From Fistulifera solaris (Eukaryota > Bacillariophyta > Bacillariophyceae > Naviculales > Stauroneidaceae): a stretch of 64,000 nucleotides of DNA. The position numbers were made by a program, and so were the translations under genes. The notes under the pieces are model-generated. The model searched no databases. It saw only the letters and a list, made by a program, of their open reading frames with translations, and was not told the DNA's origin. Each line of letters opens with the position of its first letter. Within the stretch, counting starts at the first letter, position 1. Shown piece by piece: positions 1 to 64,000 of the stretch. The stretch covers positions 186,001 to 250,000 of the forward strand of contig AP026169.1 of assembly GCA_030295235.1 (NCBI GenBank), written 5' to 3'.

Positions 1-948
1 AACTTGGCGAAGAAATAAAAGGATCCAGTTCTTGGGTAACTCGCAAAGTCGATGCTCTTTTCAGTCCGGTGTTACGCATGCTTGAACATAGCGACGAAGA
101 CGGTGGTGAGGTGGCGGTGCTCGGTCTCCCGCGCGTTCATTCGGAAGAGGAAGAACACAGTGACGACTGTAGCATTTCCATTCAAGGGCAAGAAATGCCC
201 GAGTCGGACGAATTCAATCCTTGGCAATTTATTCAGTCGTTGCCGCCTTATCAAGAAATCAGCTACCTTCGTCCGAGTGTATGCCTTCCGCCGAAAGACC
301 CGCAAGCGCCCCCGATCACCTTAGTGTTGGATCTGGATGAAACGCTGGTACACTGCAGTGTCGAACCCGTGGAAGATGCCGACTTGGTGTTTCCTGTTGA
401 TTTTCATGGGATCACATATCAAGTTCATGTCAAGAAGAGACCGTATTTGGAAACGTTCTTGGAGGCGTGCTGCGGAAAGTTCGAGGTTGTGTTGTTTACA
501 GCCAGTCAGAAAATTTATGCCAATGAGCTTCTTAACCGTATTGATCCTGGTGAGTCATTTGTGTTTGAGTTTAGTTTATAAGGTTGTATTTTGATTTCTC
601 ACGTTTTTGTTCTCTTAAGAAGGAAAATATATCCAACATCGGCTTTATCGTGACTCGTGTCTCCCGGTCGAAGGCAACTTCTTGAAAGATCTCACCGTCC
701 TTGGTCGAGATCTGGCACAGACCATTCTTGTCGATAACTCACCACATGCCTTTGGTTACCAAGTAGAGAATGGGATACCTATTGAGTCCTGGTTTGAAGA
801 CCCAGATGATCGCGAATTGATCAAATTGGAGCGTTTCTTGCGGCAGCACTGTCTTGACGTCCCGGACGTGCGCCCGATCCTCGACAAGAAATTTCAGTGC
901 CGTCGGCTGGTTAACGAAGCACCACCTATCTTATTCGGTGATGAGTAG
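1..948 (+). CDS. FCP1/SCP-like (NLI-interacting factor) phosphatase, 5' partial
   Basis: A HAD-superfamily protein phosphatase of the type that dephosphorylates the RNA polymerase II C-terminal tail or other phosphoserine targets. The frame is open to the left edge (first whole codon at base 3), so the N terminus lies outside the window. The catalytic motif DLDETLVHCS (bases about 331-360) carries the DxDxT nucleophile signature. Further on are the family's KKRPYLETFLEAC and VLFTASQKIYANELL blocks. An intron from 550 to 619 is inferred from GTGAGT and TTAAG borders; joining 549 to 620 gives DPEGKYIQHRLYRDSC, as expected for the family. The second exon holds LVDNSPHAFGYQ, the conserved DNSP motif. 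The stop is TAG at 946-948. An acidic and serine-rich stretch precedes the domain. An acceptor three bases later would also keep the frame. Family certain, exact subfamily not. Confidence 0.9.
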
Positions 949-1769
949 GCCATGTGAAAGTAATATAAAGATTTGTCGAAGCTTCCATATTCTTTGTTTG
1001 TGTTTGCTGATAGCTGATAGGAAATAAGAGCCTGTTTCCTGAAGATTGCTTGAGACATTCTCTGGTGTTAATTAAACTGTAAAAGAATTTGCACCCCGAA
1101 GTAATTCAGTATTCAGTACTGCTTCTTCATTTTTAGGAATCATCGGGATTGGAACTTGGACAGGTAAGTCCTAAAATGTACTTGGCCAGCACGACTACCA
1201 TCATCCTTGCTTGATTCATCGCCTCTTATGTCGTCAACTTGATAGCCGCCTTGTCCTTGCGATTATTCAATATGCTCACCTTGCTCTTATTCCTCCCGCA
1301 TGTCCATTGAGCTACCTGGTAACATCAGAGACGCTTTTCGTTCGCCTTAGACATGCAAGGTTAATTAAGGATGATGTTATTTATTGTTGTGTACGTAGGT
1401 CGCGACTCGCGAGCCATACTACCTAAAGCAATTATCGCTAAATACCGGTAAAATTTTTCGAATACTTAACCACTACGAAATACCATTTTCGGGTAATTAG
1501 CAATCTAAAACACAAAGACTTTTAAGTAGTTCTTGAATCATTGGCTTTTTATCGACAATGGAATCGCCGGACTTGTCACATTGGTGTAAATAAACGTCGC
1601 GGATGACGTTCGTCGTTATCTTGAAACTTGAAACTCGTCCCATCGTTTGCGACAACAAACAAGCACAACAAGAAACAACTTCCGTTTGCTTTCGCCATTG
1701 AAGACGATCAACTTGTCTGAAAATTGAAGTATTGTGTTTTGAGTTTCAGGCAACGTTGTCTATCTCATT
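949..1769. other. Intergenic region, no gene seen
   Basis: This 0.8-kb gap lies between two plus-strand genes. It holds only a short open stretch (1211-1426) without family features. I see no RNA gene or repeat. The last 200 bases are presumably promoter and 5' leader of the next gene. Confidence 0.5.
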
Positions 1770-2654
1770 ATGAGTGTCGCGTCCTACGCTCTAGCCAACC
1801 CTACAAAGGCCCTTTACGGTGCCCTCGCAACTTGGTGGTTTAGTGGTATCTTAGCCATTATTATTCCTCTTGTAAAGTGGAGACAATCTCGCGAGGCTTA
1901 TTATAACATGTTCGGTCGCTACATCGAGTACCAGAACGCACAACGTCAAGCGGAGCGTAACCAAAACCAAAACAATCAGATGTACAACTATAATGGGTAT
2001 ACGATGAAGAATTGCTCGTGGTGGCAATGGGGATGCCGAAGGCAGCAGTACAAATACCATCAGCAGTATTATCAGTACCTGCAGCAGAACGGGGACGCAC
2101 AAGCACAGCGCCGAGTCTATACCCCACGCTGGTACAATTTCCTGGGAGGAAAGATGCCCGAAGAGGATAATCGTCACCGTGAAGAAATGGGTTTCGAAGA
2201 GAACAGCGGGGGCGGTGTCAAATTTGTATACGCATGGTCACTCATCATGTTTGTAGCCTTGTTGCTGTATGCATCGTTTGTCATGTACCGGCAGTACCAG
2301 TTCAGGGACAAGTTGACGTTCAGCGTCGGCATGGTTTGGGTTCTTCTTCTGACCGTCTTCCAGTACAGTGTTCTCATGCTCGTTCTGGTGCCTCAAGGAG
2401 TTATTGAAACAGACGATCGAGATCTCGAAAACTTTGCTTATGGATGGTATGGGCAATTCCCCATCCTTCTTGCTTATTTCCAGTTTGCCGTAGCTTTATT
2501 TTCTGGGATCTCGTTGTTAGCACTCTCCGGCATTTTATCCTATGTGCAGCGCGTCAAATCCAGGTCCAGCTCTGTCACCGAAGTGATTCAGGATGTGTCC
2601 AAAGATGACAAGATGGGAAAAATCGCAGGCGATGGATACGATCGCTTGGCGTAA
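1770..2654 (+). CDS. Four-pass membrane protein, unknown
   Basis: An uninterrupted 294-residue frame with four hydrophobic segments, at about residues 22-37, 151-172, 183-207 and 228-256. Between the first two lies a long polar loop (residues 40-150) very rich in Gln, Asn and Tyr, with a short Trp/Cys patch (NCSWWQWGCR, 81-90). The C-terminal tail is charged and soluble. No catalytic motif or known transporter signature is visible, and I do not recognise the family. It resembles the many conserved but unnamed membrane proteins of diatoms. The start is the first ATG of the frame; the stop is TAA. Q/N-rich loops can self-associate, but that is only inference. Confidence 0.75.
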   Translation: MSVASYALANPTKALYGALATWWFSGILAIIIPLVKWRQSREAYYNMFGRYIEYQNAQRQAERNQNQNNQMYNYNGYTMKNCSWWQWGCRRQQYKYHQQYYQYLQQNGDAQAQRRVYTPRWYNFLGGKMPEEDNRHREEMGFEENSGGGVKFVYAWSLIMFVALLLYASFVMYRQYQFRDKLTFSVGMVWVLLLTVFQYSVLMLVLVPQGVIETDDRDLENFAYGWYGQFPILLAYFQFAVALFSGISLLALSGILSYVQRVKSRSSSVTEVIQDVSKDDKMGKIAGDGYDRLA

Positions 2655-2907
2655 TGAAATATTATTTGATGGTAGCACTAGTCAAGTTTTAAATTCGTTT
2701 GTTCGAGGTACTAAAACAAAGTGCACGATAGATATTGTGCAAATGTGGACGATGATAGTTCGTTGTCCTTCCAACCAACCTACGGCACTCCAATATAGGT
2801 GATACAGCTCACTTCGTGACTAGAGGTACAGTTTGAAGGTGACATGAAAAACAAGGATTACATAATTTTATGGTTCATAATGGCTTTTACTTACTTGTGT
2901 TCGTCGA

Positions 2908-3625
2908 TTAATACTCACTTAGAGAACGGGTACTAGACGAGGTTCTTGCTTGCAGTTGCAAACGCTGTTTTGACGCTGCAAGGTCTGAGAGGAAGACCAG
3001 TTCCTTCGAAGCGGTGTTCACGCGTGGATGTTGCAGTTGCATGAGAAGTTTGTTAATGTTGTCGGCGGTGAGAAGTTGTTGCCGCAATTGCAGATTTGGC
3101 ACAGATTTATCGTGAGCAAGACAGAAGTCACTAGCCCCTCGTTTGGATCGAAGTACCGCTTCCCTGAGCTGCGCGTTCTCTCTACGAGCAGCCTCAATTT
3201 GAGTCTCCAGCTTTGCTGCAGCACGACAACTTTCTTGATAGTCTTTCGATAGGGATGAAACGGTTTTCTATGCACGAATAAGAAGAGGATCGATTGGTTA
3301 GTACTGGTAGTGCGAATGCGGGAAAGGCCTTCTAGTTAATGGCATTCGCTTACCTGCAAGTCGGCAATGATCTCCTTGCGTCGCTGGCGAGACTGAAAAG
3401 CAGCAAGACGGTTTGCGGCACGTCTCGCCTTTTGCGGTCTGCTTCGGATACATTCCCTTTCTGAGCGGCCTCGAGCTTCGCTTCAAGGAGAGCCGTTTCA
3501 CACAGTGATCCTTTCTTCACCAATCGCCGTCCATCGGATCTGCGTCGATCCTCAACAACCGCCACACCACTTGGCTTTTCACTCGACTTGCATGAAGTTG
3601 ATTCAAAGTTTGCTGCAGTCGACAT
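2908..3625 (-). CDS. bZIP transcription factor, one apparent 1-base frame break
   Basis: The minus-strand product holds a bZIP basic region, NRLAAFQSRQRRKE, matching N-x7-R, and the first zipper Leu lies ten residues after that Arg, as expected. A second leucine follows one heptad later, then a long helical stretch (ETQIEAARRENAQLREAV) and a C-terminal helical tail. Exon 1 runs from ATG 3625 to 3354. An intron at 3353-3268 (GTAAGC...TAG) joins DLQ to KTV. Exon 2 ends with TAA at 2908. Exon 1 has a one-base frame break: its N-terminal part (MSTAANFES...) and the basic region lie in different frames. The probable point is the four-T run at 3430-3433. With one more base both exons are whole codons and the protein is 210 residues. 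An intron ending just before the basic region is possible but lacks a pyrimidine tract. Presumed nuclear DNA-binding dimer on ACGT-core sites. Confidence 0.82.
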
Positions 3626-4103
3626 TGTTTTCGAGAATGAAGAAGCCCCAAAGACGCAACGCAACAAGTGACATAAACCGATCGAGTTGGGTGTTTTATG
3701 CGCGTGTTGAGAGGTAGAAATCGGGTAAACGATCCAAGACCTCGCGTTAAAAGCCTACCAGATATCATGCAGGAATAATCCGGTCTTTGTCATGTTCAGT
3801 TTTCGCAATACGTACGATTTTTACGTAAGGCGCACGTAGGATTATACAAGTTCCGAGACAAAATTTCTGGGTTTCCCATACAGTATTTCTGTTGCATCAC
3901 ACCAACTTCTGGCGGAGTTTCGTCAAAATTGGCCACTATACATCGAAATGTACAAATTACCAGTGAAAAGGCTAGACGTCGATGATGCAATGATGCATGA
4001 TGCCTGATGCCTGTTTGGATTGTACTATTTGGGAAATTGTGCTGGATGCGTTCGTGATGCATTTGCGTGCATTGTAAAACTGGCGGTGATCGGCGACCTT
4101 TGC

Positions 4104-4186
4104 AAGGGAAGGACGTTAAAATTCTGCCTCCCAGTACAAGATTCTACGTAGCGTGTACGACGAGGCAGAATTTTAACGCCGTTCCC
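4104..4186. repeat. Fold-back inverted repeat (hairpin)
   Basis: Two perfect 17-base arms, CGTTAAAATTCTGCCTC at 4114-4130 and its reverse complement at 4162-4178, flank a 31-base loop. Outside the arms, GGGAAGGA and CCGTTCCC extend the pairing with two mismatches. The structure could be a small fold-back transposon remnant or an RNA hairpin. No target-site duplication was recognised. Confidence 0.75.
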
Positions 4187-4449
4187 ATACACTACAAGTA
4201 CATCGTGTTGCATGTGCTCTTGGAAGGTTAAGGGTCACGTGATTCAATTATCGAATCCATTCATGAATTGTTCTCATTATTACGTAGTATTATTTATTGA
4301 GAACTCCGTCCTGATTATGATTTGTTAGACAGCGCATTACCAGGTACTCGTCGTCATTTTTATTCATTCCTTGTGAGTCAAGTCAACTTTTGGTTTTTTT
4401 AATACTCCGAGTAACTGATTAATAAAAACTATCCTAAAATTGTTTTTAT

Positions 4450-4598
4450 TCCCTGATTTCCTTAAGTCAGAATGCAATTTTGACATTCGGACTGCTTTTT
4501 TCATTGTGCATTTTCTTTTTCTCACAAATTGTTCAAGCTGGCCCCGTGCTGAGTACGCTCTAGCTACTAGTGCTACCAGGCAGTAAAGGGCGAGTCCA
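4450..4598 (+). repeat. Copy of a degenerate dispersed repeat
   Basis: Words such as TTCCTTAAGTCAG, TTGACATTCGGACTG and CTAGCTACTAGTGCTA occur here in the same order as similar words at 28522-28680 (TTCCTAACGTCAG, TTGACATTCGACTG, CTAGCTCTAGTGCTA). The copies are strongly diverged. No coding capacity is seen. Confidence 0.5.
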
Positions 4599-4863
4599 TC
4601 ATCCGTTTCACCATTCGTCACGATTTTGATGCGTGATGCACGCAGCGCATAAGTATGACGAATGACGACTTCTCTGTAGGGCTACGGCGTAGATTTCTAG
4701 AAAGACAGCGTTGAACTTAGTGTGTAACTATGTCTTCTTAAAAAAACCGGATCTCATCAGTCCTGTTTTTCAACATCTTCAGTTTTTAAATTAAATCTAA
4801 AAATCTCAGCACTATCTTCCGCTATTGGTGTGTGACGAACGAAGCCTTTAGTTACCATACCCC

Positions 4864-7140
4864 TCAAGCTAAGTAATTGTAGCGATTTCGGTCCTTCGAA
4901 TCTCTTTCCATATATTCTCGTTCAATCAATGACTCTATTCGGCTCTTAACATCAGCGGCTTGAGCAGGAAACTTTACTTGTTCCATGACTTGAGGGATCA
5001 GCTGCTGATGCAACACGGTCTTGCGCGCCTTGAGAATACGAACCAGGACGGCGTCAATCAAGTAAAGCCGATCACGAGAGACTGTTTCAACAGTTTTTTC
5101 GCGCTCTTCTTTGGTCTCTTTCATCATAATATTCTGAATGCGAATTCGACGCTGGTTCGAAACGAAGGCTGCTTGAACAAAAAATTCATCTTCGTCTTGG
5201 ACTGTCATGCGCGGCTTCTTTTTTCCGTCGGGGTCCAGTTTCCGTAAGATACGCGTGCCCTCCTTTCCCAAAGCAAGAGATTGTAAGATACGCTCCATTT
5301 CGTCGCGATCTTCTAATCCAATTGCTTGCATCAGACCCGTCAGTGTCCACTTCGTTTCGGCGTCCTTGAATTGGATCAAGACAAGCGCTTGAAGCAGGCT
5401 GACATTCAGTTCGTAGGGTTTCGAAAATCCGTTTGTTTTGACAAGACAATTGCCTAGAGCGTATTGCCATGCAATCCGGCGGCCGTGGCACTTCTTTTTA
5501 TAAAAGGCATCAAACGAATTTTGGCGCACGAGTAGACTAGATGGAAGTTGTAAAGTTTGGTACTGGGGATACACAGGCCAGTACCCTGTAGTGAGAATCT
5601 GAACTTCCATTTCCACCTTGTTGTCTTGTGAAGCATTTTGTTCGGCAGCCTGCTTGTAAACCAACATGTGTTCTCTACTTAAATCAATATCTTGGAACAT
5701 TCCTTCCATTTTGGAGGTATAGCCCGCTCCACATTCCGCCTTAAGAAATGAGCAAACCTGTTTCTCAATGTCCATGCTGACAACTTTGTTCCATAGCAAT
5801 CGCTTTGCCAGATCACGCTTGTAGAAGGCTTCAAAGATGTCTTTGGCTTGCAGCGGAACGAAGATTCCTGTGACGACGCTGCTCAACCAGTCGGCTGGCT
5901 GCACATCCAACTTCTTTGCAGACTTAAGAATTTGATCGAGATATTTTGCCAAAGGTTCGGCAAGAGACTCCTCACTATTGACCACTTCTTCCCACACGCT
6001 CTTTAGAGTGATCACCTCTCCAGCTCCGGGCAATCTCGCAATCGTTTGCTTAACAATACTTTGCAGTGCCAACAGATCCGCAACAGATTGACTTCGTCGT
6101 AAACCTTCTTGCTTCACAAACGATGCTATCACTTGAGCCACCTTGGCGTGCCCTGAGGGTAATCTACCAGATAACAACCAGAGTTGTGTCAGCGGCACGG
6201 AGGTTGCTGATGTAACAAGTTCTTGCTGCAGAAAAGGTTGCCAGAATCGCTCCTGAGTCAGCAGTCCGTCTAAAATCAATGGCTGCGTGATGCATGTATC
6301 CAGGACGTGACCAAGCCATTGCACGGGCAACCAAGGCCAACTGGGGATGACACTGAATTGTTGATGTGTCCAAGCAATGAACTGAGCGGCTGCTCCTTGA
6401 CTATTGGAGGAAAAGGACTCCCAAACTTCCTTGCTGGTCCGTTCCCAGTACTCGTGCAGGTCTGATTCAATGGGAAGACTCGGTAACACTTGCAGATCTT
6501 GCCACATGTACCAGATGCTTTGTAGTACCGGTGTGCCGGTGGCGGTCTTCCAATCCTGATAAATCCAAACCTGAAACCATTCTTGATAAATAGTTTTCAA
6601 GTAAAATTGAAGCTGTTCCGCAAAGGCTGCAAGACCCGCCGTCCAAAGAGTTTGTGCGTGCGCCGAGACAGGCACGGCCGTTGTCCCATTCCATCCGTGT
6701 GTTCGATCCAGAGGAAGTAACACGTGCTGGCAGCACAACAAGTATTCCGTATAAATCCGGTAGAGTTCCGGAATAATGTGCAAAAGAGGTCCCTGTCCTA
6801 GGCCGCTGTGCGGTAGCACAATGCGGACCGCTTGTTTCATTGATTGAATCCAGTCTTCGTAAAGACGGGGACCGTACTGGTGTCGCACCAAAGTCACCAC
6901 CGACGTGTACGCATTTTGCAAGCTCAAATCGGTCTGCTTTTCGTTTTTCTGTCCTTTATACTCCGACAATTGTCGATTTAATATCTCTAGCGTCCCGTCC
7001 AGTAGTTCTTTTACGGTTTGTTCGTAATAATTGTCGGGCAGGGAAGGAGGCTTGGAGAACGGACGAATGACTATCTTGTTCATTTTTGCCTTGTTGCGGC
7101 TCGTTGCTGCGGCGTGCTGATGCATCAAATTGCGGGACAT
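4864..7140 (-). CDS. CUL4: Cullin-4-type scaffold of a ubiquitin ligase
   Basis: A single 758-residue frame with the full cullin layout: N-terminal cullin repeats, the cullin-homology block (KDIFEAFYKRDLAKRLL and GYTSKMEGMFQDIDLS) and a C-terminal winged helix ending in YLA. The neddylation site is Lys704 in LVRILKARK, by comparison with RIMK in known cullins. The N-terminal VIRPFSKPPSLPDNY block resembles CUL4 (PxLPDNY) more than CUL1 or CUL3, so CUL4 is the best assignment. CUL4 joins RBX1 to DDB1-DCAF substrate receptors in nuclear DNA repair and chromatin control. The start ATG is followed by a short basic leader. No intron or frame break is seen in 2.3 kb, in contrast to several neighbours. 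Confidence 0.92.
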   Translation of the reverse strand: MSRNLMHQHAAATSRNKAKMNKIVIRPFSKPPSLPDNYYEQTVKELLDGTLEILNRQLSEYKGQKNEKQTDLSLQNAYTSVVTLVRHQYGPRLYEDWIQSMKQAVRIVLPHSGLGQGPLLHIIPELYRIYTEYLLCCQHVLLPLDRTHGWNGTTAVPVSAHAQTLWTAGLAAFAEQLQFYLKTIYQEWFQVWIYQDWKTATGTPVLQSIWYMWQDLQVLPSLPIESDLHEYWERTSKEVWESFSSNSQGAAAQFIAWTHQQFSVIPSWPWLPVQWLGHVLDTCITQPLILDGLLTQERFWQPFLQQELVTSATSVPLTQLWLLSGRLPSGHAKVAQVIASFVKQEGLRRSQSVADLLALQSIVKQTIARLPGAGEVITLKSVWEEVVNSEESLAEPLAKYLDQILKSAKKLDVQPADWLSSVVTGIFVPLQAKDIFEAFYKRDLAKRLLWNKVVSMDIEKQVCSFLKAECGAGYTSKMEGMFQDIDLSREHMLVYKQAAEQNASQDNKVEMEVQILTTGYWPVYPQYQTLQLPSSLLVRQNSFDAFYKKKCHGRRIAWQYALGNCLVKTNGFSKPYELNVSLLQALVLIQFKDAETKWTLTGLMQAIGLEDRDEMERILQSLALGKEGTRILRKLDPDGKKKPRMTVQDEDEFFVQAAFVSNQRRIRIQNIMMKETKEEREKTVETVSRDRLYLIDAVLVRILKARKTVLHQQLIPQVMEQVKFPAQAADVKSRIESLIEREYMERDSKDRNRYNYLA

Positions 7141-7662
7141 ACTAACTGTAAATTACTTTTTCAATGCAGTGCTGGACGAGGGTGGAAACGGCGGTCAAAG
7201 CTAAGAATGATTAACAAAGACATTGTCACCAATTGCGTTGTGATAAAATTGTCACGTGTCGAAAACAAGACATGGAGGAGCGCGGTGTTCTACACGCTGA
7301 TGGAGTGTATATAGTCAAAACGTCCTCACTCCTCACCCATTACTTGGGCGTTGGGCGAGGCGCGAGCGCGAGCAAAACTCGCTAGTCTACGTAAACCGGG
7401 ACTCAGGTTCGCCTATCGCCTTGACTAATGCCTCGTTACAAATACTCATTACTCACTACAGTGAACGCGAACCTTTGGTGCACGAGCAGCTCTAGAACCT
7501 CTAAAACAAGCTATTTAAGAGAATCTAGAAGAGTTTACCCCACTGTAGTAAGTTTGAGATGTGCCTTCCATCGAAAGGGTCAAAGTCTACAATCTCGTCG
7601 AACCCACAAGACAAGCCACAACCATAAAAAAATACAGTGATTTGCTCTAGGTGATAATAACA
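7141..7662. other. Intergenic region upstream of cullin-4
   Basis: This 0.5-kb gap must hold the cullin-4 promoter and the 3' end of the thioesterase gene. TACGTA words occur near 7388. I see no coding sequence, RNA gene or repeat. Confidence 0.4.
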
Positions 7663-8292
7663 TTACGCTCCGCGCTTCTCGTCATCTAATGCAGCAACGT
7701 GTCGAAATTGATCTTCCAACTCGGCATATTTCTCCAGCAAACTTTCAATGGCATCGTCGCTAACATTGGGCATGATCAGTTTGTCTACCACAGTCTCATC
7801 CATTTCACACAGATCGACAAACAGGTGACGCGGATTTATTACCGTTCGTCCCTGAACTGCCATGCCGCGAATGAGGACTTGCGCTAAGATACGATCTTGT
7901 CCTTGGGTAGGATACCGAAAATTTTGCATGATCCAGATGTTGTTGTTATCATCCAAGCCGGCCACGGTTGTTTCAATTTGAAAACGACAGAAAACAGGGC
8001 GAATTTCACGGCGGTACCGAACTGCTGAGCCTGCGACCAAGAAAGCGATATTATTTTTCATCATGGCAGAGAGTAAGCCATTGTGGGAGGTCATTTCCCA
8101 TCGCGCTAGTTCGGCATGACTGAGATAAGCTGCATTATTCAGATGACCCAAGTAATCGACGTCAAAAAGACCAGCTCGAGCTGTGTAGATGTGGGCATCA
8201 GTCAAGCCAACGTTCCGTTCGGGAGAAGATTGGCGTTTCACCAGACCTTTTACGAGCGAAAACAAAACCCGTGGAGTGTGTATCAATCCCAT
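7663..8292 (-). CDS. THEM6-like hotdog-fold thioesterase
   Basis: A 209-residue frame with the 4HBT/THEM6 signature DVDYLGHLNNAAYL (residues about 44-57), in which the Asp and the following HLNN form the hotdog active-site region. RYRREIRPVFCRFQIET matches the central strand of the family, where the RR.I.P pattern is typical. The family acts on acyl-CoA or related thioesters, but the substrate of THEM6-type proteins is poorly known. The N terminus is hydrophobic and basic (MGLIHTPRVLFSLVKGLVKR) and could be a membrane anchor or an organelle presequence. The frame is intact. The gene is transcribed toward cullin-4. Confidence 0.85.
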   Translation of the reverse strand: MGLIHTPRVLFSLVKGLVKRQSSPERNVGLTDAHIYTARAGLFDVDYLGHLNNAAYLSHAELARWEMTSHNGLLSAMMKNNIAFLVAGSAVRYRREIRPVFCRFQIETTVAGLDDNNNIWIMQNFRYPTQGQDRILAQVLIRGMAVQGRTVINPRHLFVDLCEMDETVVDKLIMPNVSDDAIESLLEKYAELEDQFRHVAALDDEKRGA

Positions 8293-9266
8293 GCTACTCG
8301 GTTTGACCTCTTCAACACTAAAATGATGCGAGATTTATGGTGTGGTTCGACTTTCTTGTGTTTATGGATGTCCGAAAAGATCTCCTTCACGACAATTTTG
8401 TTCTGTTCCATCGGTTTCTTCTTTTGCCTCTCGGAATGGCGCTTCGGGACTCAAATGGTTTGTGTCTTGTTTTATCCTTCCTCCGGGTCTCTGACGCCGT
8501 CGTTGGAGGTTGGAGGTTTATTAAAGGCAAAAAACTGTACAATCCCTAATACCAAGAAAAGTTTCAAGTGTCTACTCTCTATTCCACAGATCATATTTGC
8601 TTAGACCTCAAAACTTTATCGCACACTTTGGTGTACGATATTATGCAGGAAGGACAGCCAGTGAACTGTGACGAACGTTAGACGCACGTCCGTCGAGCCC
8701 TCTCTTTCTACTTTCAACTATGACATTGCCTTCCCCGCACCACATTTCTACAGCAATGTAAAGCTGTAACGAAGATTAGTGTGTAGAAGATAGTAGAAAT
8801 TCTACCCTCGCCACTGTTAATAGGCAGCTGCCACATCTTGCCCTTTGGTTTGCTGCCCTCCACTTTGTGAGACGACGACGAAGGTGGAGGCGGAGGTCAC
8901 TCTTGTCGATCGTATGGACCCGCGAAAGTGCTTCATCTGCTTGTGAAAGTTGTTGCTTGAATCATCAATTCATTTGTATCGGTATGTCAAGTTTTTTCAG
9001 AGTTATCGCAATGTTTTTAGAACGGAATCGCAAAGTGAGGGATTTTGACCGAATTGTGGGTAGAATACCAGGTCGCGGCGTCGCGGACTTGTGTCTTGTG
9101 TACTTTTCTACGTAGGCTTCTACGGGGCAGCGCACCGCGATACGTCGATTTTTCGTGTTTCCGCTCACAATCTCACCTTTCGATTTCGATTCATCTTACA
9201 CACGTCAACTATCTTTCCTATCTCTGTATACAGACTGCTTTTACATTAGAAGCATATTAGTGCACC
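8293..9266. other. Divergent intergenic region
   Basis: About 1 kb lies between two divergently transcribed genes, so both promoters should be here. A palindromic CTACGTAG-like word occurs near 9108. Open stretches on both strands show no family similarity. No RNA gene or repeat seen. Confidence 0.4.
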
Positions 9267-12200
9267 ATGTCTGGCTACGGAAGTGGTCAGTTCAACGACA
9301 ACGCAGAAATGCACGCAGAGATGCATGCGGAGCTTGAACGTCTTCGTCGTCAACAGCAGGCCGCGACTTGGTCTGCGTTAGCAGCAAGAGCTCGACAGCA
9401 AGGTTATCCTGCAGCGCCAACTGCACATTTGGGTTTGATGGGTGCCGGAGACGCTTCGGCTTCGTACTACGCTCGCGCTCCTGGTTACGCCAGATATGCG
9501 GGATTGTCGGATCCTGCTTACGGAGCCCGAGTGCAAGCCGACCAGAACCAGCTGGCACAGCTCCACCATGCCGTTTTTGGAAGACAACCTGCTGTTCAGC
9601 AGCTGGCAAGCAATTACACATATGCAGCTCCGGCTGGTGCTGTGACTGGGTACGCAGAGACTGCCACACCTACCCATCGATCGCCTGCCGAACAACAAAG
9701 GTTTCCCTACGCACTCAACGCGGGTGCTACCCCTTCTCCGGCCTCATATGATAACTATGCATCTCGCAATTCCTACGTTAGTCCACCGAAACCAGCGTCG
9801 ACCTCAGCTTCCGCGCAACGTCCTCCAACTTCTACTTTGAGCTCCACCAAAGTCCCAGCGAAGTCAACACCCAAATCAAAAGCTACCCCAGGGAAAAGCC
9901 CTGCCGTGACTCCCGCCAGTTCCAAAACTACTCCGAAAACTCCCAAATCAGGAAGTAGTTATGGTAGCAGCATGTCCAAGGCGAGCGAGAAATCGAGAGA
10001 ACAGAATACGCCAAAGCGTGTCGCGACGAGTGATGGCAAAATCCTTGTCGATGGGAAAGAAACTTATTACTCGGGACATGTACCTATTGGTTTTGAAGAA
10101 GACAAATATTGGATTTCAGAGCTACAGGTGTATTTGCGGTCGCATTTTGCCGAAGCTTTTGCTGCTACGGAGGAAGATGTTGCCGCTCCGATGCATGGTC
10201 GGAACAAGCCGATCGTGTTGGGACAGGTGGGAATTCGTTGTATGTACTGCAAAGGTAAGGCATTGATTCATTCTATGTTGCTCTTCATGCTATTTATAAC
10301 CGTTCCATTAATATACTGCAGGAGATAATCCAGCCGAACGAGGACAGCAATCGACGTCGTACCCCAGTCAAATAAGTGGCATCTATAATTCGGTGCAGCA
10401 AATGCTGCGTCTTCACCTAGATTGCTGTCTTTCTATGCCTGTAGAAGTACGCTCGAAGATAGAATTCATGAAAGAGTGTTGCAATAGCCGGGGTGGTCGC
10501 AAGCAATACTGGATAGAGGCGGCAAAGCGCCGGGGATTAGTCGACACGCCAGATGGTATCCACTTCGGACGTGACCCATTGGCGCCATTGCCAGATCATG
10601 TAGGGCCCTCGGTGACAAAGGACGGTCGCCGAAAGCGTGCGATCAAGACCTCCGAAGAAGCTGTTGTGGCTCCCCCTCAAGAACTTCCGCCACCACCCCC
10701 CTCCTGTAGACGATAGGCCTCTGGTGTTTGAGGAAGATCGTCCACTCATCAGTGATTATTTGTATTTGACACTCGAGCAAATGGCTCCGTGTACTTTAAT
10801 GGAAGCAGATCGGGTCGGATGCTACAAAACTCGTAAAGTTGGCTTTCCCGGTTTAGCCTGCAAGCACTGCGTGGGTCAAGCTGGTTGTGGTCGATATTTT
10901 CCAGCTTCGGAAGCGTCGCTGTCACAGACGACCACTTCACAGACCATCATGAATCACGTTCGCAACTGCCGTCGTTGCCCTACCGAAATTCGCGAAAATT
11001 TTGAAGTCATGAAGCGCAATCGAATGGGGCCCGATGGGAAGCGCGCTGATAAACCGAAACATGGCGGGCGCAAGGTTTTCTTTCATAGATTGTGGTGCCG
11101 TATTCAAGGTTTGGAGATTCATGAGGAAGAGATAAAACTCGACGACCCTGCACCCAAGAGGACAAAGCCTTATGCGAAGAAATCGAGAAAAAGATCATAT
11201 GATAGCGACGGTGAGTCCGGTGAGGATGACGGCGAGGCACTGACTTCCGAGGGTGAATGTGACTCCGAGGCCGAAAGCGAGGCCAGTGAGAAGAAACCGA
11301 GCAGGCGCAGATCGTCCCCGGGAAAAAGGAAGTCAGAAAAAGAATTTTGGTTTGAGGGGTGTGTTCGTCTCACCAAAACAGACGACCCACATTGGCTTTC
11401 TGAAATGGAATGCTTCGCCAGAAGTGACCTCGTCGAAATATTTAGTCTCGACGATGAGGATGAACTTGAAAGTTACACTGGTAGAAAGGAGCCAGCAATT
11501 GGGCAAGTGGGTATCCGATGCGCCTTCTGCAAGTCAATTCCGCCTCAAGATCGGCCCACTGGGTCTGTCGCGTTTCCGGAGTCGCTCTCAGCTATTCATT
11601 TGAAGGTGGCAGACATGATTCGATTGCACTTTCCAAACTGCCCATCACTGTCAGACGAAGCCAGAGAAACTTTCAAGTCGCTTCGTGGCTTTGATGCAAA
11701 AGTAGCTAGCGATGATGCGCAGCAGTACTGGGTTGATGCTGCCCGTGACATTGGATTGGCCAACTTTCCAACGGATGGGAAAAAGAGCAATGCTTGGGGA
11801 CTTGCTTTCCGGCGTGATCCCCTTCAGCCAAGTCCAGCAGATGAGTTAGATCTTGAAGTCGGTAACCCGAAGGATGTTTCCAACAAGAGTTCTCTGGTCA
11901 AAATTGACGATAGGGGATTGTGCACTGATCAAGTAATGCTTCTGCTGCGCCAAGTCATCCCCTGTCGCTTTAAGAAGAGCGACCGCCGTTCTGGGCCTGG
12001 TTACCGGGGTAGAGATAGATCTATGGGGTTCCCTGGCTTGTCGTGTAAGCACTGTGCAGGAAAGAACACTCTGGGTCGCTACTTTCCAGTATCTGCGAAG
12101 AACATGACCGATTGCACAAGCAACTCGTTACAGACTCATATTGCCTCTTGTGTCTATTGTCCCGAACCCATTCGCGCTTCATTGGCGTATCTTAGTCATC

Positions 12201-12670
12201 GCAGCATCCTCCAAAAGGCTGAACTTCGAGGATGCTGGAAGAAAGCATTCTTTAGAAAGATATGGGATAGGTTGCATGTTGAACGTAAATGGATATCGGC
12301 TGATGACGAGGCAGGGCTTCCTGACATGAAGAGTGATAAACACGGAGACGATGATGATGTGAGCGAGGATGGGGTAGAAGGCGGTGGTTCCTATGACGAC
12401 GATGATGTTGGTGGGGAAGAAGATGACGATGGAGGAGAAAGTGACAGCGACAAAGAGGAAGTACTTGGAGACCAGATGGAAGCTTTGATCAAAGCAGCAG
12501 CAATCTGGCTGACTGAGCAAGATACTGTCACAGATTCGGCTAGGGCAAACGCTCGAGCGTCTAAGCAGCAATCCCGTAGTTTACCGTCCAAGAGACCCAC
12601 AAGCAGCAGCTCCAACCGCGCTCTTGGAGACCAGGCCGTGTCGACTAAAAGGCGGCGTGTGCACTTTTGA
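9267..12670 (+). CDS. Large protein with duplicated zinc-binding modules
   Basis: Starts at ATG 9267 and is about 1,110 residues long. Exon 1 ends at 10254; the intron is 10255-10321 (GTAAGG...TGCAG). The N terminus (about 290 residues) is Ala/Gln- then Ser/Thr/Pro/Lys-rich and probably disordered. Then come two module types alternating A-B-A-B. Module A has WISELQVYL or WLSEMECFA, GQVGIRCxxCK, a Leu/His-rich helix, YWxxAA and FxRDPL. Module B has GFPGLxCKHC, GRYFP, HxxxCxxCP and a basic WxRI/L helix. Cys and His spacing suggests zinc binding. Acidic Ser/Glu/Asp tracts separate the copies and close the protein, with a basic KRRR near the end. The frame changes once near a six-C run (10696-10701), where one C too many would explain it. 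The nearest guess is a nuclear regulatory protein of a diatom-expanded family. No named family recognised. Confidence 0.78.
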
Positions 12671-13260
12671 AGGTGTCAATGAACTGCCAGGTATGATAGC
12701 GAACGCGGTGGCGGCTTTACGCCGGTGGAGAAGCAGGGAGACAATGAAAGTCGACGACGCTTTAGTGCATAGTCTCTTCAATAGAAAGTGTAAGCTATTT
12801 GTGATGGGTGACTCGGGGTATCAAACCAGGAGATAGGCGTCATCAGTCATGTTAGCAATCAAAGCGTAATTAAGGGTCGGGTAATAATCACTAATGACCT
12901 AGAATAGTCATTGTCGGTCTTGTCTCATGCGCTATCACTGATGTAGTGGTAATTTTGTCACTTGACTTTAATCGTAAAACCTGAAAGGTTAAACTGAAGT
13001 AAAGGCTATGATGTACACGCTGTACCGAATGATCTCTGTATAATGATGAATAACGCCAAGCTCTTTCGGTTGGAACAAAAGATCTTTCCATTTCCCACCC
13101 GCACGGACATTCGAGTTGGAGCAGTCATTCTCGAGTTATTGTTTCTCATCGTGCATGCATTGCTCTGCTTGAGATCTCTCTTATAGGCATCTTGCAAGCA
13201 GAGAGATAGCTTAAAAGAGAATAGAAATTCACAAAAGTCTTCAGTTTCCTTCAGTTAACA
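12671..13260. other. Intergenic region, nothing recognised
   Basis: About 0.6 kb between two plus-strand genes. Short open stretches are without character. The final part presumably holds the promoter and leader of the next gene. Confidence 0.4.
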
Positions 13261-14822
13261 ATGTCGGATTCTGATGATAGTTCGAATGCCGGCCCGACGG
13301 AGGAAGACCGAAAAATGAAAGAGATGCTGGCCGAGTGGGATGAAAAAGATGACGACGACGATGTTTACGAAGACTCGGACGACGACGAGGATGATGACGC
13401 TGCCAAGGCCAAGAAGATCGCTCTACTGAGCGCTGCTGCTGACTCTGAAGAAGAGGAGGAGGACTCCGATGAGGACGAGGAAGAAGACGATAAGGGAGAC
13501 GATGGTGACGAGGAAGAAGACGATAATGGAGACGATGATGACGGGGAAGAAGACGATAAGGGAGACGATGATGACAGGGAAGAAGAAGAGGAGGAGGAGG
13601 AGGAAGAAGAAGAAGAAGAAGATGAAAGTCAGGAAGTAGAAGAGGAGGAAGAGGAGCAACCGGCGGCAGAGGAAGAAGTATCTGAAGACGATGAAGTTCC
13701 AGTTGAAAAGAAAAAGAAAAGACAAAAAGGAGAAGAAGGAGAAGAAAGAAAAAAAGGAGAAGAAGGAGAAGAAGAGTAAAAAAGACAAGAAGAAAGATTT
13801 CGATTCTGATGATGAAGCTGATGAAGAAGAAACTGTCGACAGAGGTGAAGAGATTGTAGATACCTTGAAAAGAAACCCAAGAAGAAGAAAGAAAAGGTCA
13901 AGACGAAGAAGATAACGGATGTAGACGAAGACGACGATGAGGAAGCTATCAAGATGAAGCAAATGATGGCAGGTTGGGACTTGGCCGGAGATGATGACGA
14001 TGATGACGATGATGAAGACGCAAGTGACGACACCAGTGAAGAGAGCGAGCGTGAAGTCATTCTTGACGACAACGTGCTCGATCATATCGTCCTTGCCGCA
14101 CCTGACCTCGACGACGCTATCAAAGAGTTTAAGAAAAGAACTGGAACCGAACCAGTCGTTGCTGGAACCATCAAGGGCCTGGGTATCAAGTGCGCTCGTG
14201 CCTCTTTTAATGATACAAGTTACATCGAGATCATCGCCCCGGATCCAAAAGGACCGGGTCCCATTGGTGAACTTCTCAAGTCAAAGGCGATCACTGAGCT
14301 GACTCCTTTCCACTATGCCATCAGATCGTCTAAAACTGAGACCTTGAAGGATGAAGTAAGCCAGTTCGGCTACACGCCAGACCATATTACTATGTTTGGA
14401 GCTAAGGCTGATGGCAGTCCTCGCAAGTGGGAGATGCTGTACTTGTACGGCCACAAGATGGGCGGTATCTGCCCCTTTTCATTAACTGGAACAACTCAGA
14501 CCACCCATGTGCTACGCTCCCGGTTGTGGGCAAATTGAAGAAGTTTACTATTCGCGCTCCTGAAGGCGATCCTGTACATGAACTACTTGAGCACGCTGGA
14601 GTTGACTCTATCAATATCGAGACAGGTAAACCAAAGATTTCTTTCCAATTTAGCAGCGCAGAAGGAACAGTAAAGTTCTCTGCTAGCAAGGCCGTAGGGT
14701 TCAAATTCCCTGGCTTTGAAGACGAGGACGGAGAAGATGCTAGTGATGAAGACATGGAATTCGAGTCTCCAGCTGCGCCCGAACTTCTTCCTGTTGGTGA
14801 TATCGATGATGATAGCGAATAA
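13261..14822 (+). CDS. Acidic protein with glyoxalase-like domain
   Basis: The N terminus is extremely acidic (Asp/Glu runs over about 150 residues), then a Lys/Glu-rich segment, then a second acidic stretch, and finally a glyoxalase-like domain from LDHIVLAAPDLDDAI (about base 14076) to the C terminus. The domain carries HIVLAxxDLDxA, an ASF-DTSYIEII strand and PFHYAIRS, as in the Glyoxalase_3/VOC-like family. Metal-binding His and Glu may be kept but the reaction is unknown. The frame changes three times: near 13708-13725 (one base extra), near 13863-13866 (one short) and at the four-T run 14476-14479 (one short). Protein character continues across each, so I treat it as one gene. The acidic-plus-basic N terminus recalls nuclear or nucleolar chaperones. 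The end is convergent with the NAGS gene. Confidence 0.72.
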
Positions 14823-14906
14823 AGTAAACGTAATCTTGCCGGTTCTTTAATGATACTATTTTACCAATATTCTATAGAAAAATTTGCGCCCTCCAAGCAA
14901 ACAGTC

Positions 14907-16788
14907 TCAACGGTTCCACCAAAGCTCATTTGCATCAAGGTCGCGGACGCTTTCGATCCGTTTCAGATAAATCTTGCTCTTTCGAACGTGGTTATACGTT
15001 GCTTGACGACTTGGAGGCAGCTCTTCAACCCCAACTTCTTCAAACCCCCGTTCCAAGAACCATTCCATCGTTTGCGTGCTAAGCACGAAGATAGAGGTGC
15101 ATCCATGCATGACGCACATCCGTTCCAGATAACCTAGCATGGCATCACCACGACCACCTTTTCGGTACTCGGAATTCACTACTAAGCAGCCAATTTCGGC
15201 ATAGCCTTTTTCAAACTGTTTTAACTGGCCACATGCCACGATGAGGTTGTCACGGGTATATACATAGTACATTTCAATGTCTTTTTCGAGGACATTCTTT
15301 GGACGATCAATAAGTGTACCCATTTTTATCAGAGGTGAAATCAATTCATAAATCCCGCTCACATCATTCACATTTGCTCTACGGATACCTTCATAAAGGT
15401 CTCCGGAAAGGAGAGTCCCACTTCCGTCCCGCGTGTATAACTCTTGCAGGACTGAGCCATACTTGGGAGAAATGATGTGAGCTCGCTTTACCCCGTTCTC
15501 GACCGCTTCGACAGACCATCCTATCTTGTGCAGCATATCAACCGTTGATGGATCTCTACCGGCCATACGATCGCTTATTGTCGAGAATCCTTTTTTATTA
15601 ATCGCGAGGCCTGAGTAATCGAGCAATGCTTTGGCGTCTGAAAATCTCAAACTCTGAATCTTTTTGCCATGGACCGTGCTTCTCAGTTCGGTTTCTTTTT
15701 CGGTAAAGAAAATGACTTTACTGGCTTTCATTGCCCCAGCAACAGTTGCCGCCAAACTTTCTGAACATACATTGAAAACTTCCCCCGAAGGACTGACCCC
15801 CAAAGTGGTTAGAAGGCAAATGTCACGATTGTCGTGTAGGCGTTTGATTTTATCAACTTCCACTTTCCGGACGAAGCCTGTGTATCTAGAGAAGAAACAA
15901 CACATAATGAGAATGCCGATGTACAAGCGCTACGAGAAATATCGGCCATACGTACTCGTAATCAATCCCATCTAGAATACCTAAAGGCTGCGCGGAGTAA
16001 AAGTTACCCGAGACGACATTGCCATCCATTCCCGAGCTCTGCAGTCGCAGTGCCCGAGCCAATTCGCGCTCCACCTCAAATCGAACGTATCCAGCTTCCT
16101 CTTTCACAACTCGGAGTGTATCTTTGTCGGTAACTCTGACACCGGCCAAACGATGTTTTTCGTTCAATCGCTTCTCAATCTGATGTCGGCAGCCTACTAC
16201 CAAGACGACCTTCATACCCAACAACCAAGTCAGGGCGATGTCATTCATGAGATTCCGGAAAATCGCCGGGTCTTCTAAATCCAGAAGACCACCGGGGATA
16301 TGGTAAACGGCTAGAGTATTTCTATGGTTGGCGATATAGTTGGCACTGCCACGGAACATGGAAACAAAGGGCAGGTGTCGAAGCTGTTCTGCGACATCGG
16401 GGTCGATGGGGTCGGCAGGCGTATGGATAGTGACGATTTCTATTTCGCTGGGATCAATAGATAACACAGAAGCTAGAACAGATTGGTATGATCTGCTTTC
16501 TGTTACATTCAAACCGTTCGATGAGTCGGGCTGACCATCTTCGTTGAAGAGGGGGAAAGCGACACCGCCGACTGGTACACTACTTTGACTCGTTTCGTCT
16601 TTTTCGAAGTTACTTGTTTTTGATAATAAATGCCCCAGCCTTTCTCGACAATGAAGCGATAAAGCTCGCGATCGAGGTGAAAACCCATGGACAAAACAGA
16701 TCCACGAGCACGAGAAATAAAAAAGTCTGAGGAGTCGAACATCCAAACTTCTCGGCAGCGAAGCTAGTGTCCCTCGTCTTTGTGTCAT
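14907..16788 (-). CDS. N-acetylglutamate synthase (amino-acid acetyltransferase), likely plastid
   Basis: Makes N-acetylglutamate from glutamate and acetyl-CoA, the first step of arginine biosynthesis. Exon 1 is 16788-15956, the intron 15955-15886 (GTACGT...CTCTAG), exon 2 15885-14907; the junction gives DGIDYEYTGFVRKVE, as in ArgA-type enzymes. The protein is about 603 residues: an amino-acid-kinase-like domain (VVLVVGCRHQIEKRL; GGLLDLEDP) followed by a GNAT domain with the acetyl-CoA motif CLVVNSEYRKGGRG. The N terminus has a basic stretch, a hydrophobic segment (LFYFSCSWICFVHG) and then FSP, which fits signal peptide plus Phe at the transit-peptide start, so plastid import is likely. In two-domain ArgA proteins the kinase domain is usually non-catalytic and binds arginine. 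The frame is intact. Confidence 0.9.
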
Positions 16789-17501
16789 AAGCAGCTGCTT
16801 TTGTGGCTTAACCTTTTTTTGAGCAGCGAAAACGCCTCCGCTTGATGTAGTCAGGAATTGATTGAAATTGCAAAAGCCGAAGCGGAAGTTTCAAAAAATC
16901 TCCTTTATAAAATATTAACACAAACACTAAAATTAACACATATATATCCTTTTGCAGATGCTGCAGTTTGCGAAAGCAATCGATTAGCACGTTTCGTAGA
17001 CGTCGTTACGGGTCTTTCCATTAATTAGCTACAATCGCCGCAGCGACACTAGATTGTTATGTTAAAAACAAAAAGTAACTCTTGATCTTACAATATAAGG
17101 TACAGTCATTTCGGGCATGGATAAGGTCCAAAATCGAGACACACAGCAGCGGCAGCGTGGATCGATCAACCATCATCCATCATGGTGTTGAGCTCCAGTG
17201 CTCCAGTACAAAATGTACGTGCCATTTTCGTCCGACTTCGACTGGAGGCGCAGTGCGTTAACGGGTTAACGATGAAGTGTTGCAGCGACTGTTATTAGCA
17301 TCAACAATAATCTATTAACATCGAAACATCCAACAGAGATCCCTTCGATATTGCAGTTACCCTTCGTTGAGTCCCTAAGGTAAATCAGGAGCGCTCAAGG
17401 TCCCTGTAAAGGAGAGCTGCGGTGGACTCTTTGAAGGGACTTGGGTCTGCTCCGCCTATCATTCCATTTGCTATTGTTCGTTTGTAGGGAAGCAATCAAG
17501 C
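16789..17501. other. Divergent intergenic region
   Basis: The 0.7 kb between NAGS (minus) and the next gene (plus) should contain both promoters. The part around 16850-16990 is AT-rich. I see no coding sequence or RNA gene. Confidence 0.4.
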
Positions 17502-19415
17502 ATGCCTCGAACTACTGATTTGAAGAAAAAGCAGTTCGGACAAAACTTGAATAAGCTGGTTGTAAAACCTCCTCCGGTGGTGGGTAGTGGAAGTGGCGTT
17601 CAGCGCAACGGGCTGCTTCTGTTGAGTGCTACGAAGAAAGAAGGCGGACTTCTTTCGACACCGTCCGTTGACACAAACGCAGGAGCTGCGGCAAAGTTGC
17701 ACGAGTCTATGATCGTATCGACTCATGATGCACTTCTATCAGCTGTAACGGGGAAGGTAGAGAGAGATTCGAAACAGTTAGACGCTTGGGGTGTAGCTGA
17801 TAAACAAGAAACAGAACCACTTACGCATCCACCAGCACCGACTGCAGCTCCAGAAATTCAGGAAGTGAAAGTTACGGAAACTATTCAGGCGGAATCTACA
17901 AAGCATAATGAAACTTCTGGTTTAAACTGGGATGACTATGGTGGGCGTGAGACGGACTCAAACAGACAACTGAAGCAAGTCACGGTGGATGGCGATCTCG
18001 ATCAACAGGCTTATATGTCAAAGCTAGCCAAGGAACGCGCAGCACGATTAAATACCGAGGAATTGATGAAAAAGCGAGAAAATGAAATACGGTCGGCGGC
18101 GCGGTTAAAGGAGCTAGATGACAGAAAGGAAAAAGAGGCGCCGGCTATAACCCGCTCTATTTGGGAGCCAAAGGAGCCAAATAGAGGAGAGAACCTTTTC
18201 AGCGGACAGCGAAACCATCAAAACTCATATCAGAGTGGAGATTCTTCAATTAGTCACGGGCGGCAGTCTGAGGGCCCAGTCATTCATCTCTCCAGCTATG
18301 AAGATCGTGATAGGGGCGAAAGTCAATTATCTTCTGGTCCTCGGATGTTGTATGACCCAAAAAGTGGAAGTATGATAGCGGTGAAAATTCCAGAAGAGAA
18401 GAAGAAGCAACTAGTCCGCAAACCAAAGAAAGATAAGAAGCTTGAAACGAGGGAGGATTTAAAGAAGCCCCTCAAGATCAAGAAGGAAACATCCAAGCAG
18501 CAAGGAAAAAGTTTCCGCGCACGTGCGGCGTTCTTTATGAGCGCGATGCACTGGGTCAAATACGCTGTGCTGACGGTTGTGAAGGCGATCTGGGCTATGG
18601 GGCACATAGTGTTCCTGGTGGAAAGGTTAAAAATCCGGATGCTTACGCAGAGCTCATGAAGGCACAGGATGCAGAAAATGGGACGTCGACCTACAACTCT
18701 AGATCGTTGCAATTGCTAGGACTGAAAGGCTCTAACATGGCCCTTCAAACAGGTTTGATGGGCACACATGATGACCATGAATCAAATCTCCTTGCGATGA
18801 ATTCTTTCGATCTAGTTACAGCTGATGACAAGCTTGAGCTTGTAACCGGGGTAGATGATTCTCCAACCTTAAAACCGACAGCAAAGGAATGGGCTCCCAG
18901 TCAGGCTGCAATAGCTGCTATTGTCGCTTCTAGAAGTAAAAAATCCAGAACCTTTTGAAGATAGTGATGATGAGGAAGAGGAAGACGACGGTTATTTGGT
19001 CGATGGCATAGGAGGCGGTGGAGATGATGGCCCCCTGGGCCTTGGATTTGATCCAACTCAAGACATGGACGGACTATCGCGATCTCCGCCTCGTACGGCG
19101 GAAGACACTGACCAGTTGGCGGCTGCCGTCGACTTGGAGTCACTAAAGATTGACCCACCCATTTTTAGTTTATCATCTCAAGGTGGACCTCTATCCGCGC
19201 AAAGCAATATTTTCGCCTTTGGGACATCGAGCACATGGGGCACCAAGTCCGGTGATACGAATGGTGACGATTGGGCGATGCCTACGGGTATTAGTGGTGC
19301 TGGTGCTGGATTGTTTGGCGGTATGAATGCTTTCGCCCAAAATAAAAATGACCCAACTGGTCACACATCGCCGTTCCTTGGCGGAGGGACATGGACGGCA
19401 CCAACACAACGATGA
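17502..19415 (+). CDS. Unknown protein with coiled and Cys-rich segments
   Basis: Starts at ATG 17502 and gives a product of about 635 residues after two apparent one-base breaks: one base short at the five-A run 18506-18510 and one extra at the six-A run 18938-18943. Segments in order: a basic N terminus; a charged, likely helical region (KLAKERAARLNTEELMKKR, about 165-205); the motif RMLYDPKSGSMIAV; a Lys-rich stretch; a Cys-bearing block (RTCGVLYERDALGQIRC then ADGCEGDLGYGAHSV); an acidic run (DSDDEEEEDDG); and a Gly/Ser/Thr-rich tail with WGT and FGG words. The DPKSGSM motif occurs in several large stramenopile and plant proteins of unknown role. Three Cys (and one His) could bind zinc. 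I do not recognise the family; an RNA-related or nuclear role is only a guess. Confidence 0.7.
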
Positions 19416-19849
19416 TCTGACAACGTAAATGGATTCGCAACCACAAGTGTTTAGTTTTGAAGTGTTTCGTTCTTGAAACAGTTCGTTATTTTGCGAGAGA
19501 ATTTGCGGCTAGACAGAGTCAACACATGCCGCCATGGCTGCGCCTAGCATGCTTTCAGACTAAAATCAGGGCAAGTCACTAGTGACTTCTGCTTTTATAT
19601 AATTTATTAACCATCTGGTAAGCAGCACTGCAGTCACGGTTGCAAGAATCAAGCGCAAGCTAAAGGGTTGATAGATAGGACTTAGTTACCGAGTACGATG
19701 TCTTACATCGATATTAGCTCACCTAGGTTAGTATTCGTGGAGAGAATCGCTTTGCGAGCAAGTATTGCAATACAATAGATGAACGAGAGCTCTACATTAG
19801 TTCGTGACGTTTTAATTACATCCATTACTCACGAGCATTAGTTAATCGT
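19416..19849. other. Convergent intergenic region
   Basis: Between two convergent genes. No gene or RNA recognised. Both polyadenylation regions must lie here. Confidence 0.4.
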
Positions 19850-20586
19850 TTACCAGCCTCCGTCGTCTTCAAGCTCACCAACGGATTGACGATAAGCTTC
19901 TGCCTGCCAAGCGGCTGCAGTATCTAATTCATACGGTTCAGACACCAATACTTCATCGTCTGCGCATTTCGCGAGCTGAATACGGGGTGAGGCACGGCAA
20001 TCACGGAAAAAGAGGATTTTCATGCAATCTTCAAGAAGAGCCCGAGCTTCGCCTTCTGTTAGGTCGGGTCGCCACTTCTCTCGCAACAAAGGCATCGCCA
20101 AGTAAGCTCCGAATCCTGTGGCAATAAAGTTGTCGCGGACTGTAGTACCAATTTTGTCCACGCTCCCCAAGAAAGGCTTTCCTTTCAGATCTTTTCCAGC
20201 AACCAATAACTCGTTCCAAAAGGGTTGAATTTACTTCGGCGACTGTAAAGGAGCATGCGAAGATAATTCCAAGTATTTTCCGCGGTCATGCCGCTTTCTT
20301 CCGTGTACAACGAGTCCATGACACTTGTAGTAGTTTCTTCCAAGGCCTTGGCCTTGAGAATTTCCAGAATACGCTGAAAGTCCGAATATTCACCAGATGC
20401 GCCGATTACAGTCTTTTCCACGGCATGTAGACGAGGAATGTTTTGAGCCTTTGCCATACTACCGTACGAAAGCAACGTATCAGCTGCTAACAGCACACCT
20501 TTGTCGTAAACGATACCCAAAACGGAAGTTCCTGTTACCATCGGTTGCACAGTGTGTTGACGCGAAGGAACAGCGGCCGGGAGCAT
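19850..20586 (-). CDS. PSMB4: 20S proteasome subunit beta-4 (PSMB4/PRE4 type), one frame break
   Basis: A structural beta subunit of the 20S core. The N-terminal part reads TGTSVLGIVYDKGVLLAADT, with the proteasome beta fold, YGS and NIPRLHAV; the C-terminal part reads FLGSVDKIGTTVRDNFIATGFGAYLAMPLLRE, then LTEGEARALLEDCMKILFFRD, which fits PSMB4 rather than the catalytic beta subunits. The residue after the propeptide is Thr, but the subunit is non-catalytic in other eukaryotes. A single-base break lies at the four-A run 20218-20221 (forward strand): one more base would join NPF to WNELLVAGKD, the usual family sequence. About 250 residues. Start is the first ATG; the neighbour on the left is convergent. 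Confidence 0.9.
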
Positions 20587-21179
20587 TGTAATCAGATAGA
20601 GAAGGGAAAAGAGTCGAATGGTAGAGGATGCGTTAGCTTTCGAGTATCACTTTGTTCAAGAGAAAAGATATCTATTACAGTATTCACTTTCTAAAAGTAA
20701 TACTATGTTCTTGCTGATGCTGCGGAATGCGCCGGCATCTTTCGGTCGCCTTCAGTGAACATCATTGGGACCAGATGATGACGATGCATGCGTGACTGAA
20801 CATGGGGAGATGGTACGACACCGTCCGTTTGCCCATCCAAGTTTTTCGTCTCAGGACTTAGAGGTGTGGCTTTTTCACTAGTGCCTGAAAGCTTCACCGG
20901 CCCACTACTGGGCTTGATGGGCTCCATTTTTTAGTGTGGACCTTTATGTACCCTATGGGGCCCAGGGCCTTTTAGGGCTCGATGGGCTTATGAACAGGCC
21001 CAGTACAAATTGCACGTAGGTCTCTACGTGCTTTCTTTTGTAACGCCATCGTCGCCGGATCGACGCGGCGCCGTTTTTTTTCTGCAAAAAAAATCGTTAT
21101 TCAATCGAAATGAAAACGCCGATTCATTTCCATCTCATGATCCGGTTTTCTTTTATAACAAATAAAACATGACTTAAGC
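20587..21179. other. Intergenic region holding transposon ends
   Basis: No host gene. It contains a hAT-like inverted end (20859 on) and GGGCTC/GGGCCC-type subterminal words (20895-21000). A run near 21070 is T- then A-rich. Confidence 0.5.
20807..20893. repeat. hAT-like terminal end with shared flank
   Basis: TAGAGGTGTGGCTTTTTC at 20859 matches the left end of the element at 25806 and, inverted, the right end at 26395. The about 40 bases before it (ACACCGTCCGTTTGCCCATC and on to TCAGGACT) also match the flank at 25765-25805, so the two copies share sequence on both sides of the end. Confidence 0.65.
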
Positions 21180-22614
21180 ATGGAAACTGGAAACGATGCC
21201 ATTAGCCGCGCCGATCTGAACGCTGCGTTCAAGAAGGACTATCCCTGCCTCATGAAAAAGAAAGCTTGTCTTCCAGTAATCATCGTCGGCTCCTCGGATA
21301 AAGGAAAAGGCAAATGGCTCGCCGAATTTGTCAATTTAGACGGAATAAGAAATGGCGTAACGCAAGTGGCTTTATCAAAGCAACTCAAGAAGGTCACAGA
21401 TAAGGATTCTCATCCTCTTGTGAAAGAAGTTGGCGAGGATGACGAAGACGCGATCAACAAAGAAGAAACTGTTAGTACATTTCTTGTTGCTGGGTACACC
21501 CAGCCTGAAACGTCATCGAGTCCGAGCTTTCAGGAATCGGAGGGTAGCCTCGATGCAGCAGAGACCAGTCTATTCGACGATAACGTTTCACAGGAAATTT
21601 CAGGAGTCCAAGATGGCACAGAAGAGGAGGTAGAACACGAGACACGAAACGATTTAGATAATGAGAGTGAGGATGAAGAGGAAGATCCTGACTTAGAAAA
21701 TGAAGAAGATCTTTGACCATATCGTCCAGATGACGAGGAGGGTGAAGATGATGGAGATGACTTGGAATTTTAGAGCTATTGCAGAAGAACAACCGGCGGA
21801 GGATAAGCACAGAGAGAAATAGAATCGATGCTTGACCAAAAAAGCAGCTCTCATTGAAATGGGGTCAAATGTGAAATGCAATCCGCCCAAGCACCAAGGC
21901 AGTGATGGAGGTAGTCAGGTTCAACAGCGCAGAGCTCCAAGGCGTACGGGCTATGTTGTTGCAAGTAATCGTGATAGAGATCATGACTATGCCGGTTGGG
22001 AAGTTGAATATGAAGACGAACCCGTCAAATTTGTGAAATCGACTGAACTTATTTCCGTGAAAGACGATCGAGTCTTTTAGTGGACTTATGTCGACGATGT
22101 TTTCCCATCAACCCAGTTTTGCCTTTCAGAGAAACTGGGGTTGTTGGATATAACTTTGCCGCATTTAAAAAGGAAAATCTGGATACACCAAAGACGACTA
22201 CGGTTTTCCATTTCTCACCCTGTTGCAACACCTTTGGCCATCGCCCGCAAATGGGGATGAGTTCTCTCACCCGTCTTGACAACAGTATGTGGGACGTCGT
22301 TGTGACTGCTTATAAACGCAACCGAGCCACAACCATCCGTGCTCCCGAGCACATCGATCTAACGACTTCTTCTGATGGGGAAGCAGAGGCTCCTTTCACT
22401 ACAAGAAGCTCTGTTTGGCGTCAATGGTGATGCGGATGACACGGTGGGAGAAGAAGGTGTCAGCAATGCCGAGGAGCATGAAGTTGCTTCTGTAGCCTCC
22501 ACCGCAAACAAGAACGTCACCGAAGCAGTCGATAGCGAAAGCGATGACAGCAGTGTCGACTACGGCTTGTCACAAGACTTTCTTCTCATGGCGGAGATTA
22601 TTGGAGAGGAATGA
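21180..22614 (+). pseudogene. Decayed gene of unknown family, probably transposon-related
   Basis: Coding character lies in successive frames on the plus strand. It begins at ATG 21180 with a basic-hydrophobic block (KKKACLPVIIVGSSDKGKGK), then an acidic stretch. Around 21832-22080 it gives RRTGYVVASNRDRD, then YAGWEVEYEDEPVKFVKSTE. Around 22080-22370 it gives FPINPVLPFRETG, then VVGYNFAAFKKENLDTPK. It ends with an acidic Ser-rich segment to 22614. At least three frame changes and an internal stop make it broken in this copy. The neighbourhood (hAT ends on both sides, an LTR element 100 bases downstream) suggests an old transposon gene or a host gene caught in the island. I do not recognise the family. 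Confidence 0.5.
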
Positions 22615-22717
22615 AGAACCTTGATGATTGATGAGGTAGTAAACTACGTACTGGGGTATATGAAATTCAATAAGTAGTCACTATAACCTTTTGTGTACTA
22701 TAATTTTCGGTTCCTGG

Positions 22718-22881
22718 TGAACGATCTATGTCGTTCGTGATTAGATCTGGCGAGTCTTAGGAGATAGCGAGCCAGCCTGGCTTTAGCGATCCCTCGCCAA
22801 CTGAATGGCTTGGAAATGCCAAGAGGCATGCGTAGCGATAACCTTTTATAATTTCGTGTTTTTCCTTTGTGAGACCTTGCA
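22718..22881 (+). repeat. 5' LTR
   Basis: 164 bp, TG...CA ends, nearly identical to the 3' copy. Confidence 0.92.
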
Positions 22882-25403
22882 CTATTCGAATAGTCGCCTA
22901 AGAAGCAGAGGAGAGACTTCAAAGATAGCTTTAAGATTCAAGATGTCGCTTAACAGCAACAAGAAGATGTCGACGGTGGAGTCGCGTGTGCGTGAAGTAT
23001 GAGTGTGCTTTCAAGAGCGAGGAGATGGAAAAGAGAAGTTGATTCAGCGATATGAGACCTACGACAAGAAGGAGACGGTGCCTAAGTTTTCAGGACGCGA
23101 AGGAGCCGGAAGGTTTGGTTTATGTTTACAAACGGTTCAAGAACGTGGCGAAGGAGTTGAACTTTGAATCAGGACCAGAGTTGTTTAGTGAGTTCTCTAA
23201 GTGCGTCACGTCGACGGCGGAAGATAGTTGGCGGTGTTGGTGGAATTGATGACGGAGAATGTTGAAAGGACCCCAGCTTTGTTCGAACAAACCTATCAGG
23301 CATTGTTGGCTAAGTATTGTTCGCCGGACACTCGTGACGTCCTAGTTGATTATCTACGGGCGATTCCTGCAAGAAGCCGCACAATGCGGATGTTCGAGTT
23401 CACAGCGAGCGCATTCGCATCTTGTGTAACTTGGCTAACAACTTGCCGGGGACGATTCCCCTTTTGAATGAAGCGATGCGTAAGAAGATATTGCATGATA
23501 CCTTTCCGGAGCAGTGGCAGTTGGAATTCTCGAAGTTTCGCAGTTATGCTCAGGCGACGGAAGAAGAGTTGGTTGAGTACATGTGCATTGAGAAGACATC
23601 AGCGGATAGCAGAGAATCTCGCAAGAGAATGTTTAATGGTCATGCAGGTGGTTCCCCTTCTCAACGCTGGACGCTTTGGAGGTCGAGGACCTGGTCGTGG
23701 AATCGGAAATAATGGTCGGTTTGGAGGTCGTGGTTCTAATCGAGGAAATTTTTTTGGCAACGGCTTTAACAATCATGGCCATCAGAATCGCGGTGGCGGT
23801 TTTAATCACAATAACCATCAAGGGTCGAATGCTTACGGACAAGGAAATAATAATTATCAAAAGGTAAACTTGTCGCTTTGATAAATTGAAAGTTCCTGAC
23901 GTTGATGATGATGAGATTTATTCGTACGAAGAAGAAGTTCTATTGCCACCAACGGAGGAAGAGATCAATCGTACGATGCCATGTCGGTTCTCGTGTTGTC
24001 GGAATGATGAGTCGCACAAGATTGTGGATGATACAGAGTTGTTGGAAGCGTATTTGAATCATCCAGAGTTACAGGTAATGCAGAACCCGATTACGATACA
24101 GAACATTCAACAACATCAGCAACAGGACCAGCGCTTGTATCAATTGTGTCATGACCCGGCAACAGCGTGGCAGTTCCCGCTCAAGCAAGTTCAAGAACGA
24201 GAAGTGATATGTTACAAACCAAAGCGAGATAGCCCTGAGAATGATTGGAAGATTGCCTTACCGGCGGCGTTGTTGGATAAGGTGATCGTGTGGTATCATT
24301 TGGTATTGGGACATTGCGGAAGCACAAGATTGTATGAAACTATTGGACGGAGGTTTGCTATTCCTGGTTTAAAGAAACGGTGCGAAGAGTTCAAGTGCAG
24401 CAGTTGTCAAATGAATAAGCAACTGGGGCCAGGATACGGGCATTTGCCTCCCGCGACAGCGCGTTGTTGCCCTGGTATGAAGTTGCAGTGGATTTGATTG
24501 GACCTTGGAAAGTTAAGATTGGACAGCAGGAAGTGGAGGTCAATGCACTTACGTGTATTGACCCGGTAACTAACCTTGTTGAGATTGTGCTGTATTGAAA
24601 ACAAAACTGCGGCTAACATTGCGCGTCATTTTGAGAACTGTTGGCTAGCGCGATACCCAAGACCTAACAAGTGCATTCATGACAACGGCGAATTCATTGG
24701 ATTCGATTTTCAAGTCATGTTGGAAAAGAACGGTATCAAAGATTCTCCCACAACAAGCAAGAATCCTCAAGGAAATTCGGTCTGTGAACGACTGCATCAA
24801 ACAGTCGCTAACATCCTTCGAACTACCTTACCTGAAGAACGAAGCGCCGTCACAAGACGAAGCTTTACGTGCTATTGATGATGCAATTGCGACTACGATT
24901 CACGCTACACGATGTTCGGTTTCAAGATCGTTGAGTTGTTCTCCAGGAGAGTTGGTATTTCATAGAGACATGCTTCTAGATGTTCCTGTGATGGCTGACT
25001 TAGTTAATATTCAACAGCGAAGACAAGTTATGATTGACGAGAATCTACGAAGACAGAATCGAAAGAGAATTGAATACGAGTACAAGGGTTGGCGGTGAAG
25101 TTCTAATCAAGAGTGACAACCCTTCAAAGCTGGAGCCTCGGGCTCATGGTCCTTATGTTATTACGGGCGGTTTATACGAATGGAACACTTGATGTTCGGG
25201 CGGAATGCGCAAGTCACTGAGCGATTGAATATTCGTCGAGTGATTCCGTTTAGACGCAAGTAAGAGCGTGCACAAGAGCCAATAAGGTGCACGGCTGGTA
25301 TATATAACTCCCCTCTGCAGTTCGTACGGGAGAGTAAAATACCACGGGTTGGAATACATGGAATAAAGATTGCTTCGGGACTTGCAATCTTGAGGGGGAA
25401 GAG

Positions 25404-25566
25404 TGAACGATCTATGTCGTTCGTGATTAGATCTGGCGAAGTCTTAGGAGATAGCGAGCCAGCCTGGCTTTAGCGATCCCTCGCCAACGGAATGGCTTGG
25501 AAATGCCAAGAGGCATGTAGCGATAACCTTTTATAATTTCGTGTTTTTCCTTTGTGAGACCTTGCA
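25404..25566 (+). repeat. 3' LTR
   Basis: 163 bp, preceded by a purine tract and followed by the CCTGG target-site copy. Confidence 0.92.
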
Positions 25567-25680
25567 CCTGGGCTCCATCATGGTTTTGTATAGGCCTGTA
25601 TTGTACTTTTCTTCAGGCCCAACAAACCCAATTTTGCGGCCCAAGACGACCACGCTCCGTGAGCCGCAAAGGCTTTCAGG

Positions 25681-25905
25681 CACTAGAACTAGCTAGTCAC
25701 TAGTCACTTCACCAGAGTTGAAAATTTCACTTTTTCACTTCACTCACTTTTCACTAGATGGTATGACACCGTCAGTTCGCTCATCCAAGTTTTTCGTCTC
25801 AGGACTAGAGGTGTGTGGCTTTTTCACTAGAACTAGTCACTAGTCACTTCACTAGAGTTGAAAATTTCACTTTTCACTTCACTCCCTTTTCACTCCACTT
25901 GATTC
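25681..25905. repeat. Tandem copy of a subterminal repeat unit
   Basis: The unit CACTAG...TCACTAGTCACTTCAC, followed by AGAGTTGAAAATTTCAC and CACTTCACTC words, occurs at about 25681-25755 and again at 25826-25900. Between the copies lies the flank and hAT-like end also seen at 20807-20893. Dense CACTAGT/CACTT words are typical of hAT subterminal arrays. Confidence 0.65.
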
Positions 25906-26395
25906 ACTAGAAGTGTACCATGTCTACGTAAAGCCTACGTGTGACATGAACGGTGCAAAACTATGACAACATAACACAAATGGAATAAAAAGCCATAGCA
26001 AATAATAGCTACTGAGCTAGTAACTTAAAATGCTTCGCCTATTTCCATCAATGGTCAGTCCACATAGTGCCAGGTTATACTTCATTTTCAGCTGAGTCTC
26101 CAGTGTGGTCCCTTTCAATTTTGTGCGCTTCAAAGCAAAGTCACAACTCGCGAACACTCTCTCCGAAGCTGTTGATGTAGAGCTAACACCTAGCCATTTC
26201 CTAGCAACCATAGAGGAGGGAACTCTTTCCTATTGCTCCAGGGTATCTTGCATCCGGTGTCAGGACACAGCTAATGACTTGTACACTATACATATGTCAG
26301 AACCACTTAGTATTTTTCACTTTTCACTTACCTAGAATGACTTGGCTCACTAGTCACTTCACTAGAGTCCATTTTTATTTCTAGCCACACCTCTA
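25806..26395. mobile_element. Short, internally deleted hAT-type DNA transposon
   Basis: The left end TAGAGGTGTGTGGCT (25806) and the right end, inverted AGCCACACCTCTA (ending 26395), form terminal inverted repeats of the hAT pattern (TAGNGNTG). The eight bases outside are CTCAGGAC on the left and ATCAGGAA on the right, six of eight matching, as expected for an aged 8-bp hAT target-site duplication. The element is 590 bp and retains the 3' end of a transposase gene on the minus strand. It cannot encode a full transposase. Confidence 0.72.
26017..26211 (-). pseudogene. hAT transposase C-terminal (dimerisation) fragment
   Basis: About 64 residues with WLGVSSTSTASERVFASCDF, then ALKRTKLKGTT and LKMKYNL. 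This matches the hATC dimerisation domain, whose hallmark is W...P/S.TS..SERVFS, then a Leu/Arg stretch and a terminal W/YNL block. The upstream catalytic part is missing. The fragment lies inside the short hAT element. Confidence 0.8.
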
Positions 26396-26403
26396 ATCAG
26401 GAA

Positions 26404-28790
26404 ATGATTCCTGGTACTGAACTGTGCACGTCCGTAGATCTCTTGTAGCGGGATAAACTGAAAAACACAACAATCTTACAGTTAAAATAATCCTTAAATA
26501 GTCATACCTTCAAGCACAAAGTGGGTCTGTGATAAAAGAGAATAAAGGCCTCGAAAAACGCGATGAAGTAAAATGCAGCTCTACTGCAAACGACAAGAGG
26601 ATAAAGGAGTTCCAACAAACAGCGACGGCAGAAAAAACCTTTTTGGTTATTGCTCCGATTTAAAGTAAGGGGGCATCTCAGGTATGCTATCACCTAGACA
26701 CGACCATTATGCCTCTCTCAACCATCAGCTCTCGTAATCAAAACAAGACATCAAATACATATGATAAAAACTGTAAAAAATATTATGCTCGGACTTCCTT
26801 ATCCCTCGATGCTTAAAGCTTTCCTATTAAACAATTCAATGTGCAACAGTAAGCATGAGAGCTATTAGAACTGAATCCAGACCTCGTTTTCCAATAGAGA
26901 AAAAATTGATTTGATTCAATAACGTAAGACCTGCCTAACTAGAGTAATAAAACGCATATGCGACCCCTCATCAACCCAAAAAGGCTTTGTAACGCTCCTT
27001 TCAGTACTTATTCAAAATTATTGAGGACCGGGTCTTGAAAGCCTCTGAAAATATCGCTTGTGGCTCTGCTTCGGACATTGTGAATAATTTTCACCTATAC
27101 GAAACGTCAATGAAATTCAGGCCTATTTTCTTGTTTATGGAAAAATGCGAAACGAAAAAAGCGAGGATTTGAATATCCAATTTCAATGCGAAACAAAAAT
27201 TCATACTGTAGCATTCCAGCTTCGTCGTTTTTCACGAAGAATAAAGCGATAATTGTCGGGATTGATGCTGTTTAAAGAGCAAACAAACGCGTAACCAAAT
27301 TTCCAAAAATTAAATAAAACCTCTTTTCCAAGATGGTTTTTCAAGAAGTAAGGATCCTTCGCTGTTCAAACAGACACATCTCTGTACGTAAGACTTGATA
27401 AACATTCAAATTGTACTTTCTTAGTGAGTGAAATAGTTTTAAGCCCTCTTAGAATATGTTTTTGAAAAATCAATCGATTTTAGGCGGTTCTGGGGAAAGA
27501 AAAAGAGACTGTCACGAGCTTTTATGGGTTCCTTTGGAATGCTCTTTTGAGCGATATCATGAAAGAGGTTTATTTTTTAAATATAAGCTCCTTGATACGT
27601 TGATATTTAAATTAAGCTGGCGCAAGCTGTTTTAACCATTTTCATGAAAGATGTCGCGTCAAGTATTCGACGTCAAATCTTTTCCTTGTTTAATCAGTTG
27701 AGTGTTACTTTTGTGCCTTAAAAACTTGTATTACTCGCAAGATTTTTAATGCGATGATAGTTGGCAAATGGGTGCTTTCAAATTCGAATGGCTGCTTGCT
27801 TAATTTTTATTCAAGAGAAGACGATCGACTGGTTGTTTTTTCCTTTTTTCTTAAGTCACAATATCCTTTTAACACCTGACTGAAAATATCTTTTTTTTTT
27901 TGTTTCATTTTGTCATCAATATTCGAATCTGGCATTTCGCTGGGAAGGCTCTGGTTTTGCTCGAGCTCTAATACTTGTAGGGATTAAGTCCTGGTCCGTT
28001 GGTTAATTTTTTCTATCATAGCTTATAAACACCAACAATAAAACACTTATTTCGTATTTCCTCCACGGAATGATAACAATTCGACTACCTTATATGCTTG
28101 TCAGAATCAATTTTGACGTTTGGACCAAAGGAGTGCGTGTAGCATTTACTCCTTTGTTCGGACTGATTTTTTCATTGTCCATATTTATTGTCTTATAAAC
28201 AGCTCGTGTTACTTAGACTTTACTGATGTTTATTCCTAATTTCTTATTTTCTCGAGTCAAAATGCAAATTTGTTGTTCATTCGCATTTTTCTTCGGCTTC
28301 CGGTTCTCAGAAGCTCCGTTTCCTGAATTACTGTACCACAGTTAGTAATAGAGTGACAAAATAGTTAGCATTTTTTAGTAAAGACAGACGAAGTCCTCTA
28401 CAACGTTAAGCTCAGATTAGTCAGCAGATTCCGAAATTGAATTTCCGATAAAGCGAAAAAGGGCGATGGTAAAATCAGTCGAACGTCAAATTTTTTTTGA
28501 GAGCCACTAAACTTATATATAGTATTCCTAATTTCCTAACGTCAGAGTTTAATCTTGACATTCGACTGAATTTTCCATTTTCATCCCATTTTTCACATAC
28601 GGAGTATATTTCAGTCTGACACTTCGCTGAGTAGACTTTGGTTCTAACTCTAGCTCTAGTGCTAGTAGAGGGCCAGTCCCGAGCCCGTTTGATAATAAGG
28701 GGGAGTCGGTCTTGGCATTCCTTCTCTTGGATTCCGCAGAAGCATACTAACTGACCTGACCAGGGAAAGACTCATGCGCGCTCTGATGAA
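26404..28790. other. AT-rich gene desert
   Basis: About 2.4 kb without a credible gene. Hand counts over many 60-base lines give roughly 25-45% GC, mostly 30-38%, against about 45-50% in the genes around it. Homopolymer runs are frequent (ten or more T near 27890-27901). Diverged copies of a dispersed repeat lie at its right end. Nothing resembling an RNA gene was found. Low-GC stretches of this kind serve as centromeres in at least one pennate diatom, but nothing here proves that. Confidence 0.6.
28522..28680 (+). repeat. Second copy of the dispersed degenerate repeat
   Basis: Shares ordered words with 4450-4598, including TTGACATTCG and CTCTAGTGCTA. Weaker echoes lie near 27850-27990 and 28110-28290 (CGGACTG..TTTTTTCATTGT). 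Confidence 0.5.
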
Positions 28791-28791
28791 A

Positions 28792-28898
28792 CTTGCATTT
28801 TGACGCTTTAGGAAGCTAGATTCTATCTAGTTGTGATGTGATGTGTGTCCTGCTTGCATTCTGACTCTTTAGGAAGTTTGATATTAGTTGTGATGTGC
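28792..28898. repeat. Imperfect tandem repeat, about 61 bp unit
   Basis: CTTGCATTTTGACGCTTTAG followed by GAAGCTAGATT and TTGTGATGTG (28792) recurs as CTTGCATTCTGACTCTTTAG, GAAGTTTGAT and TTGTGATGTG (28853). Read on the minus strand, TCAGAATGCAAG echoes the core of the dispersed repeat. Confidence 0.65.
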
Positions 28899-29099
28899 TT
28901 GTTTGTTTTCAGAAGGATGACTTGCCGGCGACACCAGTTGCACTTAAAAAGTACTCTATTTACGTTTTGGACGCAGCACCCTATCGCACGGAAGGTTCTC
29001 ACGTCGTCCGTCGTGTTGGAATTAAGCTCGGCAATGTTTTGCGCCCACATCTCATTGTTTTCCTCATTCCAGGCCACACCAATAATAATAACAAGCAAA

Positions 29100-29778
29100 A
29101 TGCAGCTCAAACACATCATACATCTATTTTGCCTGATCATTAAAATTTCTGACGCATGGTTTCAACCGACCGCGTCGCGGCTGTCTTCTGTTGCCTGTCG
29201 ATTGTCGGACGATTGGTCTTCCTTTCAAGTTGTAGACGACGACGACGATGAAGACGAAATCGTTTTTGGTCGCAAGCTCGATCGAACCACTTATGCGACA
29301 GAGAATGATGATTCCGATTTGAAAGCGACTGTTGGTGCTTCCTTGAGTGCTCCAACAATAGAGAGAGATGCTGAGCCTATCTTCCTTCCTGCTGGTATGT
29401 TTATGCATTGTTGCTAGCACTGCTTGATTGCTCGCTAACGACGGTCTTTGTTTACCGCGTTAATGTCGATGGCTAGGCTCTGAACTGGAGCTCTCGGAAG
29501 AGAATGTGTTGGGAGTCCTCGCAGCCTGCCGACAAGAGGTTGGGACGCTTTTTGGGTATACAGCGGAAAATAGGGGCGTCGGTATCACTGGTGGAGTGGA
29601 TTTGGTTGACCTGGATGGGCCCACTATTATTCTGAGATTGAAGGGAAGGTTTTGGCACGAACGCACGACAGTGTTGGAACGAGTTGCAAAGTATTTACAA
29701 CAGCGAATTCCTGAAATTATAGACGTGACTGTTGAGGATCCGTGGCAATTGACCAATGAAGCTAACGAAGTGTGGTAA
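29100..29778 (+). CDS. NifU-like domain protein lacking the Cys pair, likely plastid
   Basis: Exon 1 is 29100-29394, the intron 29395-29476 (GTATGT...CTAG) and exon 2 29477-29778, for 198 residues. The N terminus MQLKHIIHLFCLIIKISDA is a signal peptide followed by WFQP, resembling the aromatic residue required at the plastid transit-peptide start in diatoms. An acidic linker (DDDDEDE) follows. The C-terminal half (about residues 105-190) reads VLGVLAACRQEVG...GGVDLVDLDGPTIILRLKG, then ERVAKYLQQRIPEI, which matches the NifU C-terminal Fe-S scaffold domain. However, the place of its CxxC is taken by GRFWHERTT, so it cannot bind a cluster in the usual way. It may be a partner or regulator in plastid Fe-S assembly. 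Start chosen as the ATG directly before the signal peptide. Confidence 0.78.
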
Positions 29779-29912
29779 ACGAGAAAATAATGACGTTACT
29801 CGTCTGAACAAACAGGTTACAAAGCAAGCGTTGAATAGCTCTATGTTTTACGATATGTTTTTTAATATTGTTCTCCATCATCATGTGATTTTCCGCGCCT
29901 CGATGGCTATGG

Positions 29913-31844
29913 TTACAAGAGTTCTGACAGGCACGACCATAGACCTGCAACTAAAGCTACCACACCGAAGACGCAAAAGAATATGGCTTCCAGGAAATGT
30001 GGCCATTCCGGATGGATCTGGATGTCAGGTTCGATTACTACTTCGTCATCTGCCTGTTTCCTCATCTGTTTCTGCAGGATTTGTTGACCGATCTGTTGGT
30101 TTATTGATATGTTAGAAGTGGAAAGACCATCGCGATTGAGAGATGGCTTCAGTTGAAGTGATCCCGAGCGCTTCATATTTCGTGAAGATACCGTAGTCGT
30201 TTCATCGGTTCGGCGGTATTCAAAGTCTCCAATGCGTAGAGGATGTGGTGATTTCAAAGCTTGAAGATGCATGTGGGCTGAGAGACTAGATTGGCCGAAC
30301 GAAGCGATTGCACACCAAACTGGCATTAAAAGAACATAAGATAAGCATGTTTGCATTGCAACCATCAAGAATGAAGAATTCTCGTCATCGTTTGGACTAT
30401 CGATCATGTCAACATCCTCTGTCTCAATCCTCTGAACATCGAGCAGTGACGTAGTTTCATTGGGCGCACCTTCATTTCCATGTTGCATGGTAGTTTTCAC
30501 AATATCAGTGTCACTAAACACAGAATTTATATACCACGCGCCCAGCATCTTCGATTCTCTGACAAGCTCTTTGAACCGTTCGCCATGAACGGCGAGATAG
30601 ACTGCTCCGGGTCCGAGATACGACAAACAACTGCCTCCAATCGCACCCGTTACGGCAAGGACATTTCCAAGATTTTTAAACAGACAAGCAGGGATTACAG
30701 CACTCAAATATAACGCCGTCGTCAATCCAATGCGGCGATCGGCACGATTCAATAGTGCCGAGTCTTCATTTCCCTCGTGAGCGCGTCTCCCTTGGAAGAA
30801 AAGTGCCACGATTACGTGCCGAGCGACAAAGCTTTCAAGCGGATAAACGCAAAGCTTACCGAGCGAGACTGAGTTAGTCTACTATGTTGACAAATGGCTC
30901 CGGAGAAAGTTGAAATACGTACCATTGTGGATCCAAGCATTGCCCGAGCAGCATTTGCTGTGAATGTGTTTGGGAGATTCATTAGTACATTCCCCTGAAT
31001 ATCTTGTCCGTATGCCAAATATCCGCTAATACCGCACACCAACGCTAAGGTTCCGCAAATAATGAGTGACACAGTAGTAACCGTAGTCCATCGGTCGTGT
31101 GTTGGTCTTGACAAACTTCCAGCGATCAGAAAGGCCGAGTGTTGACATACAAATGCGAATGAAAGGACCCCTAGTCCCACGAATAAAGTGCTCGGATTCA
31201 TTGCTTTCTCTTCATGCAGTTTTACAGGCACATCTTCAAAGGTGATCGGTGCGTTGTAAGCCACAAATGCCACTATAATGGTATCGAATATGACGCTGAT
31301 ACGACTGGTGAATGCCAGATTTGCCATATCGCGCTGACAAGACAGTGGTAGAATAATAATAGTAGATATGAGAACGAGGGTTGCTCTCTGGAGTTCAATT
31401 GTTTCAATCCCTAGCAATGAGGAAGCTGTATCCTTGACGATCATGAGATAAGAAAGCATTGCTCCGTAGGCCATAACAAGCATATTTACGGCGACAAAAA
31501 CAAACCCGGCGCTTCCAAAGCCCGCTTCTGCGAGAGTCTCGTAGCTTCCCGTATGGCAATGCTTTGCTGTAGCGATGAGAATCCGAAGCGATTGCCGTGT
31601 AAGGATCGCGCAGAGTACGATGAGCCCGATACCTGCCGCCCATCCTGCTTGTGAGAACAGCGTATGGGATACCCACAATACCAGATCCCACAATTGCGTT
31701 GATCATATTTGCGGAGCATCCCATCAAAGTTGATTTGGCTTCTTTGACTTCGTCATTCTGTACACCTCCGGTCGTATCGGTTGACCGACCTTCTGAAGGT
31801 CTGAAGAAAGGCGATTTCTTTTGTTCATTATTTCTGCGACTCAT
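29913..31844 (-). CDS. AAAP/SLC38-type amino-acid transporter (vacuolar AVT-like)
   Basis: A multi-pass amino-acid permease. ATG 31844 starts MSRRNNEQKK; NMINAIVGSGIVGIPYAV is the classic first helix of the AAAP family, then SQAGWAAGIGLIVLC. About eleven hydrophobic segments follow. An intron at 30922-30855 (GTACGT...GTAAG) joins STM to LCVYPLESFVARHVI, the family's conserved YPLxxFVxRxVI block. A long polar loop (about bases 30060-30500) and a last helix end at TAA 29913. One frame break lies near 31655-31658, within PYAV/SQAG; one base too many in GTTCTC explains it. Relatives move neutral or cationic amino acids across vacuolar or plasma membranes with protons or sodium. Substrate unknown. 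Convergent with the NifU-like gene (134-base gap). Confidence 0.88.
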
Positions 31845-32488
31845 GAGAAGCAGGAAACGACGATAAGAGGATAGACCTGCTAGGGAATGAAGGGTTTCAG
31901 GGTTCAAGGGTTGTTATAGATTACCAGTTATGGCTTTGTCTCTCTAGTAGGAGCCAATGGTGTCAGGTGTCACTTGTCACTTGCAATGCAACAATGCAAC
32001 TGCACTCGCTGCCTCTGTCTGCCCCCCTCGTCGGCTTGGATCCGTTTTGCTCCGCTTTACATCGCCTTTTATAGTTAAGGATAGATCCAAATAACGTTTT
32101 GCTTCGGTCTTTGACTACCGTACCTTATTGTCCCAATCGTCTCTGACCCGGATAGTACACATGAGTTTATTCAAAGAATAATCGTCGTACACTTTACTTC
32201 AGACAAGTTGTGCCTGATTCACGATACTCTCTTGCGTGCGTTCGTGAGCCAGCTGACAGTACTAAGTAAAAAAAGCGTTGTTATAACACCCTCCATCAAC
32301 TCAAGACTCACAAAACTGCACCCACTTTTCACTTTTACTCTTTTGGCCTCGACGATTCATTATTTATTGTCAAATAATCACCATCCTGAAACGATTCCAA
32401 AGTTCGTGGTCGATCAGCAATCCGTAACGTGAGCGGTCTGTGCATTATTTCCTGTTGAAATCAAAATTATTGTTCTACGATTGTCATC
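31845..32488. other. Divergent intergenic region
   Basis: The 0.64 kb between the transporter (minus) and the next gene (plus) should hold both promoters. No gene or repeat recognised. Confidence 0.4.
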
Positions 32489-33373
32489 ATGCCTCCCTTT
32501 GCAAAGCAACCGGCTGACGAGTCGGAGTCAATCAACAGCGGACGAAGTGGCGAGAAGATAGCAAGGAAAACTGTTCGATTTGCGGTCGAGATTCATGTTC
32601 GGCATGTACAGCACTGGCGTCACTATGTTGTGGATCGATCGATCATTTGGTTCACATCAGGAGAGCTTTTACAAATTGCCGAGCGCGATCGGTTGATTGT
32701 TGAGTTTATGCGGCAGCGACGCTTTCATGAAACAGATGAACATTCAAGCAGAGGCTTATCTATCGACTCTGCTCAGGATCTCAGGATCCGCCAAATGTCG
32801 GCGGCCATATTGCTTGCCGAGCAGTTTAGACAGCTTGCAAGTGGTCATTACAGACCGGATGAATTGGCTGAAATGTCAAGAACAATTTCAAAAGACCATG
32901 TCCAATTAGCGCTCAGACGGGCTGAAAGCGACTTTTTGGCATCTATTGAATCTATGCTTGATTCTCTTCCCCAGTATGGAGTTGAATCTGTAGGTCGGCA
33001 CAGTAGTCGGGGGATAAGAAATTCATCAACGGCTTTCGCTTCGTCCCATTCTGACAGAACCACATCAAATCAAGTAAAAGTCCTCTCACGACCTGAGCTA
33101 AGTCCGCGACGCAAACAGGATGCCGCGGTTTACAGTGACTCGCAACTTGAATATTCAGAGATGAGCGAGACATGTTGTCCTCCAAGCAATGATCTACCTA
33201 TACTGGATGTGGACTCACCATGGGTGTCATGTGGAGAGTGGATAGGACACCGATCTTTCATGGAATCAACTCCAATACCTAGATCAACTCGTTGGAGTAT
33301 TTGGGATGGGGCTTTGGAACTGTTGCAGAGTTCTGCATGGGTGTCCTGTGGTACATGGGGCACCGTGGCCTAA
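32489..33373 (+). CDS. Diatom protein with VRF...WF motif and WVSCG repeats
   Basis: A single intact 294-residue frame. Residues 29-65 (VRFAVEIHVRHV, then IIWFTSGELLQI) match a short module common in diatom proteins: a V-(R/S)-F strand with VR-x-VxH, then W-(F/Y)-x-x-x-E-(L/Y). Its function is unknown. The middle is Ser/Arg/Glu-rich and probably helical, with two DSLPQYG/SIESML stretches. The end carries two near-copies of a WVSCGxW word (SPWVSCGEW and SAWVSCGTW) about 40 residues apart. No membrane segment or signal peptide is visible, so it is presumably cytosolic or nuclear. I do not assign a role. Confidence 0.72.
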   Translation: MPPFAKQPADESESINSGRSGEKIARKTVRFAVEIHVRHVQHWRHYVVDRSIIWFTSGELLQIAERDRLIVEFMRQRRFHETDEHSSRGLSIDSAQDLRIRQMSAAILLAEQFRQLASGHYRPDELAEMSRTISKDHVQLALRRAESDFLASIESMLDSLPQYGVESVGRHSSRGIRNSSTAFASSHSDRTTSNQVKVLSRPELSPRRKQDAAVYSDSQLEYSEMSETCCPPSNDLPILDVDSPWVSCGEWIGHRSFMESTPIPRSTRWSIWDGALELLQSSAWVSCGTWGTVA

Positions 33374-33914
33374 TCCAGTTTGTGAGGCAATCTTGACGTT
33401 AAGTAACATTGCATGAAAGTGGATGTATATTTGTATTAATGACAACATTACCGTACTACGGAGTAGAAAATAGGTTCCGATTAGAAATTGTTTTTTAGTC
33501 TAATTGCCAAGTACCAGGTCTGTAGGTGTTTTTAGATCGAAGATTGAATGCAAGTAAATATCGTAGCGGCACCAAATGCCTTCCGCATCACCGCGCACCG
33601 CGCCCTTTCGCACCGATGTCACCACTCATCTCGCTCGCTCGCTCATCACTCGCGTACCTGGTACAGGTTCGTACGTCAGCCCAAACAGCCATGATTGCAT
33701 TTGGTATCTTTTGAAGTGCGTCCGTGTGATAGTCTACCAGTACGACGGGTGAGTGAGATGCGAGAGAGAGTGAGAAAAAGGTGGTGTGGCCACTTGCAAC
33801 GTGTCTTGTTGTGGTGCTTGGTCTGATAGGAGGCTGCCGCTTTTGTTCGACATTTGGTCATAACTTATCACCCTTTCGTTGCTTTTACGCGCAAGCATAA
33901 GGCAACTAAACATT
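33374..33914. other. Intergenic region
   Basis: About 0.54 kb between two plus-strand genes. ACCAAATGC (about 33570) and GCATTTGGT (about 33696) form a short inverted pair 120 bases apart, and CT-rich and GA-rich stretches lie between. Nothing else seen. Confidence 0.4.
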
Positions 33915-34742
33915 ATGAGACTCTACGGACTTTTTACTGTGATCTCCTCGGCTTCTGCCTTCACTGCATATCCGGTGGGAAGACCAAGCTCGGCCTTGCA
34001 ATCAACTATAGTGACAGGGCCTGGAGGAAAGCCTGCGTCGTCTGCTGATGAAGACTTGCGACTGACATTACAGATCATAATGGATCATGAATCGCGCTCT
34101 GCGACGGTATCGAAAGAGCAATTCATTAGCCAAATGAAGGAGGCTGAACAAGTTGCCCACGAAGTTGTAGACGTATCGATCCCCTATGATGCCGCTGCAA
34201 AACTTGCATACGAAGCCAGCGATAAGTCAATGAAATATGCTGATTTTAAAGTGAAGTACGAGGAAAATGCTGTACTCGAAGTCAAAGCTAAGAGGCCTGT
34301 TGACCTATCCATACCGTACGATGCTGCCGCAAGACTTGCGTATGAAGCCAGTGATAAATCTATGAATTTTGCCGACTATAAATTCCAGTACGAAGAGAAA
34401 GCTGTGGCAGAGGTCAAAGCAAAGCAACCAGCAGCGGCGAAACACGTTGCTAAGGCTGGTGAGGCAACGAGCTCGGTAGACTTAAGTATCCCATACGACG
34501 CCGCCGCAAAACTTGCATACGAAAAAACCGACAAATCGATGAATTTTAGTGCATACCAGAAAACTTACTACGATGAGACAGTTGCAATGGTGTCTTCCAA
34601 AAAGGCAGTTGACTTGAGTATCCCTTACGACGCTGCTGCACAACTTGCTTTCATGAAAAGTGATCGGACCACACCGTTCGCTGACTTCAAAGAGCAATAC
34701 GTTGCTCAAGCAGTTGCTGAAGTCAAAGCGAAGTCTTCGTAG
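33915..34742 (+). CDS. Plastid-targeted protein with four 43-residue repeats
   Basis: A 275-residue protein. The N terminus is a signal peptide ending SSASAF (Phe16), a textbook diatom plastid-targeting motif, followed by a Ser/Pro/Ala-rich transit region. Residues about 45-80 are helical and charged. Then come four copies of a 43-residue unit at about 85-127, 129-171, 188-230 and 232-274. Each starts VD(L/V)SIPYDAAAxLAY, continues with a DKSMNFADYK-like core and a Tyr-x-x-x-AV helix, and ends EVKAK. The repeats are close copies, so duplication is recent or selection is strong. The third spacer contains an extra Ala/Lys-rich insert (QPAAAKHVAK). No enzyme motif is seen. It could be a structural or linker protein in the stroma, pyrenoid or thylakoid lumen; nothing shows which. 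Start is the ATG closest to the signal peptide. Confidence 0.82.
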   Translation: MRLYGLFTVISSASAFTAYPVGRPSSALQSTIVTGPGGKPASSADEDLRLTLQIIMDHESRSATVSKEQFISQMKEAEQVAHEVVDVSIPYDAAAKLAYEASDKSMKYADFKVKYEENAVLEVKAKRPVDLSIPYDAAARLAYEASDKSMNFADYKFQYEEKAVAEVKAKQPAAAKHVAKAGEATSSVDLSIPYDAAAKLAYEKTDKSMNFSAYQKTYYDETVAMVSSKKAVDLSIPYDAAAQLAFMKSDRTTPFADFKEQYVAQAVAEVKAKSS

Positions 34743-35256
34743 GTGTTGAGTCAAGCGGTCACCCCGCAGCTGAATCATAAAGTCTTATTGGCGTCTTTAA
34801 AGTATGATCTTATCAAATTTTTAGGCAGTGCTCGGGTGACAAGTACGGAAATACTCCGTAAACTAATACTCTGTAGACTACGCATCCTTAGATAACCTTA
34901 GGATGATCTGGGTTTCAAACACGAATGGTTGATCACGGCCAAATTTTCACTAAGGTTGTGACTAAATAGAGTTCCGCGAGAGCGAGTCACATTTTCTCTC
35001 AGCGATATCAACAGACAAATCCTCATTAAGCTTACTACGGGAGAAGGAACTTATCCCTAACTACGAAACACAAGCTATTTTTTTTAGATATTTGGCCCAT
35101 TACCAACCGTCAACAACGAGAATGCTGTGGAACTAAAATTTGCCCTGTTGGATGAGGACAAAAAAACGGTGCCATCTTTCAACGCAAGCCAACTCGAGTC
35201 CAAGATTACCGTGCATCATTTCTTGCCGATTCTTATAAATTTGGTTTGTTAGAGTT
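34743..35256. other. Intergenic region, nothing recognised
   Basis: About 0.5 kb between two plus-strand genes. No repeat, RNA gene or coding stretch recognised; the last part must carry the next promoter. Confidence 0.4.
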
Positions 35257-35742
35257 ATGTTAGCAATTGCGGTAACGTTTGTGATATTGTTGAGCTGCGC
35301 AGTCGTGCCGGTGATGGCGATTTCCGACTCTTCTCCATCAGTGACGTCCGAGCCGGACAGGATAGAACGATCCCTTTTGTTCCGTAGACTGTGCGGACGC
35401 CACCAAGGTCCTACAAAGTTGACAGCAGGAAAGCTAGCCGCTTTTGATATTGGGAAAGACCAGTGGTTAGCTTATGTTCTCGAAGGTGTTCCCTCGGGTC
35501 AAAATTGCGTTTGTGAAACCTCGTGCGCCTTTACGCCTCTCAATATCGATCTATATTCGAATACGGACAACGATGTGACCTTGGATACAGCGTTCGCCTG
35601 GGACGATTCTTCCACGGAGGGTGATAGCAAAGAAAGCACCACAGTGACAATCAACAATGGGTCGAAATTCAACTGCTACGCGTACATCCTTGGAAAGGAA
35701 GAGGCTGATGGCTGCTTTATCAAATGCAGTGCTCAGGCGTAA
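35257..35742 (+). CDS. Secreted cysteine-containing protein
   Basis: A 161-residue frame with a clear signal peptide (residues 1-21, MLAIAVTFVILLSCAVVPVMA) and no later membrane segment, so it is secreted or cell-wall bound. The mature part has cysteines in SGQNCVCETSCAF, KFNCYAYI and GCFIKC, probably in disulfide bonds. The strand pattern (WLAYVLEGV, LNIDLYSNTDND, YAYILG) resembles bacterial pre-peptidase C-terminal domains, a beta-sandwich, but the similarity is weak. No catalytic residues. Function unknown; a frustule or extracellular matrix role is possible but not shown. A basic RSLLFRRLCGRHQG segment after the signal could be a propeptide cleavage area. Confidence 0.72.
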   Translation: MLAIAVTFVILLSCAVVPVMAISDSSPSVTSEPDRIERSLLFRRLCGRHQGPTKLTAGKLAAFDIGKDQWLAYVLEGVPSGQNCVCETSCAFTPLNIDLYSNTDNDVTLDTAFAWDDSSTEGDSKESTTVTINNGSKFNCYAYILGKEEADGCFIKCSAQA

Positions 35743-36005
35743 AGTAAATGCTGACGGGAAGCGAGAAGACTGTTTCAGGTTACGATTGTTGGATAATGAT
35801 TGAAGAGAAACACGATTGTTAGGAATATCGACAGAAATACTTGAGAAATTGAAATACATCGGCTACCATAGCTGAGACAGAAAACATACAACGCAAATTA
35901 TAGTCAACACTTTTCTTTCACATTCTTCATTGTGGGGTATCCCTAAACCAGTCTTTCTCTTAGCTCTGGGCTAGGTTTTTTCTACAGTCTTCTTTGTATG
36001 GGGGA

Positions 36006-36601
36006 ATGCGGGGAGGCGTTGCGTTCGTGTTGTTTCCTAACCTTATTGCAAAAAAGCCGGCACGACTTGCCGACAATAATACAGGCCGTGTTATTGCACG
36101 ACGTTTTGAAGAAGAGCTGAATACAATCATTAAACCATCAAAAATGGCATCAAATGGGACTATGCACCGCAAATCTTCGAGTCATGGTGACAAGCACTAT
36201 TCCATGCTGGAGCCGTGTCGCGTCGTCATTCAAAGTTCGACAAGGAAAGGACTGCCACCTGTGAGACTGCCCGCGGAGTGCGTTGCCGCCAGTGAAACCC
36301 CGCTACCTCCCTTGTATAATTTTTGTTTAGGTGCGTAAGGTTGTTCATCCTTTTATTTTACTACTCAAGCAACTATCCAACGACTGTGCGCGTGCTCGAT
36401 CACTCAGAAAAACAAGTCATTAGTCGTCAAAGCGAACGACATGAGCAGCTTCAATTAGGAGAAAGTTCAGAAGATGTAAAGCAAGGTTTTGTAAATCGTA
36501 TGAAGAGCGTCACAAATGCTGAAGAGGACCTATGTATCGCAATTTTGGAGGACAACAAGTATGATTTGAAAGCGTCCCTTAACGCATTTTTTCAATCGTA
36601 G
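36006..36601 (+). CDS. Small protein with UBA-like C-terminal domain
   Basis: Exon 1 is 36006-36313, the intron 36314-36369 (GTATAA...CTCAAG, 56 bases) and exon 2 36370-36601, for 179 residues. The last 40 residues (FVNRMKSVTNAEEDLCIAIL, then EDNKYDLKASLNAFFQ) match UBA-like domains of the UBX/NSFL1C or p47 kind, with the AEEDL-x-x-x-LE...D-x-x-A(S/V)NAFF pattern. The middle contains LEPCRVVIQSSTRKGLPPVRLP. Such proteins bind ubiquitin or p97 adaptors. The N terminus MRGGVAFVLFPNLIAKKPAR is weakly hydrophobic and basic. The splice junction was chosen because it alone keeps an open frame. The first exon has no family match, so the start is less sure. Confidence 0.65.
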
Positions 36602-36728
36602 GAGTTGCACGCCGTAGGGGCACAAGCGAGAAGGCATACGTTTGTATAAGATGCTTTTCACATATAAATTATTTACAATCTCTAAAACTATTTTCATAAG
36701 GGTTCCTCATAAAGCTTGTGCAACGTGT

Positions 36729-37682
36729 TCATGTCATAGAAACGACAATGTAGAGATACGAGTCGGGATGACACAAACACTCCCATAAATCTAGAACTGA
36801 CAAATCAAGCGAAGGATTAATCCCTTGAATTTTCCAACCGGCTGAAGAAAAATCCGCAAGCGAATCCTGGTCCGTATCCATAGTTCTGTCGAACCCTAAG
36901 TCAGGGAGCCAATCCCGTAAAAGTCCACCCAAACGTAACTGCCGATCCACCAAGCACGACTTTTGCAAACACGGCAATGAATTAGAAGAGAGCAATACAC
37001 GCACTGGGATACGCTGATTCGTAACATCTTCGGTGATTCGGGAGCGCCATTCGTGACGACTCCCGCATTTGGCTTCCTGCAAATTGTTCCACAATTCGTC
37101 GTGTGCCTCTTTCGTCATCCATTGCAAGGCGGCACGACCCGACCCCGCCCGCAAGGCAATCGCTTGTTTGATTGAATTTTGAAAATGTGATCGCAGTGCC
37201 TGAATCGAAAATGGCAAAAGTTGGGAGGGAAAATTGTTAAAGTGCAAACGCAACCGCCAAGGCAGAGTATGGTTCGCGTGCATGTCGTAGAGAACACCCG
37301 TAAACAATTGCCATCGTAACGGAGCTTGAGTGGCCTCGTCTTCCCACCAGCAATCGGGTAAATCGGATTTTGAGTTATCTGTTGGTTGGATTGGTTCTTT
37401 GGTGTCAGTTTCTTCCTCCTTTAACTCTCCTGGATCGGGCTCTTGCCATTTCAGTCCTTGAAATGCAATAGGGGCAAATGGATGTAAGCGACGAATAGCA
37501 GTAGAGAGTCCCAAATGTAAATACGTTTGTCTAGAAACGAGAAAGTGCAAAGGTGGCGGTCCTGTTGGCGCTGAGAGCGACGTTGGTGCCAAGGTAACGA
37601 CAACAGGGATACGACCATCGTTGTTGATCCGTTTCACGGTTTCAGAGTCGAAAAGATGAGGCGATTCTTGGCTTGGGTTCAT
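36729..37682 (-). CDS. ATG5: Autophagy protein 5
   Basis: Core autophagy conjugation factor: ATG12 is linked to ATG5, and with ATG16 this complex helps lipidate ATG8 at the phagophore. The 317-residue frame ends with IQGINPSLDLSVLDLWECLC, then HPDSYLYI, matching the ATG5 C-terminal ubiquitin-fold end. LPWRLRLHFNNFP is the conserved centre. The acceptor Lys for ATG12 should be Lys172, in QNSIKQAIAL, aligned with human Lys130 in MKEADAL. Compared with human ATG5 there is an acidic insert (about residues 85-115). The start was set at 37682 because the sequence from there fits the family; an in-frame ATG at 37784 would add a hydrophobic leader not expected in ATG5. The frame is intact, without intron. 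Confidence 0.88.
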   Translation of the reverse strand: MNPSQESPHLFDSETVKRINNDGRIPVVVTLAPTSLSAPTGPPPLHFLVSRQTYLHLGLSTAIRRLHPFAPIAFQGLKWQEPDPGELKEEETDTKEPIQPTDNSKSDLPDCWWEDEATQAPLRWQLFTGVLYDMHANHTLPWRLRLHFNNFPSQLLPFSIQALRSHFQNSIKQAIALRAGSGRAALQWMTKEAHDELWNNLQEAKCGSRHEWRSRITEDVTNQRIPVRVLLSSNSLPCLQKSCLVDRQLRLGGLLRDWLPDLGFDRTMDTDQDSLADFSSAGWKIQGINPSLDLSVLDLWECLCHPDSYLYIVVSMT

Positions 37683-38031
37683 CTCGCGGGGTTTTGTGCA
37701 AGGAAGGGCAAAAAACAGATGAAAAGCAGCCTCTTGAAAGATATTATGAAGCCGAGATAGCCATAGGAGGATACCTAGAGACATGTACTTTGGACACCCG
37801 GGCTTTCGACGAAAATGCGATGTGCGAGTCCCCAGTCGTGCCCATCATTCAATCACGAGGCACCAGTAAATTAGTCGCAGCGGTGACTTTTTTGACGCCA
37901 CAAAATTCGCTTTCCGAGTTCGAAAACATGCCGTGAAAGAACACCATTGAAAAAAAAGCGAAAGCCGAGATCCCATCGTCCTTTCTCGTTTCCTGCCGAT
38001 AGTCCACCACTCTCTTTTCTAATCTATCACC
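37683..38031. other. Divergent intergenic region
   Basis: Short gap of about 350 bases that must hold the promoters of ATG5 (minus) and the mitochondrial carrier (plus). If ATG5 began at the upstream ATG the gap would be only about 250 bases. No other feature seen. Confidence 0.4.
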
Positions 38032-38978
38032 ATGTCGTCCGCCTCAGAACCACGTGCGGTTGCTCGTGACATTTTCTCCGCGACGATAGGGAGTATCTGT
38101 TGTTGCTATGTCGGCCAACCGTTTGACACGGTCAAGGTAAGCAAAAATGGATCCTACACGACAACTTTCTCACTTTATACAAACTAAAACATCTGGACCT
38201 AGGTACGGATGCAAACGAACCCTTCCATTTATAGCAACGTCATGGCATCCACCCAGGCGATCTGGATGCAAGAAGGAGTGACCGCGTTCTGGAAGGGAGC
38301 CGTTCCGACGGCCATGGGGATGGCGGCCGAAAATGCCATGGCGTTTGGTGTCAATGCCGCTTTAAAACGTGCGTTTCCGGATCCAGCGACCAAGAGCGAA
38401 GGACCGCCGAGTCTACTCAAGCCATTTGCCATGGGCGCCATCACGGGATGCTGCTCGGCATTCGTTCTCCTTCCGAGCGAAATTGTCAAGGCGAAACTAC
38501 AAGTCGTGGTTGGAAAAACATTACGGTGCAGGATGTCATTCAAAGTATTATTAAACGTCAGGGGTACTCGGGTATGTTCGCCGGACTTGATGCTCAATTA
38601 GCCAGGGATTCTTCGTTTTACGCTGTTTTCTTCGGTGGATACGAGCTTTTCTGTTATGGTTTTCGCACATTTGTGCCATCAATGCCGGATGAATTAAATT
38701 ATTTTATCAGCGGTGGCCTTGCGGGATGTGTCGGATGGACGGTAGCCATGCCTTTTGATGTACCAAAGACGAATGTACAAGCAAGCTACGATTCCAAAAT
38801 TATTGGAACCTACGTTCCGGAGCTCCTAAAAATCGCAAAGCAACGGGGGATTGGGGGTCTGTATAGCGGTCTAGGGCCGACGTTAGTTAGAGCATTTCCA
38901 GCAAATGCTGCTCTTTTCTTGGGTGTGGAGACGGGGAAAAAGTTTTTCGATAATGCTGTGTGGAAAGAGGCAGCTTAG
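38032..38978 (+). CDS. Mitochondrial carrier family protein, one frame break
   Basis: An SLC25-type inner-membrane carrier of about 290 residues with three repeats, each marked by the carrier signature: PFDTVK, PSEIVK and PFDVPK. Exon 1 is 38032-38136, the intron 38137-38202 (GTAAGC...CTAG), with exon 2 from 38203. GGLYSGLGPTLVRAFPANAA is a typical late block, and RMQTNP follows the first signature. The pattern is close to the ornithine/carnitine-acylcarnitine clade, but the substrate cannot be read from sequence alone. One base is missing at the five-A run 38514-38518: the frame changes after KLQVVVG and continues as KNITVQDVIQSIIKRQGY. The stop is TAG at 38976-38978. Confidence 0.88.
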
Positions 38979-39137
38979 TATGTTATGGAAAATTTCCTTG
39001 CTGCTCAACGCATTTTTGTCGTTTGAATAGTATGAGCGTGACTTTGTCTCGACATGAATATGGACATGATTGTAAAAGTGATACAGATGGCAGAACAAAC
39101 ATATTGCTATTATGATCAACATTTGTTAGACAGCGCA

Positions 39138-42100
39138 TTACTCGTCGTCGAGCTCCTCTTGTGGAATAGAGCGAAGCGGTTGTTTTCGCTTGGGCTTTTT
39201 GCTCTTTTTAGCTTTTGCAGCTTTTCTGCCCCACGGCCTCATTCTCGGCCCTCAATGGCTGCAGTTTCGCTTATCTTGTTCTCCCACTCGTCCAAGAATT
39301 GACGAGATTCTGGCTTTGCGGACTTTTTGGCTTTCCCCACAATGATCAAAAACTGCTTCTTCACGTCTTCGTTGCAAAGAGCGTCTTTATAAAGTTTGAA
39401 GCTATCGGACAAGCACTTGATTGTCTTCTCGTTCATTTTAAGTTGTGATAGGCAAAAACAAGATCAGCTGTTTGATCTAGGGATGAGCACTTCGGGAAAC
39501 GTTGGCAAAGTTTTTCCGTCAGCATCTCGTTCTGTCGGTCTTTCTTGACGTAGCCAAGCAAGAACGACATGATACCCTGAAATCTTCCTTCTGCATTGCT
39601 TGTTGGCTGAGTTGGCTGATGATATCTGGTAAAAGATTGTAGACAGGGTTGTTGCTCCTTTTGCTGAGTTCATGGAACAGTAACCGAGACATATCCCGAA
39701 TTCGAGGATCATTATCTCTTAGACAAAGAGCAATTTCACAGACTTGGCCCTTGACTTTGACCATGTCGTTCAAGACCAGATGTGTTAAGACCATCAGGGT
39801 GTGTCTTCGAACCTTGGTAGAGTTATCACGTAGACAGGCGTACAGATGAGGTGTGTAAGGTTCTACTTCGTTAGGAAAACGAAAGGCCAGATCCCCTAGC
39901 GCAACAACGGTGTTGGCTCGAAGGGTTGTATCACCAGGTGGCGCTTTTGACAAGGCTGTAAAAGAAGTGGTAGATGCTTCTCGCAGAATTGGCTCGAGAC
40001 ACACATGAATTTAGTCAAAGCTAAAACGGATGCTTCCATAAGAATGTTGGAATCGAACCGCCCTCCTTCGTTAGCCACAACGCGGGCAAGGAGCGGTCCA
40101 AACTTTCCCATGAGTCCCCTATTCAAGATTTCCCTTTCGGATATCTCGGCCATATTCCTTTCATTTTCTGCTTCAGCTGCTTGAGCGATACCCAGTTCAG
40201 CCTCGATATCATCGTCTTCATGAGTACTAGTACGACGTTTGGTCTTATCCGCTTCTTCTTGCATCTTTACGGCACGTTTCGCATTACCTCGTCGTACGCT
40301 TCCACTTAGAGCCTCTGTATATACCAGCAAATTGAGCGAAATTTGTCCAAGAATGTGGAAGAATCGTGCTAGATGAAGTGGGTGGCAAAGAGAATTTCGT
40401 CGTTCAAAGGTGAAATGACTCATAGTGACGATAATAGTACGACAAGCCGCCTCTGGCTCGGGGCAAATAACAAAGAGAGCTTTTATTGCTTGCTCTGCTG
40501 CAGAAAACCATTGGAGAGTATCGGCTTGGTCGGCCTCGAGACACCAGTCACCTTGAGCGACTGTGCACAGCTGCTCCATCAGACGCTCAAGAATCAAATA
40601 TTTGGCATCACTCAAATCGATTTTCGCACGGGGTACTCGTTGCAACAAAACCGCAGCTGCACCAATGGCAGCCCAATCCCGAGAGTCTTCAGCATGATCG
40701 CCTAAAGCCGTATCAAGCAAAAGTTTGAGACGACTCTTACTATCAATGATGCTACGATCAGCAGTGGCGCCCATAGCTATCAGCTGAAGGGCGTTAGTGC
40801 GATTTTCGTGGTCATTTGCTACAGCCGACCATAAAATACCAAAAACTTCGGCAGGAATGCGATTTTCTTTGACCAAATGACATATAGCTTCTTCAATCGA
40901 TGCCAGCTCACTTTTGTTTGCCTTGTCAACAAGTTGAACCAGGTTATTGGCGATGCGCTTACTAGGAAGATTCTCCGTCCCCTCTGATCCAGGAACAGTT
41001 ATGAAAACCTCGACAAATGCTTTCAATACTTCCTCACGAATGGCTACCTCTTGTGACCACATGAGAGCTAGCGCATGTTTCATACCGGTAACTGCACAGG
41101 GTAGTTGAAAGTGCTTCGCTTTTACAAAGAAGCGCAGGGATTCGGTCACATCGGTGGTGTTATTTGATAGCATCAAACTTTCAAAGGTCGATGTAGCGTC
41201 TTCCAAAAGATCGATAAAATCGAGGGCGGATTGAGTAAACTTTAAAGCCAGGGCCTTTGTGCAAAATTCCTTGTCTGCGCTGGAGAGGTTTTCGGTATGT
41301 TCGAGCAGCGTGTCAGCTTCTGATAGAGACGCTGCTAGGGCAGCTCGCTCCACTTCTTGCATCGCGACCGCGTCTTCGGACTCCTCGGCATCCTTCATTG
41401 CTGCTTCATTTGCTCCGCGGATATGTGGGGGCATGTTCTCTTTCATGTACGTATAAAGCTCATTCAACTTCGTGCGATAGGGTGCAGGATCCAGATTTCC
41501 CATGAAAGGATTGTTTTCCAAGAGCTCCGAAATCAGCTGCGATAAGATTCTTGTGAGAGGTTTTGTTGGATCAGTAAGAACTAGGCTTGACATTCATACT
41601 TACCAGCAGCGCTTGTTTGCGAACAATCACAGTCCTATCTTGTAATCGGTCTACCGCCATTCGCGTTACAGGCAAGAAGTGATCCTTCGGTAAACTCTTG
41701 CTTTGAATCAAACTTATCCATGTTCGTAAGACCGTTGCTCGCGTGTATGAGCTAGTGTCGTAGATCCGTGTAGAAAGAACAGACAACAAATTTTCCCGTG
41801 CTTTGCTTGCATCGAACATGACCGAGTTTTCGGATTCGGCGTTGTTATGTGCTAGTGATTGGAGAATATGGCCGATTGCTGTGATGAGCGCATTGCGCAT
41901 GGTGTATGGTTCGCTGTTGAGAAAGAACATGAGTTGCGGCATATGTTTCAGTACCAAGCGAGGTTGCGATGCAGCAAGGCTTGAGACAAAAGGCGCAACA
42001 TTTTTGATGCCCATGCCGTCTAATCGTGCTACTTCTCGAAGAAGTTCAACCGACAAAGTTTCGCTTTTAGCGCATAACTCAGCCACGATAGTTGACATGT

Positions 42101-42900
42101 GCTCCATCGAATGCATCATGTCCATGAGGGATGTCGTAATTAAACTTAAGATTGAAGTGTGGCTCAACGACACCTCAAGGATCTGTAGAGCAGTATCCCC
42201 ACAGGCGGTTTTTCGATTGATCACTCCGCTAGAAACTTCGAGCAATGTGTAGGCAGTTCGACAAGGCAGAATGATGACGCTCTCGTCCACGACACCACGT
42301 TGCCAGAGTAAATTCGGATATTTCGCCATATGGTGAGCTGCAGTCAATAGAGTTTTCGCCGCAATGCTGCGATATTCGGAATCAAAGCCAGTTTCCTTGC
42401 GATGAGCCTCGTTCAAAAACGTGAAGGTGTAAATCATGTAGACGTGGCAAGCCCAAGCATCACGGAACGCTTGAGACACCACATCATTTGATGTTACTAA
42501 AATATCCGCTAATGACTTTATTGCATCAGCGAGGACCTGAACAAGATCGTTTCTTGTTTCGAGTGAAAGTGACGTAGATTTTCTGAACAAAGAGAGAGGT
42601 TAGCAAGCGAACTATACAAGATATTCTGCTTTTTAAAAGATCGATCACTTACCGCACGAGCGTATACAGAGCTTGCATTCGTTCTTCATCCAACCAGACG
42701 TCCTCATCTTCTGAAAACAATCGGTGATCACTATTCTTCAGTACGTGGTTTCCTCGCTCGAGTTTGTTCACCAATTCCGTGAACGAGTCCGCACGGGCAG
42801 CCTCGTTGTCGTCGGCGAAATCTTCCGGATAGGGAAGAAGGTCATAAGGAGCTCTTTCCAAGTCCTGGATAGAGGAAGGGATAGGAAAGCGAGACTTCAT
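39138..42900 (-). CDS. Condensin subunit 1 (CND1/NCAPD2-like HEAT-repeat protein)
   Basis: Non-SMC regulatory subunit of condensin, which compacts mitotic chromosomes. ATG 42900; a first intron is inferred at about 42590-42650 and a second between about 41571 and 41593. The frame continues through HEAT repeats to TAA 39138. Family landmarks: LTKFMCVSSQFCEKHLPLL, then NTVVALGDLAFRFPN, then KVRRHTLMVLTHLVLND, and an end of DDV-like acidic and Lys-rich tails. Four one-base breaks are visible, all explained by one missing base: at forward-strand A3 39580-39582, A4 39960-39963, T4 39436-39439 and TT 39242-39243. The last part, rich in KKSKKPKRKQ, is a likely nuclear-localisation signal. Size about 1,200 residues, near that of CND1. 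No other condensin gene is nearby. Confidence 0.88.
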
Positions 42901-43455
42901 GGTGTTAGCGGCTTGACGTTTCGATGAAGTCCATTGTGAGACTTCGTTTGTTCGATGGTCGGATCATTGCTTAGCGCTTAGCGGTGAACGACGCTGGCGA
43001 ACTCGTTTTATGAATAACGAGTAGCTATTATTTTAAGGGTTTTTAATAAGCCTTGCGTCACACAATCCACTCTTGTAAGTTCAAATTTTAACGATGCGGT
43101 ACTGTCATATCTATCAGAAAATCGACAAAGCAAGAAGTATTAGGTGTACGTAGTCCATTAAAGTTGATACAGAACTACCACCACCACCTTCTATTTATTC
43201 TGCATACGTAGTACAGCATAATCGAAATCGTATCGGTACGGTACCGGTACCGGTATCCCCCGGTACCGCTACGAGGTAAAGCAAAAACGCGTCCGCAAAA
43301 ATCTGGCACGAAGATGCACGAAGGACGAAGCTAGCGTGCCTCGACACAATGAGGATGCCCATTATACATTGAGAACGAAGAATCATCGTCTGTAAGCGTA
43401 AAGCTGACCGTTTCTTTCATCATCAAGCACATAAACGAGCTTTTTACCAACAGTG
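42901..43455. other. Intergenic region with GGTACC cluster
   Basis: About 0.55 kb between the divergent condensin and cyclase-like genes. Between 43230 and 43270 GGTACC/ACCGGT words follow one another closely (CGGTACCGGTACCGGTATCC). The rest looks unremarkable. Both promoters must lie here. Confidence 0.5.
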
Positions 43456-46400
43456 ATGGATCCAATGGAAGAAATTTCCTTTTCGGAAAAGGACGATGTC
43501 GATGAAAGCGAAGAGTGTAGTGAACGAATGTTCCACGGAAGTATAAAAATGAATGACATGTACGATGATGAAGAAAGTTACGATATGATGGATTACGGAG
43601 ATCCTGAATGTATTGAAAGCGGAGTTGTTTACGACAGTGTATTTGCTGAAGCCGCTTTAGATCCGCTGTTTGAAGTGAGCGAAAATACGCTAAGTTACGA
43701 CGAGGAAGGAACCACCGATTCTCAAACAATCCGGCCCAGTAGTCATCCTGGGAATCCGGTCGAACGAAAATTTGCATCTAGTCTTACTGGGGGAGGTTCC
43801 GAGCCATTTTCACTTTTACCGGGGCGAAAAGGAGATAATTTGCAACCATCTCGGCTAGAGCCGCGCCGCCGGAAAACAATATCGGGCCCAAGGCCTGCAA
43901 ATGAAAGTGATCTTCCGTTACGATCGTCCCGACGTCGGAACCTTTACCGACCTTCTTTGACAGAATCGCTGGCGGACTCTTCCGTATCTTCCGATGGGAA
44001 CGACAGTTCACGTCCAAAATCACGCAATGCGACTGTCTTTGCGGTTAGTCGCATTTCGACACGCCGAAATACTCTGAAACGGGAAACGAGCAAAGACTCT
44101 TTGACAGCTGCTGTCGATCGTCTTGCTGAGAACAGCAATGATTGGGAAAATGTGGCAGCGGCGGCCGCTGTGGTGGCCGCATCCACTCACACACTGGCCA
44201 AACGGAGTCTTGTTCAGTTCAGTCGAGGCGACCACGTTCTGGTCATGCTGACTCTCCTCAATATCACCAACCAGCTCGATGATAAGGATATGTTTACGAC
44301 AGATCCTGTCAACTGCTTCGGTTACGCCGCCGGCGAAGGCACCAATGAAGCTCAGAGGCATGGACCTTATAAGTATCTGCTTTGTCATGTTCAAACGGTT
44401 CATTTCGACGAAGACGAGCGATATTACACGGTGACTCGAATGGATACTGGATCTCAACAACGGGCCGATCCCGGCTGGATGGAACCCATCAAGGACCCAC
44501 GGGCGATCGAACGAGCATTACGTGCCGCACGCCGAACTCCACGATCCCAAGACGCGCCGAAAGCAGAGACACCGGGGCTTTGGTTTTGGTTGGCCGTTTC
44601 GCCGTTGCACTTCTTGACCACGAAAGCACTTCCCTTTTATAAGCACACGAAACGATCCACGAAACGGCTCGTGGAAAGCATTGTTCACGGGAAAGATGGT
44701 TACGAACTTCGTTTCCGCTGCACGGCAATCAACTTTCTGGTTCTTTGCAGTTTGATTTATCTTTTCGTCGACGTTGTTGCTTTGGCTTTCCTTTCTACTG
44801 AGACTGACTTTGCTGTTTCAGCTGTTGCAGCGTAAGTTTTAGTGCGATGATTCCTTATTCCAGATAGAGTAAGCTGACTTCTTTTCAGGTTCGTTTGGCT
44901 AGTTCTACTTCTCGAACTCTTGTTTGAGTGCATGATCCGTCCTTCAAATTACTTTTCTCTTTTAAGGACAGACAAGGCCTATGCACCACTAACAGCACGA
45001 AACATAAACAGGTTTCATCTTGGTTTGGAGCTCATCGCGTTGCTGATATTCGTCCCATCAATGTTGTGCATCATGACCGATTATTGTGAAGATAATATAT
45101 GGTTCAATGGTGTCGAGGCTGCTTTGAGTGCAGTCAAAAGCGAGAATGCTTGGCGAGCCGCAATTGGGAGATTTAATATGAATTTGACATTTCTGAGATG
45201 TTTTGGGCCAGTAAGACATTGGAAACAAATGTGGATCGCACATACCCTCGAAGGCAAAGACAGCAGTCAAAACAGTAAGTTGGCGATAAGCGAGATGGGC
45301 CATGTTCAATTCTTGACATCTAATTATATTGTCCAAAGATTTTACTCGTAAACTGTTTCTCATGGACCATGATCACGGCAAACGAGTTAAGAAGCGCTTC
45401 AGCAAGGCGAAAGCAAACAAAGAGGTTAGTATAACCTCCTTGTTCTCCTGTGATTGTGCGACGCATACTCGAACTAAGTTTGCAATATGTTTAAATAGGA
45501 TGATGAGACTGAAATTACGGTAGACCAAGACGTCGAATTAAAATCACAATCGAAAGAAAATGATCAGCAGCTGAAGAACGCTGCAACCATCGGAACCGCC
45601 CTGACTGTCCTCAATTCACATAGGGCTTTATTTATACTGTAAGTGACACAGAACGAGCACTCTGGTGAATTTCATACGCAAGTATTAACCAGTCCGTACC
45701 GCAGACTTGCTGTTGTCGCCATTCTCCCATCCATCACCACGCTTTGGAAGCAGAATCCACTTGGGACCAAGTCGCTTGATCTCCTTATGGCTTATAACAT
45801 CGCAGCAAATTCAACGGATGACTGTGAGTTTCTCCAACATGCAGTTAGCTCTTGGTTATCGTCAGTTGCAATTGTCAGCGACAGCTATGTGAAAACTGGA
45901 AATTATAAGTTAGTCGAAGATGTTTACGTTCTTTGGGCGGAAATGCGCCCGGTTCGATGTGATTGGCAAAGAAACGACGGCGTTATCACAAAATGCGATT
46001 TATTTGATGTAAAAGTCCCTGGAATTGCTTTAGCTTGTGACTTGTGGAACTCTACAATGCGCGATTCACCAGACGGTGTCACTAACAACTACTTGGCTAG
46101 TCAAATTGGTATCCGAACCGGAGAGGCATTAGACCTGGAGAAGCGTAAATGGGGCATGTCCGATTTTTATGGGTCGATCGAGGAGGATGAGTTTTACGTC
46201 AGAAGCGTATTCAATGAATCTCATGCTGTTGCACTTGCGTAAGTTCTTATCTGTGAATTGCCGTATTGCTCTCTGGTTGAGCTTCGCGTTTCTAAAATTG
46301 CGAAAACAGGTACTTGTCACTTTTCCTCCAATTATTCGGGCTGTTGATGCTATCACTAGTTGGATTAACTGTACTGCGTGAAGATGCGGGACGACTAGTG

Positions 46401-48083
46401 CTCGGTCCTTTACAGCGCATGTTGATGATTGTTGTCAGATGTAAGTGCAAGGTGTCTGTTGGCATCTGTTCAAAGTGCGATAACCTAAACTGAGTATTTG
46501 TTTCGACGCAAATGAAGATGCCGAAAACCCGTTGTCGCTAAGAGCGCAAAGGTCCGGGCAACGCCTCGATGAGAAAGAAAATGAGTCTAAAGAAGAACTT
46601 GGTAACTACGAGACAGAGCAACTTATTAATGCGATCGCTAAGATCGCGGACTTGTTGAGAAAATGTTGGGGCGTTGCAGGAGCTGGTATCATTTCCTCGA
46701 ACCTTGCCCGGACCAGGATGGGAAAACCGTCGTCTTTAACCCGACGGTTCCAGGGAAAAGCGTGTACGCTCTGTTCGGGTTCGTCGCAATCAATGACTTC
46801 AGCAAGCAATTACGTGTTCTCGGTGATGATGTCATGAAATTGATCAATGACGTGGCTCGTGTCGTTCATGATGAAGTCTTTCGATGGGCGCTTAACGATA
46901 GCGGGCAATGCAACAAGAACTTGGGAGCAGCCTTCTTGATGGTTTTCCGCATCGGCGACTTTTCCGAGGTCCACGAAAAGCAGAGAAGAGCTGCGGCGGT
47001 GGTTTTCAAAGGGCAACAGAAGAAAGCAGTTAGATCACGAAAGCAGAGGTCGAAATTCCGCAGAAGTAGCACAAAACAAATTGAGGGAGGACCAGCTTTG
47101 CAGCTTGCGAGTCTACCTGGAATTCAGTCCTTTGCCGATCGAGCCCTCTTGGGCCTCTTAAAATCGTTTGCCGGTATCCACAGAGATAAACATCTCAGAG
47201 AATGGGAAGGAGATTGGCGGTTGGGTGCAGGGGTTGGGGCTTTTAAAGTGAGTGTGATTTATGGCATGGATGCGGGTTGGGCCGTGGAAGGAGCAGTAGG
47301 TAGTGAGTACAAAATTGACGCCACCTACCTGTCACCTCATGTCAACATGGCCAGTCGCATGATGAGTGCTTGTAAGCAGTATGGGGTGACGATGCTAATG
47401 AGCCAAGCCGTTGAGGAACTTTTGAGTACAAAATTGACGCCACCTACCTGTCACCTCATGTCAACATGGCCAGTCGCATGATGAGTGCTTGTAAGCAGTA
47501 TGGGGTGACGATGCTAATGAGCCAAGCCGTTGAGGAACTTTTATCAAGGACAGCGAGAAGTAAGCTTCGGCACTTGGATACTGTCTACGTGAAGGGCAGT
47601 AGCGTCGCGCAACGCATATACACATATGACTGCAGGTTTGACGGTGTGGACTATTTCTTGTACGAAAGAACCCCCGAACAAGCTGATGCTGAAGCTGCTG
47701 CTTATACCCAATCCATTTGGGACACTGACAAAGATCTCCAAGGGATGAGACAACATGTAGGCGATGATTTTATGGAGAAGTTCAGTGACGGTGTGCAGCA
47801 TTATCTTGACGGAAGATGGACTGAAGCGGTGGAGCTTCTCCAAGATGCTGATGATCTAATGCTTAGAACAGTACTGGAAGAAGGATATGTAGATCACAAG
47901 GCTGATGACTTTGGAGGAAAATTATTTGATCGCACTGGTCAAAGGGGGTGTGACGACGAGATAAACAGAATCAGGAACGACTTTGGCGATGGTGCGTGCA
48001 AGTGCTTGGTGCAATACATGCTTAGGAGAAAATGCAAGCCTCCCAGTGACTGGAACGGTGTCCGCGCATTGATGAGCAAATAA
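43456..48083 (+). CDS. Multi-pass membrane protein with class III nucleotide-cyclase-like domain
   Basis: Seven exons are inferred: 43456-44831, 44889-45274, 45339-45424, 45499-45638, 45693-46238, 46310-46440 and 46518-48083, with introns of 54-77 bases. The N terminus (about 400 residues) is acidic and Ser/Arg-rich. Transmembrane segments are NFLVLCSLIYLFVDVVALAF, FVWLVLLLELLFECM, LELIALLIFVPSMLCIM, and further ones before the extracytoplasmic loop; the last is LFLQLFGLLMLSLVGLTVL. Then come GPLQRMLMIVVRYAENPL and a cyclase-like domain (FGFVAINDFSKQL, GAAFLMVFRIGDF, KIDATYLSPHVNMASRMM). The usual first metal Asp is not where expected, so catalysis is uncertain. One base is missing near 46716, and a perfect 119-bp tandem duplication (47304-47541) breaks the frame. 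Cyclases of this form are common in stramenopiles and ciliates. The last exon also carries a helical tail. Confidence 0.78.
47304..47541 (+). repeat. Perfect 119-bp direct tandem duplication
   Basis: Bases 47304-47422 recur without a difference at 47423-47541, joined at a short T-rich overlap (CTTTT). The unit encodes the conserved cyclase-like stretch KIDATYLSPHVNMASRMMSA and what follows. Because 119 is not a multiple of three, the second copy is out of frame. It is either a real duplication or an assembly artefact. Confidence 0.95.
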
Positions 48084-48266
48084 TGAGCAAATAATAGAAG
48101 CATTTGTTTGAGGCCGCTACGTTGTGCTACTTCGTATTTCTTACCAGCGTGAACGGATTTTTATGCTATTTGTCAACCATGTTATGAAAACTATACATGC
48201 ACGATGTTTCTTTTTGGTCCATTTTATATTTTTCATTGTTATCAGAGACAATTACTTCTTGTTACA

Positions 48267-50269
48267 TTACCGCTTTTTAATTGTTTCCAATTCGCGACGC
48301 AGGATACCCGCAAGATAGGCCGTTTTATTGCGCATGGTCGTTTTGTCAATCGACACAAATCGCTGCAAAGCGGCTACCGCCATGTTTTCGGGCAAGTCAT
48401 GGATCATACCAAGAATGCCATCATCCAAAGGACCTTCGACCGCCCCACTCGTTTGAATGCTCTGGCGAAAAGAACAATTGTGAGATAAATTGTTGTTGTG
48501 CAAAGAAAAAGCAAGATTTACAAGTTACAAACCTGAACCAAATACTGGACGGAGGGAGTGAGCTGACCCAACGTCGCCGTGGTCCGCCGACCGCTCCGAC
48601 CCGAATGGTGCTGCTCCGTCGGCGGATATTGCTGCAGAGTATTCGCTGGATACGCTGGCTGTGGCATACCTGGATTGTAGGGTGGATTCATGCCGCCATA
48701 GTTGGACATTGTGTTCTGAAGGTACGGCATGTTTGATTGTTGCATGCCATTCTGATTCGCCAAAGCCTGAACGGCCGAGGCCGCCTTGTCCGCGAGTCCA
48801 AAAATGTCCACCGACAAGCCTGGATTAGCGGAAGACTGCTGCCAATTTCCATAATTTGACGGCTGCGATGTTGCTGCACCGAACGGTGTTTGCTGTGAAT
48901 TCATCATCTGCGGTGGTTGCTGCGGATTCATCAGTTGCTGCGGTTGTGAATGCATCATTTGCTGCGCTGGTGGATTCATCATCATCATCTGCTGCTGCTG
49001 CTGCGGTGGATTCATCATGTGCGGTGGGGGTGGCGGGGGTGCTCCATACGCCGGCGGGTACATATTGGGACCTTGGTTGTAACCGTAGGTGTCATTCATC
49101 CTACGATTCGCAGCTTGGTTCATCCCGCTTCCATAGGCGTCCATTATCCTCCCATTCGGAGGTATCATGTTGTTCATTCCTGGCGGATTGTACGTCATTG
49201 AACTGGAATACATGGATTGCGGCTGCTGTTGCGGTGGTGGCATCGGATGCGGTCGATGACGATCATCGTACGAAGGAGCATATTTATTCGGAATCTCATG
49301 TCGTGTTTCCATACGATCACGGGATCGTTCACGAGTAGTATACGAAGGAGTCGACTTGGGATCACGATACGAAGGCTCTCTGCCACGCGGTTTCGACGAC
49401 GACGACGACGACGGCGCATCTCCTCGCATGTAGCGATTAAGGATTCCCATGAAATAACTCCCAAAATTGCGAATGGACGTTCGTTCGACACTGGACAGTT
49501 CGTCCAAGGCCAAGAGAGCATCCTTTTCGGACAACATGCGAATTTTGGAACGTACTTTTTCGTCCATTTCGTCGCGCGTACAAAATCCTGTCGAGACCAA
49601 CAACTCCAAACGATGATGGACGGCTGGTGTAATGTGATGTCCCATGGGCAAAATCTCCAATTGACCCGACTGCTGCGCCCGCGTGATGACACTTTGGTAG
49701 CGTTTGACGACGCCGTACAGATACGCCCCATGATTGCGAATACCGGAGCCTTTGACATCGACGGCATCATCGTATTCGGTGAGGGCATCATTGATGGATT
49801 GCGTGGGTAGTGTTTTGAGAATTTCTAGGAGTTTACCCTGACGGAGGAGTGCTCCAGTGACGGATTTGGGTATTTTGACTCCAGGTGGAAGATCAAAGGA
49901 TGCTGGATCGAGGAATGTGTGATTACTTGAAATGATCGAAGTAGTAGGCAAAGGAGGAGTTGGTAAAGTTGAAGCTGGAGTCGTTTGTCGTGCGGTTGGG
50001 GATTTGTGAGGAATGGGAATGTCGGAGAGCGATGGAGACGATTGATTATTAGGGGAAGGCGCAGTTGCGACTGAAGCAATACTTGTACTAGCCGGACGTT
50101 GACTATTTACGGATGTGGAAGACACGGGCTCTTGATTTGTGGCAATATCATCATCTCCCGCTTCAAATAGATCTTCCTCTTCCTCATCGTCTGGCTCTTT
50201 TTGGATGCTCGATGCGATGACGGTCTCCACTTTCTCAGGAGAAGATTGGTTCGTTGTTTCGTCTACCAT
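48267..50269 (-). CDS. Protein with three hnRNP-Q/R acidic-domain-like repeats
   Basis: ATG 50269 ([10 protein letters not shown]) to TAA 48267, with one intron at 48532-48462 (GTTTGT...CGCCAG); the product is 643 residues. Three copies of a helical domain resembling the N-terminal acidic domain of hnRNP Q/R (SYNCRIP) are visible: about residues 146-191, 236-280 and, in the second exon, near 595-635. All share the pattern L-x-x-(A/L)L-x-x-(Y/L/F)-x-x-(V/I)D-x-(T/S)-x-(I/M)RN-x-x-(A/S)Y-(L/F)-x-G(I/V)(L/V)-x-R. Acidic and Ser/Pro-rich sequences precede them; a long disordered region with repeated MMNPPQQ, PPPPPP and NQG words lies between the second and third copies. There is no RRM. Probably RNA- or protein-binding, possibly in RNA granules. 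The frame is intact. Confidence 0.78.
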
Positions 50270-50840
50270 TGCTTCTAAATTTACTAGAGTCGAGACGAAT
50301 GAAAAATTTAGACCAGATAGAAGAAACGACACTCAAAGGAATGAACTGAATTTGATAAATAGTGAATAGTATCGCCGGGATGGATCCCAGTCAGGTGTCA
50401 TGTGGCTGCTGGCGTTGCGCTCTGTTTTGTGCATGTCCATTGCGTTGCTGCGGTCCGTTCTTCACGCCTTTCTTGTCCGCAAAAAAAGAAAAAGATCTTT
50501 TCCGCAATGGTCCTGGACCCTGGACTGAACCGTGCAATCACTAAAGAAGAATCGTAGCGGTACCGGTGCGGTCGGTAACTGTTCGTTGCACGTCTGTCCG
50601 TCGTCCATCACGAAGGCGCGAAACAGGATCGCCTCGCAAAATAAATGGAATACTACGGAGTAATACTTGTACCAGGTAACGCACCACCGAAATAGTCGAG
50701 ACATCCGCAACAACAACAACAACAATAACAACAACACCTACTACCAGTACCAGGCACGACAATACACTGCCGATTGCCGAGATCTACCAGTTCCTTTCTT
50801 CTCCTTTCACCCCTCATTCGTCTCATTGAAGAAATCGAAA
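50270..50840. other. Divergent intergenic region
   Basis: About 0.57 kb between divergent genes. An AAC-type microsatellite (CAACAACAACAACAATAACA) lies near 50708-50735, inside what is probably the leader of the HIRA gene. GGTACC words occur near 50560. Confidence 0.5.
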
Positions 50841-53800
50841 ATGGTACAAGCCGAAATTCCTTTATGGATGTCTCACAATACGGTTTCGACGTCAGACGAT
50901 CCCCAACACAAAGCACTCGCGTTGTGGCAAAATCAACAAAAATGTGCCATTTACAGCATTGACATTTTTGAGCATTTAGTAGCAACAGCGGGAGGAGATG
51001 GGACGGTTAAATTGTGGAACAGTCAAGCCTTATTTGCTGCGGAAGGAAAATCGCATTATACACAAGAAGGAGATTACGCGAGTTCCGGATCGAGTGCCGA
51101 AGAAGAGGACGAGAGTCCTACTCTTCTTCTGAATCATCATCACCAGAATGACACGATCGAGGAACCCGTACACGATTTGAATCAAGCTGTTCGTCGAAAA
51201 AGGATGCTTCACCTCGCAAGCAACTATCATCATCGTCATCATCACCACCACCACCCCGCATCGCCCGAGAAACCATCACTACTGCATCATCGGCATCCAC
51301 ATCCCACCGACTCATCTGTACCCTCTCGGCACACACCGGTTCCTCCGTCTTAGCGGTCCGCTTTGCACCGTCCGGTCGTTATCTGGCATCGGCGGGAGAC
51401 GATGGGGCCGTTTGTATCTATGCTCCTTCTACTTCTTCTTCTTCTTCTTCTTTTTCCTCCAACACGCAATGGTCCCGCATTCGCTTGTGTCGGGGACATA
51501 ATCTCGATGTCGTCGATTTGGCGTGGGCCCCGGATGATTCGCACCTCGTATCGTGTTCTCTCGATTCGGAAACTCCCATTATTGTGTGGAAATTGACCGA
51601 TCTGTCGTCGACCAAATCTATGATTGCCAGTCCGTACAAAATATTAGGAAAAGACGTGCACAAAAGTACCGTCAAGGGCGTTGATTTTGATCCGGCCGGC
51701 TCGTATTTTGCGTCATCGGGAGATGATCCGGCCGTCTGTATCTGGAGAGCGCACGATGATTGGGGTCTCGAGCAACGCATTGATGCGTCGACCGGTATTT
51801 TCAAACAGTGGGGGACCGAATCATCAACGTCCAATCAATCGTTGTTTCGTCGTTTGAGTTGGTCCACCGACGGATCTTTTCTCTGTGCCACCAATGCAGT
51901 GGTCCGTCACAAAAATGTTGCATCGACCATTCGACGAGAAGGATGGAATGTCGGAGCCGATTCGGCGAATTTAGTGGGGCACAAACAACCCGTCGTCGTG
52001 AGTCGGCATGCTTCTTACTTATTGGATGGGCGACGGAAGAAGGAGAATAGTGAGGAAGACGAAGACCATGAGCCAGAAGCTGCCACACTACTGGCATTGG
52101 GAGACCGGCGAGGATTTGTGACCGTGTGGAGTACGAAAAAGTCACGTCCCATTTTCAAACTGCAATGTAGCGAAAGTCGTTGCACGGTGACCGATTTGGC
52201 GTGGGGCAAATATGGTTCCGGTAAAGACATCCAAGATATGGTCCTTTTAGTGTCGCTCTTGGATGGTCAAGTTGTGGCCATTCAATTCCATGTTCCTGAC
52301 GAGCTGGGGCCGTTTTTGAGTTCAGAGGATCAGGCTCGTGTATTTCAACTCCGGTATGGCATTGAAATGGACTCCAGCAGTTTGGGTCAGAGGCGAAAGA
52401 TGCTGGTTGGAAAGGGAAACGGTGCCAGCGATCTGATCGAAAATGCTTTTCAAATGTCTTTGGAAGAATCAGTGGGTAAAACACTTCCCGAAGCAGAAAA
52501 GGACGACCCACCACATGTTGCTCAAAGCTCGCTGCTTTCCTCTAGCTTGGTCCGGAAAAGAGCGACAACAATTTAGGACAAGATCGAAGAAAGCGAGCGC
52601 GATTAGTCCAGGTTGTAAATGACAACCCCACGCAAAGCACAAAACGACTAGAAGGCAACACGCAGTCTAAAGTAAATGAGCTCGATCCATTGCAAGCTGC
52701 ACTTAACGCTGCCGAAAGGGCCACGGATATCCTGGAAGGCGCTGCCTTAGCAGGACAACCAGGACAACCAAGTCGAACAGTTCAGCATGAAAGAGGCCAT
52801 ACCGACAAGTCGCAACAGCACAATCAGTCCAATCACCTGATCAATAACATTGCCTCCTCGGTCCCCTCACCTGTTCTTCCCCATAATACAAACCGTGTAC
52901 ATATCACAACGCTCCCGATAACCAGGGGAAGAAATGGCAATGGAGAACAATCCACAAAAGTAATCGTAGAGTGTACGAATTCCTCCAAAATCCCCTCAGG
53001 AGCCAAGGGCAACCCTGTTCCCTGCATTGACGTTGTGATAAAGAAAGACAATACTGCAACCTGGTCGGATCAGATAGTCGGCACATCCTGTGCGGCAGTA
53101 TCAGCATCGAATCGCTTTTTGGCCATCGGAACTGCCGACGGTTCCATCCAATTGTACGGAACCTCGCCCTCCATTGGATGGCTTTCAGCCAATGCCTTTC
53201 GCTCGCACCCTCCATTAATATGTAGTGGCGCTGTTGTGAGTTTGAGGCTAGAAGAGACGGAAGCTTCGTTGCAGATGCTAGTTGTCACTAGTGACGGTAG
53301 TTTCGGTCTTCACACTGTGTTTCCACGACTATCCCTGGTGAAAAAGGGTTCCATTTTACCACCCATGACTCACATGGCTTTATCAGCGGCATCCAACAAA
53401 GATTTGGTTTATCCACAACTATCTCGGATACAAATCACAAAGAACAATCAGCTGCTGCTACTTTTGTCATTTTCGAATACGAACAGAGAAAGCTGCGGAG
53501 TCGGCGGCTCCGTTCAATCCTTTGTGTACAACGACATGTCCGAACTCTGGATGCGCCTTGCGGATAGTCGTTTTGTTCTTTCGGATTTTTACAGCAGCTT
53601 GCCGTCACGTTCTCCCGCCGGACGTTTGACCGAAATCGACGATTCCGTGAAACTAGGGGCACTAGAATCGACTCTCAAAGCCTCGCACCGCAACGCCAGT
53701 GCTATTTATTTGCAAGGATCGGAAAAATCTGGCAATTTTCTGGCCACTCGAGCTCACTGTGAAGATCGTTTGGCCTGTGCTGTTGCTTTCGAATCGGGAC

Positions 53801-54081
53801 CCGAGTATCGCCTGTGGTTGGGACGGCTGGTGAGAATCCTCTCCATAACGGGAGACGAAACTGGCTTGCGCCTTTTGACCGAAATGATCCTTGGACGAGG
53901 GCCTTCTTTGACGAACGGAGTGGGCAATGATGACTCTTGTTGGTGGTTATCCCTGTCGCCCGAGGTACTGAAACAGGATCGCAAGGAACTCATTCAGTCG
54001 GTCGTACTGCCAGAAATGAGCAAGAATCGCTCGCTGCAGCGGCTCACAAACGAACTTTCTCTTGAAATAGAGCATGCATAG
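50841..54081 (+). CDS. HIRA: HIRA-type histone chaperone subunit, two frame breaks
   Basis: The HIR complex deposits H3-H4 independent of replication. ATG 50841 starts MVQAEIPLW. WD40 repeats: AIYSIDIFEHLVATAGGDG, VRFAPSGRYLASAGDDGAV, GHNLDVVDLAWAPDDSHLV, KGVDFDPAGSYFASSGDDPAV and RRLSWSTDGSFLCATN. A His-rich insert (about 51226-51260) and a Ser run sit between blades. The C-terminal Hira domain reads QIVGTSCAAVSASNRFLAIG, then LRLLTEMILGRGPS, and ends LEIEHA. Two one-base breaks are seen: four-C run 51254-51257 and four-A run 52556-52559, each explained by one missing base, since similarity carries on in the next frame (RETITTASS; KKSDNNLGQ). Total about 1,080 residues, close to HIRA in other eukaryotes. 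Binds ASF1 and UBN-type partners there; not visible here. Confidence 0.88.
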
Positions 54082-54375
54082 AGGAATCCTAACGTGTTGT
54101 TAGCCTTATTGAACCTGAGGTTGTCTGAAGCATCGACCATTTGCTTGGTAATAACAATAACCTTCCTCTTCGCACTGTCATTGATGATTTTCTTGGGCTT
54201 TCGTCTAGTTTAAGTAAACGTCTCATCGGTACTAACTCCAACCTGTTGCGTGTTGCTGTGTTGATGCGACGATGGCGGTAAGGCTCGTTTTGCTGATTTC
54301 TCAATCGTGCCTTCCTCTTCTGAAAAGTTTCTTACTCACTTTTCGAAATACTATTTCTTCTTTATCTGCCACACT
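54082..54375. other. Intergenic region
   Basis: Nearly 300 bases between two plus-strand genes. No feature recognised. A non-ATG extension of the thioredoxin frame upstream of 54376 is unlikely to be used. Confidence 0.4.
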
Positions 54376-55167
54376 ATGATGTTCTTTTGCAGTCTCGTAT
54401 GGTTGCTTTCTGTGCCAATTGGCGCGTTTTGGGTCAGCCCTCACACGATCCCGCCCCGTCGTCCTCTCCTCGCCGCAACCCTTAAACCAATCAGTGACAT
54501 GCGCGTTTCGGAACTACGGGACGAATTGCGGGAACGGGCAGTGGATTTTTCCGATTGCTTTGATAAAGAGAGTCTCTGTCAGCGATTAGAAGATGCAAGG
54601 AACAACAATGGCAACAACATGAAAACAAAGCAGGAAACTTCGAACACGACTCTCATCGACAAAGATGGGTTATTACAAGAAATTCGTAGCATGTCGGTAC
54701 GATCTTTGCGGGAAGATCTCGCCCGTCGCTCGATTCGGTGGGCGGGATTGTTGGAGAAGGAAGATTTGGTTCAAGCGGTGTATCAAGCACGCATCGAGGC
54801 ACAACAATTTTCTGTCACGGGTCAACTGGTTCCAGGAACGGTGACCGAAGTGAACGGCGACGCGTTGATGCAAGAATTGGGAAAGACCGATACACCGTTG
54901 CTGCTCGATGTCTTTGCCACATGGTGTGGTCCTTGTCAATTAGTTGCACCCCAATTGAAAGCCGTAGCCGCCAAAATGGGAACGAAGCTGCGTGTGTGCA
55001 AAATGGACAGCGACAAGGAACAATCCACCGCAGCTCAATTTAGGATACAGGGTTTACCCACGTTAATTCTGTTTCAAGGAGGCAAAGAAGTCAATCGAGT
55101 GGAAGGTGCCATGATGGAACCGCAAATCATTGCTTGGATTGAGAAAGAATTAGGGATCGCCGTTTAA
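54376..55167 (+). CDS. Plastid-targeted thioredoxin with two SAP-like helical modules
   Basis: A 263-residue protein. MMFFCSLVWLLSVPIGAFWVSP is a signal peptide with GAF-W at the cleavage area, as in diatom plastid proteins. Two copies of a 34-residue module follow: about 41-75 (DMRVSELRDELRERAVDFSD, then EKESL-x-x-RLEDAR) and 105-140 (SMSVRSLREDLARRSIRWAG, then EKEDLVQAVYQAR). They look like SAP/HeH-type helix pairs. The thioredoxin domain carries the WCGPC active site at residues 183-187, with DVFATW before it and the cis-Pro in GLPTLILFQGG. It should reduce disulfides in the plastid or in the space around it. The tandem SAP-like part is unusual for thioredoxins. The frame is intact. Confidence 0.86.
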   Translation: MMFFCSLVWLLSVPIGAFWVSPHTIPPRRPLLAATLKPISDMRVSELRDELRERAVDFSDCFDKESLCQRLEDARNNNGNNMKTKQETSNTTLIDKDGLLQEIRSMSVRSLREDLARRSIRWAGLLEKEDLVQAVYQARIEAQQFSVTGQLVPGTVTEVNGDALMQELGKTDTPLLLDVFATWCGPCQLVAPQLKAVAAKMGTKLRVCKMDSDKEQSTAAQFRIQGLPTLILFQGGKEVNRVEGAMMEPQIIAWIEKELGIAV

Positions 55168-55244
55168 AGAGGCTAAAGAAGTAATATTGTAGTTCCGTTA
55201 GTAGCTTTACAACAATTGCTTCCGACAAGAACTCGGAGTAAAAA

Positions 55245-56787
55245 TTAGAATATATTACCCCAAATAGCAAGGGAGACAGATGATATTGACAAAAAGAGGA
55301 GAATCCACAAAGAAATAAGTTCGGCGCGATGACCTTGAATAAAGCCACAGTATACATCAATTGAACCAGGAGCCGCCGTGGTTTGCTTTTCATGAATGGC
55401 CAGTAGCAGTGGAAAAATGAACACAATCAAACTTGTAAAAATTATGCCGCCCCAACTTAATAGCTTGGTGATGGCGGTTCCATCATTCAAAAACCAAGCC
55501 GCCGCGAACGGTAAATACACTGACAATAGATTCGCCGTCCTGCGCGAGCAGGTGTGACTCCCCATCAAATTCAGCCGCGTCAGTACGCTAAAAAGCGGAG
55601 TCCCCAAGCCAATAATGGCAAATGCAAAAATAGACGCACCAAGTTCCATCGCCATTCCCATGGTACCGGTCATCATCGATTGTAACATGTTCTCCGACAC
55701 ATTCGGCATGGTCAAACTTCCGAGGAGACCGAGCGCTATATACATGGCGGTAGAGAGCAAGGTACTTCCATATATTACCGTGGGAACGTCGACATGTGGT
55801 TCTCGTTCGTACAGCCAGGCCGGTATAGCAATGGTTAAAGCAAAATTAAAAAGTACAACGCCAAACAAGTCATCCCAATCGTATCCCCACAGACTTGTAT
55901 TATCGAGAGACAACTCGGGCCACAGAGAGAACTGGATCACAAATTGGATACTGGTTATAACCAGAACCAAAAATCCAATAATTTGCCACAAAGCATTCTC
56001 TTTCAAATCGACCAAAGCCATGGGAAGAAATACCATCGTCACGCCGAGATTTCCTGCCGTAAACAAAATCCCATCTTGATCGTCAAACGGTATGCAGTCT
56101 CCACTGGCCAATTCTACTTCGGAGCACAAATCATAATTCCATCGCAACCATTCGGGTCCCTGAGACGTAATTAATAAAGCAGCGGCACCGCCATACATCC
56201 AGTGCGCCATGAAGGTATCGACCACTTGAGATGTGTCGACAATGCTACTGATATTCAAACAGGTGATACAAAAGAAAAACAAAACCTGCGTAATGACGAA
56301 CCACCGTCGTCCCCAAAAAATTTGAAACGCATCGGAATACTCGACTTCCTTTTTAAAGTCCGCATTCCCTTCGACTTTACTAATGGTATTGGCCAGGTGC
56401 GTGGAACAGAGCGATGACAAAAGGCCTACAAATAGGAGTGCCGCGCACGTGGGTATGATGCCCGAACGAGTAAAGGTCGCTGGTAGTGAAAGCATGGCGG
56501 GTCCGGTGAGTGAATTGACCGCAATGGCGAGTGAACCCAACATACCGATGGATCCTGTTGTTGCAATAGGGTTGAGTGAGAAATGTGGTGAGAGAAGATG
56601 ACAAGGAAAACGTTTTTTTAACGAACTTGGAAATATCTGTACCTGTATGTTCTTCAATCAATGAATTTAGCCGAAAGGATGCTTTAGCCATGGTAGAACG
56701 CAACCGCTGAGAAATGTTCTCCTGATTGTCCGGAGGTTTCGCAAATTTCACCGTGGTATTCAAGAGAGGTGTATTTTCACCAGCCAT
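55245..56787 (-). CDS. AAAP-type amino-acid permease
   Basis: A second amino-acid transporter, not alike to the one at 29913-31844. ATG 56787 (MAGENTPLLNTT) to TAA 55245, with an intron at 56642-56555 (GTACAG...AACAG); the product is 484 residues. The N-terminal soluble stretch is followed by SIGMLGSLAIAVNSLTGPAM, then LSLPATFTRSGIIPT, the family's opening helix pair. About ten to eleven membrane segments follow, including NLGVTMVFLPMAL and AFAIIGLGTPLFSVLTRLNL. A PLL dileucine-like motif near the N terminus (TPLLN) suggests vacuolar sorting. The exon junction EEHTG/SIGML is supported by the phase. Tryptophan/tyrosine-permease similarity is weak, so the substrate is open. Convergent with the thioredoxin gene. 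Confidence 0.85.
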
Positions 56788-57713
56788 TGCCGACGAATGA
56801 TGTTCTAACTTCGACCCGCTTCGAATCGACCGATATTTCAACAGGAATACGTTGTCTTGTAACGATTCTGGGTCTCAACAAAGCAATACAGTTGAGTAAT
56901 ACCACCAATTCCGATTATCTTGCATCTGAAATGGGCAAAATCGAGTTCGATGATGGAGGATGGAGGGAGCCATCCAGCATCCAGCATCCAGCATCATTCG
57001 TGTGGACGGATGGACCGAAACGGAGTAGGTCCATCACTTTCGGAGCTCGTGACTTCAGATTTCTCAGTCTTGCTAAGAAAAGCGAATGATCCTGAAACCT
57101 CAACCTTGTCGGGGAAACACACTTTGTGTTGTGTGAAAAACAGAAAACAGATACAAGAGGAGCATGTCCGATGACGACATTTGTCAATGTACAAAATCGA
57201 AGGCGTCCTTCAACTTTCTTGTTCTTCATGATTCTCTCCACAAAAATATTATAAGTGCAACAATATCTTTTTTGGAAAGTTGAATGTTCTTTGTTCGTTG
57301 ACAGGCTGTTTTCCGTATGTTGTAAGTACATCTACTTAATTCGCATATACTCATGATGAAAAGGAAGACAACTTCTCACTTCTTTTTCTCTTACACATTT
57401 TCCTTCGAAGGATGATGTAAGAATGACCTCCCGGACCTTCGACACATTCTTCCCTCTTCCTCAATCCAATCACTCCGATTTTCACAACCTTTTTTACCAT
57501 TACCATCGACATTCGATTGCCGAAAACGATTAGCCCATTCACCTTCATTGGCAGCCAAATAATCATATTTCATCCTTCATCTCTAGCTTCATTCTTGAAA
57601 GCAGCATTAGTGTTGTGTGATTGTAAATTACTGACGTGTCTCCCTTCAAGCGCTGCATGCTGACACAATTGTAAGACGAACTTCTTTGCGATACGACGTT
57701 TCGTGGAGAGCCC
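56788..57713. other. Divergent intergenic region with short repeats
   Basis: About 0.9 kb. CCAGCAT is repeated four times in a row near 56972-56996. Open stretches on both strands look like noise. The promoters of the permease and of the ankyrin gene must lie here. A T-rich block is at 57370-57500. Confidence 0.5.
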
Positions 57714-59488
57714 ATGCATACAATGAATCATGGCAATACCAACAATAACAACGAGGATCGTGGTAAAACTGGATTAGCATCCTTATCACAAACCCCGCTC
57801 TTCACGGCAGAGCAGCTACAAGCAATGTACCGGCAGTCTCAGCAGCGAAGCAACGTAACTTCCGGCAGCAATACGGCACAACAACCCTACGCCTCCATGA
57901 ATGACAATTCTAATCAAAATTGGATGCAGATGTTGCAACCAACACCACTGGGTGGTACCTTTCAGCAAACGGTGAATCAATCATCTCAGAATCGGGAAAT
58001 GCAACTCATGTTACAACAGCTCTTTCAAAACCAGCGTAATCAAGAAAGTAACCATCCAGCGACATCATTATTTACGCTAGGATCCACCGTGGAACCGATG
58101 CACCATCACAATTTGCCGGCGAACGAATCGGAAACTGACTTTTTTAAAACGATGTGGGACATAGAGGACACCACCGGTATTCTCGGGAAGCCACCCACTT
58201 CCTTCCAGTCTACCAAAACAGCGACAAAACGAAAGTGGACGGTAAGATTTGCGCTCGCTTTGTAACCATCCTAGTGATCTGCTCTCATCAAAGGCTTTTC
58301 TAGATAAACGGAGGCGTGACGAGTTCTGGGAATGGAATTATGCCGAATCAAACATCTTCCAGCAGCTTTGGAAATCCTTCCTTGCAATCGGAACAAACTT
58401 TTTCCTTTCCAGTTGACGCAATGGACGACTCGGAAGATTTCCAATTGCGTTATGGTTCTCGTGCTATTCGAGAAGAATCGCCAATGTCCATGTCGAGTGG
58501 TGTTGGCGCTCCTCCTACCCAGGAGTTGTTGCCCACCAGTCTGCTTTCATCATCTCGCGGACTGTCCAATATTTTGGAGCTACAGCCACCTAGCGAAGAG
58601 CTAAGCCGCATGGAGGAATCAAACACGGTTTCATTATCGGAAGAAGAGTATGCGTTTCTTTTGCCTTCGACTCTTTTACCCCCGTCGGTCATGGCGAGTG
58701 TGTTGCACCCGAGTCTTTCGACAGGTATGAGCACCAAAACTGCGGCTAGTTCTGGAGGGGGTAAATACAAGAAAAAGAAGGGGACCAAGTCAACTCGTCT
58801 GGAATCGCCTCTCGACGCGCTTCAACGCATTCTTTCACTCCAGGGTTACGGTCCGATCACACGCATTCCCGCCGAAACCGCGCACTACGAAACAGTTCCC
58901 TCTCCTTTGCAATTAGCTTCGTTCGGGACTGAGTTGATCAAAGCGATTCACGCCTCGGATACTCAACATCTATCGAAGTTGTTGGAAACTGGCTTGTCTC
59001 CGAATCCATGCAATAAATTTCGCGATTCAATGATTGATTTGGTATGCAAGCGAGCAAATGGAGAAATATTTAAATGCCTTGTGAATCACGGTTGCGATTT
59101 GAGAGTTTGCGATGGTTTCGGTAGGACACCTCTGCATCATTGCTGTTGGGCCAGCGAGTTCTCTCCCATCATTGCGACAACTATTTTGGAAATCGATTGG
59201 CTTCAGCTCTTCATCGAGGACAAACGCGGTCAAATACCTTTGGAGTACATCCGACCTGATCAAGCGGCGGAGTGGGTAGAGTTTCTAGAAGACAACCGCC
59301 AGCGCTTGTTTCCACCGGGGGGACGATCGCCGACCTTGCTTCCCGTAAAAGACTCTCGTCCGGACAACGTTCTCCCCGACCCGCCGAATTCACTACCTAT
59401 TGAGCTGGCTTCTGCTATATCGTCGGGGCGCTTGACACCAGATGACCTAATTAACATGGATCCCTCAACACGAGCGAAATTCAGATAA
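57714..59488 (+). CDS. Ankyrin-repeat protein of a diatom-expanded type
   Basis: ATG 57714; exon 1 to 58241, intron 58242-58303 (GTAAGA...TTCTAG), exon 2 58304-59488, for 570 residues. The N-terminal half is Asn/Gln/Ser-rich and disordered. The charged motif KYKKKKGTKSTRLESPLDAL precedes the repeats. In the C-terminal third are about three ankyrin-like units: LIKAIHASDTQHLSKLLETG, IDLVCKRANGEIFKCLVNHG and RTPLHHCCWASEF, with the TPLHHCCW signature. It then ends with a proline-rich stretch and DLINMDPSTRAKFR. Diatoms hold many proteins with this layout, but their roles are unknown. The frame is intact and no membrane segment is seen. Presumably a cytosolic or nuclear interaction protein. Confidence 0.8.
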
Positions 59489-59634
59489 AAGCTGCAAGGC
59501 AGCATAAGATTACTCAGTTGAACAGGGAGGCAAAATAAATAAATGACGCGCCTATTCAGCTATAGCTTTAATATTTATTCATAATGAATATTCTCTGTCA
59601 AACACTGCTAGAACGCACTCAAGATGATCCGTCT

Positions 59635-60831
59635 CTACAATGAATAGGGATTCACTTTCTGTTTCTTTGATACTTGAGCTGCACTTTGCTCTGGTACAAC
59701 ATTCTGCTTCACAGGTCTTCCAACGCACGAAGGAGGCGAATCGGAAGGCCAGAACGAATCATCTAGTTTGCCGTATGGATCTTGCACGCTGTGACTTGCA
59801 GGTAAGGTAGAGTTGGAAATGACTTCTGCGCTAGAGTGGGTCGGGAGCGCAGTCTGAGCTCCGGTAGCAGTGCCTTTTCTATTGGTGTGACTGGTGGATG
59901 TCCCGCTTGCCACGGAAGGTACGTTATTGGGTAAATCGCGTGTGGGCATACATGCCACAGGGGCACTCTTTACAGAATGAGAAGCATTTGTTTCAATAGC
60001 ATTCTGCATTTCACTCCAGGCGATATCAATTGTGGAGTTTGTTTCATGATGGCTGGACGATGGCGTTATGACGGGTTTGATGGTATTGATATCTTTCGAT
60101 GACAACGAGCCATAATGACGAGTGTAATCCTTGTCGTATTGTTCAAGTGCTTGTGTAGCGGTGGCTGGTGCATCGTTGTATTTGAAATCTGTATTGTAAA
60201 GAGAATTTCCCAACTTGTCTCCAAAGTGTCGCGCGGCTCGTTTCATGGCATCCGTAATACTCCCTTTCAATGCGTGTTGCACTGCAGTTGCCAAACTTTT
60301 ATCGACGGAATCTCCAGCCCCAATGTCTTCCCGAAAGCTACCCGATCGAACATGAGTAATTCGTACCTGAGCCAAGTACGCTACATGCCATTTCCCTTGC
60401 GCGGCTTTGTCATTGGTGGATCGTTGTTGGTCACAAACGACTTGGTCCGTCTTTATGATAGACAAGTTCCAGCCATCATACCCAAACACTTGATTCAATG
60501 TTCTTGTGACTGAGTCTCCCGAAAGATAGTGCAGCTTCTTGCCGTGAGGACCAGGGCGACTCGATATATCGTGTTTAAGTGGTTTGCTATGTAACCACCG
60601 ATCGACGGAGATGGGACGTTGTTTGCTATCATGCATCACGGTACGGTCGATAGGATCTAGAATATAGTCAGGGACTGCTTGTTTTGATAGAGGGTCACTA
60701 GGAACGATGGGAGTTGCTGTGGGGATGACGAATCCGCTTTGTGGATCGACGGGTAGTTCGCGTAAGCTCATTCGCGACGGTCGAGGATGGCAGTCGAATG
60801 ACCGAGCATCAACCTTCGCAAGGGCCTCCAT
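59635..60831 (-). CDS. RAD52: RAD52-type single-strand annealing protein
   Basis: A 398-residue single frame. The conserved RAD52 N-terminal ring-forming domain spans about residues 95-215: YLSGDSVTRTLNQVFGYDGW, then AQVRITHVRSGSFREDIGAG and DKSLATAVQHALKGSITDAMK, then RAARHFGDKLGNSLYN. It anneals complementary single strands and in many eukaryotes loads RAD51 on RPA-coated DNA. The C-terminal half is Ser/Thr/Asn-rich without clear RAD51- or RPA-binding motifs; the end KKQKVNPYSL is basic. The ATG is the first in the frame. No intron. Longer N-terminal leader (about 90 residues) than in yeast or human. Convergent with the ankyrin gene. Confidence 0.92.
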   Translation of the reverse strand: MEALAKVDARSFDCHPRPSRMSLRELPVDPQSGFVIPTATPIVPSDPLSKQAVPDYILDPIDRTVMHDSKQRPISVDRWLHSKPLKHDISSRPGPHGKKLHYLSGDSVTRTLNQVFGYDGWNLSIIKTDQVVCDQQRSTNDKAAQGKWHVAYLAQVRITHVRSGSFREDIGAGDSVDKSLATAVQHALKGSITDAMKRAARHFGDKLGNSLYNTDFKYNDAPATATQALEQYDKDYTRHYGSLSSKDINTIKPVITPSSSHHETNSTIDIAWSEMQNAIETNASHSVKSAPVACMPTRDLPNNVPSVASGTSTSHTNRKGTATGAQTALPTHSSAEVISNSTLPASHSVQDPYGKLDDSFWPSDSPPSCVGRPVKQNVVPEQSAAQVSKKQKVNPYSL

Positions 60832-61520
60832 TGTTTCTAATCTAAGATCTAGGCCTGATACACGCCAAGTTTAGGGGCGACTGACTTGTTATGTACCAAA
60901 GCAGGAGTTTTGTTTGCATCGCGTTGAATAACATCCCTGGCATCAAATTCGGATGCGTGACAAAAGGTGAAGAAAATGTGTCGCAGACGAAAAAAGAAAA
61001 GAAGAGCGCGGCGCGGGTTGATAAGGACGTTTACTACATAAGTAACACCAGTCATTCACTATATTAAAAACCGTAAAAGAGACTATTACCTAATCTACAA
61101 CGTCTTATTGCCGCGGAGTTGGAAAGTCACATTTAGGTTGCGGTATTTAAGTGTTGCGTACCGGTACGTCATTTGTTTGTGATACTAAAAAGATCCGATG
61201 AGAAACTGGGAAGCTTGGCAGCCGTCCGCTGTCATCAAGCGCGATTTTGCCCGCGCCGCATCTCGCAAATCATTTTGTACATTGATGCGAACAACTTATA
61301 CAAGATACTTGCGAAGGTAAGATTTGACTGATTTGCTCGGAACTGAAAAGGGAACTGATACGACAACACCACGTCTCCTCCCTCTGAATTGGTTTTTGGG
61401 GTCTTTTATCAAAGAGTTCCTCTGAAACCACGCCGTGTTTGATGACGCGAACGGAGTTATTGACTCTCATCATCCTTTGTGTTGAATCTCACTTTCAGGC
61501 ACACAAACTTAAGATTCACT
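60832..61520. other. Divergent intergenic region
   Basis: About 0.69 kb between RAD52 (minus) and the MAN1/Src1-like gene (plus). A GTACCGGTACG word sits near 61159-61169. No gene or RNA recognised; both promoters must lie here. Confidence 0.4.
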
Positions 61521-63373
61521 ATGCCATCATCAGCGCGTAAACGAAAGTCTGACGATGTGTCGGATGCTAGCGACAGCGAGACATACTCGAAGGAGAGTAG
61601 CGACAATGCAAAGAATAAGCGAGGATCGGGCCGCCAGGATCGTACCGAAGACCTCACTCCCCGGCGTAAGAAGGCGCGAACAGAACAGACAGGAAGCATG
61701 GGAATTGAGATTCCAGAGGGGATGACGAAGAAAGAATGGGTGGCGATGCGGAAAAAGAATTGCAGAAGAAGTATGAAGCTGGAGGTATGTTCAGCAAAAA
61801 TGGAATGCCGGCTGTAACAGCGCCTACTGCTGCGAAGTCTCCTGCTACGAAACCTTCTCCCAAGAGAAAGGTACCTTATGAAGCTCCGGCTGCTTCGTCA
61901 CGCCCGGTAAGCCGGCCCCCGTCACTGCCCCGACCGGTGCCTCGCGGGGTAACCCTTTTCCTCGGCGTCCATCGGGCCCTTTCAATTCCCCCTGTTCCGA
62001 ACATGCAGTTTTCAGCTTCCGCCAAAAACAACGGCCCGCATATTCCTGACTTTAGTAAAGTTAATGCTACGAAGTCTCCAACAGAATATCTCTCTCCTCG
62101 TAGCAGCTCATCAGCAAAGGTTGAGTTTGTTGACGAAAGTCCTGCGGGGAGTGTCACAACCAACGAAAACCTGGAGGAGGTTCAATCGCAAGTGGAACCC
62201 CCAACTAACTATGTTGCTCCGGTCGACCGCTCCGATCCAAGCTGGGGCAGATTCCTTTGCGCCATCATGTGCATCTTCGTCATGGGTATTTCACTATTAA
62301 TTGGTTTGATAATTGTTCCCGGTGGATCAGGTGGAAACTTTAAGATGGTGGTTCCAAGTGTCTCGACTTCTTCCACGCGATGCTTTCATGATAATCCAAA
62401 GCCTGTTGAAGAATCTGATGAGGAACCTGTGGTTCCAATAATCGTGGAACGCTGCAAGGGAGTACCATTATCGTCTTGGTTGAGCTGTCCGGAGGGAGCA
62501 ATATGTTCGCAAGGACTTTTACGGCAATGTGCCCATCCAAAGTACTACGATGTAAGCCCTGGGCATGATGAGTGTATACTGAGCATATCCACACAGAAAA
62601 CGATTTCCGACGTTGTGAGTTGGATGGAGCTAGCATCGGTGGTTCATGCGTGTCAACCTGGAGGTAATCCGTATGCCCTTGACAGAGATGGCGCAGGATA
62701 TCCCTCTTTTGGCCTATCTCAAGTGTTGGGCGAGTTGGATATCGAATGGGATCCTGTGCTTATTCGAATTTTGAAAGATCTTGAAGGCGTGATCAAGCTT
62801 GAGCTGCAGCCCGACAACAACTATACAGTCGCGCTGGACGAAAATCATATCGTTGTCCTACCTCGAAAGTGCCGGATCAAAAAGGTACTTGTCGGAGTTA
62901 TGAATGGTACTCTAGGAGCATTTTGGGGTGTCGTTCGCATGCTCTTGGGCTGGTTCCTGCAAGTAAGTTCCATTTACATGGAGTTACTGTTTGAGATTCC
63001 GGCACAAACATTGGCGTTCTCTATCGTTTTACCAGTTGTCGGATGGCTTGTCGTATCGTACCTGCAAACTCGCCGCCGCGAGGCGATCGAGACGAGCTTG
63101 CTGAACAATGACCGGGTATTTGTCCGTCAAGAAGTGTACAAGGTGCTCCGCAGTGAACCCAACAAGAATCACATTGTCTTGCAAGTACGAGATCAGATTT
63201 TGTACGACCCCAATCTCAGTTATCACTCCGACTCGAAAGCCCGTAACCGCGTCATAAAAAAAGTTTGGAGTAAAGTGGTAGCCGATCTACAGAAAGACAA
63301 CCGCATCGTGAAAGCCCGAATCAACACGAATAAGGGTGTATGTGACTCGTGGAAGTGGGGTAGCGACCTTTGA
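61521..63373 (+). CDS. MAN1/Src1-type inner nuclear membrane protein (MSC domain)
   Basis: ATG 61521 starts MPSSARKRKSDD. A basic bipartite-type signal (RRKKARTEQ) and an N-terminal nucleoplasmic region full of Ser/Pro/Lys precede a first membrane segment (FLCAIMCIFVMGISLLIGLIIV). A lumenal part with several Cys follows (CKGVPLSSWLSC, GLLRQC), then a second membrane stretch (FSIVLPVVGWLVVSYL) and a C-terminal winged-helix MSC domain (VYKVLRSEPNKNHIVLQVRD, then WSKVVADLQKDNRIVKAR). This is the Heh/Src1/MAN1 layout at the inner nuclear membrane. The frame changes once at the five-A run 61752-61756 (one base short), so VAMRKK continues as KELQKKYEAGGM. A LEM domain at the N terminus is not evident. 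About 617 residues. Confidence 0.85.
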
Positions 63374-63746
63374 GACACATTATGGAAAGATTCTTTTTAC
63401 AAGTTATTTATCTAATAGATGATATGCTTATGAGAGATAAAGCTTCTGGCACATATTTTTTAGTCTCGCGTGGTTGTCCTGCGTGGAGTGACGTGTGACG
63501 TAAGCTGCTGACCGGTACGACGCAAAGAAGATCGAAGGACAGACGGTGGACACGTACGTGTTTTTTGCTTCCTTTCCTGTTTTCTCGATGATGTCGTGCG
63601 TGATGTCGGTAGCGGAAAGCAAAAATGGTCGACGACAACAACGGCTACGGAACGATCTATCATTGATAAACATCACAAATCAGCGAGACCGAACTGCATC
63701 TTTACCTTTATCAATAATAATAATCATAATAATAATAATAACAAAA
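63374..63746. other. Intergenic region and probable leader with AAT repeat
   Basis: About 370 bases. Just before the next ATG is an AATAAT microsatellite (63712-63743). Nothing else recognised. Confidence 0.5.
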
Positions 63747-64000
63747 ATGAGAATTCTTGTTACCAGCGTCATTGCCTTGGCTTCATCCGCGGCCGCCTTC
63801 TCGCCCATCATTACCAGCCGCTCTTTTCCGGCCACCACTTTGGAGGCTTCCAAATGTGGCCAGTACGACTTTGATGTGGCCATCATCGGCTGCGGTGTCG
63901 GTGGTCACGGAGCGGCCCTGCATGCGCGTGCACAAGGCTTGGAGACGGCCGTCTTCTCCGGAGCGGATATTGGCGGTACTTGCGTGAACCGAGGTTGTGT
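63747..64000 (+). CDS. Plastid dihydrolipoyl dehydrogenase, 3' partial
   Basis: E3 subunit of the plastid pyruvate dehydrogenase complex; it re-oxidises lipoamide with [23 protein letters not shown] is a signal peptide with AAAF-S, the plastid motif, then a Ser/Thr-rich transit part. [20 protein letters not shown] is the FAD-binding Rossmann motif (GxGxxG) and GGTCVNRGC holds the redox-active CxxxxC. The final amino acids are cut off by the right edge, so length and domain order beyond residue 84 are unseen. The call of the plastid rather than the mitochondrial isoform rests on the signal peptide. Confidence 0.9.

What the first reader, a model, noticed from the sequence alone, without database searches (positions are those of the whole stretch)
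3430..61756. Frequent one-base frame breaks in host genes, mostly at homopolymers
I count about 18 breaks in otherwise well-conserved genes, at 3430, 10696, 13711, 13864, 14476, 18506, 18938, 20218, 31656, 38514, 39242, 39436, 39580, 39960, 46716, 51254, 52556 and 61752. In each, family similarity continues in the neighbouring frame. Roughly 14 are explained by one missing base, four by one extra, nearly always within a run of identical bases. Cullin-4, ATG5, RAD52 and others show none. This fits uncorrected homopolymer errors in a long-read assembly better than gene death; biological alternatives are alleles of a diploid clone or programmed slippage.
Basis: partly seen in the sequence, partly recalled or inferred. 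Interest (0 to 1): 0.75.

Follow-up and report, generated by a model that had tools for sequence, protein, structure and literature searches.

The report
Nanopore sequencing errors in diatom genes
The broken genes in this stretch of a diatom genome are very probably misread single letters from nanopore sequencing rather than dying genes, because those that could be checked are whole in another reading of the same species.

Summary
The frame breaks are in the sequence, but they are almost certainly an artefact. The window is from the allodiploid diatom Fistulifera solaris. It fits an Oxford Nanopore assembly (Fsolaris_ONT_v03reference, GCA_030295235.1; inferred). A homeologous contig (C23, mostly about 88% identical) is in the same assembly.

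Against them the window has 3,591 identical codons, 0 amino-acid mismatches and 8 single-base gains or losses. These genes hold 7 of the 18 listed sites; all 7 are in frame in the published proteins. The C23 copy of HIRA shows 1,051 identical codons, 0 mismatches and 3 missing bases against its own published protein.

Of the other 11 sites, 7 are clean one-base differences from C23; 4 (3430, 13711, 13864, 61752) are weaker.

Of 28 one-base coding indels between the copies, 23 lie within 3 bases of a run of 4 or more; 9 put the window out of frame, 13 C23, 6 could not be assigned. Constraint is equal in broken and intact genes (omega 0.095 against 0.100). Four of the 8 errors recur at the same place in both homeologs, pointing to systematic errors.

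The parts
3425..3435 (-). listed break 3430, bZIP-like gene; same bases in C23; unproven
   Evidence: weak bZIP_1 match in the downstream frame
10696..10702 (+). frame break, one base more than C23 in a C run
13711..13780 (+). listed break 13711 in a purine-rich lysine/glutamate stretch; frame change in both copies; unproven
13868..13892 (+). listed break 13864: one base fewer than C23 at 13872 and two fewer at 13892; weaker
14474..14478 (+). frame break in a Glyoxalase_3-domain gene, one base fewer than C23
18502..18508 (+). frame break, one base fewer than C23
18933..18943 (+). frame break, one base more than C23 in an A run
20217..20223 (-). frame break, one base fewer than C23
31653..31656 (-). 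frame break in an amino-acid transporter (Aa_trans), one base more than C23
38510..38518 (+). frame break in a mitochondrial carrier gene, one base fewer than C23
   Evidence: codon with one base more than published protein P0121, in both copies
39246..39250 (-). frame break in condensin subunit 1 (listed as 39242)
39457..39459 (-). frame break in condensin subunit 1 (listed as 39436), also in C23
39576..39578 (-). frame break in condensin subunit 1 (listed as 39580)
39962..39964 (-). frame break in condensin subunit 1 (listed as 39960)
46715..46717 (+). frame break in a nucleotide cyclase gene (published name FisN_8Lh104); same bases in C23; not a long run
51195..51197 (+). frame break in HIRA (listed as 51254), also in C23
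   Evidence: P0001 against window and P0003 against C23
52556..52560 (+). frame break in HIRA, window only
61748..61756 (+). listed break 61752 at an A run; same bases in C23; unproven

Best explanation
The breaks are residual single-base insertion and deletion errors of an Oxford Nanopore consensus. The genome is that of the allodiploid diatom Fistulifera solaris; the two subgenomes are assembled as separate contigs and both carry such errors. Base calling misjudges the length of short runs and of bases next to runs. Where the local sequence is the same in both homeologs, the same error can be made twice; elsewhere it is made in one copy only. Shown: three of the genes are in frame in published proteins of the species, for 7 of 18 sites, with no amino-acid mismatch; both copies are hit; broken genes are under normal constraint. 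Inferred: that the assembly is GCA_030295235.1, that the published proteins come from the older assembly Fsol_1.0, that base calling and not some later step made the errors, and that the 11 untested sites have the same cause.
For: (frame-aware alignment): window against published HIRA P0001 1,078 identical codons, 0 mismatches, 2 codons short of a base; window against condensin P0121 1,202/0/5 (3 short, 2 with an extra base); window against cyclase P0183 1,311/0/1. C23 against HIRA P0003 1,051/0/3. (Codons split by introns are not in these counts.) The published proteins are listed with contigs of 410,687 and 445,009 bases, unlike C24 (916,092) and C23 (957,500), so they come from another assembly. 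Assembly identity: G000 has 51,715,745 bases in 61 contigs; PMC12159174 (passages and section 3 part 1 seen) lists F. solaris as 62 sequences, 52 Mb, citing Fsolaris_ONT_v03reference. Spectrum: 28 one-base, 8 other frame-changing and 68 in-frame indels in coding interiors against 74, 102 and 50 in noncoding; one-base against other frame-changing, Fisher p = 9.6e-5. Of the 28, the window leaves its frame at 9, keeps it at 13 (so C23 is off) and 6 are unassigned. 23 of 28 lie within 3 bases of a run of 4 or more, expected 17%. Omega 0.095 in blocks with a listed break, 0.105 with a C23 break only, 0.100 with none. A/T runs of exactly 6: 214 seen against 281 and 276 simulated (order 2, order 3), of 7: 69 against 97 and 85, while runs of 4 and 5 are not short; PMC8486125 (abstract and passages) reports that nanopore reads get runs mostly right up to length 5 (4 for human and high-GC bacteria) and underestimate longer ones.
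Against: No reads were available, so run lengths were not counted directly. 11 of 18 sites were not tested against the other assembly. 4 of 8 proven errors recur at the same place in both homeologs, which independent random error would not give; it needs a systematic cause. Some affected sites are not in long runs (46716, 14476, 20218, 39960). 3 of the 13 indels assigned to C23 (55295, 56951, 58203) have stops in the window's frame within 150 bases, so they may lie at gene ends. The Nanopore origin rests on the assembly's name and size, not on a read file. The paper describing the ONT assembly (Maeda 2022) was seen only as a reference; the one describing the older assembly (Tanaka 2015) is not held, so I do not know from a read source how the older assembly was sequenced.
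Confidence: 0.97

Rival explanations
1. The genes are dying: real frameshift mutations in one or both subgenomes after hybridisation, as duplicated genes are lost.
For: The genome is allodiploid, so one copy could be spared; a 119-base exact tandem duplication that shifts the frame of the cyclase copy at 47304-47541 may be a genuine lesion.
Against: Omega is the same in broken and intact blocks. Other frame-changing indel sizes are rare in coding interiors (8 in 35.9 kb aligned, against 102 in 8.7 kb of noncoding). The genes are in frame in published proteins at all 7 tested sites. Both copies are hit. Zero in-frame stops were seen in either copy, but the segmentation itself punishes stops, so that is weak.
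Confidence: 0.015
2. Programmed translational frameshifting or transcriptional slippage keeps the proteins whole from broken DNA, conserved in both subgenomes at the shared sites.
For: 6 of 18 sites have no indel between the homeologs; substitutions between copies follow the new frame beyond the break at 12 of 18.
Against: No common motif by eye: bases are missing or extra, in all four letters. At 3 of the 6 shared listed sites (39436, 46716, 51254) the published proteins read through in one frame, so the DNA of that assembly needs no slippage. One condensin gene would need five events.
Confidence: 0.01
3. The breaks are differences between alleles or strains, so that both assemblies are right.
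For: I did not check that both assemblies come from the same culture.
Against: 0 amino-acid mismatches beside 3,591 identical codons (window) and 1,051 (C23 HIRA), apart from the indels; real allelic difference would bring substitutions with it, and the frame-destroying changes hit HIRA in both subgenomes.
Confidence: 0.005

Closest known systems
Residual indel errors in long-read (Oxford Nanopore) assemblies that fragment genes (PMC12007338, PMC8812927: start of abstract seen in the listing only; PMC8486125: abstract and passages)
   Same: Single-base gains and losses at or beside short runs, no amino-acid substitutions in the genes compared, excess of missing bases, shortage of A/T runs of 6.
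   Different: Half of the proven errors (4 of 8) have the same bases in two homeologs about 12% apart, which an allodiploid genome lets one see.
Pseudogenes after allopolyploidy (recalled)
   Same: Open frames interrupted while similarity goes on in the next frame; a second copy exists.
   Different: Constraint is undiminished, indel sizes are wrong for decay, and the tested frames are whole in published proteins.
Programmed ribosomal frameshifting, as in Euplotes (recalled)
   Same: Protein continues in the neighbouring frame; some sites shared between homeologs.
   Different: No recurrent motif seen and no frame change in the other assembly at tested sites.

Membership tests
Uncorrected long-read consensus errors | The same locus in an independent assembly of the same species is in frame | tested here: met
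   at protein level: 7 of 7 listed sites that could be tested, and 3 of 3 breaks in the C23 HIRA copy; the other 11 listed sites not tested
Uncorrected long-read consensus errors | Single-base indels dominate and substitutions are absent | tested here: met
   8 one-base events and 0 amino-acid mismatches beside 3,591 identical codons (silent substitutions not testable from proteins); 28 one-base against 8 other frame-changing indels between copies
Uncorrected long-read consensus errors | Enrichment at homopolymers | tested here: met
   23 of 28 within 3 bases of a run of 4 or more against 17% expected; A/T runs of 6 fewer than simulated
Uncorrected long-read consensus errors | Read pile-ups disagree with the consensus | not testable with these tools
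   no reads held
Uncorrected long-read consensus errors | Assembly made from nanopore reads | tested here: inconclusive
   size and contig count fit an assembly named Fsolaris_ONT_v03reference; the window's accession itself is not given
Pseudogenes | Relaxed constraint (raised omega) in the broken copies | tested here: not met
   0.095 with a listed break, 0.100 with none
Pseudogenes | Lesion present in independent sequence of the same species | tested here: not met
   absent at 7 of 7 tested sites
Programmed frameshifting or slippage | A recurrent slippery motif at the breaks | tested here: not met
   contexts at the 18 sites differ in base, direction and run length; by eye, no motif program was run
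Programmed frameshifting or slippage | Genomic DNA itself is out of frame | tested here: not met
   published proteins in frame at 7 of 7 tested sites; their DNA was not seen
Spliced introns mistaken for breaks | GT...AG interval of at least about 45 bases at the break | tested here: not met
   the aligner allowed introns and placed 9 in window condensin (2) and cyclase (7, one of them spanning the 119-base duplication) and none in HIRA; none at the 7 tested breaks. A candidate break at 41585 did prove to be an intron

The most novel reading that the evidence does not exclude
One or more of the three untested breaks that have the same bases in both subgenomes (3430 in a bZIP-like gene, 13711 and 61752) is real in DNA and is read through by a conserved frameshift or slippage mechanism in this diatom.
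Probability: 0.02. Interest if true: 0.6.

Novelty: not a real feature. Interest (0 to 1): 0.12.

Why it matters
It matters as a warning, not as biology. In the three genes compared (chosen because they looked broken) the window holds 8 indels beside 3,591 identical codons, about 0.74 per kb. Between the copies, one-base coding indels run at 28 per 35.9 kb of aligned pair, about 0.39 per kb per copy; that misses shared errors and includes some real changes. If the window is typical (not measured), the genome holds some tens of thousands. Gene sets built on such an assembly may be split or given false introns: in PMC12159174 (section 3 part 1) the two Fistulifera genomes have the lowest (F. pelliculosa 0.32) and joint second-lowest (F. 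solaris 0.8, with Cyclostephanos tholiformis) single-exon to multi-exon ratios of the raw table, and F. solaris has 26,808 genes there against 20,455 (9,007 pairs plus 2,441) in the older annotation (PMC5935921 passages). That link is inference, and the ratio is not specific: an existing Thalassiosira pseudonana annotation has 0.66. Claims of gene loss or homeolog decay from this assembly should be checked against the older one.

Tried and rejected
Considered and rejected: alleles (the partner contig is a homeolog, mostly about 88% identical, not an allele); introns (aligner with introns); gene death; programmed frameshift. Candidate extra frame changes from the substitution model at 15928, 16694, 30877, 56607 and 59685 were looked at but not resolved; 41571 is an intron. 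I first took 3430 to be an ordinary exon-intron boundary and then, from both frames, a shared break with an extra base; it stays unproven.

The 186 kb of C24 upstream of the window was fetched for a wider comparison of the two contigs, but its C23 partner could not be fetched, so it served only in the run-length count. Expected run lengths come from order-2 and order-3 models fitted to the same sequence, so the shortage at length 6 is supportive, not decisive. On reports of these errors in this assembly: of the rows listed, no title is about them; only listings were seen there, and only open-licence papers are searched.

Full report
What was checked. The window is bases 186001-250000 of contig C24 in a genome of 51,715,745 bases in 61 contigs. 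A second contig, C23, is collinear with it over most of its length in 13 blocks of 81.4 to 92.5% identity, mostly about 88%. The best protein matches to three of its genes are Fistulifera solaris proteins at 92 to 100% identity to my joined queries. F. solaris is described as allodiploid with homeologous chromosome pairs (PMC13276009 passages) and a GC content near 45 to 46% in the chromosomes shown (PMC5935921 passages), as here. So C24 and C23 are the two homeologs. PMC12159174 (passages; section 3 part 1) gives the F. solaris assembly as 62 sequences and 52 Mb and cites Fsolaris_ONT_v03reference, GCA_030295235.1, and the older Fsol_1.0, with Maeda 2022 as the source paper; I infer that the former is the window's assembly.

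The sites against the homeolog. At 12 of the 18 listed places the window differs from C23 by one base within about 10 bases; at 6 (3430, 13711, 39436, 46716, 51254, 61752) it does not. At one of the 12, 13864, a 2-base difference 20 bases on cancels the one-base difference, so it is not clean. A Viterbi segmentation of the pairwise alignment by codon substitution, which did not use the list, changes frame without an intron-sized gap at or within about 50 bases of 12 of the 18. Where it does, substitutions between the homeologs go on respecting the new frame, so the protein is conserved beyond the break.

The sites against published proteins. Three homology searches gave F. solaris proteins listed with contigs of 410,687 and 445,009 bases, unlike C24 and C23: HIRA P0001 and its homeolog P0003, condensin subunit 1 P0121, and a cyclase-domain protein P0183. 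A protein-to-DNA aligner that allows introns and single-base shifts gave: window HIRA 1,078 identical codons, 0 mismatches, 2 codons one base short; C23 HIRA 1,051, 0, 3 short; window condensin 1,202, 0, 3 short and 2 with an extra base; window cyclase 1,311, 0, 1 short. C23 condensin was aligned to the other homeolog's protein P0121 and shows 61 ordinary mismatches and 2 single-base events, at the same places as two of the window's. HIRA needed no introns in either copy. So 7 of 7 listed sites in these genes are in frame in proteins from another assembly of the species. I saw proteins only, not that assembly's DNA.

Statistics. Within coding interiors of the window-C23 alignment (35.9 kb aligned) there are 28 one-base, 8 other frame-changing and 68 in-frame indels; in noncoding sequence (8.7 kb) 74, 102 and 50. 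One-base indels are thus over-represented among frame-changing ones in genes (Fisher p = 9.6e-5), as errors would be and decay would not. At least three sets of the coding indels (49347 with 49354, 51813 with 51819, 54617 with 54620) lie side by side and cancel, and are probably real changes. Of the 28, gaps fall 13 in the window and 15 in C23. Judged by whether the window keeps its frame, 9 break the window, 13 break C23 and 6 lie too near another frame-changing indel to assign; 3 of the 13 (55295, 56951, 58203) have stops within 150 bases in the window's frame and may lie at gene ends. 17 of 28 change a base in a run of 3 or more and 23 of 28 lie within 3 bases of a run of 4 or more; random coding positions give 16% and 17%. 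Nei-Gojobori omega is 0.095 for blocks with a listed break (5,178 codons), 0.105 with a C23 break only (1,891) and 0.100 with none (4,545); the blocks were cut by the segmentation, so stop counts (0 and 0) are not independent evidence. In 350 kb of this genome, A/T runs of exactly 6 number 214 against 281 and 276 simulated, and of 7, 69 against 97 and 85, while runs of 4 and 5 are slightly above expectation and runs of 8 to 11 are too few to judge. PMC8486125 (abstract and passages) reports that nanopore reads handle runs mostly well up to length 5 and underestimate longer ones, mainly by deletion.

Shared errors. Of the 8 proven events in the window, 4 (39220, 39458, 46716, 51196) have the same bases in C23. 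At under one error per kb, chance coincidence at the same base is negligible (reasoning, not computed), so these errors depend on local sequence. At 46716 the context is not a long run; sequence-specific deletion errors outside runs are also described in PMC8486125. Cross-mapping of reads between homeologs during polishing is a possible contributor that I could not test.

What is not shown. Three listed sites (3430, 13711, 61752) rest on my reading of frames in both copies, and 13864 is complicated by the second indel. Seven sites rest on the homeolog alone: there one copy must be off, and for 6 of them the segmentation changes frame in the window; for 18506 the C23 frame reads on where the window's does not. 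No reads were examined.

Verdict. The breaks are not a biological feature.

Noticed in passing
window 47304-47541: Exact 119-base tandem duplication inside the cyclase gene, absent from C23; it shifts the frame. The published protein of this copy (P0183) skips about 47300-47553 as if it were an intron, which suggests that the older assembly has the duplication too: possibly a real lesion of one homeolog.
   Followed up: partly
window 20821-29091: About 8 kb present in the window and not aligned to C23; an open frame at 23868-24494 matches Integrase_H2C2 above its cut-off and gag_pre-integrs just below, and a 78-base direct repeat lies at 22753 and 25440: probably a retrotransposon insertion in one subgenome.
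   Followed up: partly
C23 210128-215990 (between the partners of window 7280 and 7274): About 5.9 kb present in C23 and absent from the window.
   Followed up: no
   Followed up: yes
C23 partners of window 8168, 15223, 15297, 15596, 17548, 53348, 53876, 61916, 61993, 62707: C23 carries its own frame-changing one-base differences where the window's frame is kept and free of stops for 150 bases either side; the two in HIRA (53348, 53876) are confirmed by P0003.
   Followed up: partly
window 13447-13673: Acidic repeat of 9- and 12-base spacing in the gene with three listed breaks; the two homeologs differ there by in-frame indels.
   Followed up: no
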